A stretch of 64,000 nt of DNA from contig JAULBX010007773.1 of the NCBI GenBank assembly GCA_032358255.1, positions 302,530 through 366,529 on the forward strand. The letters run 5' to 3'. This document shows, piece after piece, positions 1 to 64,000 of this stretch. The notes under the pieces are model-generated. The model was not told the origin of the DNA and did no database searches. It saw only the letters and a program-made list of their open reading frames with translations. The stretch comes from Heterotrichella gracilis (lineage: Eukaryota; Sar; Xanthophyceae; Tribonematales; Xanthonemataceae). Position 1 is the stretch's first letter. Each line of letters starts with the position of its first letter. The position numbers were made by a program, and so were the translations under genes.

Positions 1-1
1 G

Positions 2-604
2 ACCGCACTGTCATATGCGCCCAGGGACCTTGTGCCTCTTGGCAAGACGCTGAGCAAGTTTAACTACAACGTGGAGCTGAAGCGCGTGCTCAACTTCACC
101 AACGTGGTCAACGATGATGACAACATCAAGCAGGACATGAGCATCGACGTGTACGGCCGGAAAGAGGATGACAAGGACAATGATGAGGAGGCGGCAGCAG
201 AGCCGGAGGTAATGCCCTGCACCTTCCTGCTTTGGTCCATGCAACTGCTTTTTCGAGAATATTTTGTTATCGTTGCCGGCGGTGCAGAGATGGCATGAGT
301 AGTACTGGGACAGGGTTAGTTGATGCAAAGCATGTAGGACTGTTGATATGCCCCTGGACTGCTCAAATGCATGTAGCTGTTGCCGCAACTGGCACGCACA
401 CTGAAGTAGTGAGTGGGGTTGTGTTGAAGCAGGCCCTGACGGGGACCGATCCCCATTGCATGTGCTGATTGCATTGCATGTGCTGATGCACCCGGGTGCA
501 TGTACCCTGGTAGCTGATGACTGAAGCCCTAAACCCTAAACTTCCTGCAGGCTAAGGAGGCAGCTGAGGAGGAGGATGAGCTGGACTCCTTGCTGGCGGT
601 GTAG
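2..604 (+). CDS. 3' end of an unrecognised gene with an acidic C-terminus (partial)
   Basis: Two terminal exons are visible: 2-208 (frame starting at base 2, ending at a GAG|GTAATG donor) and 551-604 (after CCTGCAG, ending in TAG). The 86 or so visible residues start with a moderately conserved-looking stretch (SYAPRDLVPLGKTLSKFNYN, then a run containing NFTNVVNDDDN) and end in a very acidic tail finishing ELDSLLAV. The 5' part of the gene lies outside the window. I do not recognise the family. An intraflagellar or trafficking protein was considered but no diagnostic motif supports it. The intron (209-550) ends with two CCCTAAA heptamers directly before the 3' splice site. Confidence 0.6.
528..541 (+). 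repeat. telomere-like heptamers next to a 3' splice site
   Basis: Two CCCTAAA units lie about 10 bases upstream of the acceptor AG at 549-550. They are plant/green-alga type telomere units in an internal position. Confidence 0.8.
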
Positions 605-1740
605 GTGGCTGCCTGATAGGAGTGGTCCCATCTGGGGATGGGGCATGGGTGCTTGGGTGCATATGCCATATGGGCAAAGTTGGACAAGGTGGGGTGTGAC
701 AAGGGAGTTGTTTCACGGGACCTGTCAACCACAGCTGTCAGATTTCAGTACGATTTTCATCGTGGAACGCATGCCGGAACCTTTTGGAGCAACATGGTTG
801 GTCATGGCAAAATTGAAACAGGCATGGTTCGATCACCTGTAGCTTACTGCGGACAAATGTTACTTTTGCAAGTTTCATGTTTACCCTCCCCATGCAATAT
901 AGTTGTCTGGAATCAGTTCTGGGGAGGAGTGCGGTAACAATTATGGTAGGGGAAGATAACGAGACATAACATTGATTGCTGGTTCGGCACTGTTTCAGTA
1001 GCATGAAACAGGAACATTATATCGCTTGAGCACAAGGGTGTCCACTGCAGGAGTGGTGCCCCTCTGCCATAATGTGTAGCACAATCGCTAGCGAGTTGTT
1101 TTGAGAGTGGGTCAAGCGGTTCCCCGCTTCCATCACGCAAGACTTGGACTTAGTCCAGATTTTTTCAATGTCACATTTGCTGCTGTAATTGTGCTGTTTT
1201 GACCTGGCGAATGATACAAGGACATATTGAGGTAGACCCTGGACCAGTCGAATCATCACGACTGGCAAGGCATGCAGGTCGGTGGCGCTCAGCAGCTTGC
1301 TGAAACACAGGCCTCAAGTTACATGTGACTTCAAATCAAAGCCAAACTAGAATTCAACAGAGACAGGTGACCTAACCCACTCTGGGCACGGCCAGTGCAC
1401 TTCGGTGGCCAGGCCACGTCATGCTCAAAGACGAGACCCTAGCCTAGGGTTTCCTGGCCTGGCTCACTTTCTGCAGACGGTTGCGAAGTTGCAGCACAGA
1501 TAAGCGTGTGAGCCGCACAACACGCTCTTAAGTTGAGGCCCACAGGGACAGTTGCTATCGCTACAAACTAGATTGCAAAGGCTAATGTCTCCAAGGCCCT
1601 TCAAGGCTGCTCCAATCTGATCGGATACATGCATGCACTATCGATATGTAGTCTGTGGCAGCCCTGTAGCAACTCAGTTCAACGGCCCTGAGGCGTCGAT
1701 ACGATCGTAGTTGTCTCTTCAGTCCTGTTTATTGCTGCCG
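605..1740. other. intergenic, gene 1 3' flank and USE1 upstream region
   Basis: No coding frame with family similarity or plausible splice structure was seen on either strand. A CCCTAGCCTAGGG inverted motif lies at about 1437-1450. The USE1 promoter must lie in the right-hand part. Confidence 0.5.
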
Positions 1741-3447
1741 ATGGCCGTCAACAGAAGCACAGAGCTAAGCTTCTGTCGCCTTCTGGAGCAATGCGAGAAG
1801 ATAGCTGATGGCGACACGATGGGGAGGCCTGAGCTAGAGAACTGGGCAGCCAGTCCATTGTACCATCACGTAAGGCCTTTTTTTAACTTGATCTATAGGT
1901 CGTTGGTTTGTCCTGTCCTTGCATTTCTGTCGATCACACATGCATGCATTAAAGTGCATGCAACAGGCATGCCAAGCGTTCAAGTGTAACCGCAGTATGT
2001 GGACACGTTGCAAGAGATGCTTTCAGAGCTACAGACCAGCCATCTGTTGAAGGACAGCCCTGACAAGGCACAGGGGTACAAAGACCGCTTGCATGCACTC
2101 TCCAAGCAGCTGCAAACTCCTCAGCTACCCAGCTACTGCCACTTGTTCAATGTCAAAGACCGGATCAACAGCGGTGCAGTTGCATCCACCTCAGCCACGC
2201 CTGTTCTCAAGTACGTTCATACTTGACACGCACACCACAAGCTGCCACAATTGAGTTCCCTGACGGTGCAACAGCCACAATGCTTCCAATCCTTGATCTT
2301 GCCCCAAGGTTGACGCGGTGGTGGATGTTGGCCTCAGGTTAGCCGAGCTGCCAAAAAGGAAGCCTGGCACTTCTCAGGCGGACGGGTTGCGGCAGCGCAA
2401 CGCACCAGCCGCAAACGGCATCGCCTTGTCACAGAAAGGCAAGCAGTTGCTACAGACGCATGACGTCGTCCAGGTAAGGGCCGTGGCAAGATAACAATGA
2501 AAGTCATGGGAAGCGGCAATGCATACATAGGGAGCACAGTCACAGGCAAGAAGTGTCCCATCAGGGTACCACCACCCGGCTTGGCTGTGGCATTGTGTAT
2601 CGGGATGCATTGGACGCATATTGGCACAACGTTACGCTTGCCCGCCCTCTGCCTACTTGTCCAGTGGGCGATCAGCCCAGTGGCCCTTTCCTTTGCAGGA
2701 TGCCATATCAGACGAGCTGCTGAACCTGGCTTCCAAGCTCAAGCACAACACCCTGGCCATCGAGCAGTCCCTCAAGGAGCGGGAACAGGTTCTTGAGCAA
2801 ACAGATGATGCCCTGGGAACCAGCCTGGAAAATGCCACCTTGGTGGCAAAGCGCGCAAAGCAGGAGCACAGTAGGTATGGTGCTGCATTGCGCATGACAT
2901 GCCACCTCTAAAAACCAAAAATGAAAAGATCTCATATGCGCTGGTGGTAATCATTGACATTGTTGCTGGTGTCAAGCATTCACGGACCGCGGCATTGCAT
3001 GCCATATTGTTGCATGTCATACCATGGTCTTGGTTCAGCATGTTGCCCTGCCAGGTGCTTTGTGTGCCCAGCTTGTCCAGCTTTGCCAAGTCGTGCGGTT
3101 GGACCAATGAATCCGATCAATCGTTACAAATGGCACAAAACTGCTCCCATCATGATGCACCGCCCTGCCTGCATCCGTTGCAGCGCTATGGCAGGCATTG
3201 CATGCCCACCCCATGGGAGCCCCATCCCCAGGGTTTTTGTGCATTGTACCCTACACCCTGACCCCTACAATCCCTGTGCAGGGGCCGCCGCAACTTCTGC
3301 ATGACGTGCCTGGTGCTGTTCATTGTTGCGCTCACCTTTGCGGGCATGTACATGTTCATCAAGGTCACAAGCTTTGCGGGGTACAGGACGCTGCGGGCAA
3401 AGGCAGCCGCGGCGGCGGCGCAGCGCTTGAAAGGCAAAGTAAAGTAA
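1741..3447 (+). CDS. USE1: USE1-type SNARE, vesicle transport protein
   Basis: USE1 is a Qc-type SNARE of Golgi-to-ER retrograde traffic, anchored in the ER membrane by its C-terminus. Exons: 1741-1869, 1996-2210, 2338-2473, 2699-2874, 3282-3447; all junctions keep frame, giving 273 residues. The start is the ATG at 1741; an upstream in-frame TTG at 1711 is not used. The SNARE helix is in exon 4, with heptad hydrophobics and the USE1-like signature LASKLKHNTLAIEQSLKERE. Exon 5 encodes a single membrane anchor (FCMTCLVLFIVALTFAGMYM) and a short alanine- and lysine-rich tail. Length and order match animal and plant USE1. Similarity is clearest in the SNARE helix, weaker in the N-terminal half. 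The gene converges on ATG6. Confidence 0.88.
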
Positions 3448-4437
3448 AGAATCGAGAATAGGACATGCTTCATCAGATTCTCCCAAGGCGGCGCAGCTCT
3501 TGAGAACAGGGTATGCCTAAAGACTGCTCCCATTTTTCAATGCACCTTAGTGCTGTGTACCAATGTCTCCAATGTCTCCATGGATTGTTTTTTATTTAGC
3601 ACTGATTTTGCAAGCCTTGAATTGTACTGAACTTTGCAGAACCATGATCTCAGATAATGCCTTCCCATCGAGCGGCGCCGATGCGCACCAGAAAGCTCTT
3701 GGACCGTCCAAGAGTAGTACTGCACCTAGTGCATCGATGCATCATCCTGTTTTTCTGATGACTCATGTAATTTCTCATGCGCTAAGCAAGTGATAACTAC
3801 CTAGGTGGTGTGCATGGTCCATGCTCATGGGGGATTAGGTGAAAGCGCTCAGGAGGCTCAGCCTCCAGTGGATGCCCGCGTCGTCACTAATCAGGGCATG
3901 ATGTGTCACTCAGTCTGATAGTGAGACGTATTTCACAATGGTCTGACTGACGGTCAAATGTGATCATTGATCCAGATCAGCGCACAGCACGTGTGACCTA
4001 TAACACCAATTTGAAATTGACTGTCATGTTGAATTCAAGACGAGAGTTAATGCCACTTTTCTTGTGTGAGCTGGCTAAGTGGCATTGTAAAACGTAGATT
4101 TGCGCCGCAAAAAGCAGGTCCTGGAACCAGCAAAAATTACATGGCCGCAGCAAGTGGCGGCGCCAGCGGTGGAAATGAACCCTCAAAAGAGATGATAATG
4201 TACAGACCCACAACCGGTGTGGGCGTGCTGCTAAACGCCCCGCCTTAGCATTCAATGCAGTCTGGCAATGGCTAATGCCACAGCCAAGCGGGCCGTCTAG
4301 GCTGAATACCCTTGCGTAAAGCCTCCACATTTGCCCTTGAGCCTCCTGAACAGCATGATATATTATGATACATCCCAGCCCGCCATTGTTCCCATCCATT
4401 GAATCTGCCACGTTGCCTCGAACCCTTTCTACCTGGC
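3448..4437. other. intergenic between convergent USE1 and ATG6
   Basis: This holds the 3' flanks of two convergent genes. A 60-codon open frame at 4066-4248 (+) has no recognisable feature and is treated as chance. Confidence 0.5.
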
Positions 4438-7400
4438 TCACATCCTGTACTGCGGCTTGCTGTTCATCCACTTGAGGCACCATTTGAGGTGCGTGAGCAT
4501 GTACTTGAGCGCCTTGGTCCACTTGGCGTCGTTGTTAAACATGTAGCGAATGGTGAGGCCCCCCACCTTGTCAGAATCGATGGCATAGGGGGGGTCAAAC
4601 ACCTCTGAGCAGTTGTCGGCGATGTCCTTGGCCTGGGCAAACTCGGTGAACTCCTGCAGGGCGGTGTATACATGAGCAAATGCACATGCATATAATAATA
4701 AGGGACATAAATAATCATACAGTTGAAAATAATACAAGTGAACTTACATTATTTGATGCAGCAAACAAGTAGATGTATAATTTAGTGTTTGACAAGTATT
4801 TCTGTTCCCCACCACCCACCACCCCACCACCACCCTTTGCCTCCACCACCCACACACGCCACCCCACCCTGCGCCCTCCCTCACCTTGAGGCAGGTGATG
4901 AAGCACACCATTGCCTATTTTATGGTTTAGGGTTTTAGGGTTTGGGGCTACCTTGAGGCACGTGATGAAGCACACCATTGCGCGATCGTAGGTTGCACAC
5001 AGGTACTTGTTGACGGGCCCGTACAGCTCGTAGGTGGTCTTCTTGTCGGAGATGCGCGGGTAGGAGCCCATGGGCAGCAGCCGGTACTGGGAGAAGTTGA
5101 GCTTGAAGGTCTGCGAGGGTGCGCTGGGGTGGGGTCGGGCAGGGGTCTGCAGGGTTTGCCATTTAGGGTTTAGGGGAGGAAAAGTTGAGCTTGAAGGTCT
5201 GCGGAGAACGGGTGGTGTGGGGTCACGACATCGGGCATCTAGGGTTTAGGGCAGAAGGAGATAATTAGGGCAGGGGCTTCAAGATTTTAGGGTCTCGTGG
5301 AAGACAAGGGCAGCAGGCGGCACAGCAGAGGTTGAGCTGGAAGTCTGTGCGGCAGGAGAGGCCATGCGGCGCAACATGGTAGCTGATCTCTGGGCATGCA
5401 CAGCTGTGATTCCCCACTTTCACATGTCAGATTGTGAGCAGCAGCTGCGCCGCCTGCACCCCACCCCCATCGCCCTGGGGTACATGCCATCCCGCCCCAA
5501 TCAAACGCAGGGGTGCACCACATCCCCACCCCACACGCAACCACGGCCGGCGCCCGCCACCTCCCACCACAACACCCGCCTCCACAACAGCAAGACCCAT
5601 TGCCACACCTCCCACCACCACCGCACCACCACCACCACCCCACCCACCTGCGCCATGGTGTGCAGCAGCAGCACCGCCTGGCCCCACGCCGCGTTGATCT
5701 CGTCCCACTCCACCGCCTGCGTGGGGGTGCGCCCCAGCCGGAACCCGCTGATGGTGCCAAAGGGCCCATCGTACCAAATGTAGAACACGTCGTTGTACAC
5801 GTTGGTGCGGCGCAGGGCATCCAGCTGGCGGGTGGCCAGGTCGATGCGGGTGAGCATGGCGTCCCGCTCCTCCACGTGGCCCCGCAGCTGATGAGGCAGG
5901 GGGGGAATATAAGAGAAGAATTAAAAACAAAAATAATTTGTGTAGATTTTATAATAAAACTTATACTTAGTGCGGGGGTGAGAGGGGTGTCAGGGACGGG
6001 GTTGAGATGGCGTCCCGCTCCTCCACGTGGCCCCTCAGCTGATGGGGCAGGAGGGATATTTAAAAAAAGTTGAATTTTTGGACAAATCATTTGTGCTTAT
6101 TTACAACGTATTATGATCATCTTAGTGCGAGGGTGAGCATGGCTTTGTGTTTCTATTGGAAAAGAATTTAGTGCGGGTACGAGGGTTTGTCAGGGACGGG
6201 GTTGAGATGGCGTCCCGCTCCTCCACGTGGCCCCTCAGCTGATGGGGCAAGGAAGGGATATGTTGCAAAATGCCTTAAAATAAAACTGTTTTTGTTTTTG
6301 TTTTTGAAAAGAATTACATTTAAGTTAGTGCGGGGGCGAGAGGGGTGCCTGGGACGGGGTTGGGGGAAGAATTGAGGGGGGGGGGGGTGCAGCAAGTGCG
6401 CATCAGCTTGTGTGTGTGAGCGTGGGCTTGCGCCCTTCCATGTGGTCATCCAGCTGCTGGGTGGGCGGGAGAGGGAGGGGTCAGGGGTGCGGCGTGGTGC
6501 ACAGGTGGGTGGTGGAGCTGGTGTGGCAGAGGGTGGCGCAGGATGATGCAGCAATAAGGGGTGTGTAAGTGCCAATTAACAAATGTGATGACAATCATTA
6601 GTCAGGGAGTGGTGGACGCCATATCTTTGTCAGGGATCCTTGGTCAGGTGCACTGAACCTGGTAGTCACTGATCGTGTAATCCACCACCATTTAATTCCT
6701 TGACGGAACTTGCTGTGGAAATCGTTGGTGAAGGGCTTCGAGTTTGGACCACAGCTTCAAACGATTTCCACAGCCACTTCCGTGAAGGTAGCAAAGAGGT
6801 GGTGGATTACATAATCAGTAACTACAGGTACATTGTGCCTGACAAAGAAACCTCCTTGCGTTCACACTCATCAGTAACCGGCACTTCTGGAATTTTGAAA
6901 TGCCGCAATATGGGCGTGCCAAGCACACATTGCCTGCCGCATTTACCTGCCACTGAAACTCGTTGAAATCGTGCCAGTAGCGCTCCTCCAAGGAACTCAA
7001 ATCCTGCACGCCATGCACACAGGACCCAATTAGCGAGCATGCCAGCATCACCATTGACAGTTTGTGATGGACTCCCATGCACAAGGATTGCAGATCCCCC
7101 GCACGGCCAATATGGCAAGTACGCAACAGCAACGCATATTCTACACAAAATAAGACAGTGAAGACAACATTGCACCGGCGTATGTGGAGCTGAACGCAGT
7201 ACCCACACGATGCACGTGTCTCCGACCCCCCAGCACACATTCAAATACCAGCTGCACTGCCCGCAGCAGCAGCAGTCTACCAGGACCCTAAACCCTAAAC
7301 CTCAAAACCCTCAACCCACCTTGGATGCCAGGTGCACCACCCGCAGCAGCAGCAAACCACCGGGGACCCTAGACCCTAAGCCTCAAAACCCTCAACCCAC

Positions 7401-9266
7401 CTTGGATGTCAGCTGCAGGCGCTGCAGCTCGCGCTCAGCATCCGCCAGCTCAGCAGCCAGGCACGCCACCGTGTGCCTGCAACATGCAGCGTAATTGGTT
7501 GATGCCACATGCTTCAACCCTGGCCCACCAGGAACTGGGGCATATGATTATCACATGGTACAACCGTACAAGATCGCTTGGTATGACCAGTGCCGGGATA
7601 GAAGGCTTGGCACGGCATATGCGACGCTGGCTGCTCATCTGCTGGAATCCATCACACAACTAAAGGAGACAATCCAATCCCCTGCACTTACTTACACAAC
7701 ATGGCCATGACTTGTGTTTTGTATCCGCCCATGCACATTGGGCAAGCAATGCCAATGCCTGAATCCACGCCCTGCTGGACTGCAATCAACGCCCAGGAGT
7801 CGCCTGTTTAGGGTTTAGGCGCCTCTTTACTGGCTTGGCAGCAACCCAGTTTCCTCCACTGCTCTGCAGCATACCTTTCTTGTTGCAGCTCCTCCTCGGC
7901 TTGCTGCAGCTGCTCATCGAATTGGCTCTGTGGCAAGGGCTCCCTGGGATCGTCCTACAGGCAGGGGCACAAAATTTGGCTTTGTGGCAAGGGCTCCTTG
8001 GAATTGTCCTACAGGCAGGGGCACACATGCTGTCACCACCACCTCTGCCACCCCATGCTGTCCCCATAACCTCTGCCAACACATGCTGCCACCACCATCC
8101 CTGCCACCACCTGCTTACCCCCCACCCCTGCCACACCGGCCCTGCCACCACAGGCTTTCACCACCACACCTGCCACAACCGGCTGTAATTCCCCACTCGT
8201 GCCACCACAGGCTTCCACCACCACGCCCGCCAATGCTGCACCCACTGCTCTCATGGCACTACCCCGGAGGGCGGCACACCACCGTACCTGCAGCCGCTGC
8301 AGCGCCTTCTCATACCGCTCCAGCTCCTGTTCTGACTCCACCGCCCGCTTGCCGAGCTCCTCGCGCAGCCTGGTGGCGCACTCGCGGCAGACCGGCTGCT
8401 CAATCTGCGCCAGCAGAGCACACGCTGTTGGCTCACCCTGGTTGCCGCCCCTAACAGGCGCGCGCTGGCAGATACAGCCGTAAACAACCAAGTTGGATTC
8501 GCGCCAACCCCAAAACCCTAAACCCTGCACTTGATGGAGAAGCACAGTTGGTGCACTACGACACCGCAAGGGCTGCCACTCCCCGCTCATCCGCGTTTCC
8601 CCATATCACTGATGCTGATAAGCAGAGCTAGTGTGGGGTGACGCCAAGGGGGCTGCTGAGAACACTCCTCCCTTACCTGCGTCTCCCCCGCTGCCACCTC
8701 AAAGAGCCTGGTGAGCGCTTGGAAGGTGGCAGAGGGCCCCCCGGGTGGCTGCGTGGCGGGTACCCCTTGGCCGGGCTTGGGCGTGGAGGAGGGGGCCAGG
8801 AGCACAAAGGACTCCTCCATGCTGCGCGGAGGGCCTGTGACACGCAACCAGGGTTGTGGTTGGAGCCAGGCCTGAGGGATGCTGGTATGAGGTGTTCAGG
8901 GACATTTGGCAGCAGGTTGTGAAGGACTGCAGTGCATGGCGTGTGGCTAGTGGTAATTGCAACCCACCCGGTGCGCAAGTACATGGTATAGGTATGGTAT
9001 GGGTAGGGGGAGTATCGCACCACACCTGAGGTGCTTGGCTGCTCGTTTGCCATGGAGCCTTTGCGCCCACTGACAGCATCGTCCAGTAGGATGAAGGACT
9101 CGTCGATCTTTGGGAGCCCACTCGTGCTTGCCCCTCCACCCTGGGTGGCCTGCTGGTTCTTGTACGGTAGCGCACTCCTCAGGGCTTGAGACGTGCTCTC
9201 AGTCCACGTGAACTGTAGCTTCACCTTGCACGACTGGCACTGGAAGGTCTCCAGGTTCATGGCCAT
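4438..9266 (-). CDS. ATG6: Beclin 1 / ATG6 autophagy protein
   Basis: Beclin 1/ATG6 is a regulatory subunit of the class III PI3-kinase (VPS34) complex in autophagosome nucleation and endosomal sorting. Nine exons, minus strand: 9266-9026, 8834-8677, 8404-8288, 7954-7875, 7476-7401, 7003-6947, 5887-5648, 5110-4952, 4653-4438; all phases agree and give 447 residues, against 450 in human. A CxxC pair ([12 protein letters not shown]) sits near residues 8-19 and two DESF(I/V)LL-like motifs follow in exons 1 and 2. A coiled coil spans about residues 134-243, including [15 protein letters not shown]. The evolutionarily conserved domain follows: [40 protein letters not shown] and the aromatic C-terminal segment [18 protein letters not shown]. 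The start is the ATG at 9266, with a second ATG two codons later. Introns hold several exon-edge duplications. Confidence 0.95.
4882..4914 (-). repeat. duplicate of ATG6 exon 8 3' edge with splice donor
   Basis: This segment repeats 4950-4981, the end of exon 8 and its GT donor, with few mismatches. TTTAGGG-like units at 4922-4946 separate the two copies. Confidence 0.85.
4922..4946. repeat. telomere-like TTTAGGG units in ATG6 intron 8
   Basis: Three degenerate heptamers in a row lie between the true exon 8 edge and its copy. Confidence 0.75.
5179..5352 (-). repeat. two duplicates of ATG6 exon 8 5' edge
   Basis: Copies of the acceptor-side exon edge (true site 5092-5113) occur at 5179-5204 and, more diverged, at 5331-5352. 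TTTAGGG units lie at 5163-5174 and about 5250-5257, between or beside the copies. Confidence 0.75.
5965..6365 (-). repeat. tandem block duplicating ATG6 exon 7 5' edge
   Basis: The first ~45 bases of exon 7 with the acceptor (true site about 5857-5900) recur at 6006-6053 and 6206-6254 with only a few changes. The surrounding G-rich spacer starting GTGCGGG repeats with them at about 5969, 6171 and 6328. Confidence 0.85.
7259..7408 (-). repeat. 80-bp tandem repeat at ATG6 exon 5 3' edge
   Basis: 7259-7327 and 7339-7408 are near-identical. Each ends with the last bases of exon 5 and the GT donor, and each contains CCCTAAA-like units. The copy adjoining the intact exon is taken as the functional donor. 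Confidence 0.85.
7979..8026 (-). repeat. duplicate of ATG6 exon 4 5' edge with acceptor
   Basis: Repeats 7924-7974, the start of exon 4 and its polypyrimidine/AG acceptor, at a period of about 55 bp. The copy carries its own acceptor-like AG. Confidence 0.85.
8030..8240. repeat. imperfect CTGCCACCAC-type minisatellite in ATG6 intron 3
   Basis: Many degenerate repeats of a CTGCCACCAC-like word fill most of the intron upstream of exon 4. Confidence 0.6.
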
Positions 9267-10070
9267 GTTGACGTGCTCCGTGCCACACTTGTGGCGAGGG
9301 TTAAGGTTGAGGCTTGGGGCCAGTGTTGACAAAACCTACCGAGTCGACGTTGGCAACGGTGGTTTACTGGCCTAGGTGCAACAGTTGGGAGAGCAGCGCA
9401 CACATTCAGCAACCCAATGCAAACGTGGGTAGTTAACAAACGAGCAGGCAACTGCGTGACGAGCAACAATCAAGCATGCACTGTTCCGCGTATGCATGCA
9501 TATAGATACAATGCTGACCGATTGGCCGCAGTGTCTTATCCACGCCAGAACGTGGGCGGCGTAGCTGTTCGGTTGCAGGACAACATTATGAAGCACTCCA
9601 CAAAGCGCGCTTGTTCTAGAGGAGGACCGAACTCTGGGGCACGACATGTTCCGAGACAACCTGGGCCCCTCGTTGCAATGCAATAATACAACGATCACCT
9701 GACAAGTGGTCCAGCGCAGTAACCCACGCAGATATACGAAAGGGAGCGTCCAGAGTTGCTCAACTGTGCTAAACACTTGGGCAAGACCCTGCTTTCAGCC
9801 ACACGTTACAACTGTGAGGTTTCAAAGCAGCGCCGTAATGGGTCAAGTGTCTCGGCATGAGTGAGTTGTGATAGCGGATTGACAGCGAGAAGCACTCTTG
9901 AGCTGCTGACAGTCTTCAACGTTTTTTAAGCCACCCAGAAAGAAGGGCAGCTGTTGTGCATGGGGGGCTGATCACTGGGAGGGGAAACCTGGGCTCCAAG
10001 CTGGGGAGCCGTTGCATCATCATCAATGGTGATGCTTCAATAAGCGCCTGCAGAGCGAGTTTGAGCAGGG
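9267..10070. other. divergent intergenic region between ATG6 and TBCCD1
   Basis: About 0.8 kb separates the two start codons, so it must hold both promoters and 5' UTRs. I found no clear TATA box. A TGCATGCATA motif lies near 9493. Confidence 0.5.
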
Positions 10071-13000
10071 ATGGGTCACCTGGTCCTGAGAAAGGAGGTT
10101 ATAGACTTTGGGTCCCTTCCCCTCGCTCTGCTCCTGCCTCGGCTGGACAACGTCCAGTCAATTGAGGCGTTTGTTGCCGAAGCAGGGGCCTCCAGCAGCC
10201 ATGTTTACGACACCCAGCACGAGGGCAACAACTCACGTGCGTGCTTGCTTCACTGTAGGATTATAGGCACAAGCAGCCTTTGCTATTATCGTCATCTCTT
10301 TTGTCTCTCAGAAAAGGAATGGTCACGTTCAGCTTGCGATCCTTGTTGTTGAAGCATTGGGTGGGGTATGGGTGGTGTGGGAAGGGTATGCACCTCAGCA
10401 AGGGCACTTACCCGCTGTCAAACTTGCAGGATACATCAACACACAGGCTGCTGCAAAGCTATTAGACATCAATACGCAGCACCTACAGGTGGGTTCTGCT
10501 GTGAACAACAGGTCTGCTTGAGCGCCAGTTGCAGTACTGGATGCAAGCCATGGAAATGCCCAGTTGGTAAACGGGCTGTGCTTGCTTGCAGATCGTCATT
10601 GATACGCTGGTTGCGGTTTCGGAGCCTGGGCGCCGGATAACGTCGTCACGACAAGGCAAGTATGGCACCCATGCTTCCCTAGTGTCCACGCATAGCTGCC
10701 ACACCCCCTCTTACTGGCCATGTGTGTGCAGGGGACACTGAAAACACAGCGGTTGACATACACGCCCTGGCCCTGTTCCTGTTTGCGCAAGTGTATGTGC
10801 GGCAGTCGCAGCGGACAGACACCGCGGACCACTGGCCCGCGCAAGGGGGGTCTAACAGTCATGACTTCTCCCCGCTGTCGCTCAGCCCCCTAGAACCCAC
10901 GTCCCCCACCATCCGGCAGCAGCACCGCAACCCTTTCAACAATGCAGGTAAGAGCCCAAAGGGCGTGCTGTTTGTCTCCTTTAAGGGTTGCCCGACTTCC
11001 CACCTTTTGCTGAATGAGGCAAGACGTGGTACATGGGAGTGTACTGGGTCATAACCACCCTTGCAACTGGCACCACCTAGGCTTGACACACCAGCTACCT
11101 GAATTGTAGCTGGATCATGCTCACAACTCACAAGGGACCTGCAAATCCCTTATTGGGCAAGCCAGCCTTATGGTGCTGGCACACCGCCCACCCACCATGT
11201 ACCAACCCACGCGTTTCCCGCAGCCCCCGTGCAGCGCACCCGCAACCACCACCAGGTCCAGGAGTCGCTCCAGCTGCACCTGCAGCAGCACCAGCAGCAC
11301 CTGGCGGGCTTCCTGGACTTCATACAGCGCCACAGCCAACAGCTGCTGCACCTGCTGCTGGACCAACCGCCTGGACCAGCCAAGCCCAACAATGGGCAGA
11401 TCCGCGCGTCGGAGTTTGACAGGTGGGGCAGGGTGCATCAGCGCAGGGCAGAAATAAGGAATACGCATATCCACGCAGCTGGATTTGGTGGGTGAGGTCG
11501 GTGCAGCGGATGGGGCTGCGCCGGTGGAAGCCAAACCTGAAACTCACCCCCTGCCATATTGCATCGCTATGCCAGCTGTAGTACATCAGTCCCTGTCTGG
11601 GGCATGCGTAGTTACAGCCAAATTGGCAGTCATCCCGAGTGCATATGTACAGCACAAGCTCTATGGCCTGGTTGAGCGTGCTGGTGGCTGTGGTCCAATC
11701 CAGCAGCAGCAAAGCCCATCTCTCAGCTGGAAAGTGCAACTGCCACCCGATATCGCCGCGCCAGCTATTCTTCGCTCCCCACATGGGCGTACGCATTGAG
11801 CAGTTCCTTACATGCATTCCAGCGTCAGAGCCAGCTTGCCCCGCATATGCCTAATCATCACAGAAATTTTTACGATTTCCTTTTCATTTTTGCCAGGTTG
11901 AGCGTGCTGGTGGCCGTGGTCCAGCCCAGCGGCGGGGGGGGGGAGGGTGATGGAAGCCCCATGGAGGTCTGTGGCACCCCATTCACGGATCCATCCACCC
12001 GCCTCAGCCTGTTCACGCCCGCTTTCAATGCAGATGACAGCAGCGAGGACTCGAGCGCGCCCCTGGCGGCGGTGGCGGAATGGCTGGCGGGCCACATCAG
12101 CTCAGCGGCGGCCAACGATGCGGGGCCAGGTGCGCATGGTGCCATGAAATGCAGTTTACAGGATGTACAATTTTTCATTTGACATGAACTAAGAAGGAAA
12201 TGAACGGTAATGGCGCGGGTCAGACGCGGGTAAAGCGTGCGCCGTGCTGTCTTGAGTTGGTTGGTAGTTAGTTGTGCAAGTTCCAGCGCATCAGATTCCT
12301 GATCAAATATAGTCAGATCCGATAATGAATAATAACAAAAAAATAATAGGAATACATAGTAACGGCATTTTTAAACCGGTTTGTTGCCGGGTGTGCCTTT
12401 TAAGTCCACAATGTCATGGCAATCAGAGCGAGTACATGTACTCAGTTTGCAATGGTTGAAGTTGCCTGTGTGCGGGTGTGCCCACAGAGCCCATGGCCAC
12501 TAGCCCCAAGGGCTGGTTCGTCAACCGCTGGCTGGGCGACGCCGCGTCCACCCCCGGCGAGGTGGCCATCCAAGGCATCACCAAGGCCACTGTGGTGAAG
12601 GGGGAGGATGACCTGGCGGGGGGCACAGTGTGCGTCACTGACTGCCACGACGCCATCGTGTACGCGCTGGGCGCCGCGCAGTTCTGCAGCATCAGCTACT
12701 GCACTGACTGCACCATCGTGGTGGGCGCGGTGGGGCGCATGGTGGTGGTGGAGAACTGCGAAAATGTGCAGGTGCGCGCTGATCCCAGGGATAGTAAGAT
12801 CAATCAGAGTCTGTACTGGTTTGATAATAGTAGGCGCATGGTGGTTGTGGAGAACTGGGAAACGTGCAGCTGCGGCGGCGGGCCAGATGTTTCCAGGGAG
12901 AGCCAGCCTTGCACGGGTTGATTAATCTACCCATATTGTGAAATTTTAGACTCCCTTAGGATGTTGATGGGGCAGCTGGTGCTGATGCATGTGCATAGCA

Positions 13001-15098
13001 GGACCACCTAAAGGGCAGCGGGCATGATTTTCATTCGGTGCATTTGGGCAGGGGCCATTACATCATTTTAGCTGCAGCAGCGGGAGCGCTGCAAATACAT
13101 CATAGTCCGCTTATTTCTGGACCTGGTGGGTTTGATAAAGGATGTCAAATGCGCGACATGCGGGCCCAAAAAAGCTGCTTTGCTTGGCTTATCCATGGGA
13201 TTGTACTGTGGATGGAGGTCTACCCATGAGTTATATCACTAACTGCTACCCTTGCCCCTGTGTTGAGCGTGCGCGTGGTGGTGTGCAGGTGATGGTTGCC
13301 AGCGTGCGGGTGTGCATCAGCTCCTGCAGGGACTGCGTGTTCTACCTGGGGGTCAACCACCCGCCGGTGCTGTATGGGGACAACCGATTCATCGAGGTAG
13401 GATTTGCCAACGAGGAGGTGTTGGCTACCATTGCTGGAGGTGCATACCCACACCTGCGTGCTGAGATGCTGTTGCCATTCCTTCACCTTCAGTGCGTGCA
13501 TAAATGCACCATTGGATGCACTGACGCACTGAGTTGAGGGTTATATTGCCTAAATAATAGCAAGCCATGCGCGTGCCGCTCGCTCACTGCTATGCCCTGG
13601 CCATACATTCTCTGAGAATTTATATGAAAGGCATGTCTTGATTTTACCTCTTGGCCCCTCCCCAGCTGGCGCCCTATTGCTCCGGCTACGAGCGCCTGGC
13701 CGCGCACATGGAGGCTGCAGGGGTGCGCCCTGAGCCCAACCCTAAACCCTAGACCTTAACAACCTTAAGTCATTGTAACCATGCCAAAACCACAGCATCA
13801 AAAAACCATGGCAATCTACTGCCTGCTGACGCGCCCCTCCCATCCCGTCAGCTGGCGCCCTACTGCTCCGGCTACGAGCGCCTGGCAGCGCACATGGAGG
13901 CCGCGGGGGTGCGCCCCGAGCCCAACCAGTGGGACTGCCCGGTGACTCTGGTGCGCGATGACATGACGCACCCCACCTCGGCCAACGGCTGGCCGTCCTC
14001 GACGGCGCCCGAGGCCACGGCGGGGGTGGGGGCCAGCAGCCCTACCCCGGCGGTCACGCTGCTCCCGCCTGAGAAGTTCATGTGCTTTGCGGTGCCCTTC
14101 CAGGGGGGCGCGGGCGCGCTGAGCGGCGGCCCGCCCACCTCGGCGTCTCCTGTCAGGTGGGTGGCTTGACCTTAGATGAGTAGAGCAATAAATCCCTAGA
14201 TGCTCAGCGCCGTAAAACCCTAGGTGCTCAGAGCAACAAAACCCTAGACAACCCACCTGGGTGTTCCCGATCATGTGGGTGCTGCTGCACAGCTGTGGCT
14301 GCGCTGTTGCAGAGCTCTAGTGGTAGGAACAGCAGGGAGTTGAAGCAACTCCTGGGACACCATGTCTGGCCCCACTGTTCCTACCATCCCAATTCCCATT
14401 CAATCACATGAGATCATATTACCTCCATTCCCATGTAATTTCATGAATTCATAACTCCCTAACTGACGCCCTCCAAACTCCCACCATTAAACTGAAATGC
14501 CCTGGTGCGCATGCAGGTGGACCGGTGACTCCCTTGGCAGCATGTTTGCCAGCGTGAGCGACGCAGCCTCCTCCAGCCGGCCCCCCTCCCCCTTCACCCT
14601 GCCGTCAGAGTACGAGGGGGCCAGGCAGCGCAAGCTGAGGGCGGCCGCAGACCTGAGGGGCGCGGTCAAGGCGGTACGTGATTTTGAAAAGCTTTCCCTT
14701 CTTTTTGTGTATCTCCTTGTGTCACGATTTTTTTTGTGTGCAATTCCTTGTATAATGAAATAGGCACATGGGCTACCCTGGCAAGTGCACATATTTTCCA
14801 CGGCCCTGGGTTCTGCTTGCCCCTGCACTTTACTCGCCCCACCACATACACCAGCGCCCGGTCAAATCTCCTCTCCAGCACCGTGCACACCCCAACCACA
14901 CCCAATAGACCCTACCCACCCATATCCCCTTGCACACCCCAGGCTGCCCTGGACGAGAACAAGAAGCGCGAGCTGCAGAACACCATCCAGGCCTACTTCC
15001 GCGACTGGCTCAACACCACGGGCAACATGCGCCAGGTGTATGATCTAGCCAGGCTGGAGCGGGACTACAGCGCCAACTCACACCAAGGGGGGCAATGA
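10071..15098 (+). CDS. TBCCD1: TBCC domain-containing protein 1 (TBCCD1/ASQ2-like)
   Basis: TBCCD1 links centrioles and Golgi to nuclear position; the Chlamydomonas homologue ASQ2 is needed for mother-daughter centriole linkage. Well-supported exons: 10430-10488, 10592-10655, 10732-10947, 11224-11422, 11897-12129, 12488-12771, 13289-13396, 13852-14156, 14517-14673, 14943-15098. The N-terminus is less certain: ATG 10071 (exon to about 10236) and an exon around 10312-10360 fit the family but their phases do not join, so one junction is wrong. The TBCC/CARP-like beta-helix lies in the exons at 12488-13396 (short repeats such as CSISYCTDCTIVVGAVGRMV and VRVCISSCRDCVFYLGV). The end resembles the TBCCD1 C-terminal helix (AYFRDWLNTTGNMRQVYDLA). 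The intron after 10655 uses a GC donor (AAG|GCAAGT). Confidence 0.85.
11670..11706 (+). repeat. duplicate of TBCCD1 exon 5' edge (true edge 11897)
   Basis: Repeats the first ~33 bases of the exon at 11897 with a few substitutions, about 225 bp upstream in the same intron. Confidence 0.85.
12832..12870 (+). repeat. duplicate of TBCCD1 exon 3' edge (true edge 12771)
   Basis: Repeats about 40 bases from the end of the exon 12488-12771. The copy is mutated near the former donor. Confidence 0.8.
13664..13752 (+). repeat. duplicate of TBCCD1 exon 5' edge plus telomere-like units
   Basis: Bases 13664-13737 are nearly identical to 13850-13924, including the acceptor CAG, and run straight into CCCTAAACCCTA at 13740-13752. 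The in-frame TAG there means this copy cannot serve as a full coding exon. Confidence 0.9.
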
Positions 15099-16807
15099 TG
15101 GGGCGCGGGGCTGTCTGTGGTGGAGTGCGATGTGGGTGGCTGCGGCTGTGGTGGAGTGCATTCTTCTACTTGGCTCTGTAGTCTGAAGCGGGACTACAGC
15201 GCTAACGCGCACCAGGCGCGATGATGGGGCGCGGCGGGCTGTGGGGTACTGCGGGCGCAAACGCCACTAGGCGCGGTAGATGGGGCATGTAGACGAGGCT
15301 CTTCTTCATACCTCTTGGTATGGAGCGAGCTTGCAGCACAGATGCACCCCTACCTTGCCCGCATGGCAACGAGTGCCCACATGATCAGCACAGGTGGACA
15401 GGCTTGGCACCAGGCGCAATGATGGGGCAGCCACAGGTGGAGTGCGTTCAATGCTGGGCAATGGGGTCTGGGGTGTTTTGGGTGTAGCTCCTCTACTCAG
15501 GCCCTTTGATGGGAGCAGGGGCTACCTGTTGGTGTGTCGTGCATCTCCGCTGGGGCAGCGGGCAGGGGGCTGAACCAGAGTGTGGTGTGCGTGGGAGGTG
15601 TTTGTGCCGGCAACTGGTGGACGTTCTGCAGACTGGGAGCTGCCCTTGTATCACATGGCCACGCACAGCGCTGCAGATTGATCACTGCTAATTAGGCTAT
15701 CTGTGACCTCTGCTGCCGATGTTTTCATATGCGGGCAGCAAGTTCTGTTTGCCAGTAATTTACCTGTATTTAGTAAACGTTCCAACTTTGAGTTTTATCG
15801 TATTTGATCCTGGTGTGAGCATAAAACTTTCAACAATCAAATATGTCTTGCTGGGGCAGGTCATGGGCAACTGTACAGGTGCCAGGTGCTGTCCTCTCGG
15901 ATGCCACGAGAGGCTAGTAGCCAGTAACTGGAAAAACCGCCTTCTGTTGCTACCTCATTAGAAGATTAATGTGGCGACTGCAACTTTGCCCGCTGTAGGC
16001 CACAGTGCAAGTTACTGAGTCCCCAATATTGCAATTCATGGGTCATCCCGTGGCACAAAGGAGTCTAGTCTAGAGCGACAAGACAGAAGAAATTAAGATG
16101 AGATAGTAGGCGGGAAAAATGAGTCGTCGTTCAGGACTCCTCAGGTGGGGCAGTCAACCCTTTCAAAGTGTGACGGTCATGTGGTTGGTGGGTTTGGGTC
16201 CAGCAGTTCCCCTGCTGTTAGTACAGTACGCCCCTTTCGCCAATGGGACCCCAGGGGGCACTTCCGAAAGCAAATCAAACTTGTGAAACGCTTTGTGAGG
16301 CTTTTGAGGAAACAACGTACTCGTGCTTGCCTCTCGGGAGACGGTTGTGCAGGGGAGTTGATCCCGCAGTGTACTCTTGCATTCAAACACCAGTGCTTTC
16401 AGGTTGGGACTACGCCGGGGACGTGCCATCACCCACACAACAAGCACAATAGGTAGTTTGGTTTGCGGGTGAATTTTGGGTGTTAAACGCTCGAGTTTCC
16501 TTTCTGGACGTCGGCTATGGCACGATGCGACGTAGGGAATCAGCCCGCATTGGACGGCATGTGTGCGGATATTGAGCAGGTTTAAGCCTGTACAACACAG
16601 CGCAGGTCCATACCAACGCTTGAACGCATGTCTAAATACTTTTAAAGTAGTTATAGCTAGAGCCGATATGGCGATGGGTTATAGAGGAACAGCATTCTTG
16701 CAAGTATATTGCAAGATGGGGGCGCACCACCATAGACCCTTTCTTGCCATCGCTATGCTAATGCACCGCTAGTGCAGGTTGTCACCGCACCACAAACTCC
16801 ATACAAG
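15099..16807. other. intergenic, with degenerate copies of the TBCCD1 stop-codon region
   Basis: Copies of the last exon's end (true site about 15058-15110) lie at 15186-15237 and, shorter, at 15407-15430. The rest shows no supported gene. The upstream part of the gene at 16808 could include a 5' UTR exon, since a GTGCAG acceptor-like site occurs at 16772-16777. Confidence 0.5.
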
Positions 16808-17515
16808 ATGCCGTGGCCCGTCAACCACGTGTCCGAAGAGGCCTTCGTAGCTATGGCTTGGGGCAATGCCATGTACTACAGCACTGAAAAGCCACTCCCC
16901 AAGAAGCTGGTGGGACTCCTGGAACCAGGCACCTGGAAGGACTTCGTCAAAGCCTGCAAGAAGACGTTTGCCTATGTGCCACGAGGGGGTGCGGGTGACC
17001 CATACGTCACTGCGGCAGGTATGGAAACAATGCACAGGAGGGCAATGCGCTTTACTTTCTTCCTCAAAGGACCTTCACTTGCCACTTTCACTTGCCACCT
17101 GCTCAAGGACAGGCCGTGTAGCTGTTTATTTCTTTGTGTGGTAATTTCTGTAGGCTTGTGGGTCTTCCCGTCAATGTTCTCCCTGAAAAAGTGCATTAAG
17201 GACAAGGACGAGTGGATCGCCACAAAGCTGGACCCCCTCGTGGAGCAGTGGACCCCAAAGCTGGCCAGCAAGGGGGTCGACCTGTGGTACTTCTCAGCCG
17301 AAGAAGGGGACTACCACTGCCTCCTCGTGGGGCCCAAGCCTGAATCCAAGTGCGATGCAAGCGTGTCTGTGACGGTGTCAGCTGCAGCAGCAGGTTCTCA
17401 GCCAGACGCTAACGTGAGTGCCATTGTGGATACCCTAAAGAACATGTTCGAGGGGTTCAAGGGTGAGGATGGCAGGACCACAACCGAGATGAACGACTTC
17501 CTGGACAGTGCATAG
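16808..17515 (+). CDS. hypothetical protein, about 190 residues
   Basis: The likely model is exon 16808-17018 (from ATG) and exon 17154-17515, with a 135-bp GT-AG intron whose length is a multiple of three; retaining it would leave the frame open. The protein has no signal peptide or clear membrane helix once the intron is removed. It is rich in W, K and D: WKDFVKACKKTFAYVP in exon 1, then KCIKDKDEWIATKLDPLVEQ and DLWYFSAEEGDYHCLLVGPK. It ends in an alanine/serine-rich linker and an acidic helix. I do not recognise the family. Even codon use and consistent splicing support a real gene. A longer N-terminus joined at the acceptor near 16777 is possible. Confidence 0.55.
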   Translation: MPWPVNHVSEEAFVAMAWGNAMYYSTEKPLPKKLVGLLEPGTWKDFVKACKKTFAYVPRGGAGDPYVTAAGMETMHRRAMRFTFFLKGPSLATFTCHLLKDRPCSCLFLCVVISVGLWVFPSMFSLKKCIKDKDEWIATKLDPLVEQWTPKLASKGVDLWYFSAEEGDYHCLLVGPKPESKCDASVSVTVSAAAAGSQPDANVSAIVDTLKNMFEGFKGEDGRTTTEMNDFLDSA

Positions 17516-18300
17516 AGCCAAGGCGCAGCCAGTACAGTGCCTGTGATAAGTGCAGTGTGTTTGGGTAGAGGGGAACTGGAACCCTGACCAGTGCCTGGGT
17601 GAAGTGAAGCACATGCGGTTCCCCGCCAATAGTTTTTGGAAGTTCAAAAGTGGAAGCTCAAAGAAAACATTTTTGGTCAACTTTGTCAAGACAATGGGCC
17701 ACGTGTGGCGGGTGCCGTAGTTACTGATTCTTCGTAGGGTAAGTGGAGCACGCCACAAGTGCTCAGGCGCTCTTGTAACGAGTATATGGAAAATTGTGCT
17801 ATTCAAATATTATACACGAAATTACCCCTCTTTTACTATAAACCCTTGTTCTGCAATTTATGAGGTAGCAGCACACCCTCATTCTCATGCACTCTCATGA
17901 GTCACAAGTCAGCTTTTCCTTGATAATTGATTTATTAGGTAAATTAAATTACCTCCCATTCTCTGCGATTTATCTCGAAAGTCGCCTGCATTATCGCTGA
18001 GTCGTGCAGGTCCAAAAAGGAGTGGGGTACATCTCCGCCTAGTTTGTGTTGCTAGCGTGACATATCCCCACTTTACTCTGTAGTGTGCAGCGTCAGGCAG
18101 TGCAGAGGGCAGCTTCCAGGCAATAGGCAGTGCATGCATACATATGCCCATGGCCCGGCCGCTGTGCACACCCCTTGACCAGCGTTCGCCATGATAGCAT
18201 GCAGCAAACGCCGGGACCGGGAGCGCGAGCTTGCAGCAGCGGTTTGAGCAAGCGAGGGACAGCACCCGGGGTGCGCCCTAGTCGTGCTGGACGCTTTCGT
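17516..18300. other. intergenic
   Basis: AT-richer than the flanking genes around 17800-17960. No gene supported. The MFS transporter's first exon may start further left than proposed. Confidence 0.45.
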
Positions 18301-21300
18301 ATGCTGCGAGTGGCCCCTGTGCATCAGGTACTGCCCCTTGGCACCAGACACGGCCCAGTACCGAACGCCACCCACCCTATGTGGAGCCGACCTGCTTGTC
18401 CCTGTGCTTAAGTGTGAACTACTCTTCAAATAGTTGCTTTTTGTGGTAGTTAAAGCTCCGCAAGCTGCACGAGTACAGCACATATTCTCCATGCCACATA
18501 GGTCCCCTGAAACCCTTTGGTAACTGTGCAGGACCCCTGCCCGTGTGCCCTCTCAACCTCCCACGAGGTCAAACCAGGCAGGAACCAGCCCCCGCCCTGG
18601 CAGCCACCCCTGCCACCCCTCCACAGAGCAACCCGCCTCACAGCCAGCTCTCTCAAGGGCGCTGCCCTCGCCCACCCCACCCACCCCTGCCTGGGAAGGC
18701 ACCCCACTGGCAGAAGGCACAGACTTTTAGTAGCCAGTGACAGCCAAGGCACCTTCGCAGCGCAGCCCCAGCTCGACGGCCCTACCGACCCCAACCCTAG
18801 CGCAAACCCTAGCCCGGCCAACGGTGACCAGCAGCAACCCTTAGGGTTAGCGCCAGCCAGCGCGGGGGCTGACCCAGGGCCCGACGCGGCAGACGGGGCC
18901 CTGCAGTATGTGCAGATAAACTTCACCGCTGGGGCGAACACCGTGCCTTTCCCGGAGCAAGGGAACACAGGACAGGTAGGGCAGGTGCATGAAGGTGCAC
19001 ATTATTGAAAGCCGTCGCTTGGCAACCGCAACAGGCAGCCAACATGGAAACACTGGGTTATAGGAGGATTGCACAGTGCATAGCGTGCGATTTACAGCAG
19101 CATCCATATCTTGCGGTACATGCCACAAGACATATGGTTGAGCTGTCTTGAGCTGTGAGCCATGCTTCATTCGTGCACGTGTGCATAGAGTTTACCCGGG
19201 TGCAATTTTGGAGCTCTTAGTGGAGTTCACGCGTAGCAACTACACACAAGCGAACTCCACATGGATGACCAAGACTAGCTCGCCGGTGACCATATGGTTG
19301 AGCGTTCCATGCCGCGTCCCTCGTGGTGCAGATCATGCGGTCCGAGGATGAGCCTGACATCGGCACATTCTGGGCGCTGCTGGTGCTTGGCGTCAGCTAC
19401 CTGCACCACTCAACCACCGGCTTTGCGCTGCCTGCCCTGCTGCCTATGGTCAGTGAGGACCTGAACCTGTCAGATAATGAGGGTGCCCTGCTGACAGCTG
19501 GCTACACGGTGAGAACATGATACCCTAAACCCTAATCCTAAACCCTTGACCTTGGTCAATGAGGGTCTGGATCTGTCAGGTATTGAGGGCGCGCTGCTCA
19601 CAGCGGGCTTAAAACATGAAACCCTAAAACCTAGCCCTAATCCACACCCCTCAACCACGGTCAGCGAGGATGTGAAACTGACGGGTAACCCGGGCGCGCT
19701 GCTCACTGCGGGCTGGGACCACAACAGGGAGGTGCACAGTGTAACATTTTTCAAATATATCAAAGCCTCCTGGCCATGGCTTGCCAAAGCGCTGGTTGAC
19801 CAAAATAATACTTCACTTGTGGTAATTAATCGTCACCTTTTCTCCCACACACGCGGGTGCCGCCGCCCTTCCCGTTTTATATGTTACATTTGCTATTTAC
19901 ATGCGGTCCAGCAAAAAGCCAGATTAGCAGTCAGTCCTGCATGGCTTGCGCCAACCAGCCGTGTCCTGACGCTGCTTATACCATCTCTGCACTGGCGGTG
20001 TCAACGCAGTTCAATCACGTAGCGCCAGGTCGGCCCATGTGGCTCTGGGCCTCCCCACGATGCGCTGCCCTATTGTCCTACCAAACATAACGCACTTGGG
20101 TATTCTTTCGTCGGGCATGCATTTTATATGTTATGTGATGTATGAATCCCCCTTGCCCCGTGCAGTGGCTCCTGTAGGCTTCTTGGTTGCCAAAACATGT
20201 TGATAGTCTGCACAACATCGCAGATAATCGACATGTTTTGTAATTATTGAAGTAGCTCAATTGCTTCCAATCCCCGCAGGTCCTCTATGCAGTGGCCCTG
20301 GTCCCCATGGGCTTGTTGGCTGATCGGGTGGACCGGCCCCGCTTGCTGGCCGCTGGCCTTGCCTTCTGGAGCGTGCTGACCATGGCTGCCTCCCAGGCGC
20401 ACAGCTTCAACGATCTGCTGCTGTCGCGCATCGGCTTTGCAGCAGCGCAGGTAGGGGGATGTGCACCTGACGTGGGGTGTGGGTGTACTTGTGACTAGGA
20501 AGTCGCAACTATGCTGGGCTCCCTATGGCTGTGGCTAAATCTTGGCAGGGACATATAACCTTAAATGGGCGGGGACATGTAACTGGGCAGGGCGAGATGA
20601 GGGAATGGCGGGGATATGTGAGGGAACGGCCTGGCTGGCGCGTTTTGACGGAGAATCAGTCTGTTCTATAAAATCACCACACTTGTAGTCCGGCATGGTG
20701 TCCATAATTCATCCATTAAATGCGTAGGTATCTAAAAAGTTAATCAATTTATAAACAGCACCCATTCCTGTCTCTTCACCACGTCCACCAAGACCCCACG
20801 CGTCTCCTCCTTTTATGCTGGCACGCTTCACGTGACTGCCAAGTAAACCCTGGTGAAACACTGCATTCATACCTCTCCCCGTCTCCCAGGCTGTGCAAAA
20901 CCCCATCTGCTTCAGCCTCATCCCCGAGCTGTTCCCCCGGGAGAAAAACCTGGCCATGGCTGCATACAATGTGGCCATCTATGTGGGCCGGGCGCTGTCA
21001 TTCGCTGTGGTCATACTGGCTACCAAGCTGGGGCTGACGGACGGGGCGGTGGCAATCAAGATGGTGCGAGGAGGGCGCCCATTGTCTGTAACCACTCCTG
21101 TCACTCTGCTTGTTCCATGCGCATGCTTGTATGTGGATGAAATTATGGAAAGGATCAAAATTAATCCTCTACAAGTGGAGACAAGGCGACAGTCACACCA
21201 GCACACGATGCACTCTTACCCCACCCAAATGCCCACCGCTGCACTCCCCTGACAATCCCTGCCCATGCTCTGTTTACTTTCACCATCACTCCCCAACCCC

Positions 21301-22856
21301 CCCCCACCCCCCACCCCAGGTCCCCCTGGACAAGCTCGACCCCTCCAAGATGTCCATCCTCTACACAGTGGGGGACGTGGCTGCAGTCACGCCCATCTAC
21401 GACTACAACTTCAGCATCAACCTGGGAGGCGGCTCCGAGTCGTGGCGCCAGCTGCTGTACTGGCTGGGGCCCCCTGGGATCGCCATTGCGGTGCTGTGCC
21501 TGCTGACGGTGGATGAGCCGAGGGCAAAGCGGTCGCTGCTGGGGGACCCGCTGTCATCGAGCAGGTTCACAAACCCCTTCACGCGCGGGTGAGCAGGAAA
21601 CCCTACAAACCTAAAACCCTGTCCATGCAGGGGGGTGGAACTTTTACTCCTGTGCCCCTCTCTGCGCCTTTTGTTGCTGGCTGGTTAAGGACCCAGCCCA
21701 CATGTGCGCAGCGTCAACTGCTCTACAATGCCCCAAGCACATCTCTATTACAATTCTAAACCCTAACGATCCTGAACCCTGAAGCTCTAACTATCCATGC
21801 CGCCCGCGCAGCGTCAACCGCTCGACCACCGACCGCTTCGACCGCGCTCCCTCCCTGGAGAGCCCCAAGCTCCGCAACGAGGAGGAGCCGCCACCCGCAG
21901 CCGTGGTAGCCCTTCAGGGTGCCAAGGATTCCGCCTCGGGCCTCTGGACCCTCATGCGCTCCCCCGCCTTTCAGATGCTGACGGTGGCTGCTGCTGTGAA
22001 CGACGTGGGCAGCTGGGCGCTCATTGCGTGGCAGTCCACGTTCTACCAGCGGGTGTATGACTTGTCGTCGGATGTGTATGCGCCGCTGCTGGCGCTGGTG
22101 ATCCCCGTGGGGGGGATCATTGGCGGGGTGGGGAGCGGGCTGCTGGGGGACTACATGTCTAAGGTTGGGGGCAGGCCGTGGCTCACAGCAGGTGCGTGGG
22201 GGGGTGGGGGGTGGGGGGTTGAGGAGGCATCAATGCCAAATGTGATGTGAACACATTTGAGATTTTGCATTCGCCCTTTGGGCCCATCGCTGAGACATGC
22301 GCATCTGGCTTGAAGCCCTTTTTCGTCCACATTCCTTACCACCACCACCCGCAATCCTCCCACCTCCCACCACTTCCTCCCTTCGCCACAGGGACAACCA
22401 TTACCGCATTGCCGCATGGCAGCAAATGGCATTTAGTAATGGTTTCACTGCACATAATGCGATTGATATTATCCCACCCCTGCCGCAGGCGCGTCCATCA
22501 TGGCCGCCCCGATGCTGGCCGCCTCCCTCCTGGTCCCTGACTACACCCACTCCTTCGCAGCCCTGTTGGTGGGGTTTGCCCTCTCCGAGGCCTGGCGGGC
22601 CCCCTCCGCCATCATGGTGCGGGAGGTGTCGCCACCTGGCATGGGCTCCTCAGCCTCCGCCCTCCACCTGTGCATCCGCAACTTGGTGGGGGGTTTTGGT
22701 CCCCTGGGGGTGGCGTATTTGGCGGATAAAGTGGGGCTGCAGCGGGCGATGCTGATCGTACCCACCTGCTACTTGCTGTCGGGGCTGCTGTTCATCATTA
22801 CCGAGATGGCGCTGACTGCGGAACAGGAGAAGCTGGCCAAGAAGCACCACAGTTGA
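18301..22856 (+). CDS. Spinster-like major facilitator superfamily transporter
   Basis: A polytopic MFS transporter. Spinster proteins move sphingolipids, lysophospholipids or sugars, but the substrate here is unknown. Core exons: 19332-19508, 20280-20450, 20890-21063, 21320-21588, 21812-22191, 22489-22856, all in phase. A proline-rich N-terminal exon 18532-18975 joins in frame, and a tiny exon 18301-18327 could supply the ATG; these two are less sure. The full model is 669 residues. The N-lobe has the loop 2-3 motif GLLADRVDRPR followed by a hydrophobic helix; the C-lobe has the matching GLLGDYMSKVGGRP. A charged central loop starting in exon 21320-21588 separates the lobes. The gene ends with a lysine/histidine-rich tail. 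Introns and the 3' flank hold exon-edge copies with telomere-like units. Confidence 0.82.
19521..19718 (+). repeat. two copies of an MFS exon 3' edge separated by telomere-like units
   Basis: The last ~60 bases of exon 19332-19508 recur in degenerate form at 19553-19620 and 19657-19718. CCCTAAA-like runs at 19521-19546 and 19620-19643 lie between the copies. Confidence 0.88.
21703..21780 (+). repeat. copy of an MFS exon 5' edge plus telomere-like units
   Basis: 21703-21726 repeats the acceptor region and start of exon 21812-22191. CCCTAA-type units at about 21757-21780 lie between copy and true site. Confidence 0.75.
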
Positions 22857-24120
22857 GCCCTGGGGAAGGGTGTGGTTGGGAATTTCCAGTCAATCGGTGG
22901 GAAAGGGCGGGACGCTATTTGCGGAGCAAGAGAAGCCTGCCAAGGAGCACCACAGCTGAGCTCCGCAGACTCAAGGGTGCCCAAGAACCCTAGGGAAGGG
23001 TTGGTGGCAGGACTTGTGACCATTCCCATCAGTGTGGGGCTCCAGCGGGGCAGTCTGATTGTCTATACTTGCTGTCTGGGCTTCTGTTCATCGTGACTGA
23101 GATGGCACCAGGTGCGGAGCAGCGCAAGTGGCTATGGACCACCCCAATTTAAGGGAGTCCTGGAGCCGTGGGGAAGTTGTTGTTAGGGTTTCTCATGGAC
23201 CCCTTATCAAGGGTTTGCCGCGCGGGGGAAAAGCTCGGCTGGGGAAGCCGCGGTAGGGGTCCAATTGGGTCCCGTAATCCAGCACCTTTGGGATGGAGTT
23301 TGCTAGAGAGGGTCTATATGGTCCATTGCTTGCAGTAATGACCAAGGCAAGGCGGCCTCCACCCTCACGCTTTTGAATTTTGCGTTGGAAAAAGGGAATG
23401 GTGGGCATAAGGAAGGGGATCTCAATAGAGGTGAGACAGAGCACTACGGCAGTTCAAAGGGGAAAGTTTCCTAGCAGGTTATAAAAGATGAGTATAGGGT
23501 GGGTGGGTGCCAGCAAGTGGAGTTTACAGGGAGTGCGGCGGCTAGTGTGAATGTGTGGGGTGGATGTTGGGCAATTACCTGCTCGTGTTGAATCAGATGC
23601 ACATGTTCAATGCACTGCCACAGACAGCCACTTGCCGCAATGCTTTCTGCCTGACGTATAGGTGTGAAACATATTTATACCATGGCCCACCAGTAGTCCA
23701 TACTCTGGGGACCAACACATCAACGTTAATGTGCGTTGCAGTTGTTTCAAAAGATACACCAACAGCCAGTCGGCTAGGTTAGCTCCAGTTGCAACTCCAA
23801 TTACCGGTAGCGCAATACAAAAATGCATCGTCCAAGTTGGACGGACGAAAGGCATGTTCGACATGTTGTGGTTCCACAAACAATGTCCTGATTGATCAAC
23901 GCGCCGCAGAATTTACGACCCAACAGTGCCCAACCTACAGCCCAGCACATACTATGGTCCCACCCTGTCCCTACACCTCCCCAATTGAACACCGGCATCC
24001 ATCCCCACCCACCCAGCAACGCAATTCCAGCCCCAAAAACACCGTTTTTGGGCAAATCCCGCATGCACACCATCACATGGCAGTGGCAACTCCTGCACTG
24101 ACTACCCAACCACCCACGCA
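22857..24120. other. intergenic with degenerate copies of the MFS 3' end
   Basis: 22921-22960 resembles 22817-22858 including the stop codon, and 23036-23129 resembles 22733-22834 (the last membrane helix) with many indels. The rest, to the VTE1 stop, shows no gene. Confidence 0.65.
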
Positions 24121-27231
<3,111 letters not shown>

Positions 27232-27645
27232 TGGTCAACAGGCAGCCGGAAGTCGGAAGACTGTGTACAACAGCTACACAGGTGTCGCGATGCCTTTAGT
27301 CAAGTTTATTGTCACCTTGTACAGGGCTGCAACACACTTATTTGTAAACGTTTGCCCAACAAGACGAACGCCCAACAAACTCGCATGCCCTCAATCAATT
27401 TTCAGGGACTTTCTCGACCCAATAGAAGAAAGGGCTGCCAAACGTGTAGACATGACGCTTCTTAAGAGTTGCTGCCAGCAGTGTTGGAATTAATACCGTG
27501 GTGTGTGCCACACTGTGCATCCTCCAGTGCGGTGGACATGAGGTGGACATGCGGCCCAAATGCCGTTGTCTGAGCAGCTTAATTTACTGCGGCTGTTCAA
27601 CGGCCTCTAAGATCAGGCATTGAGTGGCTGCCACGCCTGGCTGTA
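27232..27645. other. divergent intergenic region between VTE1 and rotatin
   Basis: Only 414 bp separate the two start codons, so it probably acts as a shared or back-to-back promoter. No clear core element was identified. Confidence 0.5.
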
Positions 27646-30600
27646 ATGTCAATGTCCCGAGACCTTGTTTCAAAACTGGGTGCGAGCCTATTTGGGTTGC
27701 CCTTTGTTAATGCATGCATAGTGGAGGGTGGTTCCATGCCTCAATGTGCGCAAACGGGTGTAAACTCTAGTCAACGTTGTGGGTTATTTTTCTATCATGT
27801 CAGTTATCCCTTTCATGCAGGCCACCCTCTGCAAGAGGTTCGGTCCAGGTCTTGGTCAAGTCTACAGTTCAAGATGGCACATGGCATTGTGGACCCCTGT
27901 GATATGAGCCTGGCGCCACAGCTATTGCAAGGTTTGATAGGTAAGACAACGTAACATCAACATCTGGGTGAACCTAATTGTTTTGCTCGAGGTGAATACA
28001 TCTCCAAGTATTGCGTTGTTTGTAGACTATTTGAGCCATGAGAACCAAGGTAGCGACGAGACCTCCTTGGTGGAAACCTTGACTTCCCTGGTGAAACACC
28101 CAAAGGTCGGTGACAGGATGTGCGATATGCTGCTGGGCATGGGAGCAGATAAAACCTTCCACAGGTTGAAGCCATTGAAAGCAGAGCCTGTGCAGCTGGG
28201 TATGGAGCAGGTCCTTGCTGCCCTGTGCAGGCGCCCAATACAGCAGGTATGCCCGTCTGGTGGTCTGTGGTTCACTGGAGACAATATATGCATTCACATG
28301 ACTGCTGTGCATTTGCAATGGGCACTGCTGTCAACATTACAACCACTCGGTTGACATACCTTATCCTGACCAGCGCATTGCCCTTTGCAGAAGGTAGGGG
28401 GCAGTCCTGCAGCCAATACCAATCCGCTGAGCCCGCCCAGGACAGGGGAAGGTGAGGGTTCGTGGGGTGCTGTACACATTTCGTTCTTGTAATGCACTGT
28501 GTTTCTTTACTCCCAATAATGCCGGCTGCCCCAAGCATTTACCCCAAGTTGCAGGAATGAAATTCAGTGATGAGAGGCTGGCGAGGGCAAATTGCCGAAG
28601 TGAATGGAGGACAGATGCGCAGGGCTCCGCTGCACAGCCTTCTCCCTCCAAGGCCATGCGTGTCCACCGCATCAAAGACGTGTCTTGGGGCTGGCAACTG
28701 CCAGCAGTGCAACTTGGTGCGCAAGAATATTTCTACATGGTGCTCTGCATTTGCATATTTTTAACGTGCTCAGTGGATTTACATCGCCATGCAGCATTAT
28801 CACGGCCAGTATTTGTATCTCTGCAGGCGCCGCTGATGACCAAATGCTGTTTGAGATCAATGTGCGGCTTGAGCACAGTGGGGATGAAGTAGTTGTGGCA
28901 GCAGCCCTGGAGGTGGGACTAAACCATAAACCCTAAGCCCTAAGTTGATGTCATTCTGTGCTGCGTTTTGCCTTGTAACTGCTAAAATGCCATGCATAGC
29001 AGGATTGCAGTGCATTTTTTATCCATGCAGCATAAATCTGCACAGCATATTGTTGGAATCTATGCTGGCATTTTACTAATTGATGGTGCAATCTTGTCCA
29101 GGAGCTAGCGTTTGCTACAGTGCGTGACATGCCAGCTGCAGCCATCCTACAAAAGCATCAGATTGAGAAAAACATCCTGAGGCTGCTTCAACCCAAAGGC
29201 CAGCCAAGCACGGTGCAGCACCTTGCACTCCAAATGCTGAGATCCTTGATCGTCAGCGTAAAAGAATCCCTAGCCTCGACATCTGAGCATTGCCTGGCAA
29301 GCGGAGGAGCTGAAAAACCAAGCTGTGACACCCGCACGAGAAGTGACAGCAGCGTGGGCGTCACAGCATTTGCGCAGCGCGTCACTTTGTGCTGCCTTGG
29401 CCTGCTGCAGCACCCAATGTGCGTATTGATACCACCACATTTGATCACATCTTGAGCAGTGCAACACATTGCTTGTTGCTCTGCTTACCCCCTGCTGCAG
29501 TGACTTTGCGGTTAGGAGCCCTATGTCTTAAGGCTTAGGTCTGGCTTAGTATTGCAATAGCAATTGCCCATGTGAAATACTGTGTGCGAGGATTCATCCT
29601 CATAGAACCTATAATATGTGGCACTTTTTGACGTGCATGGGCTGTCCTGTGCAGGTCATCAGGCTACTCCTTCCTGCTGCCGCTGCTCGTGGACATCCTG
29701 CCGCTAGCGTTTCCACCTGCATCCAAGCACCATTGGCTGGAGGTGCAGCCCTTCTGCAGGCAATGCATGTCCTCGCTTTGGAGCGCGATCAAGCTGCAAC
29801 AAGAGGCCAGCAGCATGATTCAAGCAGCGTCTGTCAACTGCCTCCATGTTGTGGTGCTCTTTGGGAGACACATTCCAGCAGATAGGCTAAGCCTGTGCAT
29901 GCCACCGCACCTGAGGGAGTATATTGGGGATGCATGCTGCAACATGTACTTCCAGGCGTGTGCACCTCAGCTTCACAGCCAGCTCCTCCATAATCTGCCA
30001 CAATATAATCCAGAGTCAGAACGAAAGCACCAGCATGGGATGGCAGCAGTGGCTGCTTGGAACACCTACCACCATGTGCTGCGGCATCTGCGCCAGTCGC
30101 CGCCACAGGACCTCGGTGAGCATTGGCTGCAGTCCCTTCGAGATGGTTTGTCAGCACTGGAGTACGTTCTGGCATCACAGATTGGTGGAGACATGCATGA
30201 CATTGTTGCAGCGATCTGCACCAGTACACCTCCAGGACCATGCAAGGACTTGCAGAATGCAGTGATGGCCCAGCTATTGGCACACCGCACGCGTGAAGTC
30301 AGGCGGGCGGCTTTCAAAGCAATGGCAGCAGAGGTGGAGTATGCAACGCCCAGCAGCTACATTGTCGATGCAATGCATGACCAAGGCGTCCTTGGGGTCG
30401 TGATCCAACAGGGGTTGAGTGATGCTGACACCCAAGGGCATGCCCTTTTAGTCCTGCTATCGTGCCTCCGCTTAGCAACTGATTCCATGATTCACGTGCT
30501 GCAACAATGGGAGGCTTGTATTGCCCTTAAGGCCAATGACTCTGTCTACGGAAGCCAGCTGAAGCACCTAAGCTTGACGCTGTTGGAGCACATGGTGGAG

Positions 30601-33600
30601 CAGCACAGTGACAGAAGTGTCCACCCGCAGCTCCAAGACATGGCTATTTGGTTCCACAGCCTCCCGGGGATCAGGAAGCTCTTGTCACCCAGCGTGCTGG
30701 TGCGGCAGGATGGGGCAGCTGCGCTCAGGGGTAGCCTGTTGAAAGGCAGGTCGGTGCAGGGCATTCCCCAGCATGTGCTGGCTGACCCTTTCAACAGGCT
30801 GCTGTTGGGGGGTGCTGCTGCACCAGGGCGAGATGTACAGCAGCGCTGTAGCATAGCAGCGCTGTCAACCACCATTCAGACAGCTGAAGATGGCCAACGT
30901 GGGGACGATGACTACGGCATCTTGGTTGCCACCATGCTGGATGATGGTGAGTAGAAAGGTATCCTTATTAATAGTGCCCCGCCCACCCCCTTGTACGCAC
31001 TGCCTGCCAGGTTCTGGTGGCATGTTTGAACAGGGGCCTTGTCTATACAAAATGTACAAGATCTATATATTTTTGCATCGCATCAGTTTTTTACACTTAT
31101 GACATGGCAAGCAACGTTTTTTGCAGGAATGTCCAGCGGCATCCGCCAAGCTGCAGCACAGCAGTTGAAAGTCTTGGCGGCAAAGTGCACATGCGGCATG
31201 CTGTCCATGGGGGACTGGCCAGTCAACACACTGCAGAGGAAAGCGCTGTGGCTAATGACATCTGACGGTCTGGCAGCATACCGTGGCATGGTGGCTGATG
31301 CTGACACCTTGGATGCAAACTCCCTGGGGAGCATGAGCATGAACGTGCTGTGCTTGGAGATCCTGGAGGTGTTGGTCAAGACTGCCATTTTGCGAGGGCA
31401 TTATGAGGATGGCATCAGGTAGAATTTTTAAATAACATAAGAATCATTAATGGTTTTGTTTTTACAAGCTGGTGAAGCAAATTGCAATGCGGATTGCAAT
31501 GTTAACATCCCTTTGATATTGGTTGTGCGTGTGCCATGCAGATTGTTGTTGCCAATGCTTCCATTGACCTTCCATCCACTGAAAGCTGTCAGGCAGTGCA
31601 TGGCCACCATCCTGGGTGCTGCTGCGTGGTACTGTCCCGCCACATCGTCTGCAGCAACTGGAGGTGCTTGTCCATCGGCTGGTGGGATGGATGCGCAGAG
31701 CAGCAAGGCATGCACCGTGAACAGCGGCGTGGTAGATATGATTGCACAGCACGAGGTCCTGCAGGCTGCAGCCGTGGGTTCTGGTAGTGTAGCAAAAGGT
31801 GGGGCCAAAGGTATATCAATGTATCCATTTATCTGCACATACGGCAAAATTCAGCAACATATGCAGAAGAAAATAGCTTTGTTAAATACATCATTAAAAG
31901 TGGATAAATATGTATATTGGCTTCTGCTACGCAGCGCTGTCATATCCTTCAATGAACCACAAGTGTGGATAAGAGATCATTCTTTCTTGTGCTCCTGCAG
32001 GGCAAAGCACAAGCAATCTTGAACCTCCCCTGAAGAAAATGGATGCCTTTCAAGCCCTGTCGGTGCAGCACCAAGCTGTTGCCTTGCTGGATGCCGTGGT
32101 TGCCTCCACCAGCCACCAAGAGTGCGCTTCAGCCCTGCAGCAGCTGCACGTGCTGTGTGTGTCAGAGGGCGCAGCTGCAGCGGTTGCGCAGGCCGAAAAC
32201 CACTGGCAGGGCGTGCTGCAGAGGTTCCTGTCAACGGCGCCTGCCACCATTGACGACCACAAGCTGTGGCTGCAGCTTTTCCTGTTGCTGGAGAGGGTAT
32301 TAGCCACCAAGGCAATGTCAGCGGATACGCTGTCAGCTCTTGCACAGGCAATGGCACAGCATGCCCTCCCTTTGATCAAGGAGAGCAGCACCTCATTGTC
32401 GTTGGCTGCTCTGCCACTGAACCTTCCCGCAACAGGTCACAAGTTTCATGTGGCAGGAGACATCAAAAAGATGGTGCTGCACCTCAGGCTGCAACGGGTA
32501 TGTCTTTTGTTCACCTGCTTTGCTTGCTGCTGCACTGCATGCTCGGGCTTGTCTTCTTCATCGCCCCATACTGTATATGCCACGTTTATTCGTTATCATT
32601 TTCTATGCACAACAACAGGTTATCATCATGACTACAGAGCAGTTGATGCGTTCAGCATGTTACCTAGATGACGCTTCCTCCTGTGTCAGGTAGGTAAACT
32701 CATGCTGCTTGTCACAATGCTGTCGTGTTGGTATTCCTTCAATTCAAACGTTGGATTATGCAATCTAAATTTACTTCAAATTCTTTTTGTTGTCATGGCA
32801 GGGTCAAAGCATGTCTGGACACGGCATCATTTGTTGAGACCATGATCAAGGTAATTGCCAGCACACTCATAATATTAATGCTTAATGCTATTAGATTTTT
32901 GCAAGCGCTAGTGTTTCTAATTGTCTGATATTTGGAATTGCGACCCTCCATAACTGATTCCTGGTGGTCTGTTTGTTCACGAGGTTTATCCATCATGAGA
33001 AGGCCAGTACTCGATGGCGCCTGCTCAAAATTTTTATGGGGTTGGAGAAGTTTTGGATCTCACTACAATCAGGATTATGCTGTTAAAGAACCAGTGACGA
33101 ATGGGTTTTGTTAACAGACCAAAACATCGTGAATCAAAAACGAAAACTCATGTCTCTTGCAGGACATTGTTCAAAGCAAATCAGCCGACTACGGCATGAA
33201 GTGCAACAGCATCAGCGTTGTAATGCAGCTTCTACACTGCGCTGACGTTTTGCGTGCGCAGCGCGATGAGTATGCAAGTGATCTTGAGAAGGCAGTGTGC
33301 AGTTGTGTGCCCTGTGTGGTCCAGTCAATTTGCATGCCTTTCAGCAATGCCAAAAGCCTGGGCAGCAATGGCAGGCATCTACTGAAGCTGGGACTGACGC
33401 TGGTGAAGCAGGTATGCGAGCATTTGGTTTCAGGCTTGAAGCTGGCCTCGCCTGCCGACTCGCATTCATGGTCTTCAGGCTAGCCTTGGCACCTATGCTG
33501 TTGGTCGCCACTGGCAAGTTGTCACGACTCCAATTGAAACTGTGTTTTAAAAAGCAAATGCCCTGGTGGTAGGTGGTGACAAGCTGCTCACCCACCATGT

Positions 33601-36600
33601 GGGACTTGTCATGGTCGGAAGCTAGTGGAAGCTTTTGGTTGTCGCGTCTGGTGCTAGATGCCAATCCACACATCAGGTCTTTGGCATGGAGTCTGGTTGC
33701 AGCTGCTTCGTTGCACTCTGCCCCGCTGTGCACCCAGATGCTTGTGGAGGTGAGCCTGCTCCTTGCAAATATAGCTTCTAGAAAACTCGGCATCTGATTT
33801 CAATATCCATTTGATATTGCATATAGAAATCACATATAATGCATCACCATTCTTGTTTACAATCTGCACCATTGCACCAAATGAGCTGCCATGTATGACC
33901 TTGCACCTGTTCTAGTACAGCTGAAGTGTATTTGCAGCAAACGATGTGCCCTGTTCACATCGTGTCCTCCTGCACAGGGCTGGCCAGAGTATTTTCACGC
34001 GCTTGCAGTTCTCTTGTCCACCGACGAGCATGATTCTGTGAAGGCAGCAGCAGGACGTGTTTTGGCGCTTGGTAGAAATGGAGATGCGGCTGACCCAGCG
34101 ATGACCGCAAGCATAAGCAGCCACTACACCGCCATCCTCAAGGCAAATGCATGTCCAGGAAAGGTTGCAACCTTTAAAGACCAACTCGTGCAAAAATGGG
34201 TGGAGAAAGCTCTCAAGGTTAGTCTCTGTGCAATCCAGTCTGGCGCCAAATGAACTCTGGCAATAAATGAAGTGATTTCCACAATTTAAATACTGGCATT
34301 TTCACAGTAGACAGTACATCTACAAAGTGTCTTAGGCTCTAAGATGTACCACTCCTTGGCCACAGGATGGTGGTAGCTCACCAGAGATTCTGGGCACAGC
34401 CAGCTCCATCCTGCTGCAAGAATGTGCGTGCGACACACCCTCTGCCATCCAATTCCTCCAGTCCCGGCAGTGCTGGCCATGCCTTGCCAACCTTCTGCAC
34501 ATCAGGGATATTGTCAAGCGGAGGCAGGGTGTCTTTGACCTGGCAAACCAGCTGGGGCTGTATAGTCAAGGCACAGCAGCGCACTGGAACGCACCAGAGG
34601 CCACTCAGGCTGCTGTAGTGGCTGGCACTGTGGCTCTCATCCTCTCCTGTTTGGTACAACCAGATGGTGAACATGCGGCATCAGCCAGCAACCCAGGCCT
34701 CGTCTCAGCGGCAGTCAGCGGTCTCTGCAGTGCTGCGCAGTGGGCTTCATTCCCTTGCAGTTGGACACAGTCCCTGGACAGCAATGCAACGGCAGGGTGG
34801 ACCAGTGCCAGGCATGCAGCTTTGCCTGGAGAACTCCTACGGCTGCAGCAAGCATCATCCCAGGCCACAGTTCACCTGTCAGAGTACCTCAACTTGATCC
34901 TGACAGATCCATCTTGTCAATTGTCGTCCACAAATGGTGTTTCAGTCATGGACAGCATGTTGCAGCCAAACCTGTTGCAGGCGATTGGTTGTGTGTTGGC
35001 AGAGCAATCCCTGGCTTCTGTGCCGGCAAAGCTAGCGGTGTGCAGGTTGCTCTGCAGTCTCTTCACATCCCAGGAGAATGCCGAGTCCCTGCTGTTGGAC
35101 CAGTCAGGTACTTGGCAAGATTTATAAATTTGAGGGGTCTGGGACATCGATGGGATGTACTGGCTGTTACTGGCCCACTGCTGTTTATGAAGATGCTTTC
35201 ACGTGGACCAGAGCATCCATTGGTGCAGTTACATGACATCATGACACTGACATGTGATGCAGGGAATGTTGCCTGTCATTATTGGTCACCATGAAATGGA
35301 TTGTGCATCACTTGCTCATCCAGATGACAGCACGCATGGTATAGAGGTGGTGATGATGAAGCTGTGTGCATGCATGTGCAGGTCAAGAGGTCGAAGTCCA
35401 ATTGGAGCACAGCAAGCTCGCCTTGGGACAGTTTGTGGTTGACGGGCTGGTGAAATGCTACATTCAGTCTTGCTCGGTGGACACAGAGTCTTTCATGAAC
35501 CGCCCAAATACAGATGCGCTATGCGCCAAGCAATTGGAGGTAAACGTGACCACAGCTTCTGCCCTCAGAGCCCTGCTGGCATACAGCCCTTCTGCAAAGG
35601 ACACAGCCATACAGCTGAGCCTACACCGGCACCTCACTTCAGATTGCAACACATGGTGCAGTGGGCTGGCCACGGGGCCCTTGTTTGATGGCACTCTGCG
35701 CCTGTCATATGAGCCTCATCAAACTGCCCTGGATTCAAATCCACAATCAGCTTCCAGTGCAAAAGCACAGCAAAGTGCTTCCTCCACAGCAGCCAAGCTG
35801 AAGCGGTTGCAGATGAGCAGGAGGGCTTCCAGTTCAGTTCCAAGCGCATCGAAGCATGCTGATCGCAGCCGCTCAGCTGTCCAAAGCCTGCAGGGTGTGC
35901 TCCTCCTGGGCAATGCATCCGCTTGCTGCAGCACAGGAGCATCTACCAGCAATAGCAAGCAGGTGCAAGGGGGTAAAATCCATGCCCCTTGTGGGTCAGA
36001 TCGGGTGCAGTCAAATGACGCATCCATGGTCATTGTCTGTGTGGACCAGAGTCCATCCCCGCCAGCGCCTCCTTGCCAACCTCACAATCATCCAAGGCTG
36101 GGGCCGGATCAGGCAGGCAGCCAGCAGCAGCATGCGTGCCAGCAGCTGCTTCAGTCAGCTGGGCTACTGCGCCATCTGGTGCATGACAACCCTCCAGCTA
36201 GGTGGGTGACTAGCTGCAGGGATAATAGACAGTACAACAAAATGTGTAATTGTGTATTCTATGTTATATTGAAGCACCTGCAGGAACCAAATACAGGAAA
36301 ACCATGCGGCATGCCGCACATGATGTCCAAATTGTCTGAAACATCGTTAAACTGTAATGTTGCATATATTGATGAAATACGTTAACAAACCAATAAATTA
36401 CATTCAATTGAAACTTGAGAACCTCTCACGCAAACCTGTCCCCACACAGGCAAGCCTGCTGCGATGCCGGCATCATGGGGCTGTGCTCCAGCCTGTGGCG
36501 CCTGGGCTCCACAGATGACGTCATCCTGCACGAGGTCATGGGACTGCTGTGCAACCTCCTGCCGGGTTGCACCTCGGCGCAGGCGCTGTTTGCCGGGGAG

Positions 36601-38419
36601 GGAGGCAGCGGCTCCCTGTTGGCGGGTTGCTGGGGCACACTGGCCCAGTCTGGCGCTGGCTTGTCCACTTTCAAGCTGGCTGCCGGGGTGCTGCAGGCGC
36701 TGGCGGTGGATGAAGGTGAGGTGCTGGGGATCTGCCAGTTGCTGAGGAGTGATCAGCAAGGGTAGGCTTTGGCGGTATCAATGTACGTGTGAAGTGCTGC
36801 TGTTGGAGCATTAGATGCGCGCTTGGGGGTAATGACCACAGCACACAACTACGCTGTACATGTCAAATTGCACCTGTCGTTAGATTGGCACTGAACCTCA
36901 TCAAACCCGACGTCTGCCCTGGACACGCTGCAGGAGGCTGCACCGCCCTCCTCCGGTCCCCGGTGGCCCCTGGTCTGGTCCCCTTGCTGCACACCCTCCT
37001 GCACAGGCGGGACCACCAGCGGACTGCCTCCCTGTTGGAGGTGTTGGCCAACATGGCGGCACACATGCACACCCACAGGGCGCTGCTCAAGCCACCACCT
37101 CAGCCACACACCCCAGGTAGGCCCAGCCCAGCCCCACGCGATTGTTGGTTTAATGATGTGTCGATTACTTTTTACCCATACCTCGTGGTGCTGACGCTTC
37201 ACCACAAAAGCTTTCTCAGGTTCCAACCGCACCAAACTAAACGTGTGTGCACCACCAAATATGTTCCATTTGCAACCTCCTTACAAGGTCACTAGCTCCT
37301 TGCATTCCTTCCACCCCAGCCCGTCTGTACGCCCATGCAGGCCTGCTCGAGCTCTTGCTCAGTGCCGCAGCCCTCCCCCACCCTGCCACGCGCACTGCCG
37401 CCCTGTTCGCCTTGCGCAATCTGTGCTTTGGTGCTGATGCGCGCCCCCACCTGCGCGCCTGCGACACCCTGCTGGGGGTTCTGATGGGGGCCGCCATGCG
37501 CGGGGTGGAGGACCCGACAGGTGAGCATGGTTTAAACAGTCTAGGGTTTAGGGGTTAGGGTTTACATGCGCCTGCGACAGTCTGCTGGAGGGTGCTACTG
37601 AGGCCGGCGATGCGCTGGGTGGAGGACCCACCAGGTGAGCATGGTGGAGCTGTTTAGGGTTTACAGGCTGCTTCGACACCCTGCTGGAGGTGCTGATTGG
37701 GGCGGCCACGTGCACGGTGGAGGTGGGCATGGAGGAGCTGTACATGGTTTAGGGTTTAGGTTTTAACTGTTGCTGTGCCAGCCATGCTCAGGTTATATTA
37801 CGAATTGTATCAGTGAATGAATTTATACGTGTGCGCAGGCGCTGCCCTGGCCTCCTCCGCCCTGTGGTCGCTTTTGTATCATGGGGAGCAAGTTAAGGCG
37901 GGGTTGCGCAGGGGCTGGCAGGACGATGCCTGCGGCAGCCTCAGGTACCTGGTGGGCACATATGAGGCGGCCATCCAGGTGAGCTCTAGCCCTGTGTGGC
38001 AGGGGAGTTAACCATCCTAATTTTCATAGTTGAGGTCAGAAAGCGTCTGTAGGGTACAGAAGGGTACCACTGCTAGGCAGGAGCCCTCCTTGGCATCATT
38101 CCCCAACTGTGGCTGATCAACTTCTCTGACAGGCACCGTGTATGATAAATAGATATATTTTTTATTCTTCCATTCTAATGTTGTCAATTTTTTTCATTAT
38201 GTTTTTATGTTTTTTCTGTTTACTTAATAATTGCAGGTGAGCCACAGTGAGCGGGACGCCACCATGCAGCCAGGGGCTGATTTGAGGAGGAGTGGTGGCG
38301 GTGGTGGGTGCGGTCATACCTACATTAATGCATCACCAGATGACGAGGAGGCGCTCGTGTGGTGTATGAAGGGGCACCACGCCGCCTCCATGTTGCTGCA
38401 CTGCTTGGAAGCTGCGTGA
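27646..38419 (+). CDS. RTTN: rotatin (RTTN/Ana3) homologue, centriole/basal-body protein
   Basis: Rotatin is an armadillo-like repeat protein needed for centriole assembly and length and for basal-body function. 23 exons: 27646-27679, 27821-27940, 28026-28246, 28391-28451, 28555-28716, 28827-28912, 29102-29418, 29655-30946, 31127-31418, 31542-31810, 32001-32497, 32619-32689, 32802-32850, 33163-33411, 33573-33749, 33978-34217, 34366-35107, 35382-36201, 36450-36715, 36934-37116, 37320-37520, 37839-37978, 38237-38419. All junctions are in phase; total 2223 residues, near the animal length. The N-terminus LVSKLGHPLQEVRSRSW matches the start of rotatin as I remember it (KLGH.L.EIR.R), split by intron 1. 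Leucine-rich helical repeats follow. C-terminal blocks (LLRHLVHDNPPARQACCDAG, LFALRNLCFGADARPHL, ALASSALWSLLYHGEQVKAG) match its end. The middle is weakly conserved. Confidence 0.9.
37541..37762 (+). repeat. two copies of RTTN exon 21 3' edge with TTTAGGG units
   Basis: The last ~75 bases of the exon ending at 37520, with its GTGAGC donor, recur at 37566-37650 and, more diverged, 37664-37741. TTTAGGG units occur at 37541-37563, 37654-37662 and 37747-37762. The first copy keeps an intact-looking donor. Confidence 0.9.
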
Positions 38420-39803
38420 GCTGGGCAGCTGCAGTTGCTTGCAGCATTTACCTTGGCATCCAGGAGTTGGTGCTAGCAGTGCGCTGCTTGGAAGGAGCGT
38501 GTGCAGCTTCAGCTGGATTGCTGGGGATTGCTGCGCAGGCGGCGTGAGCTGGGGCGCGGTTGCGACACTGAGCTGATCAAAGCGCTTTTGAAGTTTGATC
38601 GTGAACCTGGTGTGGCTGAGCTGCTGGCGCAGTGGGAACATGGCCAGCCTGGGATTTGTTTTATTGTGATTTTGATTGTGATGTGTTTATTTTGGACTGA
38701 GTCTAACTTTGCAATCCTGGAATGATTCTTGCGCAGCTTGAAAGGTTGATTTGACCTTCTAAAGGTGATCGTGATGCGCATGGCGCCATCTTGATGATCA
38801 CTTTACATCGTGATCATAAAATTTAATGAATTTCATGTCCCATTTTTGGGTACGGCGTCAAGCAGCTGCTGCGGGGCGTATATATAATGCCATTGGTGCG
38901 CATCAAGCAGGGTCTCATCTCGCCGATGATGATCTCGTTGCCTGCATTTTCCGCCGGGTTCCGTACAGTGCGTGCCGTTGTCACATGCCTGGCAGGTAAT
39001 GCGCATATGGTGACCGCCCTGCAGAAAAGGAACCCATTCTGGACAGTAAGGTCGCAGCCACAGGGCACCGTAAGAGCGGCAATGGGTCCAACAGCTGCAC
39101 CCCAAACTAGGACCTTGCAGGCCACTGACCTAGGCGGGAACACTTTGGTCTGGACCCCCCTGGCATGGATCAGCCTGCCTAGGTTGGAAAACACAAGCTT
39201 TAGTTAGGACCAACAAGTTTTGCTAGATGAGCTCATAGAATAGAAGAGCAGTTCAGCAATGGCCACTGCATGGACATTGCTTAATGCTGGTAATTCCCCA
39301 AGATGCCCTGTTACTGCAGATAGAATGTAAATAGAAATGAATTAGAATAATTATAATTCTTGAAAAGATAAACCCTTCCGAAGGGTTATTCACTGAGCGG
39401 TCCACATGCCATGTGATGATCATGATAAGGGATCCGATATGCATGCATTCGCATTCGAGGCCCCATTTGCACGCATTCGTGTCGGAGGGCGCAGCAATGC
39501 CACAACTTGTACAAGATAGGACGACACTCTAGAACAGCTGAGGTTGTTTAGGTTGTTTGCGGACTCTGGCGTGCATTGCCCTAGGCCCTGGGCTTGTAGG
39601 TCGAGCTGGCTGACCACTGCCTGCAGGGTGACTGTTGTTGAGCCTGCTGTGCCAAACCAACGCCATACCGTCCCTGTGTGACACGCAAGGTAACGAACAC
39701 ACAAGGATATGAACGTGGTGCAAAGTCTCACTCGTGGAAACCTCCTCAAAACCTTGCACTCTCGGCGAGGTTGTACCGGTTCGTAACTGACTTGGCACAA
39801 CCC
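38420..39803. other. intergenic after RTTN
   Basis: 38430-38560 holds degenerate copies of the RTTN stop-codon region (words like GCTGCTTGGAAG and GCGTGAGCTGGG recur). Open frames at 38823-39207 on both strands lack ATG support or family features and are not called. Near 39365-39390 there is a short inverted AACCCTTCCGAAGGGTT palindrome. Confidence 0.45.
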
Positions 39804-40744
39804 ATGGCTAGCCCTTCCGCTTCGTCCTTCCATTCCCTGCAGGTTCAAGGTCAGAAGCGCCACATGCCACTCCTTACCTCAACAGTCTCAGCAGCTCACA
39901 CCTCCTCCACCGGGTGTGGGCTGCTACCCCCGTCCAGACCTGGTGTTCGCCCCCTCCTAGCAGGGAGCTCCCGTAGGTCCCGCTACCACATTCGAAGGTA
40001 TGTGGCTTTGTGCAAGGCCGTACAGTGGTTTTCCGAACCAGGCGTTCGTGAGCTCTCGAGAAAGCCTCCAAGTTAGCTTGCATATGACACTTGAGTGGGT
40101 ATTGGTTTGCCTTCCTTCTCTGGGTGTCTCTCAGTCCTTGTGTATGCATGTTGGGCTTCCTAGGGTTTTGGTTAGGGTTGCCCGTAATTGGTGCATATAT
40201 GTGTATACCCATGTTGCGTGCACTCTCTCCATTTCCTGCTGCTCGCTCTCTGCTGTTGCGGTGGCTTTTGCTGCATTCTCGGCTTCACAAAATACTGCAA
40301 ATACTGCGTCTTCCCGCCTGCTGCATGTCTACGCAGGAAGGAGGCGGTTGTGGCCCCAAGGGCTGGCCATGGCCTGGGGGGTTCAAGCAAGCCCCAGGAC
40401 GACCCTCCATCAAACTCCTTAGCGAATTTCTTAAACACCAATGTGGGGCTGCAAGTGTTTGTTCTGGCTGCAATGGTGATCGCATTCACCTTTGGATACT
40501 TCATGGGCCAGAGCGATGCCAACATTAAAATGCTCCAGACCTCAATGGTAAGTTGTATTGGCAAAGGTCAGCTGGTAAAGTACCTGGGTGCATATACCCA
40601 ACACCAGTGCTCTGTCAAACCTGTGATGATCCCTTGTACCTGCCTCATATCGCTGCTCCCTTGTGTTCCCAGGCCAGCTTGGAAGAGGATCTGGCAAAGT
40701 CCAAGGCGGAGAGACTCGGTGCGGAAACCGACTCCCGAGCTTGA
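39804..40744 (+). CDS. small single-pass membrane protein, probably plastid-targeted
   Basis: Three exons: 39804-39997, 40337-40547, 40673-40744, all in phase; 158 residues. The first 65 residues are S/T/R-rich with almost no acidic residues, starting MASPSASSFHSLQ, as in chloroplast transit peptides. A serine/proline-rich linker follows, then one hydrophobic helix (LQVFVLAAMVIAFTFGYFMG, about residues 107-126) and a charged C-terminal helix (SLEEDLAKSKAERLGAE). I do not recognise a family; topology suggests a thylakoid or envelope anchor protein. Its stop codon is 22 bp from the stop of the convergent splicing-factor gene, so the two 3' UTRs must overlap. Confidence 0.72.
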
Positions 40745-40766
40745 TGCCACCCACTGTAATCGGCGA

Positions 40767-43700
40767 TCATACCAGCACACCTCCCGTAAGCACCCTCCTG
40801 TCCACCTCGTCCCTGTTGCTAGTGAAGATCTCAATGTAGCGGTTGGTGTTCTGGACAAAGGGGAAAGCGGGGTGTCGCAATGGTCAGGGGAACAATGGGG
40901 GAAGGGTGCCCGTAGTGGAATCTGAGCCTAGGGGGGGCAGGGCCGCATGTGTGGCAATTGAAGGCCGTGCTTGCGCTTTTACAAGGAAAGGTGGAGCCAT
41001 GCACTCTCAGTGTACTTAGTGATCAACACCTGATGATGTTCACCAGGTCAGATTGCTGACAATCCAATAAATCTACAGCCACTCTTCAGAAATAAACGAT
41101 GCTGATTAACAACCTGCCTAGGGTTTAGGGTCTAGGGCTTTAGGTTCCTCCCCACCTCCAGCATCTGCCTGTCCCTTGCCAGCGCCAGTTTGAGCTTTGC
41201 CTTTGGCCCCTTCATCTCAGCATACGCCTCGCCGGTGGCGCGCCCATCCAGGCCAATCACAAGCAGGATGTCCTCCGGCTTGACATCGCCGCAACCCTAG
41301 GGAAGGGTTTTTGAATGAGGTGAGGCGGGGTGGAGGGTAGTAAGAGGGGTGGTGGTGGTGCCTGATAGGGATGGAGGGGCATCTAGCTGTACCCATGGAC
41401 CAGCAAAGGTGGCGTTATTGTCTGCCCTGTCATTCCATGCCACATTGTGGCCAGTTGATATTCGCGCATTGACCATACCCAGCTCTCCCAACCCCCCCCT
41501 CTCGCCCCCCCAACCCCACAGACCAAAGAATGCCGCCACCCGCTCCTTGGTCACATCCAGCGGCAGGCCCCTGGGCTTAAAACCCTCTTCCCCCCTCCCT
41601 CATACCCCACTTCCCCCCAAGCACAACCCGCAAGCACCCTCCCACCATCACCACCCACCCACCTCGAAGAACGCCGCCACCCGCTCCTTATTGACATCCA
41701 GCGGCAGGGCAGGCCCCTGAGCCTAACACCCTCTGCCCCCCCTCCCTCCTACCCCTAATCACAATCCCAAGCACCCTCCCACCATCCCCACACCCACCTC
41801 GAAGAACGCCGCCACCCGCTCCTTGGTCACATCCAGCGGCAGGCCCCGGAGCTTGACCCAACCCTCCTGGTAGGGCACGTCCGCTGCGTTCAGCGACTGC
41901 AGCAGCATGGTGGCCATGGCAGGGTTGGTTGCCACCAGGGCTGAGATTGAGGGGTTGAGGGCAGCCACGCCGCTGATGCCGGGGGGGAGGGGGCCCACAG
42001 GGGCGGAACCTGCGGGGTGGGGGTGGCAGTTGTGTGTGAGCGCGCAAGATGTGTGTAATTCACATGCGGAGATGCAAAATAGAGATGAAGTGCCCTAGAA
42101 GCGTAAGAAGGACCCCCGCCTCCACCACACACAGCGCCTTCACTGTTGCCCTACATCTATGTCCCCATTTCCCCCTACACACCCACCACCACCACCACCA
42201 CCGCCACCGCCACCACCACCACCGCCACCACCACCACCGCCACCACCACCAGCCACTCACTTAGCACCGACAGCCCCAGCGTGTGGCCAGCCTCCAGCAC
42301 CCACTCCCCCGTCTGCGCGCGCAAAAACTCGGTCTCCGGCACATACCGCGCCTTCACCCGGCTCTCGCACAGGCGCCGCCCATGGAACACCCTCCGGGCA
42401 TTGCTGGCGTCGTCCGTGGTGATGTATTTGAGGTAGGCGCGGGAGGGCTCCGAGGCGGGGATGGCGGGTGGTGGCCGGGGCACGCACACCGCGATCACTG
42501 TGTGGTGCCGGGAGGCCTCGGCGCGCACCTCGGCTTGCCACTGTGGGGATGGAGGGCGGAGTGGGTGGATGGAGGGCGGCAAATGGGCGGGAGGATAATG
42601 ACTGGGGTGGAATTATACAGTGAGGTGGAGGACGGCATGCTTACATGTATGTGCGTGTGTCTTGGTGCCTATGCTTCTATGTAAGGGTTCTAGCATCGGA
42701 TTAAACGTGATGGTGGTGGTAGAGATCAAACCCTAGAACCCTACATGTGTCCATCACAAAAGCCATGGCCAAAACCAACACCCAGTACCCCTCCCGCCCT
42801 CCCCAGGCGCACACAATCCAAACCAAAACTGCATGCATGTGCATGGGAATGTATGCACCGCGGTAACTTGCTGATCATGCCTTGCGGTCACAGCAAGCCA
42901 TAACAGTCCAATCAATGTGGCACTCTGAGTAAAACCGTGCAGGCACAGGGGGAGCGCTGCGTGGTAGAGTATGAGTGCCAGGCAGGGTGTGTGTGGGAGG
43001 GGGGTGACATACCAAACGAGCAATGCTCATGCTTGATTTTGGGAGGCACATGGGACTGCAACTCATGCCCAACAAGCCAGAACAGGGACAAGGATGTCTA
43101 CCCGGTGCATATGGCATTCTTAATGATGATGCAATCCCAGCGATGCATGCTCTGTGATGCATTCACACAGGTTGTGCCAGCACCAGTGAACCAGGAGCTC
43201 CACACTATTACAAGCAGATACATGCAGGCCCCGGTTCCTCCACAGCCCTCCCCTTCACCATAACCCCTCATCCCTCTGTTCCTTACCCTTTGCCGCTCCT
43301 CCTCATCCAGCATGTGCAGCGCCCTGCTCCCCTCCTCAATGACCAGTACAGTGGTGGGCGGCTGCACCTGGTTCTGCTGCGCCTGCTGGAGCAGACCAGG
43401 CTGACTCAGCACCGCCTTGGCGGGCGCCACGTGGCCTCCTGGGGGCTCGATGTAGCCCTTGGGGCGGCCCACGTTGATCTGCGGGGGGTAAGGTAGTTGT
43501 AGGTGGTGGTGAGTGGTGGGTAACGGGTCTGGGTGTGGTGGGGCATGTTAGCCATGGGCCGGGGGGTGGAACCATGCATGCGTGGTGGAGATGCATGGGC
43601 CTGTGGGCGTAGGGTTTCCCAGGCGTTAGGTGCAGGGTTTCCCACTTCATAAGCTGCAAATTACACCAGGCGTCACGTTGCAGGGGTTAGTGGCTGGAGG

Positions 43701-45507
43701 GTCTAGGATTCTACCCATGCAGGGTAACTGTCATACATGTGAAGGGTGTCTGTTCAATGGCAAGGTGCTTGTCCCCACCTGTCTCCCGCAGACCTCCGCC
43801 TTGTCCATCATCATTGCGCTACTGGCAAGCTCCTCAGACCGCACCTCCACAAAACCAAACCGGCCTGGGGGAGCGAAGGTGGACAGGTCAAGGAGATGGT
43901 CAAACAACAGGCTGCAGTGATGCACCCAGGTGTCACCAAGGTGTAATGCCCTCCCCCTTCCCCACACATATGATGGGCCCATCTGCGCGTGATAACCCAT
44001 CGCCTTGCACCCACACACGCACCCATTCCCTTTACTATTATCACCATCTTCACCACCCACCCACACATCCCCACTGACACACCAGATGCCTCTGCCTTCT
44101 CTCCCCCCACACACTACACCACCACCACCACCACCACCACCCACCACCACCATCACCACCCACCCCACCACGCACTCATCTGACGGGTCCGCCACTAGGT
44201 GCGCCACGGCTGCGTTGAACAGTCGCGCAGCGTCTAGTCGGTGGAAATGAACCCCCACCCACCCACATGCACCAACCCAAAAAGTAGCCTCCCCGGGCCC
44301 CTCCCACCGCACAGCATCCACCCCCCACCCCCACCATCCCCTCCCCACCCACCTGATGGGTCCAGCTGCGCGTTGACCACCGGAGGGTTTGTGACGGGGT
44401 CCGCCACCAGGTGCGCCAGTGCCGCGTTGAACAGCTCGCGCAGCGTCTGGTCGGTAACCACGCCTATGGCCAGGTTGCCCACGTACACCTCGCGCTGCTT
44501 CTTGCTGGCGGACTGTGCGCTGGTGCCGGCCATGGCTTGCTGCGGGATGGTAGGTGGTGGGTGGGTGGGTGGGTAGAGAGGTTACATGAGTTAATGTGGT
44601 GTGCGGGACGGGGTGACGGGCGGCATCAGTGAGTGCAGGTGGGGCTAAGGGAGGTGAGCGGAGTGCGCAACATGTTTTGTCTTGGCAGACACGCCCCACA
44701 CCATTTTCGGGTCATATGGAGAGCGTATTGTCAGCGCCGAAGCACGGAAACCCTAGCAGGGGTTGCCAGTACTCTTGCCGATGATAGGTCACATACATGT
44801 TCGGGGATTGTTGTTGGGTGCAGAGTGCGCGGCCTCACCTGTTGTTGTAGCATGAGCTGCTGCTGCATCAGCTGGGCTTGTAGCTGCTGTGACTGTATCT
44901 GCGCCACAGACGCCATCTGCACAGGTAAGGACCAGGAGGGGGGATGGCCCTCTTCAGCTGCTCCAGGCAGCGCAGCACATATGCACGGCAAGTGTGGTGC
45001 ACGCTGCATGGTATGCCGAGTGATTTTATTTGCTGCCACATCAGGCTATGAAACTTTTGCACTATGTTGGGTTGGGGTGTGAATGCTATGCATGCATATG
45101 CAAGTAGCACAGGCGACCTACCCCACTGAATCGGTTGCCTCCGCCGCGGCTGCTGTCCTTTCGAGGACTCCTGCTCCTGCTCCTGTGACATTCGCGAAAC
45201 AGAATGAAATTTTGACACTGGCAGACACTTCATCATCTGGACGACCGCCAGACACATGCATCATAATGCAACAATATACCCCAAAATGCAACCCAGCCCA
45301 AGCTGCCCCACACGTTCTTGATGGCAAGACTGGTACCTCACGGCGAAAGGGACTTGCGTGTTGGGTGTGCGCTACGTACCTTTTGCGGTAGCGGTCCCTG
45401 TCTCGGTCCCGATCCCTGGAGCGCGACCTTGATCGTTCACGCCTTTTGGAGCCCGAGCTCCTGTGCCGGTCTCGCGAACGAGACCGGGAACGGGATCTCC
45501 GACCCAT
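40767..45507 (-). CDS. RS-domain splicing factor with RRM, U2AF-homology-like domain and quasi-RRM
   Basis: Likely a nuclear pre-mRNA splicing factor related to the U2AF65/PUF60/CAPER group. Ten exons on the minus strand: 45507-45380, 45182-45122, 44916-44839, 44539-44353, 43864-43779, 43478-43287, 42540-42261, 42009-41798, 41296-41156, 40850-40767; all in phase, 482 residues. Residues 1-63 are RS/RD-rich (MGRRSRSRSRSRDRHRSS) and a glutamine-rich linker follows. An RRM starts near 105 (REVYVGNLAIG as RNP2, GRFGFVEV as RNP1). About residues 219-325 resemble a U2AF-homology motif (TTVLVI start, RAYLKYITTDDASNARRVF end). A C-terminal quasi-RRM of the hnRNP F/H type (WVKLRGLPLDVTKERVAAFF, ATGEAYAEM, NRYIEIFTSNRDEV) closes the protein. 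This order is unlike canonical U2AF65. If exon 9 were read through, an in-frame TAG would follow within eight codons. Confidence 0.85.
41520..41712 (-). repeat. two copies of the splicing-factor exon 8 3' edge
   Basis: The end of exon 8 (true site 41798-41850) recurs at 41661-41712, including the donor, and at 41520-41572, where the donor is lost. Period is about 140 bp, with C-rich spacer repeated too. Confidence 0.88.
42177..42252. repeat. CCACCACCGCC microsatellite in splicing-factor intron 7
   Basis: About 70 bases of CCACCACCGCC-like trinucleotides lie just upstream (on the + strand) of exon 7's donor. In the transcript this reads GGTGGTGGCGG. Confidence 0.9.
44110..44165. repeat. CCA trinucleotide microsatellite in splicing-factor intron 4
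   Basis: CCACCACCA-rich run; GGT repeats in the transcript. Confidence 0.85.
44177..44243 (-). repeat. duplicate of splicing-factor exon 4 3' region
   Basis: Repeats parts of 44350-44450 (end of exon 4) with small deletions, about 190 bp downstream in the sense of transcription. Confidence 0.8.
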
Positions 45508-46039
45508 TTTGTTGAGAAGAACGGAGGCTGTGCTGAAGTGTTTGGCTCACAAAGCAGTCAGGGAGGTATTTGGCTGTGTGTCCATCAGCTGATGTGATGG
45601 GTAAGAAACGAGCGCATCCAGAGAGTGGGTGTCCGAGGGTATGGTATGGTTCAATATCTGTTACTTCACCTGTTGAATGTGGTGAAAGGCTGGTGGATTG
45701 AGCGCCCTTTCACCCAGTTTCTTGGCTTTGAAACATCACTGCCGGCTCTCGGTTGTGACGTCCCCTCTGCGATGCAACTATTGTCTCCGTCCATGGATAA
45801 GGCCCATTCCGAACGTACAAACTTTGCAAAGTGTTGCACAACTGTATTCTTCACCAACACAGGCATCTACATCAGTGGTTATAAACCCCGCGTGTACGGT
45901 GTTTCGCCGTGCTTATTCGCTGGTAAACAACAGGGCCCACCCAGACTGGGTGTCATCTTTTTGCCCAGCACATTCCAGCCCAGTGACCCGTTGACAACCC
46001 CATTGCACAACAACTGGTTGCTGCTCACAGCACGCCATC
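45508..46039. other. divergent intergenic region between splicing factor and DXR
   Basis: 532 bp between start codons. Overlapping open frames here have no family features, so it is read as a back-to-back promoter. Confidence 0.5.
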
Positions 46040-49000
46040 ATGCAGAGCAGTAGCTTACTGGGGCACCAGCCCTGCTCCCGGATCGCACTCGGTCACGGAA
46101 GCAGGAAGGGCCTCAAGCACCGGGCGGCGAAGGCCACACCCTCTCCAGTCACCTGCAGCACGCCACAGGTCCCCTCAGCCTGGCCCGGCCGTGCAGTTGC
46201 AATAGAGACGAAGCAGCGTGATGGTCCCAAGGTGGGGCTGCCACCCACCCACCAGCACTGGCCCCTGACATCAGCACATGGTGCATGTCCCACCCACACC
46301 TTGCATGTCAAGTCATCGAGTTGGTTGCCCCGGTTTCAGCAGTGCAGCAAGGTCAGCATGCTGCAATCTGCCATGCATGCCTTGCACCAGCATCCTGTCC
46401 TGGCACTGCATGCACTGGCGATCACTTGCAGCGCGCATGCAGCGGCACCTCATATGCCTGGGGCCACCTCGAATTTCACCCAAAGGAAAGCGTTAGCCCA
46501 GCACCTACACCGTGCTTGTCCTTGAGCATGCGGGTGGGTGAGGAAGGGCGCTGCCCTCTTGTCTTAAATACCCCTCCCATTACCATGCCGTGACAAACCT
46601 CACAACGACTCCAAATACGTACTCCCCACCTCACCACTCCTCCCCACCCCGCAGAAATTCTCCCTCCTGGGCTCCACCGGCTCCATCGGCACCCAAACCC
46701 TGGACATTGTTGCCGAAAACCCCGACAAGTTTGAGGTGGTGGCCCTGGCAGCGGGGGCCAACACCACCCTCCTGGCGCAGCAGATCCGCCAGTTTCAGCC
46801 CCAGATGGTGGCCATCCGCGACGCCAGCAAGGTAGCAGAGCTAAAGGAGCTGATCAAGGATGTCCCCACCCAGCCAGAGATCCTGGTGGGCGAGGAGGGC
46901 GCCATCGAGGTCGCCCGGCATGCAGACTGCGAGGCGGTTGTCACAGGGATTGTGGGGTGCGCGGGGCTGGGTCCAACTGTGGCGGCCATCAGGGCGGGGA
47001 AGGACATCTGCCTGGCCAACAAGGAGACCCTGATCGCTGGGGGGCCCTATGTGCTCCCGCTGGCACGCGAGTTTGGGGTCAAGATCCTGCCAGCGGATTC
47101 CGAGCACTCTGCCATCTTCCAATGCCTGCAAGGTACGGTTCTGGGTGCATTCACATCCATATGCGCCGCTGGTGCTTGGATTGGAGCCCTTTCTTATTGT
47201 TGTAACTGGGTACATGCATGCCAGTGGGGGGGTGCGTTCCAATGCCTGCAAGGTAGGGTTATGAACGCACAGGAGGGTGATGCGGGCACAGTCACATTCG
47301 CCGCTGGTGCCCAGGGTGATGGCCTTTCTTGTAGCTGTGAATGGCGCATTCATGGCGGTGGCGGGATGCAATTCATGGGAGGATTCCCTCCTCCTCGTTG
47401 TTACTCTGCCCCATGCCTGGCTACCGAGCGCGGCCGTTCAAGAATAGGCTGGCGTACGATTATCAACTAAGTTTGCCTGCCAGGCCTGGCTGAGGGCGGC
47501 ATGCCCAGGACTGAATCTTAATTTTGCGGTTTTCCAACGGCAGGCTGCATGCTGATCTGGGTTTTCCCCAGGGACAGGTAGCGTACTGATCCGTGTTTTT
47601 CTGCCTGCCAGGAACTAGCTATTTCTATTGTTGATCCATTATATATCTATTATTTCCCTATTGTTTATTGCCTGCCAGGCCTGCCCGAGGGCGGCATGCG
47701 GCGGATCATCCTCACCGCCTCTGGCGGCGCCTTCCGCGACTGGCCGGTGGAGCGGCTCAAGGAGGCAAAGCCCGCTGACGCGCTGAAGCACCCCAACTGG
47801 GACATGGGCAAAAAGATCACCATCGACTCGGCCACGCTCATGAACAAGGGGCTGGAGGTAATGCTTTATATGTTATGATGGGATATCTACAAGGGATTTG
47901 TATATGGAAATATAAAGCTAATTCAACATCGACTCCGCCACGCTGATGAACAAGGGGCTGGAGGTGATGCATCAATGTGTTTCTCAAATCAAATAAAATG
48001 TAAACCCATTTATCGTACATTTTACATCAAGTCGACAGAATCCTTTCTGCTTGTATGAGGACTTTCTGGATCATGAATCATGGTGTGTGGCTAGGCACTC
48101 CGACAGCATTCCAGCATTCAGCCAGCCTTAACAGCCAGCCTTGCACATGCGGCGCCAAGCGCTGCCCTGGGCCAGAAATCCCGGCACTGGTCACCATTTG
48201 CTGATCTGGCGTGAGCTCAGGTACTCTTGTGACAAGTCAGCCCATGCGGTCCTGGACTTACCTACCCAAATTGCCCGTTGTAGGTGATTGAGGCACACTA
48301 CCTGTTTGGCGCCAGCTACGATAACATCGACATCGTCATCCACCCGCAGAGCATCATCCACTCCATGGTGGAGACGGCAGACTCCTCGGTACTGGCACAG
48401 GTAGGGATTCAGGCATATGGGGAAGGGCCGGGAGATCCTCGCCAGGGTTTTTGTGCCGGGTACAGGTGCACCAGGGGGGATTATGTCACAGTGCTGTTGT
48501 GGGTTGCTGCGCTTGGTCAACATGGGCATTTATGGTTGCCGCAACTGCCTATACACACGCATGCAATTGTTGCACTGTTGCTGAGTTCCTTGACCCCCTA
48601 CCCCCCTACACCCACACCCCTCCCACCCGCAGCTCGGCTGGCCCGACATGCGCCTGCCCATCCTGTACACCATGTCGTGGCCGGAGCGGGTTGAGTGCTC
48701 GGAGGCCACATGGCCCCGGCTGGACTTTGTCAAGGTGGGGCAGCTGGACTTCCGGGCGCCCGACAAGGCCAAGTACCCGTCCATGGACCTGGCGTACGCG
48801 GCGGGCAGGGCGGGGGGGACCATGACCGGGGTGCTCAGCGCAGCAAATGAGAAGGTGGGTGGTGCTGAGATACTTAAACCATAGAGGGTATGTGGGTGGT
48901 GTGGTGGTGTGCAGAATCCTATAGCTTAATGACAAGGCCAAGTACCCGGTCTATGGACCTGGCGTACGCGGCGGGCAGGGCGGGGGGGACCATGACAGGG

Positions 49001-49473
49001 GTGCTCGGCGCAGCAAATGAGAAGGTGGGTGTGTGGCAATACACATCAGTAACCACCAAATACCTGCATCACTGCCCACTTCATGTTCACCAGTGTGGTT
49101 ATATTTAACCAAGTTAGATATATAACACGGTTTAGCTTTTATTCATAATCGTTCTTCTACATTCTACATTCTATATTTGTTTATGTCTCAAGTTTTGTAA
49201 TTTATAATTGATAAGCCAGTTTTAAGACAGGCGTCACTTGTGTTTATAACAGCCTGCCTGATGTCAATCCCGCAGGCTGTTGAGCTGTTCCTTGACGAGA
49301 AGATCAGCTACCTGGACATCGTCAAGGTGGTGGAGCAGTGCTGCGGGGTGCACCAGCAGGAGCTGGTTGTGGCGCCCACACTGGAGGAGATTGTGCACTA
49401 CGACCAGTGGGCCAGGGACCACGTGGAGGCGCACGTGGGGGCGGGCTTGAAGCGCACGCCGGTGGCGGCCTGA
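46040..49473 (+). CDS. DXR: 1-deoxy-D-xylulose 5-phosphate reductoisomerase, plastid
   Basis: DXR converts DXP to 2-C-methyl-D-erythritol 4-phosphate with NADPH and a divalent metal, the committed step of the plastid MEP isoprenoid pathway. Six exons: 46040-46231, 46655-47132, 47679-47857, 48284-48400, 48633-48854, 49276-49473; in phase, 461 residues against 477 in Arabidopsis. Exon 1 is a transit-peptide-like segment from the ATG at 46040. NADPH-binding GSTGSIG lies at residues 70-76 and [11 protein letters not shown] at about 184-194. Metal ligands are Asp212 and Glu214 ([11 protein letters not shown]) and Glu283 (LMNKGLE). The flexible-loop and substrate segments [20 protein letters not shown] and MSWPERV are present. 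Every key residue I know is intact. Several introns and the 3' flank hold exon-edge copies. Confidence 0.97.
47230..47320 (+). repeat. duplicate of DXR exon 2 3' edge
   Basis: The end of exon 2 with its donor and the first intron bases (47116-47185) recurs here in two diverged pieces. Confidence 0.8.
47925..47972 (+). repeat. duplicate of DXR exon 3 3' edge with donor
   Basis: Repeats 47819-47862 with few substitutions, including a GTGATG donor-like site in place of GTAATG. Confidence 0.9.
48931..49031 (+). repeat. 100-bp duplicate of DXR exon 5 3' edge with donor
   Basis: Nearly identical to 48761-48862, including the AAG|GTGGGT donor. It has one inserted base near its start and a few substitutions. 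Confidence 0.93.
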
Positions 49474-50417
49474 GGGCTGGGTGCTGTGTCTGCGGGGGTG
49501 GCAGCGTGAGGGTGCGCTGGGTGTGCTACGGTGGCGGTGGTGGGGGTGGGTTGGCGGCGCCCGCGATGGAGGAGATTGTGCACTACAATGAGTGGACAAT
49601 GTTCCATGTGGGGCCGGGCTTGAAGCGCAGGGCGGTGGCGGCGTGAGGGGTTGGGTGCTGTGGTGGTGGGCAGGGGCGGTGGGGTGGCGCAAGCGGAGGC
49701 AAACAAAGCGCATGCAGGGGCAGGCTGCACGCAGCCGCGGAGAGCTTAGGGTTTAGGGTTCACCCGCGGGGAGCTGGGGGTGGCTTGGTGCACGGCAACG
49801 GGGGTTGATGGTGGGGTTGCGGGCCAGGTGGGCTAGCCCCGTGGACTACGGCCCATAGTCTATGGGGTGCATGGGCACTTGCGCGGAGCACTTGTGCGCG
49901 CATGGCTGTATGGGTGGTGGGGTGGCAGTTGAGTGCAATGCGTCAGGGGTTGCTTGCAGAATCATGAGGAGCAGCTGCCGTGTGGCTTTGGGGCCATGTG
50001 CAATCAGTGCTGTGGGCTGGGTGCACTGGATATAACCTGCCAGTGCAGCTTGACCATCATTGCTTTGGCTGCAGCGACTGTCTGACTCGGCAACATCACT
50101 GTGATAACTAGCTTGCAGCTGGGCACCTGTGAGAAAAAAGCTCTTTGGATTGACCCCAATTGCTGCAAGTTGCGTAGGCTAATTTGTATTAAATTGGGTT
50201 TTGCAGCTGCGCAGCGTGTGTACTGCCCATATGCTACCAGTGCCTGCAGCGTGTAACAGTCAATGCACTGATTTGGCAATGTCTATCAACCTAAGGTTTG
50301 GTCAAGACTCAGTCAAGCAACAAAGTTGTTAGCAATCAAAGATGCCAGGCCCTTTTCACAACAACTGAATCTGCTCACTGTGACGCCAGTCCAACCCACA
50401 AATCCACAAGATTTCAT
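49474..50417. other. DXR 3' flank with a degenerate copy of its last exon
   Basis: 49556-49652 copies the coding end and stop region 49369-49478 in degenerate form. Two TTTAGGG units lie at 49746-49758. The remainder, to about 50.4 kb, shows no gene. Confidence 0.6.
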
Positions 50418-51018
50418 TGGAGCAGTGGTACACGGTGTGGCAAGGTGTACACGTGAAATGGTCTCCTTCCTACACAGCTGGCACAGGTTCTGGCGGCACG
50501 GGCGCTACCTGCTTTTAATGCATATAACCCCTTAGCATAGCCTCCGTCATCTTTTGGAAGTCTCGTCGAATAGCCTTGTGGCATTTGGTGCCATCTTTGC
50601 AGAGTGCAGCAACTTGGTCATACACCATGGGCTTGCGGAGGTGGAGGTATGAAAGTGGGTTGTGCACCAAACTAGTGGCTGGCTTCCCGCACTGCATGCA
50701 GGTCCAGGGCTTGGCAGCTTTCACCTCCCCGTCGTGGTGTTTTACACACATGGCAAGGAACTGCGCAGCTGCCCCGTTTGAAGAGCGGCATGCAGCTAGG
50801 TGGGAGGGTGTCATGGGCTCCTTGTACACCTTTTCAAAGCTGTGGCTGTTGTCTGAGGCCTTGACAACATATGTGACGGCGCGTGGACTCCTCATACTCA
50901 GCGCCATGACCACCAACACCGCCACTCCCAGCCCCACCGTCGCCAGCACCCCCACTCCCGGCACAGACATCACCAGCCCCACCATCGCCAGAGCCGCCAC
51001 CACCACAGCCACTAGCAT
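50418..51018 (-). pseudogene. MYND-family paralogue 1, zinc finger disrupted
   Basis: The N-terminal family domain is open from ATG 50895 (MRSPRAVTYVVKASDNSHS) to a stop at 50515. It contains the PWTCMQCGKPATS cysteine motif and LCKDGTKCH. An upstream in-frame ATG at 51018 would add a strongly hydrophobic segment, possibly a membrane anchor, absent from its paralogues. The MYND finger expected downstream is still recognisable at 50418-50500 (CQLCRKE-like start and CHTVYHCS-like end) but lies past the stop and is itself split by a small indel. So either a pseudogene or a truncated protein that keeps only the N-terminal domain, perhaps membrane-tethered. Confidence 0.7.
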
Positions 51019-52202
51019 GGTGGCCCCAGAGGGCAGGTAGGCCAGCTGGGCACCTCTGTGAGCTTCACTGCAAGGGAAGGGAACAACGTGGAATGGGAAG
51101 GTGTTCGGGGTTGAGGCGGGTGGCAAACTGCTGGTGCTTAAACTGTATACTGTAAGCTACAGAACGCTGCTTGGGTCCTGCCTTCGCAGCACAGCAGACT
51201 TGCAGTAGCAACACCACGACACCGTGGCATGCATGCATGGGCACACATGCATCGTTGTTCAAAGGTGAACAGCTCCACCTCTACATGGAGTATAAGTACG
51301 CTTATGCATCAAACGAAGTAAAGTACGTTTACCTCTTGCTTCGAAATCTACGCTGGGTCCGGCAGAAACTGCTTCGTCCTCGTAAGCAGTTCACTGCTTC
51401 TTGCCAAGTTCCCTTCGTCGTCACCACTTTCCCTGGCAGCTGCACTTGTGCTGCTTCATCTTGAGACAATATATGAGCTAACTAGCACTAGTGCTAGCAG
51501 TTTGCATGTACTTGTGTCGATCCCTGTGTCGATCCGACCAGGATGCACAATAATCGTATTACTAATTGAATTTAAATCACAATTAACGGAACCCAAAATT
51601 TATTATAAGGCAGTATTTTTATGAGGCAGAAGCAGACTAGAGCACGGGCTTAGTTACAAAATAATATGAACGCGGACCACTTCCACTGCTGTCAATTGCA
51701 TACTGTGCTATTAGCAGGCCGGGTGGAAGAAACTGTGAGCGTTGTATTTGAAAGGGCCTTGGGGCGTGGCACCAACCGCAACTGCCCACCCATTGGACCC
51801 ACCCACACCCACACTTACGTGGATATTCTGTCACTTGCTTTACAAGCCCTATATATTTGTACTAAAACATTGTCAGGTTTTCATCCTGTCATTCAAACCT
51901 AGCTACAAACCGTATAATTTCATGAACAAGTTGGTCTCCGATGCCGCTTTTTTGTCTGCTAGTATATGCTCTAACTGGAGCAAAGAAAAGAAAGGCCCAC
52001 AGGTGGCACTGTAGTGTACCTCAAGCTAACAGCTAGTATCATCCATGCCGCCTCAGGCAGTATTGTAGTCGTGGCGCACGTTGCTCTCATGCAGGGTCTT
52101 CTGTCACCTCTAGCGGGGGGCATGTTCAGTGCCCTTTGCAGCTGGCGCAGCCAGTGCCTAAGAAAGGTAAGGCATCAGCCAAAGGTCCCCAAGGCACAAG
52201 GG
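51019..52202. other. spacer between MYND copies 1 and 2
   Basis: Holds the upstream region of copy 1. 51493-51536 is identical to 53154-53197 and nearby stretches are similar, so the copies were duplicated with their upstream DNA. No separate gene seen. Confidence 0.6.
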
Positions 52203-52744
52203 CTACTCCCCATCTGGGTTGCACACATGCTTGTGGTGCGTCCAGTGCTCCTTCTCACACTGCTCTGAGCAGTAGTACACGGTGTGGCACTCGGAACACT
52301 TGACATGCGCCTCCTTCCAACACAACTGGCACAGGTTCTGGCGTGGCACTCGGGGCGCTTCTTGCTCAGGATGTGGGTTGGCCCTCTCCACAACAGCCTC
52401 CATTATTTTTCTGAAGTCGCCTCGGATGGTGTAGTGGCAATTCGTGCCTTCTTTGCAAAGTGGAGCAACTTGGTCATGGGCTCTGGGAGGTGGAGATAAG
52501 AAAGGGGGTTGTGCACATTACTAGTGGCTGGCTTTTCACACTGCACGCAGGTCCAGGGCTTGGCAGCTCTGACCTCCCTGTCATGGTGCTTTATGCACTG
52601 AACAAGGAACTGTCCTGTTGTCTCATCCGAGGACCGGCAAGAAGCCAGTTGGGCGGGTATGATGGGCTCCTTGTACACCTTTTTAAAGCTGTGGCTGTTG
52701 TCTGAAGCCTTGACATGGTACTTGACAGCCAGTGGGCCGCTCAT
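52203..52744 (-). pseudogene. MYND-family paralogue 2, frameshifted
   Basis: From ATG 52744 the family domain reads MSGPLAVKYHVKASDNSHSF onward, with the PWTCVQCEKPATS motif. Just after LHLPEPM about seven bases present in the paralogues are missing, so the frame runs to an early stop at 52403. The second half is open in another frame down to 52203 and holds a complete-looking MYND finger (LCQLCWKEAHVKCSECHTVY, then YCSEQC and a terminal H-x3-C). It is most simply a pseudogene made by a 7-bp deletion. No GT-AG intron that would repair it is evident. Confidence 0.78.
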
Positions 52745-54046
52745 GGTGTTCAGAAGAGGCCACAGCAATTGGGCACAACAGCACTACACGAAAGGGAAGA
52801 TGTTCAGTGGTGTAGTGGTTTTTGAACAGCCAGCGTTGTTTACGGGGTGCTGCTGTGGTCGTGTCGCGCACAGCAACCCAGCTGGAATCTGTGGCATGGA
52901 CACATGCCTGTCGTTGAGCCGTCGGCACATACCAACCCCAGGTGGAGTTACGGTATATCGTTACCATTCTAATTTGTTAGAAGAAGCTAGCTACACTTAC
53001 CTGGCTTCGTAGTATGCGCCCAGCTTCGCTCGGCCCAGCAGAAAGTGTTCCGTCCTCGCAATTCGTTGCAACCAAGTTTACTGCTTTGTTGTACCACTTT
53101 CCCTGGCGGCGGCACATGTGTTGCTTTATATTGAGACGAGGTAGACCTAACGCGCTAGCAGTTTGCATGTACTTGTGTCGATCCCTGTGTCGATCCGTGG
53201 CGATCAAAATGCAGGGATGCAAAAAATAATCATAATTATTAGTATAGTTATCATAAAAAATGGAATCCTGCAGAATTTATTAAAAGGCCGACTTTTTAAG
53301 AGGCAGAAGTATAAGCACGAGCATGAGAATGAGAAAGAAAACAAGATGAACTCCGAGTAACAGTACAGTTACAACGCACAGGGCTGAGGGTCCTGGTGGC
53401 AGTGCCCCAATCTAAGCCTGAATCACAAGGTTAACAGTTTGGATAATTTCTCAGAAAAATATGCCAAGGGACATGTCATGACAGGGTCATATATAAAAAA
53501 CATTCGGCGTCCCAGGCTGCCCAGTCCACTGTATAAGAAACCATTGTAGCGGGTGGTGGCAAGCATGCCTGACCGCGTGAATCAGTTGAGATGGAAACAA
53601 GACGAGGGGCCATTCTAAGCTGAAGCTAGGTTACAATACCACTCAGTGCAATACGTGCTCCACAAGGCAATGCCATTCCTGTGGCCTGCACTTCATTAGA
53701 GAACTGTGCTGCATTATTGTCTGCGGCGCATGCTGCAGTTGCCTTTGCCATGCATAGCTTGCATGTGCGAGCCGCAGTGGAACCCTGCTACCCAAGCAAC
53801 GTGACCCACCTGGACCTTCCTCAAAGCAGCTGCCCTGGAGCCCTCAGTTGGCACCACTTGTGTGGTATAGGGCAAGCACCGCGTGGCCTTGCAAGGCCTT
53901 ACAATTGGACGCTGCCTGGTAGCTATTTGCTGGCCACCACCTGCGGAGGCTAGCCCCTTCCAGGTTGCACACCGCGAAGATCCAGCCTGTGTATGGAGGA
54001 GGTAGACATCTGCTGTGTCCCCTAAGCACTGTCACTGCAGGCAGGG
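52745..54046. other. spacer between MYND copies 2 and 3
   Basis: Contains the duplicated upstream segment around 53154-53197, an AT-rich stretch at 53215-53300, and no supported gene. Confidence 0.55.
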
Positions 54047-54595
54047 CTATGCCCCAGGGCCAGCTGGGTTGCACGCTGGCTTGTGCTCCTTCCAGTGCTT
54101 CTTCTGGCACGCCTTGGAGCAGTAGTACACCGTGTGGCAGGCAGCGCACTTGTTGTGCGCGGCCTTCAGACACAGCTGGCACAAGTTCTCCCGCGGCACG
54201 TGCGCTGGAGCTTCGCCCTCGGGTGCGACTTCCTTCATCACGTCCTTCATCATGTCCTGGAAGCCGCGCCGGATGGTCACGTGGCATGGCGAGCCTTCCT
54301 TGCACAAGGGGGCCACTAGGTCGTACACCATCGGCTCTGGGAGGCTGAGATATGAGAGCGGGTTGTGCACCGAGCTGGTGGCTGGCTGCCCGCACTCACA
54401 TGTCCAGGGCTTGGCACCTCTGACCTCTTGGTCGTGGCGTTGTATGCACATGGCAAGGAACTGCGCAGCTTTCTCGTTTGAGGACCGGCAGGCGGCTAGG
54501 AGAGCGGGTGTGATGGGCTCCATGTACACCTTGTCAAAGGTGTGGATGTCGTCTGAGGCCTTGACATGGTACTTGACAGCCAGTGGGCTGGTCAT
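54047..54595 (-). CDS. MYND zinc-finger protein with conserved N-terminal domain (copy 3)
   Basis: Single-exon gene of 182 residues from ATG 54595 to TAG 54047. The N-terminal ~130 residues form the family domain: LAVKYHVKASDDIHTFDKVY at the start, then an ACRSSNEKAAQF helix, PWTCECGQPATSSVHNPLSY and APLCKEGSPCHVTIRRGF. The two cysteine pairs look like a possible extra zinc site. The MYND finger is at about residues 139-175 (LCQLCLKAAHNKCAACHTVY, YCSKACQKKHWKEHKPAC) with all expected Cys and His present. MYND fingers usually bind proline-containing partner peptides; no SET domain or other catalytic domain is present. Intact, so the best representative of the array together with the copy at 62940-63470. 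Confidence 0.85.
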   Translation of the reverse strand: MTSPLAVKYHVKASDDIHTFDKVYMEPITPALLAACRSSNEKAAQFLAMCIQRHDQEVRGAKPWTCECGQPATSSVHNPLSYLSLPEPMVYDLVAPLCKEGSPCHVTIRRGFQDMMKDVMKEVAPEGEAPAHVPRENLCQLCLKAAHNKCAACHTVYYCSKACQKKHWKEHKPACNPAGPGA

Positions 54596-56053
54596 GTTGT
54601 CCGAGGTAAACTAAATATGTAATACCAACAGTTACCCTGAAGAATGAAGAGAAAGGATCACAATAAATGGACCAACAATCAGAATCTCGAAGTGGGTTCC
54701 TAATTTACCCAACAGCAAGCACAGCAGAAGCGCGAGGAACTGGTTTTGGACCTGTGTAATTTATGCATGCATGCATGTGCCAGTGAACGTTGCCAACACC
54801 TGGGCTACTAACGGTTCACGCGTGTATATCTACAATGTATTCGATATTCACGCAGACAGACGCAGCAGCCTCTGAAGGTTGAAGCTTCCCCTGACGCGAT
54901 GTACCTACCTCTGTTGCCACGCTGGTCTCCTGTCAGTCTCCTATCTCCCGACCTCCCGCTTTTTAGTCAAGCTTGTACACTCAGGTCTGAATTGCCAAGG
55001 AATAATCCCACGGGCTGTGAAAGAGGCTCTTTTGGGGGGAACTGTATGCAGGCGTTGGAGGGTTTGGACTGTGTGGGGGACTCACTGTGTATTGTCAATT
55101 TACAGCTGGAAAATTTAACACCACCCCATTTTTTGGTGCTGTTGAACTCTGAGCTGTTGAGTTGCTTGCATGTCTGTGGTAGCACCAAAAATGACCATGT
55201 GAGCAACCAACAAAAGGAGCGACGCCATGTGCACAGCATCATGCATCATGGCCAAGCCAAGCAGAAATTCCACTACCCACCTGCCAACTCCACAACCCAT
55301 GCCCGCCCTACCCACCCCGAACTCCCGCACCCTCGTATGGATGTCAAGCACTAGGTGAGTCTTGCTGCTTGAAGACGCATTTTTGCTAGGCAATCAATTT
55401 ACAGACTACAACGCATCTGCATTCCGTACACACCAACAGCACCAATCATAAGTACGTACGTGCAGCAGCAAAAACACAAATCAATTCAACTGCAACAGCT
55501 CCATGTGTGTCTTCATGGACTAACGACCACGTTACTGGCACACTCTGTCACATCTCAAAGAGAAAAAAATCAGCAAGCTTGCCACTACACCTCTCAATTC
55601 TGGCTGCACTGCTGGAACACATGAACCAACGAAGTACTAGCTACAAAGGCAAAATTGCTGCAAAAATTGCCCTGCACGGGGCAACAGCATGTCCCTATGG
55701 TGCAACACCTAGACTCGACACTGGTCTGCATTCTAGTGCGCTGGCGTCGTGTACCACTGAAGTTGTGGTGCATGTCAAATTGACATCTATCACCCACAGC
55801 CAGCGCTCCTGGCAACCCCATCGCCGCTGTTCCGGGAGGATGCTAGCTGTTCCTGGGTCCCCATACGATGTTGTCCTCAATCTCTGCAGCGCGCACAAAA
55901 CTCTCCCCCCGACCCCATATGCCTCACCCCTGCCTGCCGCCCAAGCACAGGCTGTCCTCTGACTCCTCTGACCCTTACGCCACTGCCAATTGTTGAAGGC
56001 AGTCAGTGCGTGGAGGTACTATAGCCGCCAGCTGCGCTCCTAGCTGGGGAGGG
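54596..56053. other. spacer between MYND copies 3 and 4
   Basis: An ATGCATGCATG run lies at 54764-54777. Open frames (for instance 55507-55962) show no features. No gene supported. Confidence 0.5.
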
Positions 56054-56614
56054 CTACCCCTCTATTGGGATGCACTCCCGCTTGTGCCCCTCCTTCCAGT
56101 GCTTCTTCTGGCACTCCTTGGAACAGTAGTACACGGTGCAGCAGGCGGAGCACTTTTGCTTGCTTTCCTTGTTGCACACCTTGCAGAGCGCTGTGCGAGG
56201 CACGCGCGGCTCCATCCCAGGGATCGGGAGGCGCTGGAAATTGTTGGTTGCCCGCTTGCTGTTGTGGGCCACGGTCCGCTGGCACTGGGTGCCCATCTGG
56301 CACAAGGGGAACACGTACACGATGGCCTCGGGTTCTAGAAGGCTTGTCTGGTCCAAGACAGTGAATATCATGGTATTGGCTTACTGGCCACACTCAGGGC
56401 TGCTGCAGCGCCAGGGCTTGGCAGCGAGGATCTCCTCCTTGTGAGCCTCTGCCCATATTTTGTTATTCTGCGCCTTTGCCTCTGCTGACGACCGGACGGC
56501 TGCCAGCTGGGCGGGTGTGATAGGCTCGAAATAATACTTGTCCCACTCCTGACTGCCGTCCGAGACAGCGACATGGTACCTGATAGTTGAGCGGATAGCG
56601 GGCGGGGCACTCAT
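56054..56614 (-). pseudogene. MYND-family paralogue 4 with an in-frame stop (or short intron)
   Basis: From ATG 56614 the family domain begins MSAPPAIRSTIRYHVAVSDG and runs through PWRCSSPECGQ, where an in-frame TAA follows. The same frame stays open after it to TAG 56054 and ends in a complete MYND finger (LCKVCNKESKQKCSACCTVY, YCSKECQKKHWKEGHKREC). The stop overlaps a good donor-like GTAAGC, so an unusually short intron of about 50 bases is an alternative, but the only in-phase acceptor I can see is weak. The segment after the stop has diverged from the paralogues in the NPLSY region. Nonsense mutation is the simpler reading. Confidence 0.65.
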
Positions 56615-57227
56615 TGTGGATATATCGAGGTTTCGCCAACAAGATACGGTCTTTGTACTGGGATACTGGCTTGTAAAAGCTGCTGTACACGTTCACCTGC
56701 GCATGACCTACTAGACCGTGAAACACCAGCAAATGATACTATCGGCGATAGCAGGCTATCGCTACGCATAAGGCTGCGTGGTTGCGGATGCAGTAGTATG
56801 CCTTGTCCTTACAAAACTATCACATATGCCGGTGCATGCACAGTTTTTGTTAATGCATGCATGCACCGAGATATTCGAAAGTTTAAATCTTTTCCATCCT
56901 GTGTCACCCTCCTTTTTGGCCCCCCTTGCTTGTACACCCTAAAACCCTAAACTTGTGTACCCTTAGGCAGCTACAGTTGCTCAAGCACAAGAGTTTAGGG
57001 TTAGGGAGTCTAGAGTACTTGAGATCGGGGCCTACAGCCAAAATCCATTTTCCTTATTCACACCCCATGCGCATGATGGCGAATTTTGCCCAAGATTGGA
57101 AAAGGAACCTACCTTACTGAACGAAGGTATTCCTTGTAAACAGCCTTGATGTATGTGGCGTGACACTTGCACAGATACAGTCACATACCCCAAGCATCCT
57201 CCAACAATGGCCACCACGGGCATGCAG
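56615..57227. other. spacer with telomere-like units
   Basis: CCCTAAAACCCTAAA at 56937-56951 and TTTAGGGTTAGGG at 56993-57005 face each other in inverted orientation about 40 bp apart. No gene seen. Confidence 0.6.
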
Positions 57228-58661
57228 TCATAAGACTTTAACTGTTGTTGTGCCGGAGGGGTAGATGCACGATACATGCCTCAAGTTGGGCAGGCTTGGC
57301 AAGATGCCCCACTCAAAAACAGCATCTTCACAGTCTTTGCTGCAAGTCAATGCGTTGTCAGCACCATCGCCGGCCGCCCATATCGAGGGCCAACTGCCCT
57401 TCACCCAGTCATCATCCAGCACCAGCTCCACCAAGGACTGCAACCCAGCCAGGGTCTGTCTGAGATCAACAACAGTGGAAAAAATGGGCAGCTTGAGGTA
57501 CGTCAGCTGGGTGAGGGCCTGCAGGGTGCCAACCATGACCTCGTCAGCTGTCCACGAGACTGCCTCACCCACCACTGGGAGCATGTAATCGGGGTTCAAA
57601 AGGACCGAGCGGGCATCGACATCCAGCCTCCTCAGCGTGGTGGGCAGGCTGGTGATTGGGAGAGCAGCCGTGTCGATCATTGTCACGTCCAGGCGGGTCA
57701 GTGCCACCAGCTGTGACATGTCCTACGCAACGCCACCAGGGAACGCATCGGCGATGGTCAATTCCAGCGACTCCAGGCGGGCCATGGGCGCCAACGCCTC
57801 CACTCATCCCGCGGATGCCAAGGTTGTATCATAGGCTGCTTGGATGTGCAGCCGGCGCAGGCTGGGCAGTGGCGCCAGGTGGGGGACAACATCGATGGCA
57901 AGCGTGAGGGCGATGGAGCAATGGAGGCTGGTGAGGGATGATAGCCCAGCCAAGGCCCATACAGGCCAGCTCCCTGTCATCTCCAGGTCAAACCTCTTGA
58001 GGCACGGCAGCTGACCTATGCTTGCAAGTGCGCTCAGGACGTGAGTCAGGGTCTCCACATGGCTCCACACCTGCCCCACTGGGGACACCCATTTGCACGC
58101 GAGCCTGAGGGTCCGCAGGCCTGTCAGGGCGCACAGCGCTGCCAGGGCTGGCACATAGCCCTGCCCGTTTGTCACACGCACCACCACGGCGTGGAGGTGG
58201 CGCAGGTGGGCGGCGCTGGCGGCGTACACAAGAGGCAGGTATTGCCACTGGTCGTAGAGGTGGAGGGTGTGTGCGTGGGCCAGCCTGGGAAGCTGGCTGG
58301 TGGTGGTGGTGGTGGTGGGTGTGGCGCAGGTGTGGGCCACCGCTGCTGCCAAATGGGGCTGGTAGGGTACAGCTGCTGCCCCTTTCTGGGTGAGGAAAAG
58401 CATTAACGAGGCATGATTGTCCCGCAGTAATTTATATTCACTGAAGCCTGTTGACCGCAGGCTCCTCCAGGCTGCGCTGGGCCCCTGCAGGGCCGCCCGC
58501 CAGCGCATGCACACCGCCTGAGCGCGCACACGATCGACCACTCTCAGGCGCCCCAGCACCTCCTGCAGAATGGGATCTGGCAGGTCGTGGATGCTGGTGG
58601 AGGTTGGCATCGCTATCCTGGGCGCATTGCCATGGTGGGTGCCGGGGACGGGCAATGCCAT
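57228..58661 (-). pseudogene. F-box/LRR-like protein 1, interrupted by two stops
   Basis: From ATG 58661 an F-box (SIHDLPDPILQEVLGRL..., about residues 23-64) is followed by leucine-rich repeats such as LTGLRTLRL, LPCLKRFDLEM and LPSLRRLHI. F-box proteins are substrate receptors of SCF ubiquitin ligases. The frame meets TGA at 57806-57804 and, 27 codons later, TAG at 57725-57723. The intervening codons still read as LRR (MARLESLELTI) and the same frame continues to 57228 with more repeats (LVALTRLDV, LTQLTYLKL, LPNLRHVSC). So the gene is either a pseudogene or gives a shortened protein ending at 57804. A histidine/threonine-rich simple run lies mid-protein. Confidence 0.72.
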
Positions 58662-59906
58662 GGTGGCGTGGGCGCACACAGCCTGTGGAAGCAGACCAAG
58701 TCAGTCAGACACACAATTACTATCAAGCTGTCAGCACGATGGGATAGTGCGTTACCCTGCCAAAGCATTGAGGTTCAGAATTCAGTTGCAAGGCCACTGG
58801 GACAACATCAAATGAAATGGACTAACATGTAATAACATGTCATAAAATGCCATTATATTATCTGATTATGTTTTTTCATTTTTATGCCGCTGATGCCTTT
58901 AACTAGAGCTATTGATAAGGAGCTATGTGCTGTGGTTCGATACTACATGACCACATCCCGCTGCCATGGGTCGCACAATCTTGGGATATGTTTTGTACTT
59001 TACACCACCAAATGCTGGCACACAGACTGCCAAGTCAGACCTGGGTGGCACAACCTGGCATATGGGCATCAGATTTTCAGGCAACGAGCTGCTGGGTGGG
59101 TACCAGCGTACCGAGACTAGACCACACCCAGCATGCAGGAACTGCTAGCCCAGGGTGCGTTAGTACAGTGTATACCTCAACCCGGTATATCGTGATGTAA
59201 GGCATCCTAGTGTGGGGGACCACTGAGCAGGTCGGGGCACACCTCGTTTATTTGGTGGTGGTAATAAACGATTCAAGCGTTGCCGGAAGACGTGTAGACC
59301 TAGTTGTGGTGGTGACTGTCGTCGCACTATGGCTGATTGGGCTATCTGATAGCCCCAAGTAAGGGTTGGGGCAAACTGTCCCCGTGAGGAGATATAGCAT
59401 GCTGGGTCTTTCTGGGGAGTGGGTTATAGACTTCCGTGCGACTAGAGCTCTTGCCACTCTGCTTAATACTAACAGCGTATGCGTGCATGTATGTTGCTCA
59501 TGAGGATTTGTTCGGCAAGGTGGGGAGGGTTTGGGTTTAGTTTGGGTAGGGTCTGGGATGTCCCTAGGGTCTGGAGGCAATGTATACAGGCAAGATTTCA
59601 ACCCGAGCGCCTTGTGGCCACTGGCTAAGCCGTGCAATAAAATGAAGAGGGAAAACTGTTACAGGTTGTTGAAGGTCGGTGACAGGTGGTCACTGCCACT
59701 GCATGTTGCCAATTTGAAAAGGTTGCCATAGGCAGCCACCCCCCCTCCTGGCAAAACCTAATAGGGTATTACCATGTGGCAGTCCAAGGACGCGTTGCAG
59801 CATGCCGCAGCACTAGAAAAGCCATTTTTCTACAAGCTCTACATTTTCAAGACGCGGACTCGTGTCTATCAGTGTTGTAAAAAGCCAAAAGTACCATGGG
59901 CGCATA
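58662..59906. other. spacer between the two F-box genes
   Basis: No coding frame with features; short AT-rich stretch at 58840-58890. Confidence 0.5.
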
Positions 59907-61158
59907 TTAGCCAAAGGCAAAGTTCGTTGTGCGGCAGTTTGGGGGAAGGGCACAGGACACTGCCCGTAGACTAGGCAGGCTTGGCAGCCTGCATGCACTT
60001 TTTGACCCCCGCTTATCGTCATTCACCATCCCACCATCCAGCTTCAGCTTCACCAATGACACCAGTCCAGCCAGGACCTCCTTGAGATCAGTGGTAGGAT
60101 TGGTTGTCAGCTTGAGGTGCGTGAGCTGGGTGAGGGGCTGGAGGGGGGCGCCCACAACTGGGAGCTCAGTATCTGGCCATGCCCGGAGACTCAACTTCCT
60201 CAGCCCGGCTGGCCAGCTGGTTATGGGTGGTGCTTCTGCATCGAACACCTTCACCTCAAGGCAAGTAAGGGCTGCCAGCTGTGACAAGTCCCACTCCTCT
60301 CCAGACTCCAATGGGGCCATCCATGTCCACAGGTTGTGCACCACCAACTCCAGCCGTTGCAGGTGGGCCATGGGGACCAGCGCCTCCCACCCACCCCTTA
60401 CTCCCCTCAGCACTGGCTGCGTCAATGCGCAGCCGATGCAGGCTGGGCAGAGGCGGCAAGTGAGGGACAACGCTGATGGGGAGCTTGAGGTACGCGGGGC
60501 ACCGGAGGCTGGAGAGTGAGGTCAATCCAGCCACGGCGCAGGGAGGCCAAGTCCCTATCATTGTAAATTCAAACTTCTGGAGGCACGGCAGTTGTCCTAG
60601 GCCTGCAAGCGCACTGGAAACGCCCGCACTGCTTGCTCGACCCTTCCATTCACACTGTAAGCTGAGGGTCTGCAGGCCCGTCAAGGCACACAGCGCTGCC
60701 AAGGCTGGCATGTCGCATTGCCTCTCTGCCACAACCACACCCACGCCCAACAGATGGTGCATGTGGGCGGCAGTAGCGGCCTGCAGGAGAGGCAGTCGCT
60801 CTTTCCGATTGTGAGGGTTTAGGATCAGGGTGTGTGTGTGTGCCAGACTGGGGAGCAGGCTGGTGGTGGTGGTGGGTGTGGTAGGTGGGGGTGCTGCTGC
60901 TGCCAATCGGGCCTGAGCACGGGTCCGCCTGTGGGGTCCACCACTCTGGGTCAGGAACTGCAGCAAGGAGACATGAATCCCTCCGCGCATCGCCAGCTCG
61001 CCCCATGCTGTGCTGGGCCCCTGCAGGGCCGCCCGCCAGCGCCTGCACACCAGCTGGGCGTGCACGCGCTCGGTCACGTATTCCAGCCGCCCCAGCACCT
61101 CCTGCAGGACGGGCTCTGGCAGCTGGTGGATGCTGGTGGGTGAGGGATTGCTGCGCAT
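59907..61158 (-). pseudogene. F-box/LRR-like protein 2, frameshifted
   Basis: Paralogue of the gene at 57228-58661. From ATG 61158 the F-box reads SIHQLPEPVLQEVLGRLE, then leucine-rich segments (LTGLQTLSL, LPCLQKFEF, LTSLSSLRC, LPSLHRLRI). Soon after LHRLRIDAAS the LRR-coding frame shifts by one base; the second frame (open over 60470-59907) continues with MAHLQRLELVV, LAALTCLEV, LTQLTHLKL and LPSLRAVSC. The break lies at nearly the same point as the stops in the first gene. No convincing intron covers it. A GTG 48 codons upstream keeps the frame open, but ATG 61158 aligns with the paralogue's start. Confidence 0.72.
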
Positions 61159-62939
61159 GGCTGGGGAGGTGGTGCTGGGTTGTCGCCAAACCTGTGTGGG
61201 CACACGACAGCCAGTCAGGTGCACTGCCAGTATTAGTTTTTGTTTATAGCGAGAATGCCACCAGAAGCTTTTGGAAGGGTTCAGGCTTGGCGATGATGCC
61301 ACCGGAAGCGCTTGGAAGGCAGGCTTTAGGAAGTGTCCTCAGCATCAATTCGTGGTGCGATAGGGTCACATAACGCTAGTATTTATTCATCTTGGAATAT
61401 GGTTCTGAACTTTATAAGATAAATATACGGCCCTGCTAAAACCCAACAGAGAATACTAGGGTAATCGACTAAAACATGGCTGTACTAGTGATGTATAGGG
61501 CATGCATATGCCTAACCATACAATTAGTCATGCATGTAGAAAGGCAAAGGCGACACGCTGTGGGTGGTACTAGCGTACCAACACTATATGGCACACCAAA
61601 TACAAAGGTTATGGCTATGCCAGTTTACGTGCGCCAGTGTACGTGTGGGCGAAGCCCTGGTGTCGTCTGCTTTGACCCATGCATGCATATGGGCACAGAT
61701 TGCTATTTGGGCGAGCGTTACAAACAGAAGTGGAACCCCACCTTGTGATGTTGGTGGTTCGTCGCTGTCTGGTTGACAGACTATCTAACAGGTGTGCACA
61801 AGGCTTATACTGTACCGCCATCTTCACAACGTTGTGGACATACAGACTTGGGTCTTCAGGATATGCCGGCATGGAGGACACGCAGATGTGCCTGCCTTGG
61901 GGTACCCATTTGAGTACCAGTGAACGAAGGCTAAGTGTCAGTTGCATACTGCTGACAAAAGTTGTTATGCAAGATGGGCAAGGTGGAGTTTTGAAATGTT
62001 TTGAATGCATGGTGTCTTGATTTTCTTTATTTTTCCTTTTCTGAAATCAACTTCATGTATTCGTTGCAACGAAACGCCCCCACACACTGCGGCACACCGC
62101 AACCAGCAATTATGAGAAACACAAACAGGCCAGGCAACGCACCGCAACTAGTGGAACATGGCGTGGGTAACAAATAGATCCTTGAATGACTCACACCTCC
62201 TTTTCCTCTGGGGCCTGAATTGTCCTCATTTGCGTGAGTACTCCTCAGCAGGGTTCTTTTGTCGATATCAAATGCACCAAAATAATGCAGCAGGGAAGGC
62301 TTGCCAGTCACCGATGCCATGGCATACACGCTATGCGCCCACGGCATGGCATCGTGCCACCCATTATATTGGGTGAGGTAGACGCATATGGGGTGAGGTA
62401 GACGCCAACGAAACCCTTAGCAAGGGTCTGCGGCAGACGCCAGCGCAATTCTGACAGCATTGTATGAATGTTTGAAAAAGAAGGGGTGAAGGGTTGCAGC
62501 GCCCAGTCCGAAAGAAAAATTGTGTATTAATCCTTGGTATTGGTCAGCCAAAACATGTAGGTTGCGGGTTCAGTTGTGCACCATACCCATCACCCATGTC
62601 CATGCAGTTTTGCGTGTCAAGGTGTTTTATTTGATGGGTAAACACTGCAAATCTCAAAGTATTAACTTGCTCAGCCCCAACCACCCAGCCACCGCCCTGT
62701 CAGAGGATCCCAATCCCCAACCAGTCTCCATCCAGTACACGACGTGTTAAACCCTCAACCCTCAACCCTGCTCGGTGTGTCCGCGTAACACCGTTACCCT
62801 CGAGGGCTTGCCCTGCCGCCCACACTGATTCAAGCTTTGCGCTGCAAAAAAACTCTGCCAGCAGCCCTGGTAGATGCAGTCAGTCTTCAAAGGTGGTAGG
62901 CATCAACCGCCCTCCCCTGCCATTGCTGCAGCAGATGGG
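61159..62939. other. spacer between F-box 2 and MYND copy 5
   Basis: About 1.8 kb without a supported gene. A GGGTGAGGTAGACGC word is tandemly repeated at 62373-62404 and CCCTAAA/CAACCCT-type units lie at 62746-62770. Confidence 0.55.
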
Positions 62940-63470
62940 CTAGGCCCCAGTGGGGTTGCACCGCCGCTTGTGCTCCTTCCAGTGCTTCCTCTGGCACTCC
63001 TTGGAGCAGTAGTACACCGTGTGGCAGGCGGAGCACTTGGTGTGGGCCTCCTTCCCACAGCTCTGGCACAGCTTCGTGCGCGGCGGTCTTGACACCCCAA
63101 ACTCCTTGGCAACCTCGCTGTTTGCCTTCTTGAACTGGTCCTTCATCGCCCGATGGCACTGTCCGCCCGACTTGCACAAGGGAGCCACAAGGTCGATGAC
63201 CCTAGGTTGAGGCAGGTTGAGGTAGCACATGGCGGTGTTGGTCAAGGTGGTGGCTGGCTGGCCGCAGGCACCGCAGTTCCAGCGCTTGGCGGCCAGGACC
63301 TCCTCCACGTGTTGCCCCATGCACCATGCCATGTACTGGCTCCGTGACTCTGCTGAAGACCGGGCGTCAGCTAGCTGTTCCGCTGTGATGGGGTGCATGA
63401 ACACCTTGTCCCACTCCTGGTCCCCGTCTGAGGCTTGGACCTGGTATACCACAGCCTGTGGGGCGCTCAT
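62940..63470 (-). CDS. MYND zinc-finger protein with conserved N-terminal domain (copy 5)
   Basis: Single exon, 176 residues, ATG 63470 to TAG 62940. It has the same plan as copy 3: MSAPQAVVYQVQASDGDQEW, an ADARSSAESRSQY helix, RWNCGACGQPATTLTNTAM, APLCKSGGQCHRAMKDQF, then the MYND finger LCQSCGKEAHTKCSACHTVY, YCSKECQRKHWKEHKRRC with all zinc ligands. It is the most diverged intact member of the array and is separated from the others by the two F-box genes. Function unknown; MYND domains generally mediate protein-protein contacts. Confidence 0.86.
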   Translation of the reverse strand: MSAPQAVVYQVQASDGDQEWDKVFMHPITAEQLADARSSAESRSQYMAWCMGQHVEEVLAAKRWNCGACGQPATTLTNTAMCYLNLPQPRVIDLVAPLCKSGGQCHRAMKDQFKKANSEVAKEFGVSRPPRTKLCQSCGKEAHTKCSACHTVYYCSKECQRKHWKEHKRRCNPTGA

Positions 63471-64000
63471 GGGGTCCCAGCTGGGTTGACAAAGGTCAAT
63501 ATATCAGACGGCTGCAACCAATAGGGCACTGCCAATCAAGAAAGCGTATAATATTAACCAACGGCAATAAGACGCAAAACTGTATCCTGGCTATGGTCAA
63601 CCGGGGTCTCAAAGTGCCTCACAGAGATGGCATCTCACGATGCGTGCATGCATGCATCTGAGTGACTTGATATGGAAACCAGTAGCTTGATTCACCAGAA
63701 ACATAAGAGATACGAAGAACCTTATTCAGTTCACGCCTACACCGCAAGTTGCAGCTCTTTCCAGAGACTCCAGCCTTAGCCAAGTATTTGTATACTTATA
63801 TGCGGGTTGAGGACGGTGTTGAGGACGGTTTGAGGACTGGTTTGCTCTGGTTTGCTCATCAAAGCTCTGTGTTGGCCCGGGAACGGTTTTGGCGCCAAGA
63901 TTTGGGTGAATTAAGTCTATTTTTTTTTTAACAAAACAGGGCCGGGACCGACCTACGGGGCGTTTTGGCTGGAAATAGACATTATTTAATTATTAAAAAA
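63471..64000. other. right-hand end, upstream of MYND copy 5
   Basis: Probably promoter of copy 5. A GTTGAGGACGGT-type word repeats three times at about 63806-63840. No gene seen. Confidence 0.5.

Follow-up and report, generated by a model that had tools for sequence, protein, structure and literature searches.

Genes and exon-edge copies in the window

The window, by which we mean the whole stretch of 64,000 nucleotides of Heterotrichella gracilis DNA analysed here, carries genes whose names ATG6 (PF04111, PF17675), TBCC (PF07986) and MFS (PF07690) are supported by Pfam, together with a DXR gene with 75-83% identity to homologues (among the 120 matches listed), a putative splicing-factor gene and a gene named RTTN in an earlier note, whose piece gave no Pfam match. 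That note had described degenerate duplicates of exon edges in the introns of these genes, 20-100 bases long and 50-230 bp away. Our search of the window recovered 28 direct pairs at the catalogue threshold (score of at least 44) against three inverted ones and none in a single block shuffle, with copies of 27 to 124 bp and offsets of 54 to 359 bp, close to what had been claimed. Twenty of these pairs touch a splice border of the gene model, where random placement gives 7.7, although one of the twenty (49365) is the coding end of DXR, mis-called as a donor by the gene model.

In ATG6, on the reverse strand, the exon-edge duplication at 4884-4914 and 4951-4981 keeps 31 of 32 bases identical around a spacer with a telomeric tract at 4924-4943, and that at 5090-5136 and 5178-5224 encloses a telomeric tract at 5162-5175. 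Further along, an exon-edge copy is accompanied by two intronic copies (5830-5898, 5985-6049 and 6168-6261), whose spacers are not telomere-like and match nothing elsewhere in the genome (20 of 20 candidates scored). The donor-edge duplication at 7266-7336 and 7346-7417 holds a telomeric tract inside both copies, at 7285-7301 in one and as a mutated partner in the other, and an acceptor-edge duplication lies at 7937-7971 and 7991-8025. The genome search found no second ATG6 locus.

The TBCC-domain gene, on the forward strand, contributes to the catalogue an acceptor-edge duplication (11666-11707 and 11892-11933) and a donor-edge one (12734-12776 and 12833-12874). In a second acceptor-edge case, a copy at 13655-13737 is separated from the exon copy at 13839-13923 by a telomeric tract (13738-13751) followed by filler (13752-13838) that matches nothing else in the genome, every candidate having been scored. 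By eye, and at 13738 only, the joint nucleotides appear to be in register, as microhomology would be.

The MFS gene, also on the forward strand, has three copies at 19443-19503, 19550-19609 and 19659-19714, with telomeric tracts at 19522-19546 and 19619-19628 between them. An acceptor-edge copy at 21706-21726 of the exon edge at 21806-21826, with a telomeric tract at 21756-21766 between the two, is genuine, though its shortness (19 of 21 bp identical, score 32) puts it below the catalogue threshold. In the search for second TBCC and MFS loci, a dispersed repeat dominated the matches, of whose 380 candidates 39 were scored. In the gene named RTTN (forward strand) a donor edge is triplicated at 37455-37531, 37568-37645 and 37671-37723, each copy being followed by a telomeric tract (37542-37564, 37652-37663 and 37746-37760); the genome search with this region, 37455..37760, found only the region itself (1 of 1 candidates scored) and no second locus. 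The putative splicing-factor gene, on the reverse strand, has donor-edge copies at 41526-41587, 41614-41733 and 41752-41866 and an acceptor-edge duplication at 44181-44242 and 44392-44455, both counterparts of which occur in C836, the second DXR locus described below.

Duplication had also been claimed at the coding ends of four genes, and this is borne out in three of them: TBCC (15051-15129 and 15180-15253, with an in-frame stop inside the first copy), MFS (22731-22854 and 23034-23149) and DXR (49365-49488 and 49549-49662). The claim for RTTN is doubtful, the best match past its coding end being 21 of 25 bp with a score of 30, against 24 for inverted matches.

Placement of the duplications

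Over 314 kb from three sequences, the window included, we catalogued 110 local direct duplications, about one pair per 3 kb, against four inverted pairs and none in block shuffles (one per sequence). Copies have a median length of 59.5 bp (range 26 to 277 bp), and a spacer of at least 8 bp separates them in 102 of the 110 pairs, the median spacer of all pairs being 55 bp. Being direct, local and the size of an overhang, they have the features of tandem duplications from staggered breaks. For placement, exon borders are those predicted ab initio by a gene model alone; the eight pairs with shorter spacers were left out of the border counts, including those for the youngest pairs, for high-scoring exons and outside the window, and triplicate arrays yield non-independent pairs, P values being indicative.

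On these terms, 75 of the 102 pairs touch a predicted splice border, where random placement gives 30.0. The excess holds outside the window (55 of 74 against 22.2), when the count is limited to high-scoring exons (56 of 102 against 15.9) and among the youngest pairs (11 of 14 against 3.6). Wholly intergenic pairs number one of 110 where 15.1 are expected, and both copies are fully coding in five of 110 (9.8 expected). The earlier note had proposed a recurrent local process that makes introns longer and has a preference for exon borders, which our results support, and had named equal frequency in intergenic DNA as an outcome that would tell against it; the counts went the other way, and the observation is real beyond the window too. 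On the intron side, 10 of 29 pairs still score above 0 past the end of the copy (0 of 29 at random), so that the short intron-side reach of the copies is partly underestimated.

Ordinary local tandem duplication, by slippage or unequal exchange throughout the genome, might look the same if a constrained exonic partner kept border copies recognisable and the telomeric words were unrelated. Decay is indeed slower where one partner is constrained, the window pair 47117/47237 resembles a plain 120-bp tandem duplication, and pairs that overlap an exon would touch a border in 58% of random placements (87% observed). However, the excess is as strong in the youngest pairs, where decay hardly matters and on which, although they are only 14, decay as the sole source of the border preference is rejected; moreover, spacers of the length and frequency seen here are unlike slippage. 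Together with the telomeric evidence that follows, this makes plain tandem duplication an unlikely explanation.

Telomeric tracts between the copies

Perfect three-unit runs of TTTAGGG occur at 834 places in the genome, against 0 for the reversed control, and arrays of at least 49 nt lie on 11 contigs, six at or near the very start and five in reverse orientation. Both observations make it very likely that H. gracilis has TTTAGGG as its telomere repeat, and the short tracts of it away from chromosome ends would then be interstitial telomeric sequences. The window has 24 tracts of at least 9 nt and 15 of at least 12 nt, where five simulations at each Markov order from 1 to 3 yielded 0 to 3 of the former and none of the latter. 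For each of the seven positions at which telomeric units had been reported (4922, 5163, 7287, 13740, 19521, 21757 and 37541), a perfect tract of 11 to 17 nt begins no more than 2 bp away.

Telomere-like sequence fills the spacer in 35 of 115 pairs, while equal stretches beyond the copies are telomere-like in nine cases on the left and nine on the right (loci L001, L006 and L034-L037 were left out of this count and of the polarity count below). Such spacers are found in 27 of 75 border pairs and 5 of 27 non-border pairs, and 4.8% of 2040 length-matched random intronic stretches near splice sites are telomere-like. The telomeric spacers of the earlier note are real, but they make up only about 30% of all spacers, some 70% being other filler. 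Seen from the tracts, 23 of 94 are flanked by a direct duplication (score of at least 40) and 0 of 94 by an inverted one, with 1.0, 2.7 and 4.4% at control positions. It had been held that telomeric units no closer to copies than chance would speak against the association; they are closer than chance. Perfect tracts are intronic in 86 of 94 cases, and their median distance to a splice site is 37.5 nt, compared with 109 nt. This clustering of sequences that need no partner to be recognised, and the concentration of telomere-like sequence inside pairs relative to their outer flanks, both argue against the plain tandem duplication considered above.

Relative to mid-intron, telomeric 7-mers are 3.5 times (G strand) and 5.8 times (C strand) as frequent at intron starts, and 1.0 and 5.1 times at intron ends. 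Telomeric words might be kept there as splicing aids, G-runs by donors and C-rich CTAAA by acceptors, a possibility compatible with break repair. It draws on G-strand words being enriched at intron starts only and C-strand words at both ends, with a weak strand asymmetry for perfect tracts (Fisher P 0.09); yet either orientation is found near donors (30 C, 28 G), a tract of at least 10 nt lies within 60 nt of an end in only 51 of 470 introns, and the words are placed at duplication joints, a position that does not follow from a role in splicing. As an account of the tracts it appears very unlikely. Stop codons within telomeric words, as what ends model exons, were also considered and rejected, control words giving only 1.04x and 1.03x.

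The earlier note had suggested break repair with re-copying and telomerase-type fill-in. The copies' direct orientation, their spacers and the one-sided events between DXR loci given below agree with its first part. The second is not shown: extension of the 3' ends of a break should place TTTAGGG by the upstream copy or CCCTAAA by the downstream one, and among 44 cases 20 fit this polarity, 23 do not and one is a tie. Shared sequence beside the tracts, as reverse-transcribed telomerase RNA would leave, was rejected as well, any one non-telomeric 9-mer being present in at most 4 of the 104 tract flanks.

The two DXR loci and a proposed repair of breaks

The DXR gene of the window, on the forward strand, has its coding exons at 46655-47132, 47679-47857, 48284-48400, 48633-48854 and 49276-49475 (to the stop codon), and the second DXR locus, C836, supplies empty sites for events in the window and vice versa. 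C836 has a single copy at three of the window's duplications: the donor-edge tandem duplication at 47117..47263 (period 120 bp), the donor-edge duplication at 47817..47978 (49-bp spacer) and the one at the coding end. Two others are common to both loci, the acceptor-edge duplication at 47473-47504 and 47668-47699 and the donor-edge one at 48762-48864 and 48931-49035, the spacer of the latter having a clear telomeric tract in C836 and none in the window. This division into shared and one-sided pairs leaves out the pair 44122/44304, and the list of insertions between the two loci (12 of 13 scored) misses 47817 and 49365, which are not single gaps in the alignment. In turn, C836 has two extra acceptor-edge copies at a site that is single-copy in the window. 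The second of them ends in a telomeric tract: at C836 rc 5299-5411 the tract lies at the joint of a copy, and the matching empty site of the window is without one. C836 rc 4761 further carries a telomeric insertion of 30 bp that the window lacks. Telomeric sequence therefore stands at sites that are empty in a related locus, in this one locus pair, and would have been inserted at the C836 sites in one step. Elsewhere in the sample, 34 paralogous stretches were found, and the four pairs aligned gave one insertion of at least 25 bp, intergenic, without duplication and weakly telomere-like (score 23).

These empty sites bear on the order of events. A pre-existing intronic tract could act as a fragile site that provokes the duplication, a view compatible with break repair and in line with the promotion of rearrangement by interstitial telomeric sequences reported in the available text of PMC11626172; in 7266-7417 and 37455-37760, tracts in or after more than one copy indicate that the duplication of an exon edge can take a tract with it. 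Against it, the empty window site matching C836 rc 5299-5411 has no tract, and tract-like sequence is far commoner inside a pair than beyond it, which leaves a prior tract as a somewhat unlikely starting point.

In exon 1 of C836 (rc 3369-3526) a 28-bp duplication surrounds an insert, while the window exon 46655-47132 is uninterrupted. The insert is called an intron by a gene model whose training did not include C836, but that model likewise takes two duplicate copies in C836 for exons. The duplication is in register, would provide both GT and AG and is absent from the homologue; on removal of the predicted intron, the joined peptide matches that of the window, the C836 gene being one base short in another exon. 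By the model's prediction, this event probably made a new intron. Its signature was found in 4 of 454 introns at a score of at least 14 (14 of 468 introns having been left out beforehand) and in 0 of 2265 controls, one of the four being the mis-modelled DXR end; with in-register pairs so rare, the birth of introns is ruled out as the general origin of the pairs.

The exon-1 event may also be the insertion of an element with a 28-bp target duplication, because its filler resembles dispersed sequence, with 15 other weak matches (76-95% over 35-102 bp); it further shows 73% similarity to part of the dispersed repeat at window 19914-19984, present in at least 39 places. A mobile element of introner-like, MITE or SINE kind that inserts close to exon borders and leaves exceptionally long target-site duplications could by extension underlie the other pairs. 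Nevertheless, the ATG6, RTTN and TBCC fillers and two young ones (C2, C46) have no other copy with all candidates scored, those of DXR have no match beyond C836 (40 of 84 candidates scored), the spread of copy lengths is unlike a fixed target duplication, and the tract flanks share no more than the telomeric words, as given above. Among the inserted sequences no repeated family was found other than that suggested by the C836 exon-1 filler, and an element as the general cause is distinctly unlikely.

Taken together, the duplications, their telomeric joints, the enrichment at borders and the one-sided events between the two DXR loci are best explained, with a probability of roughly 0.6, by recurrent repair of staggered breaks, with duplication of the overhangs, capture of filler and survival filtered by splicing. 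The lesion would be a staggered DNA break, or a pair of nicks, one on each strand, separated by some tens of bp to 150 bp, presumably commoner in or beside exons. Filling in of both overhangs before joining would duplicate the segment between the nicks, and filler DNA would often be captured at the joint, very often telomeric repeat, which may come from telomerase addition or from capture of a telomeric fragment. An exonic event would survive mainly when the duplicated piece includes a splice site: splicing could then remove one copy and the filler, leave the mRNA unchanged and let the intron grow from its edge, and a rare event in the body of an exon might supply both GT and AG and thus a new intron. 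The arrangement of exon-edge copy, telomeric tract and copy looks like a scar left by break repair, through which introns become longer and new ones may arise. In human and mouse cells, the available text of PMC8355091 describes how CST-Pol alpha, the telomere fill-in complex, fills complementary 3' overhangs to give small tandem duplications. A bolder proposal, which we consider rather doubtful, is that in this algal lineage telomerase and CST-Pol alpha jointly serve to repair staggered breaks in general, such breaks arising preferentially within exons or next to them, and that this repair, leaving copy-telomere-copy at each use, is the main engine of intron end growth and of occasional new introns.

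Each ingredient has precedents. In primates, rodents and horse, short telomeric tracts were inserted at double-strand breaks, some with random filler and a minority with direct target duplication (6 of 130 rodent, 4 of 25 primate and 3 of 66 horse loci, plus two complex horse ones), ascribed to staggered breaks in the horse paper, and the intronic placement of 31% in human was called compatible with random (PMC2246262, PMC7215372). The tracts at breaks, the occasional filler and the direct duplications are common ground, whereas here at least 23 of 94 tracts are duplication-flanked and the tracts are mostly intronic and crowded at splice sites. Small tandem duplications of tens to about 100 bp arise from staggered breaks or paired nicks when overhangs are filled in before end joining (PMC8355091, PMC5730883), in rice also with extra inserted DNA (Vaughn and Bennetzen 2014, cited in PMC5730883 and PMC7407515); the available text of PMC8355091 and PMC5730883 mentions neither telomeric filler nor a preference for exon borders. 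Intron gain is described, in the portions available of PMC3443670 and PMC4974935, through a duplicated AGGT-bearing exon segment that supplies both splice sites and, in potato, through a duplicated piece crossing the intron-exon border; compared with these accounts, our cases mostly lengthen the edges of existing introns, with telomeric joints, and new introns are rare. Plant telo boxes, short telomere motifs dispersed in genes for which telomerase at free 3' ends has been proposed, are, according to the accessible part of PMC3022908, enriched in 5' UTRs but not in introns overall (150.7 per Mb in Arabidopsis introns, 155.2 in the genome), although more frequent in the first two introns of Arabidopsis genes; the hot spot here is the intron ends instead. 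Our literature searches turned up no description of this combination, which appears new, as do the density of the events and their concentration at intron ends.

The origin of introns and of their length is a long-standing question for which fresh cases with a readable scar are rare. The scars described here are common, often molecularly tagged and, at one locus, matched by natural empty sites, so that the rate at which they arise, the sites they prefer and their survival would be open to direct measurement; they would also show telomeric DNA to be a frequent filler in gene bodies. The same copies explain decoy exon edges able to mislead gene prediction, as happened to the gene model at the DXR end.

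Local direct duplications and the borders of exons

The window (contig C79, 302530-366529) belongs to an assembly of 68.5 Mb in 903 contigs, and it was analysed together with independent data from contigs C2 (200 kb) and C46 (50 kb), which were chosen by place and were both already present in the first listing of telomere repeats of this genome. The resulting 314 kb, equivalent to 0.5% of the genome, were also used to train an ab initio gene model (468 introns), which recovers the internal DXR exons in line with homology and overruns the true DXR stop into a downstream copy; the names RTTN and splicing factor are those assigned in the earlier note. The DXR of the window is 75–83% identical to 120 listed homologues, including those of Micractinium, Bryopsis, Coccomyxa and land plants, and, judged from these homologues, the genome is a green-lineage one.

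A scan for local duplications, run blind to telomeric sequence over the 314 kb, revealed 110 direct pairs (65 in C2, 17 in C46 and 28 in the window, with three-copy arrays contributing dependent pairs to these counts) and 4 inverted pairs, and a block shuffle, one per sequence, gave 0 pairs. Direct pairs had a median copy of 59.5 bp, a median spacer of 55 bp and a median identity of 0.89. Splice borders were touched by 77 of the 110 pairs, in comparison with 33.2 expected from random placement (46 in the highest of 200 trials), whereas wholly intronic pairs (21 versus 36.0 expected), wholly intergenic pairs (1 versus 15.1) and pairs with both copies fully coding (5 versus 9.8) were all under-represented. 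Among the 102 pairs with spacers of at least 8 bp, 75 lay on a border (30.0 expected), an excess found at every level of identity: 11 of 14 pairs at 0.94 or above (3.6 expected), 23 of 29 at 0.90–0.94 (7.4), 19 of 25 at 0.85–0.90 (7.2) and 22 of 34 below 0.85 (11.6). Similar results were obtained when only exons of high coding score were considered (56 of 102 versus 15.9) and outside the window (55 of 74 versus 22.2). Decay alone gives no reason to expect this excess among young pairs (14 in the youngest class), and an account based on it was rejected.

Among 65 strictly defined cases, alignments typically covered 39–62 nt of the exon and only 11–17 nt of the intron (medians of the identity classes), and none of the 15 pairs with identity of at least 0.92 reached more than 25 nt on the intron side. 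The 40 nt past the intron-side end still gave a score above 0 in 10 of 29 pairs with identity of at least 0.90, versus 0 of 29 random comparisons, and the intron-side reach is therefore underestimated in about a third of them. Two introns, C2:169312-169536 and C2:34371-34630 (in the sequence pieces L025 and L012), carry an in-register donor/acceptor duplication with scores of 28 and 16 (none of 2265 controls reached a score of 14) and are candidates for recent intron gain.

Telomeric repeats in the spacers and next to splice sites

Arrays of TTTAGGG of at least 49 nt occur on 11 contigs, six of which have the array at or close to their beginning, and perfect three-unit telomeric places amount to 834 genome-wide, compared with 0 for the reversed word. 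The window contains 24 perfect tracts of at least 9 nt, and Markov simulations gave 0 to 3. The seven telomeric positions listed in the earlier note were each correct within 2 bp. At window positions 56942-57002, two tracts lie head-to-head, CCCTAAA then TTTAGGG, about 40 bp apart, by eye as part of a small inverted repeat.

Perfect tracts of at least 10 nt were found in 17 of the 110 spacers, compared with 4 stretches of the same length on the left side and 7 on the right. By repeat similarity, 35 of 115 spacers (the 110 pairs plus 5 from contig C836, which carries a second DXR locus) were telomere-like, versus 9 on each side, and some spacers were telomeric over nearly their whole length (e.g., C2 142649-142673 and positions 1499-1524 of the piece L003). 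Outside the window (n = 74), 24 spacers scored as telomere-like, compared with 7 stretches on the left and 4 on the right (binomial P = 2e-5); for the window alone (n = 28) these counts were 8, 2 and 4 (P = 0.06). In the converse approach, the 350 bp to the left of merged tracts of at least 10 nt were aligned with the 350 bp to the right, telomeric sequence being masked. A direct flank duplication with a score of at least 40 was detected for 23 of 94 tracts (12 of 60 in C2, 3 of 14 in C46 and 8 of 20 in the window), versus 1.0, 2.7 and 4.4% of control positions and 0 of 94 in the inverted comparison.

Of these 94 merged tracts, 86 were intronic, 6 intergenic and 2 coding, introns making up 56% of bases. 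These tracts lay at a median of 37.5 nt from a splice site, and randomly chosen intronic positions at 109 nt (P = 1.7e-10); for unmerged tracts outside the window the values were 37.5 and 112 nt, and with high-scoring borders only they were 149 and 309 nt (P = 4e-5). In introns of at least 200 nt, telomeric 7-mers were enriched over mid-intron 3.5-fold (G strand) and 5.8-fold (C strand) at intron starts, whereas at intron ends only CCCTAAA was enriched (5.1-fold versus 1.0-fold for the G strand); other stop-containing words showed no enrichment (1.03–1.04-fold). The absent G-strand excess at intron ends would fit a splicing filter, as runs of G would be expected to interfere with the 3′ splice region.

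Duplication-driven intron gain is established (PMC3443670, PMC4974935). Unlike the cases observed here, mammalian telomeric insertions with a target duplication are described as a minority class, and the intronic share of the human ones as compatible with random (PMC2246262, PMC7215372); for Arabidopsis telo boxes, PMC3022908 reports no overall intron enrichment. Among the titles and abstract openings listed in searches of mainly open-access literature, there was no mention of telomeric joints in exon-edge duplications or of telomere repeats crowding intron ends, and nothing comparable is described for the green alga Auxenochlorella in the available part of PMC12636532. The pattern of duplications and telomeric repeats is real, replicated and unusual; its parts are known, and their combination and placement appear to be new.

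Natural empty sites at the DXR locus

The piece L038 (C836:1-9000, from a contig of 12,984 bp) contains DXR and its neighbouring gene as a second copy, matching window positions 43762-49684 with an aligned identity of about 80%. It may stem from a segmental duplication or belong to a related strain; no second copy of ATG6 or RTTN was found in the genome. The DXR frame in C836 is open apart from the counterpart of exon 47679-47857, which is shorter by one base.

Duplications starting at 47117, 47817 and 49365 are present only in the window, where any single one of them may instead reflect a loss in C836, and those at 44181, 47473 and 48762 are common to both. For the 48762 event, the C836 spacer holds a clearly recognisable telomere repeat of about 20 nt that the window spacer lacks; telomeric spacers therefore fade, and the 30% scored as telomere-like is probably a lower bound. 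Only in C836 does the acceptor edge of the exon matching 48633-48854 occur in two additional copies. The intronic part of these copies is, by eye, closer to C836's own flanking intron than to that of the window, and the second copy closes with telomere-like sequence of about 35 bp, after which comes filler. Also private to C836 is an insert within the first long exon, flanked by a 28-bp duplication whose first copy has GT and whose second copy has CAG. The gene model, without C836 training, predicts an intron there (3369-3526) and the resulting peptide then agrees with that of the window; the same model treats two duplicate copies in C836 as exons and bridges the frame break with an intron of 41 nt, and its call therefore counts as supporting evidence only. 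Among 12 scored insertions of at least 25 bp from the window–C836 alignment list, five, one of them low-complexity, had a flank duplicate with a score of at least 29 (inverted scores at most 21), and two were telomeric, one of these without duplication.

A possible mechanism and the nature of the fillers

Direct, local and overhang-sized duplications with filler are what would be expected if the overhangs of staggered breaks were filled in ahead of joining. In human and mouse cells, overhang fill-in at staggered breaks is attributed to CST-Pol alpha, the telomere fill-in complex (PMC8355091, PMC5730883). By analogy, machinery common to break fill-in and telomeres would offer a natural link to the telomeric joints. 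The strand polarity predicted by the simplest telomerase model was not seen, and the joints may come from captured telomeric fragments or from telomeres used as a template. Hits on exons may be related to gene-body methylation or R-loops, both of them guesses.

The fillers of ATG6, RTTN and TBCC and two young fillers from C2 and C46 had no second genomic copy, all candidates being scored, and those of DXR had no match besides C836 among the 40 of 84 candidates scored. The filler of C836 exon 1 is akin to a dispersed sequence present at 15 other places and at window positions 19914-19984. Captured DNA is thus a mix of telomeric, repeat-derived and unique material.

Several other elements were observed in the window. 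An MFS intron carries a dispersed repeat of about 230 bp (19891-20122) with at least 39 genomic relatives at 70–90% identity, part of which resembles the insert in C836 exon 1. Another dispersed repeat of about 55–170 bp, in a DXR intron (48106-48276), has at least 38 matches elsewhere at 69–89% identity and none within the C836 locus. Moreover, an ATG6 intron holds a large imperfect palindrome of 209 bp (6639-6847) that matches its reverse complement at 75%, and positions 57600-63450 are part of a gene family with mostly 65–70% identical relatives on contigs C7, C557, C330 and others.
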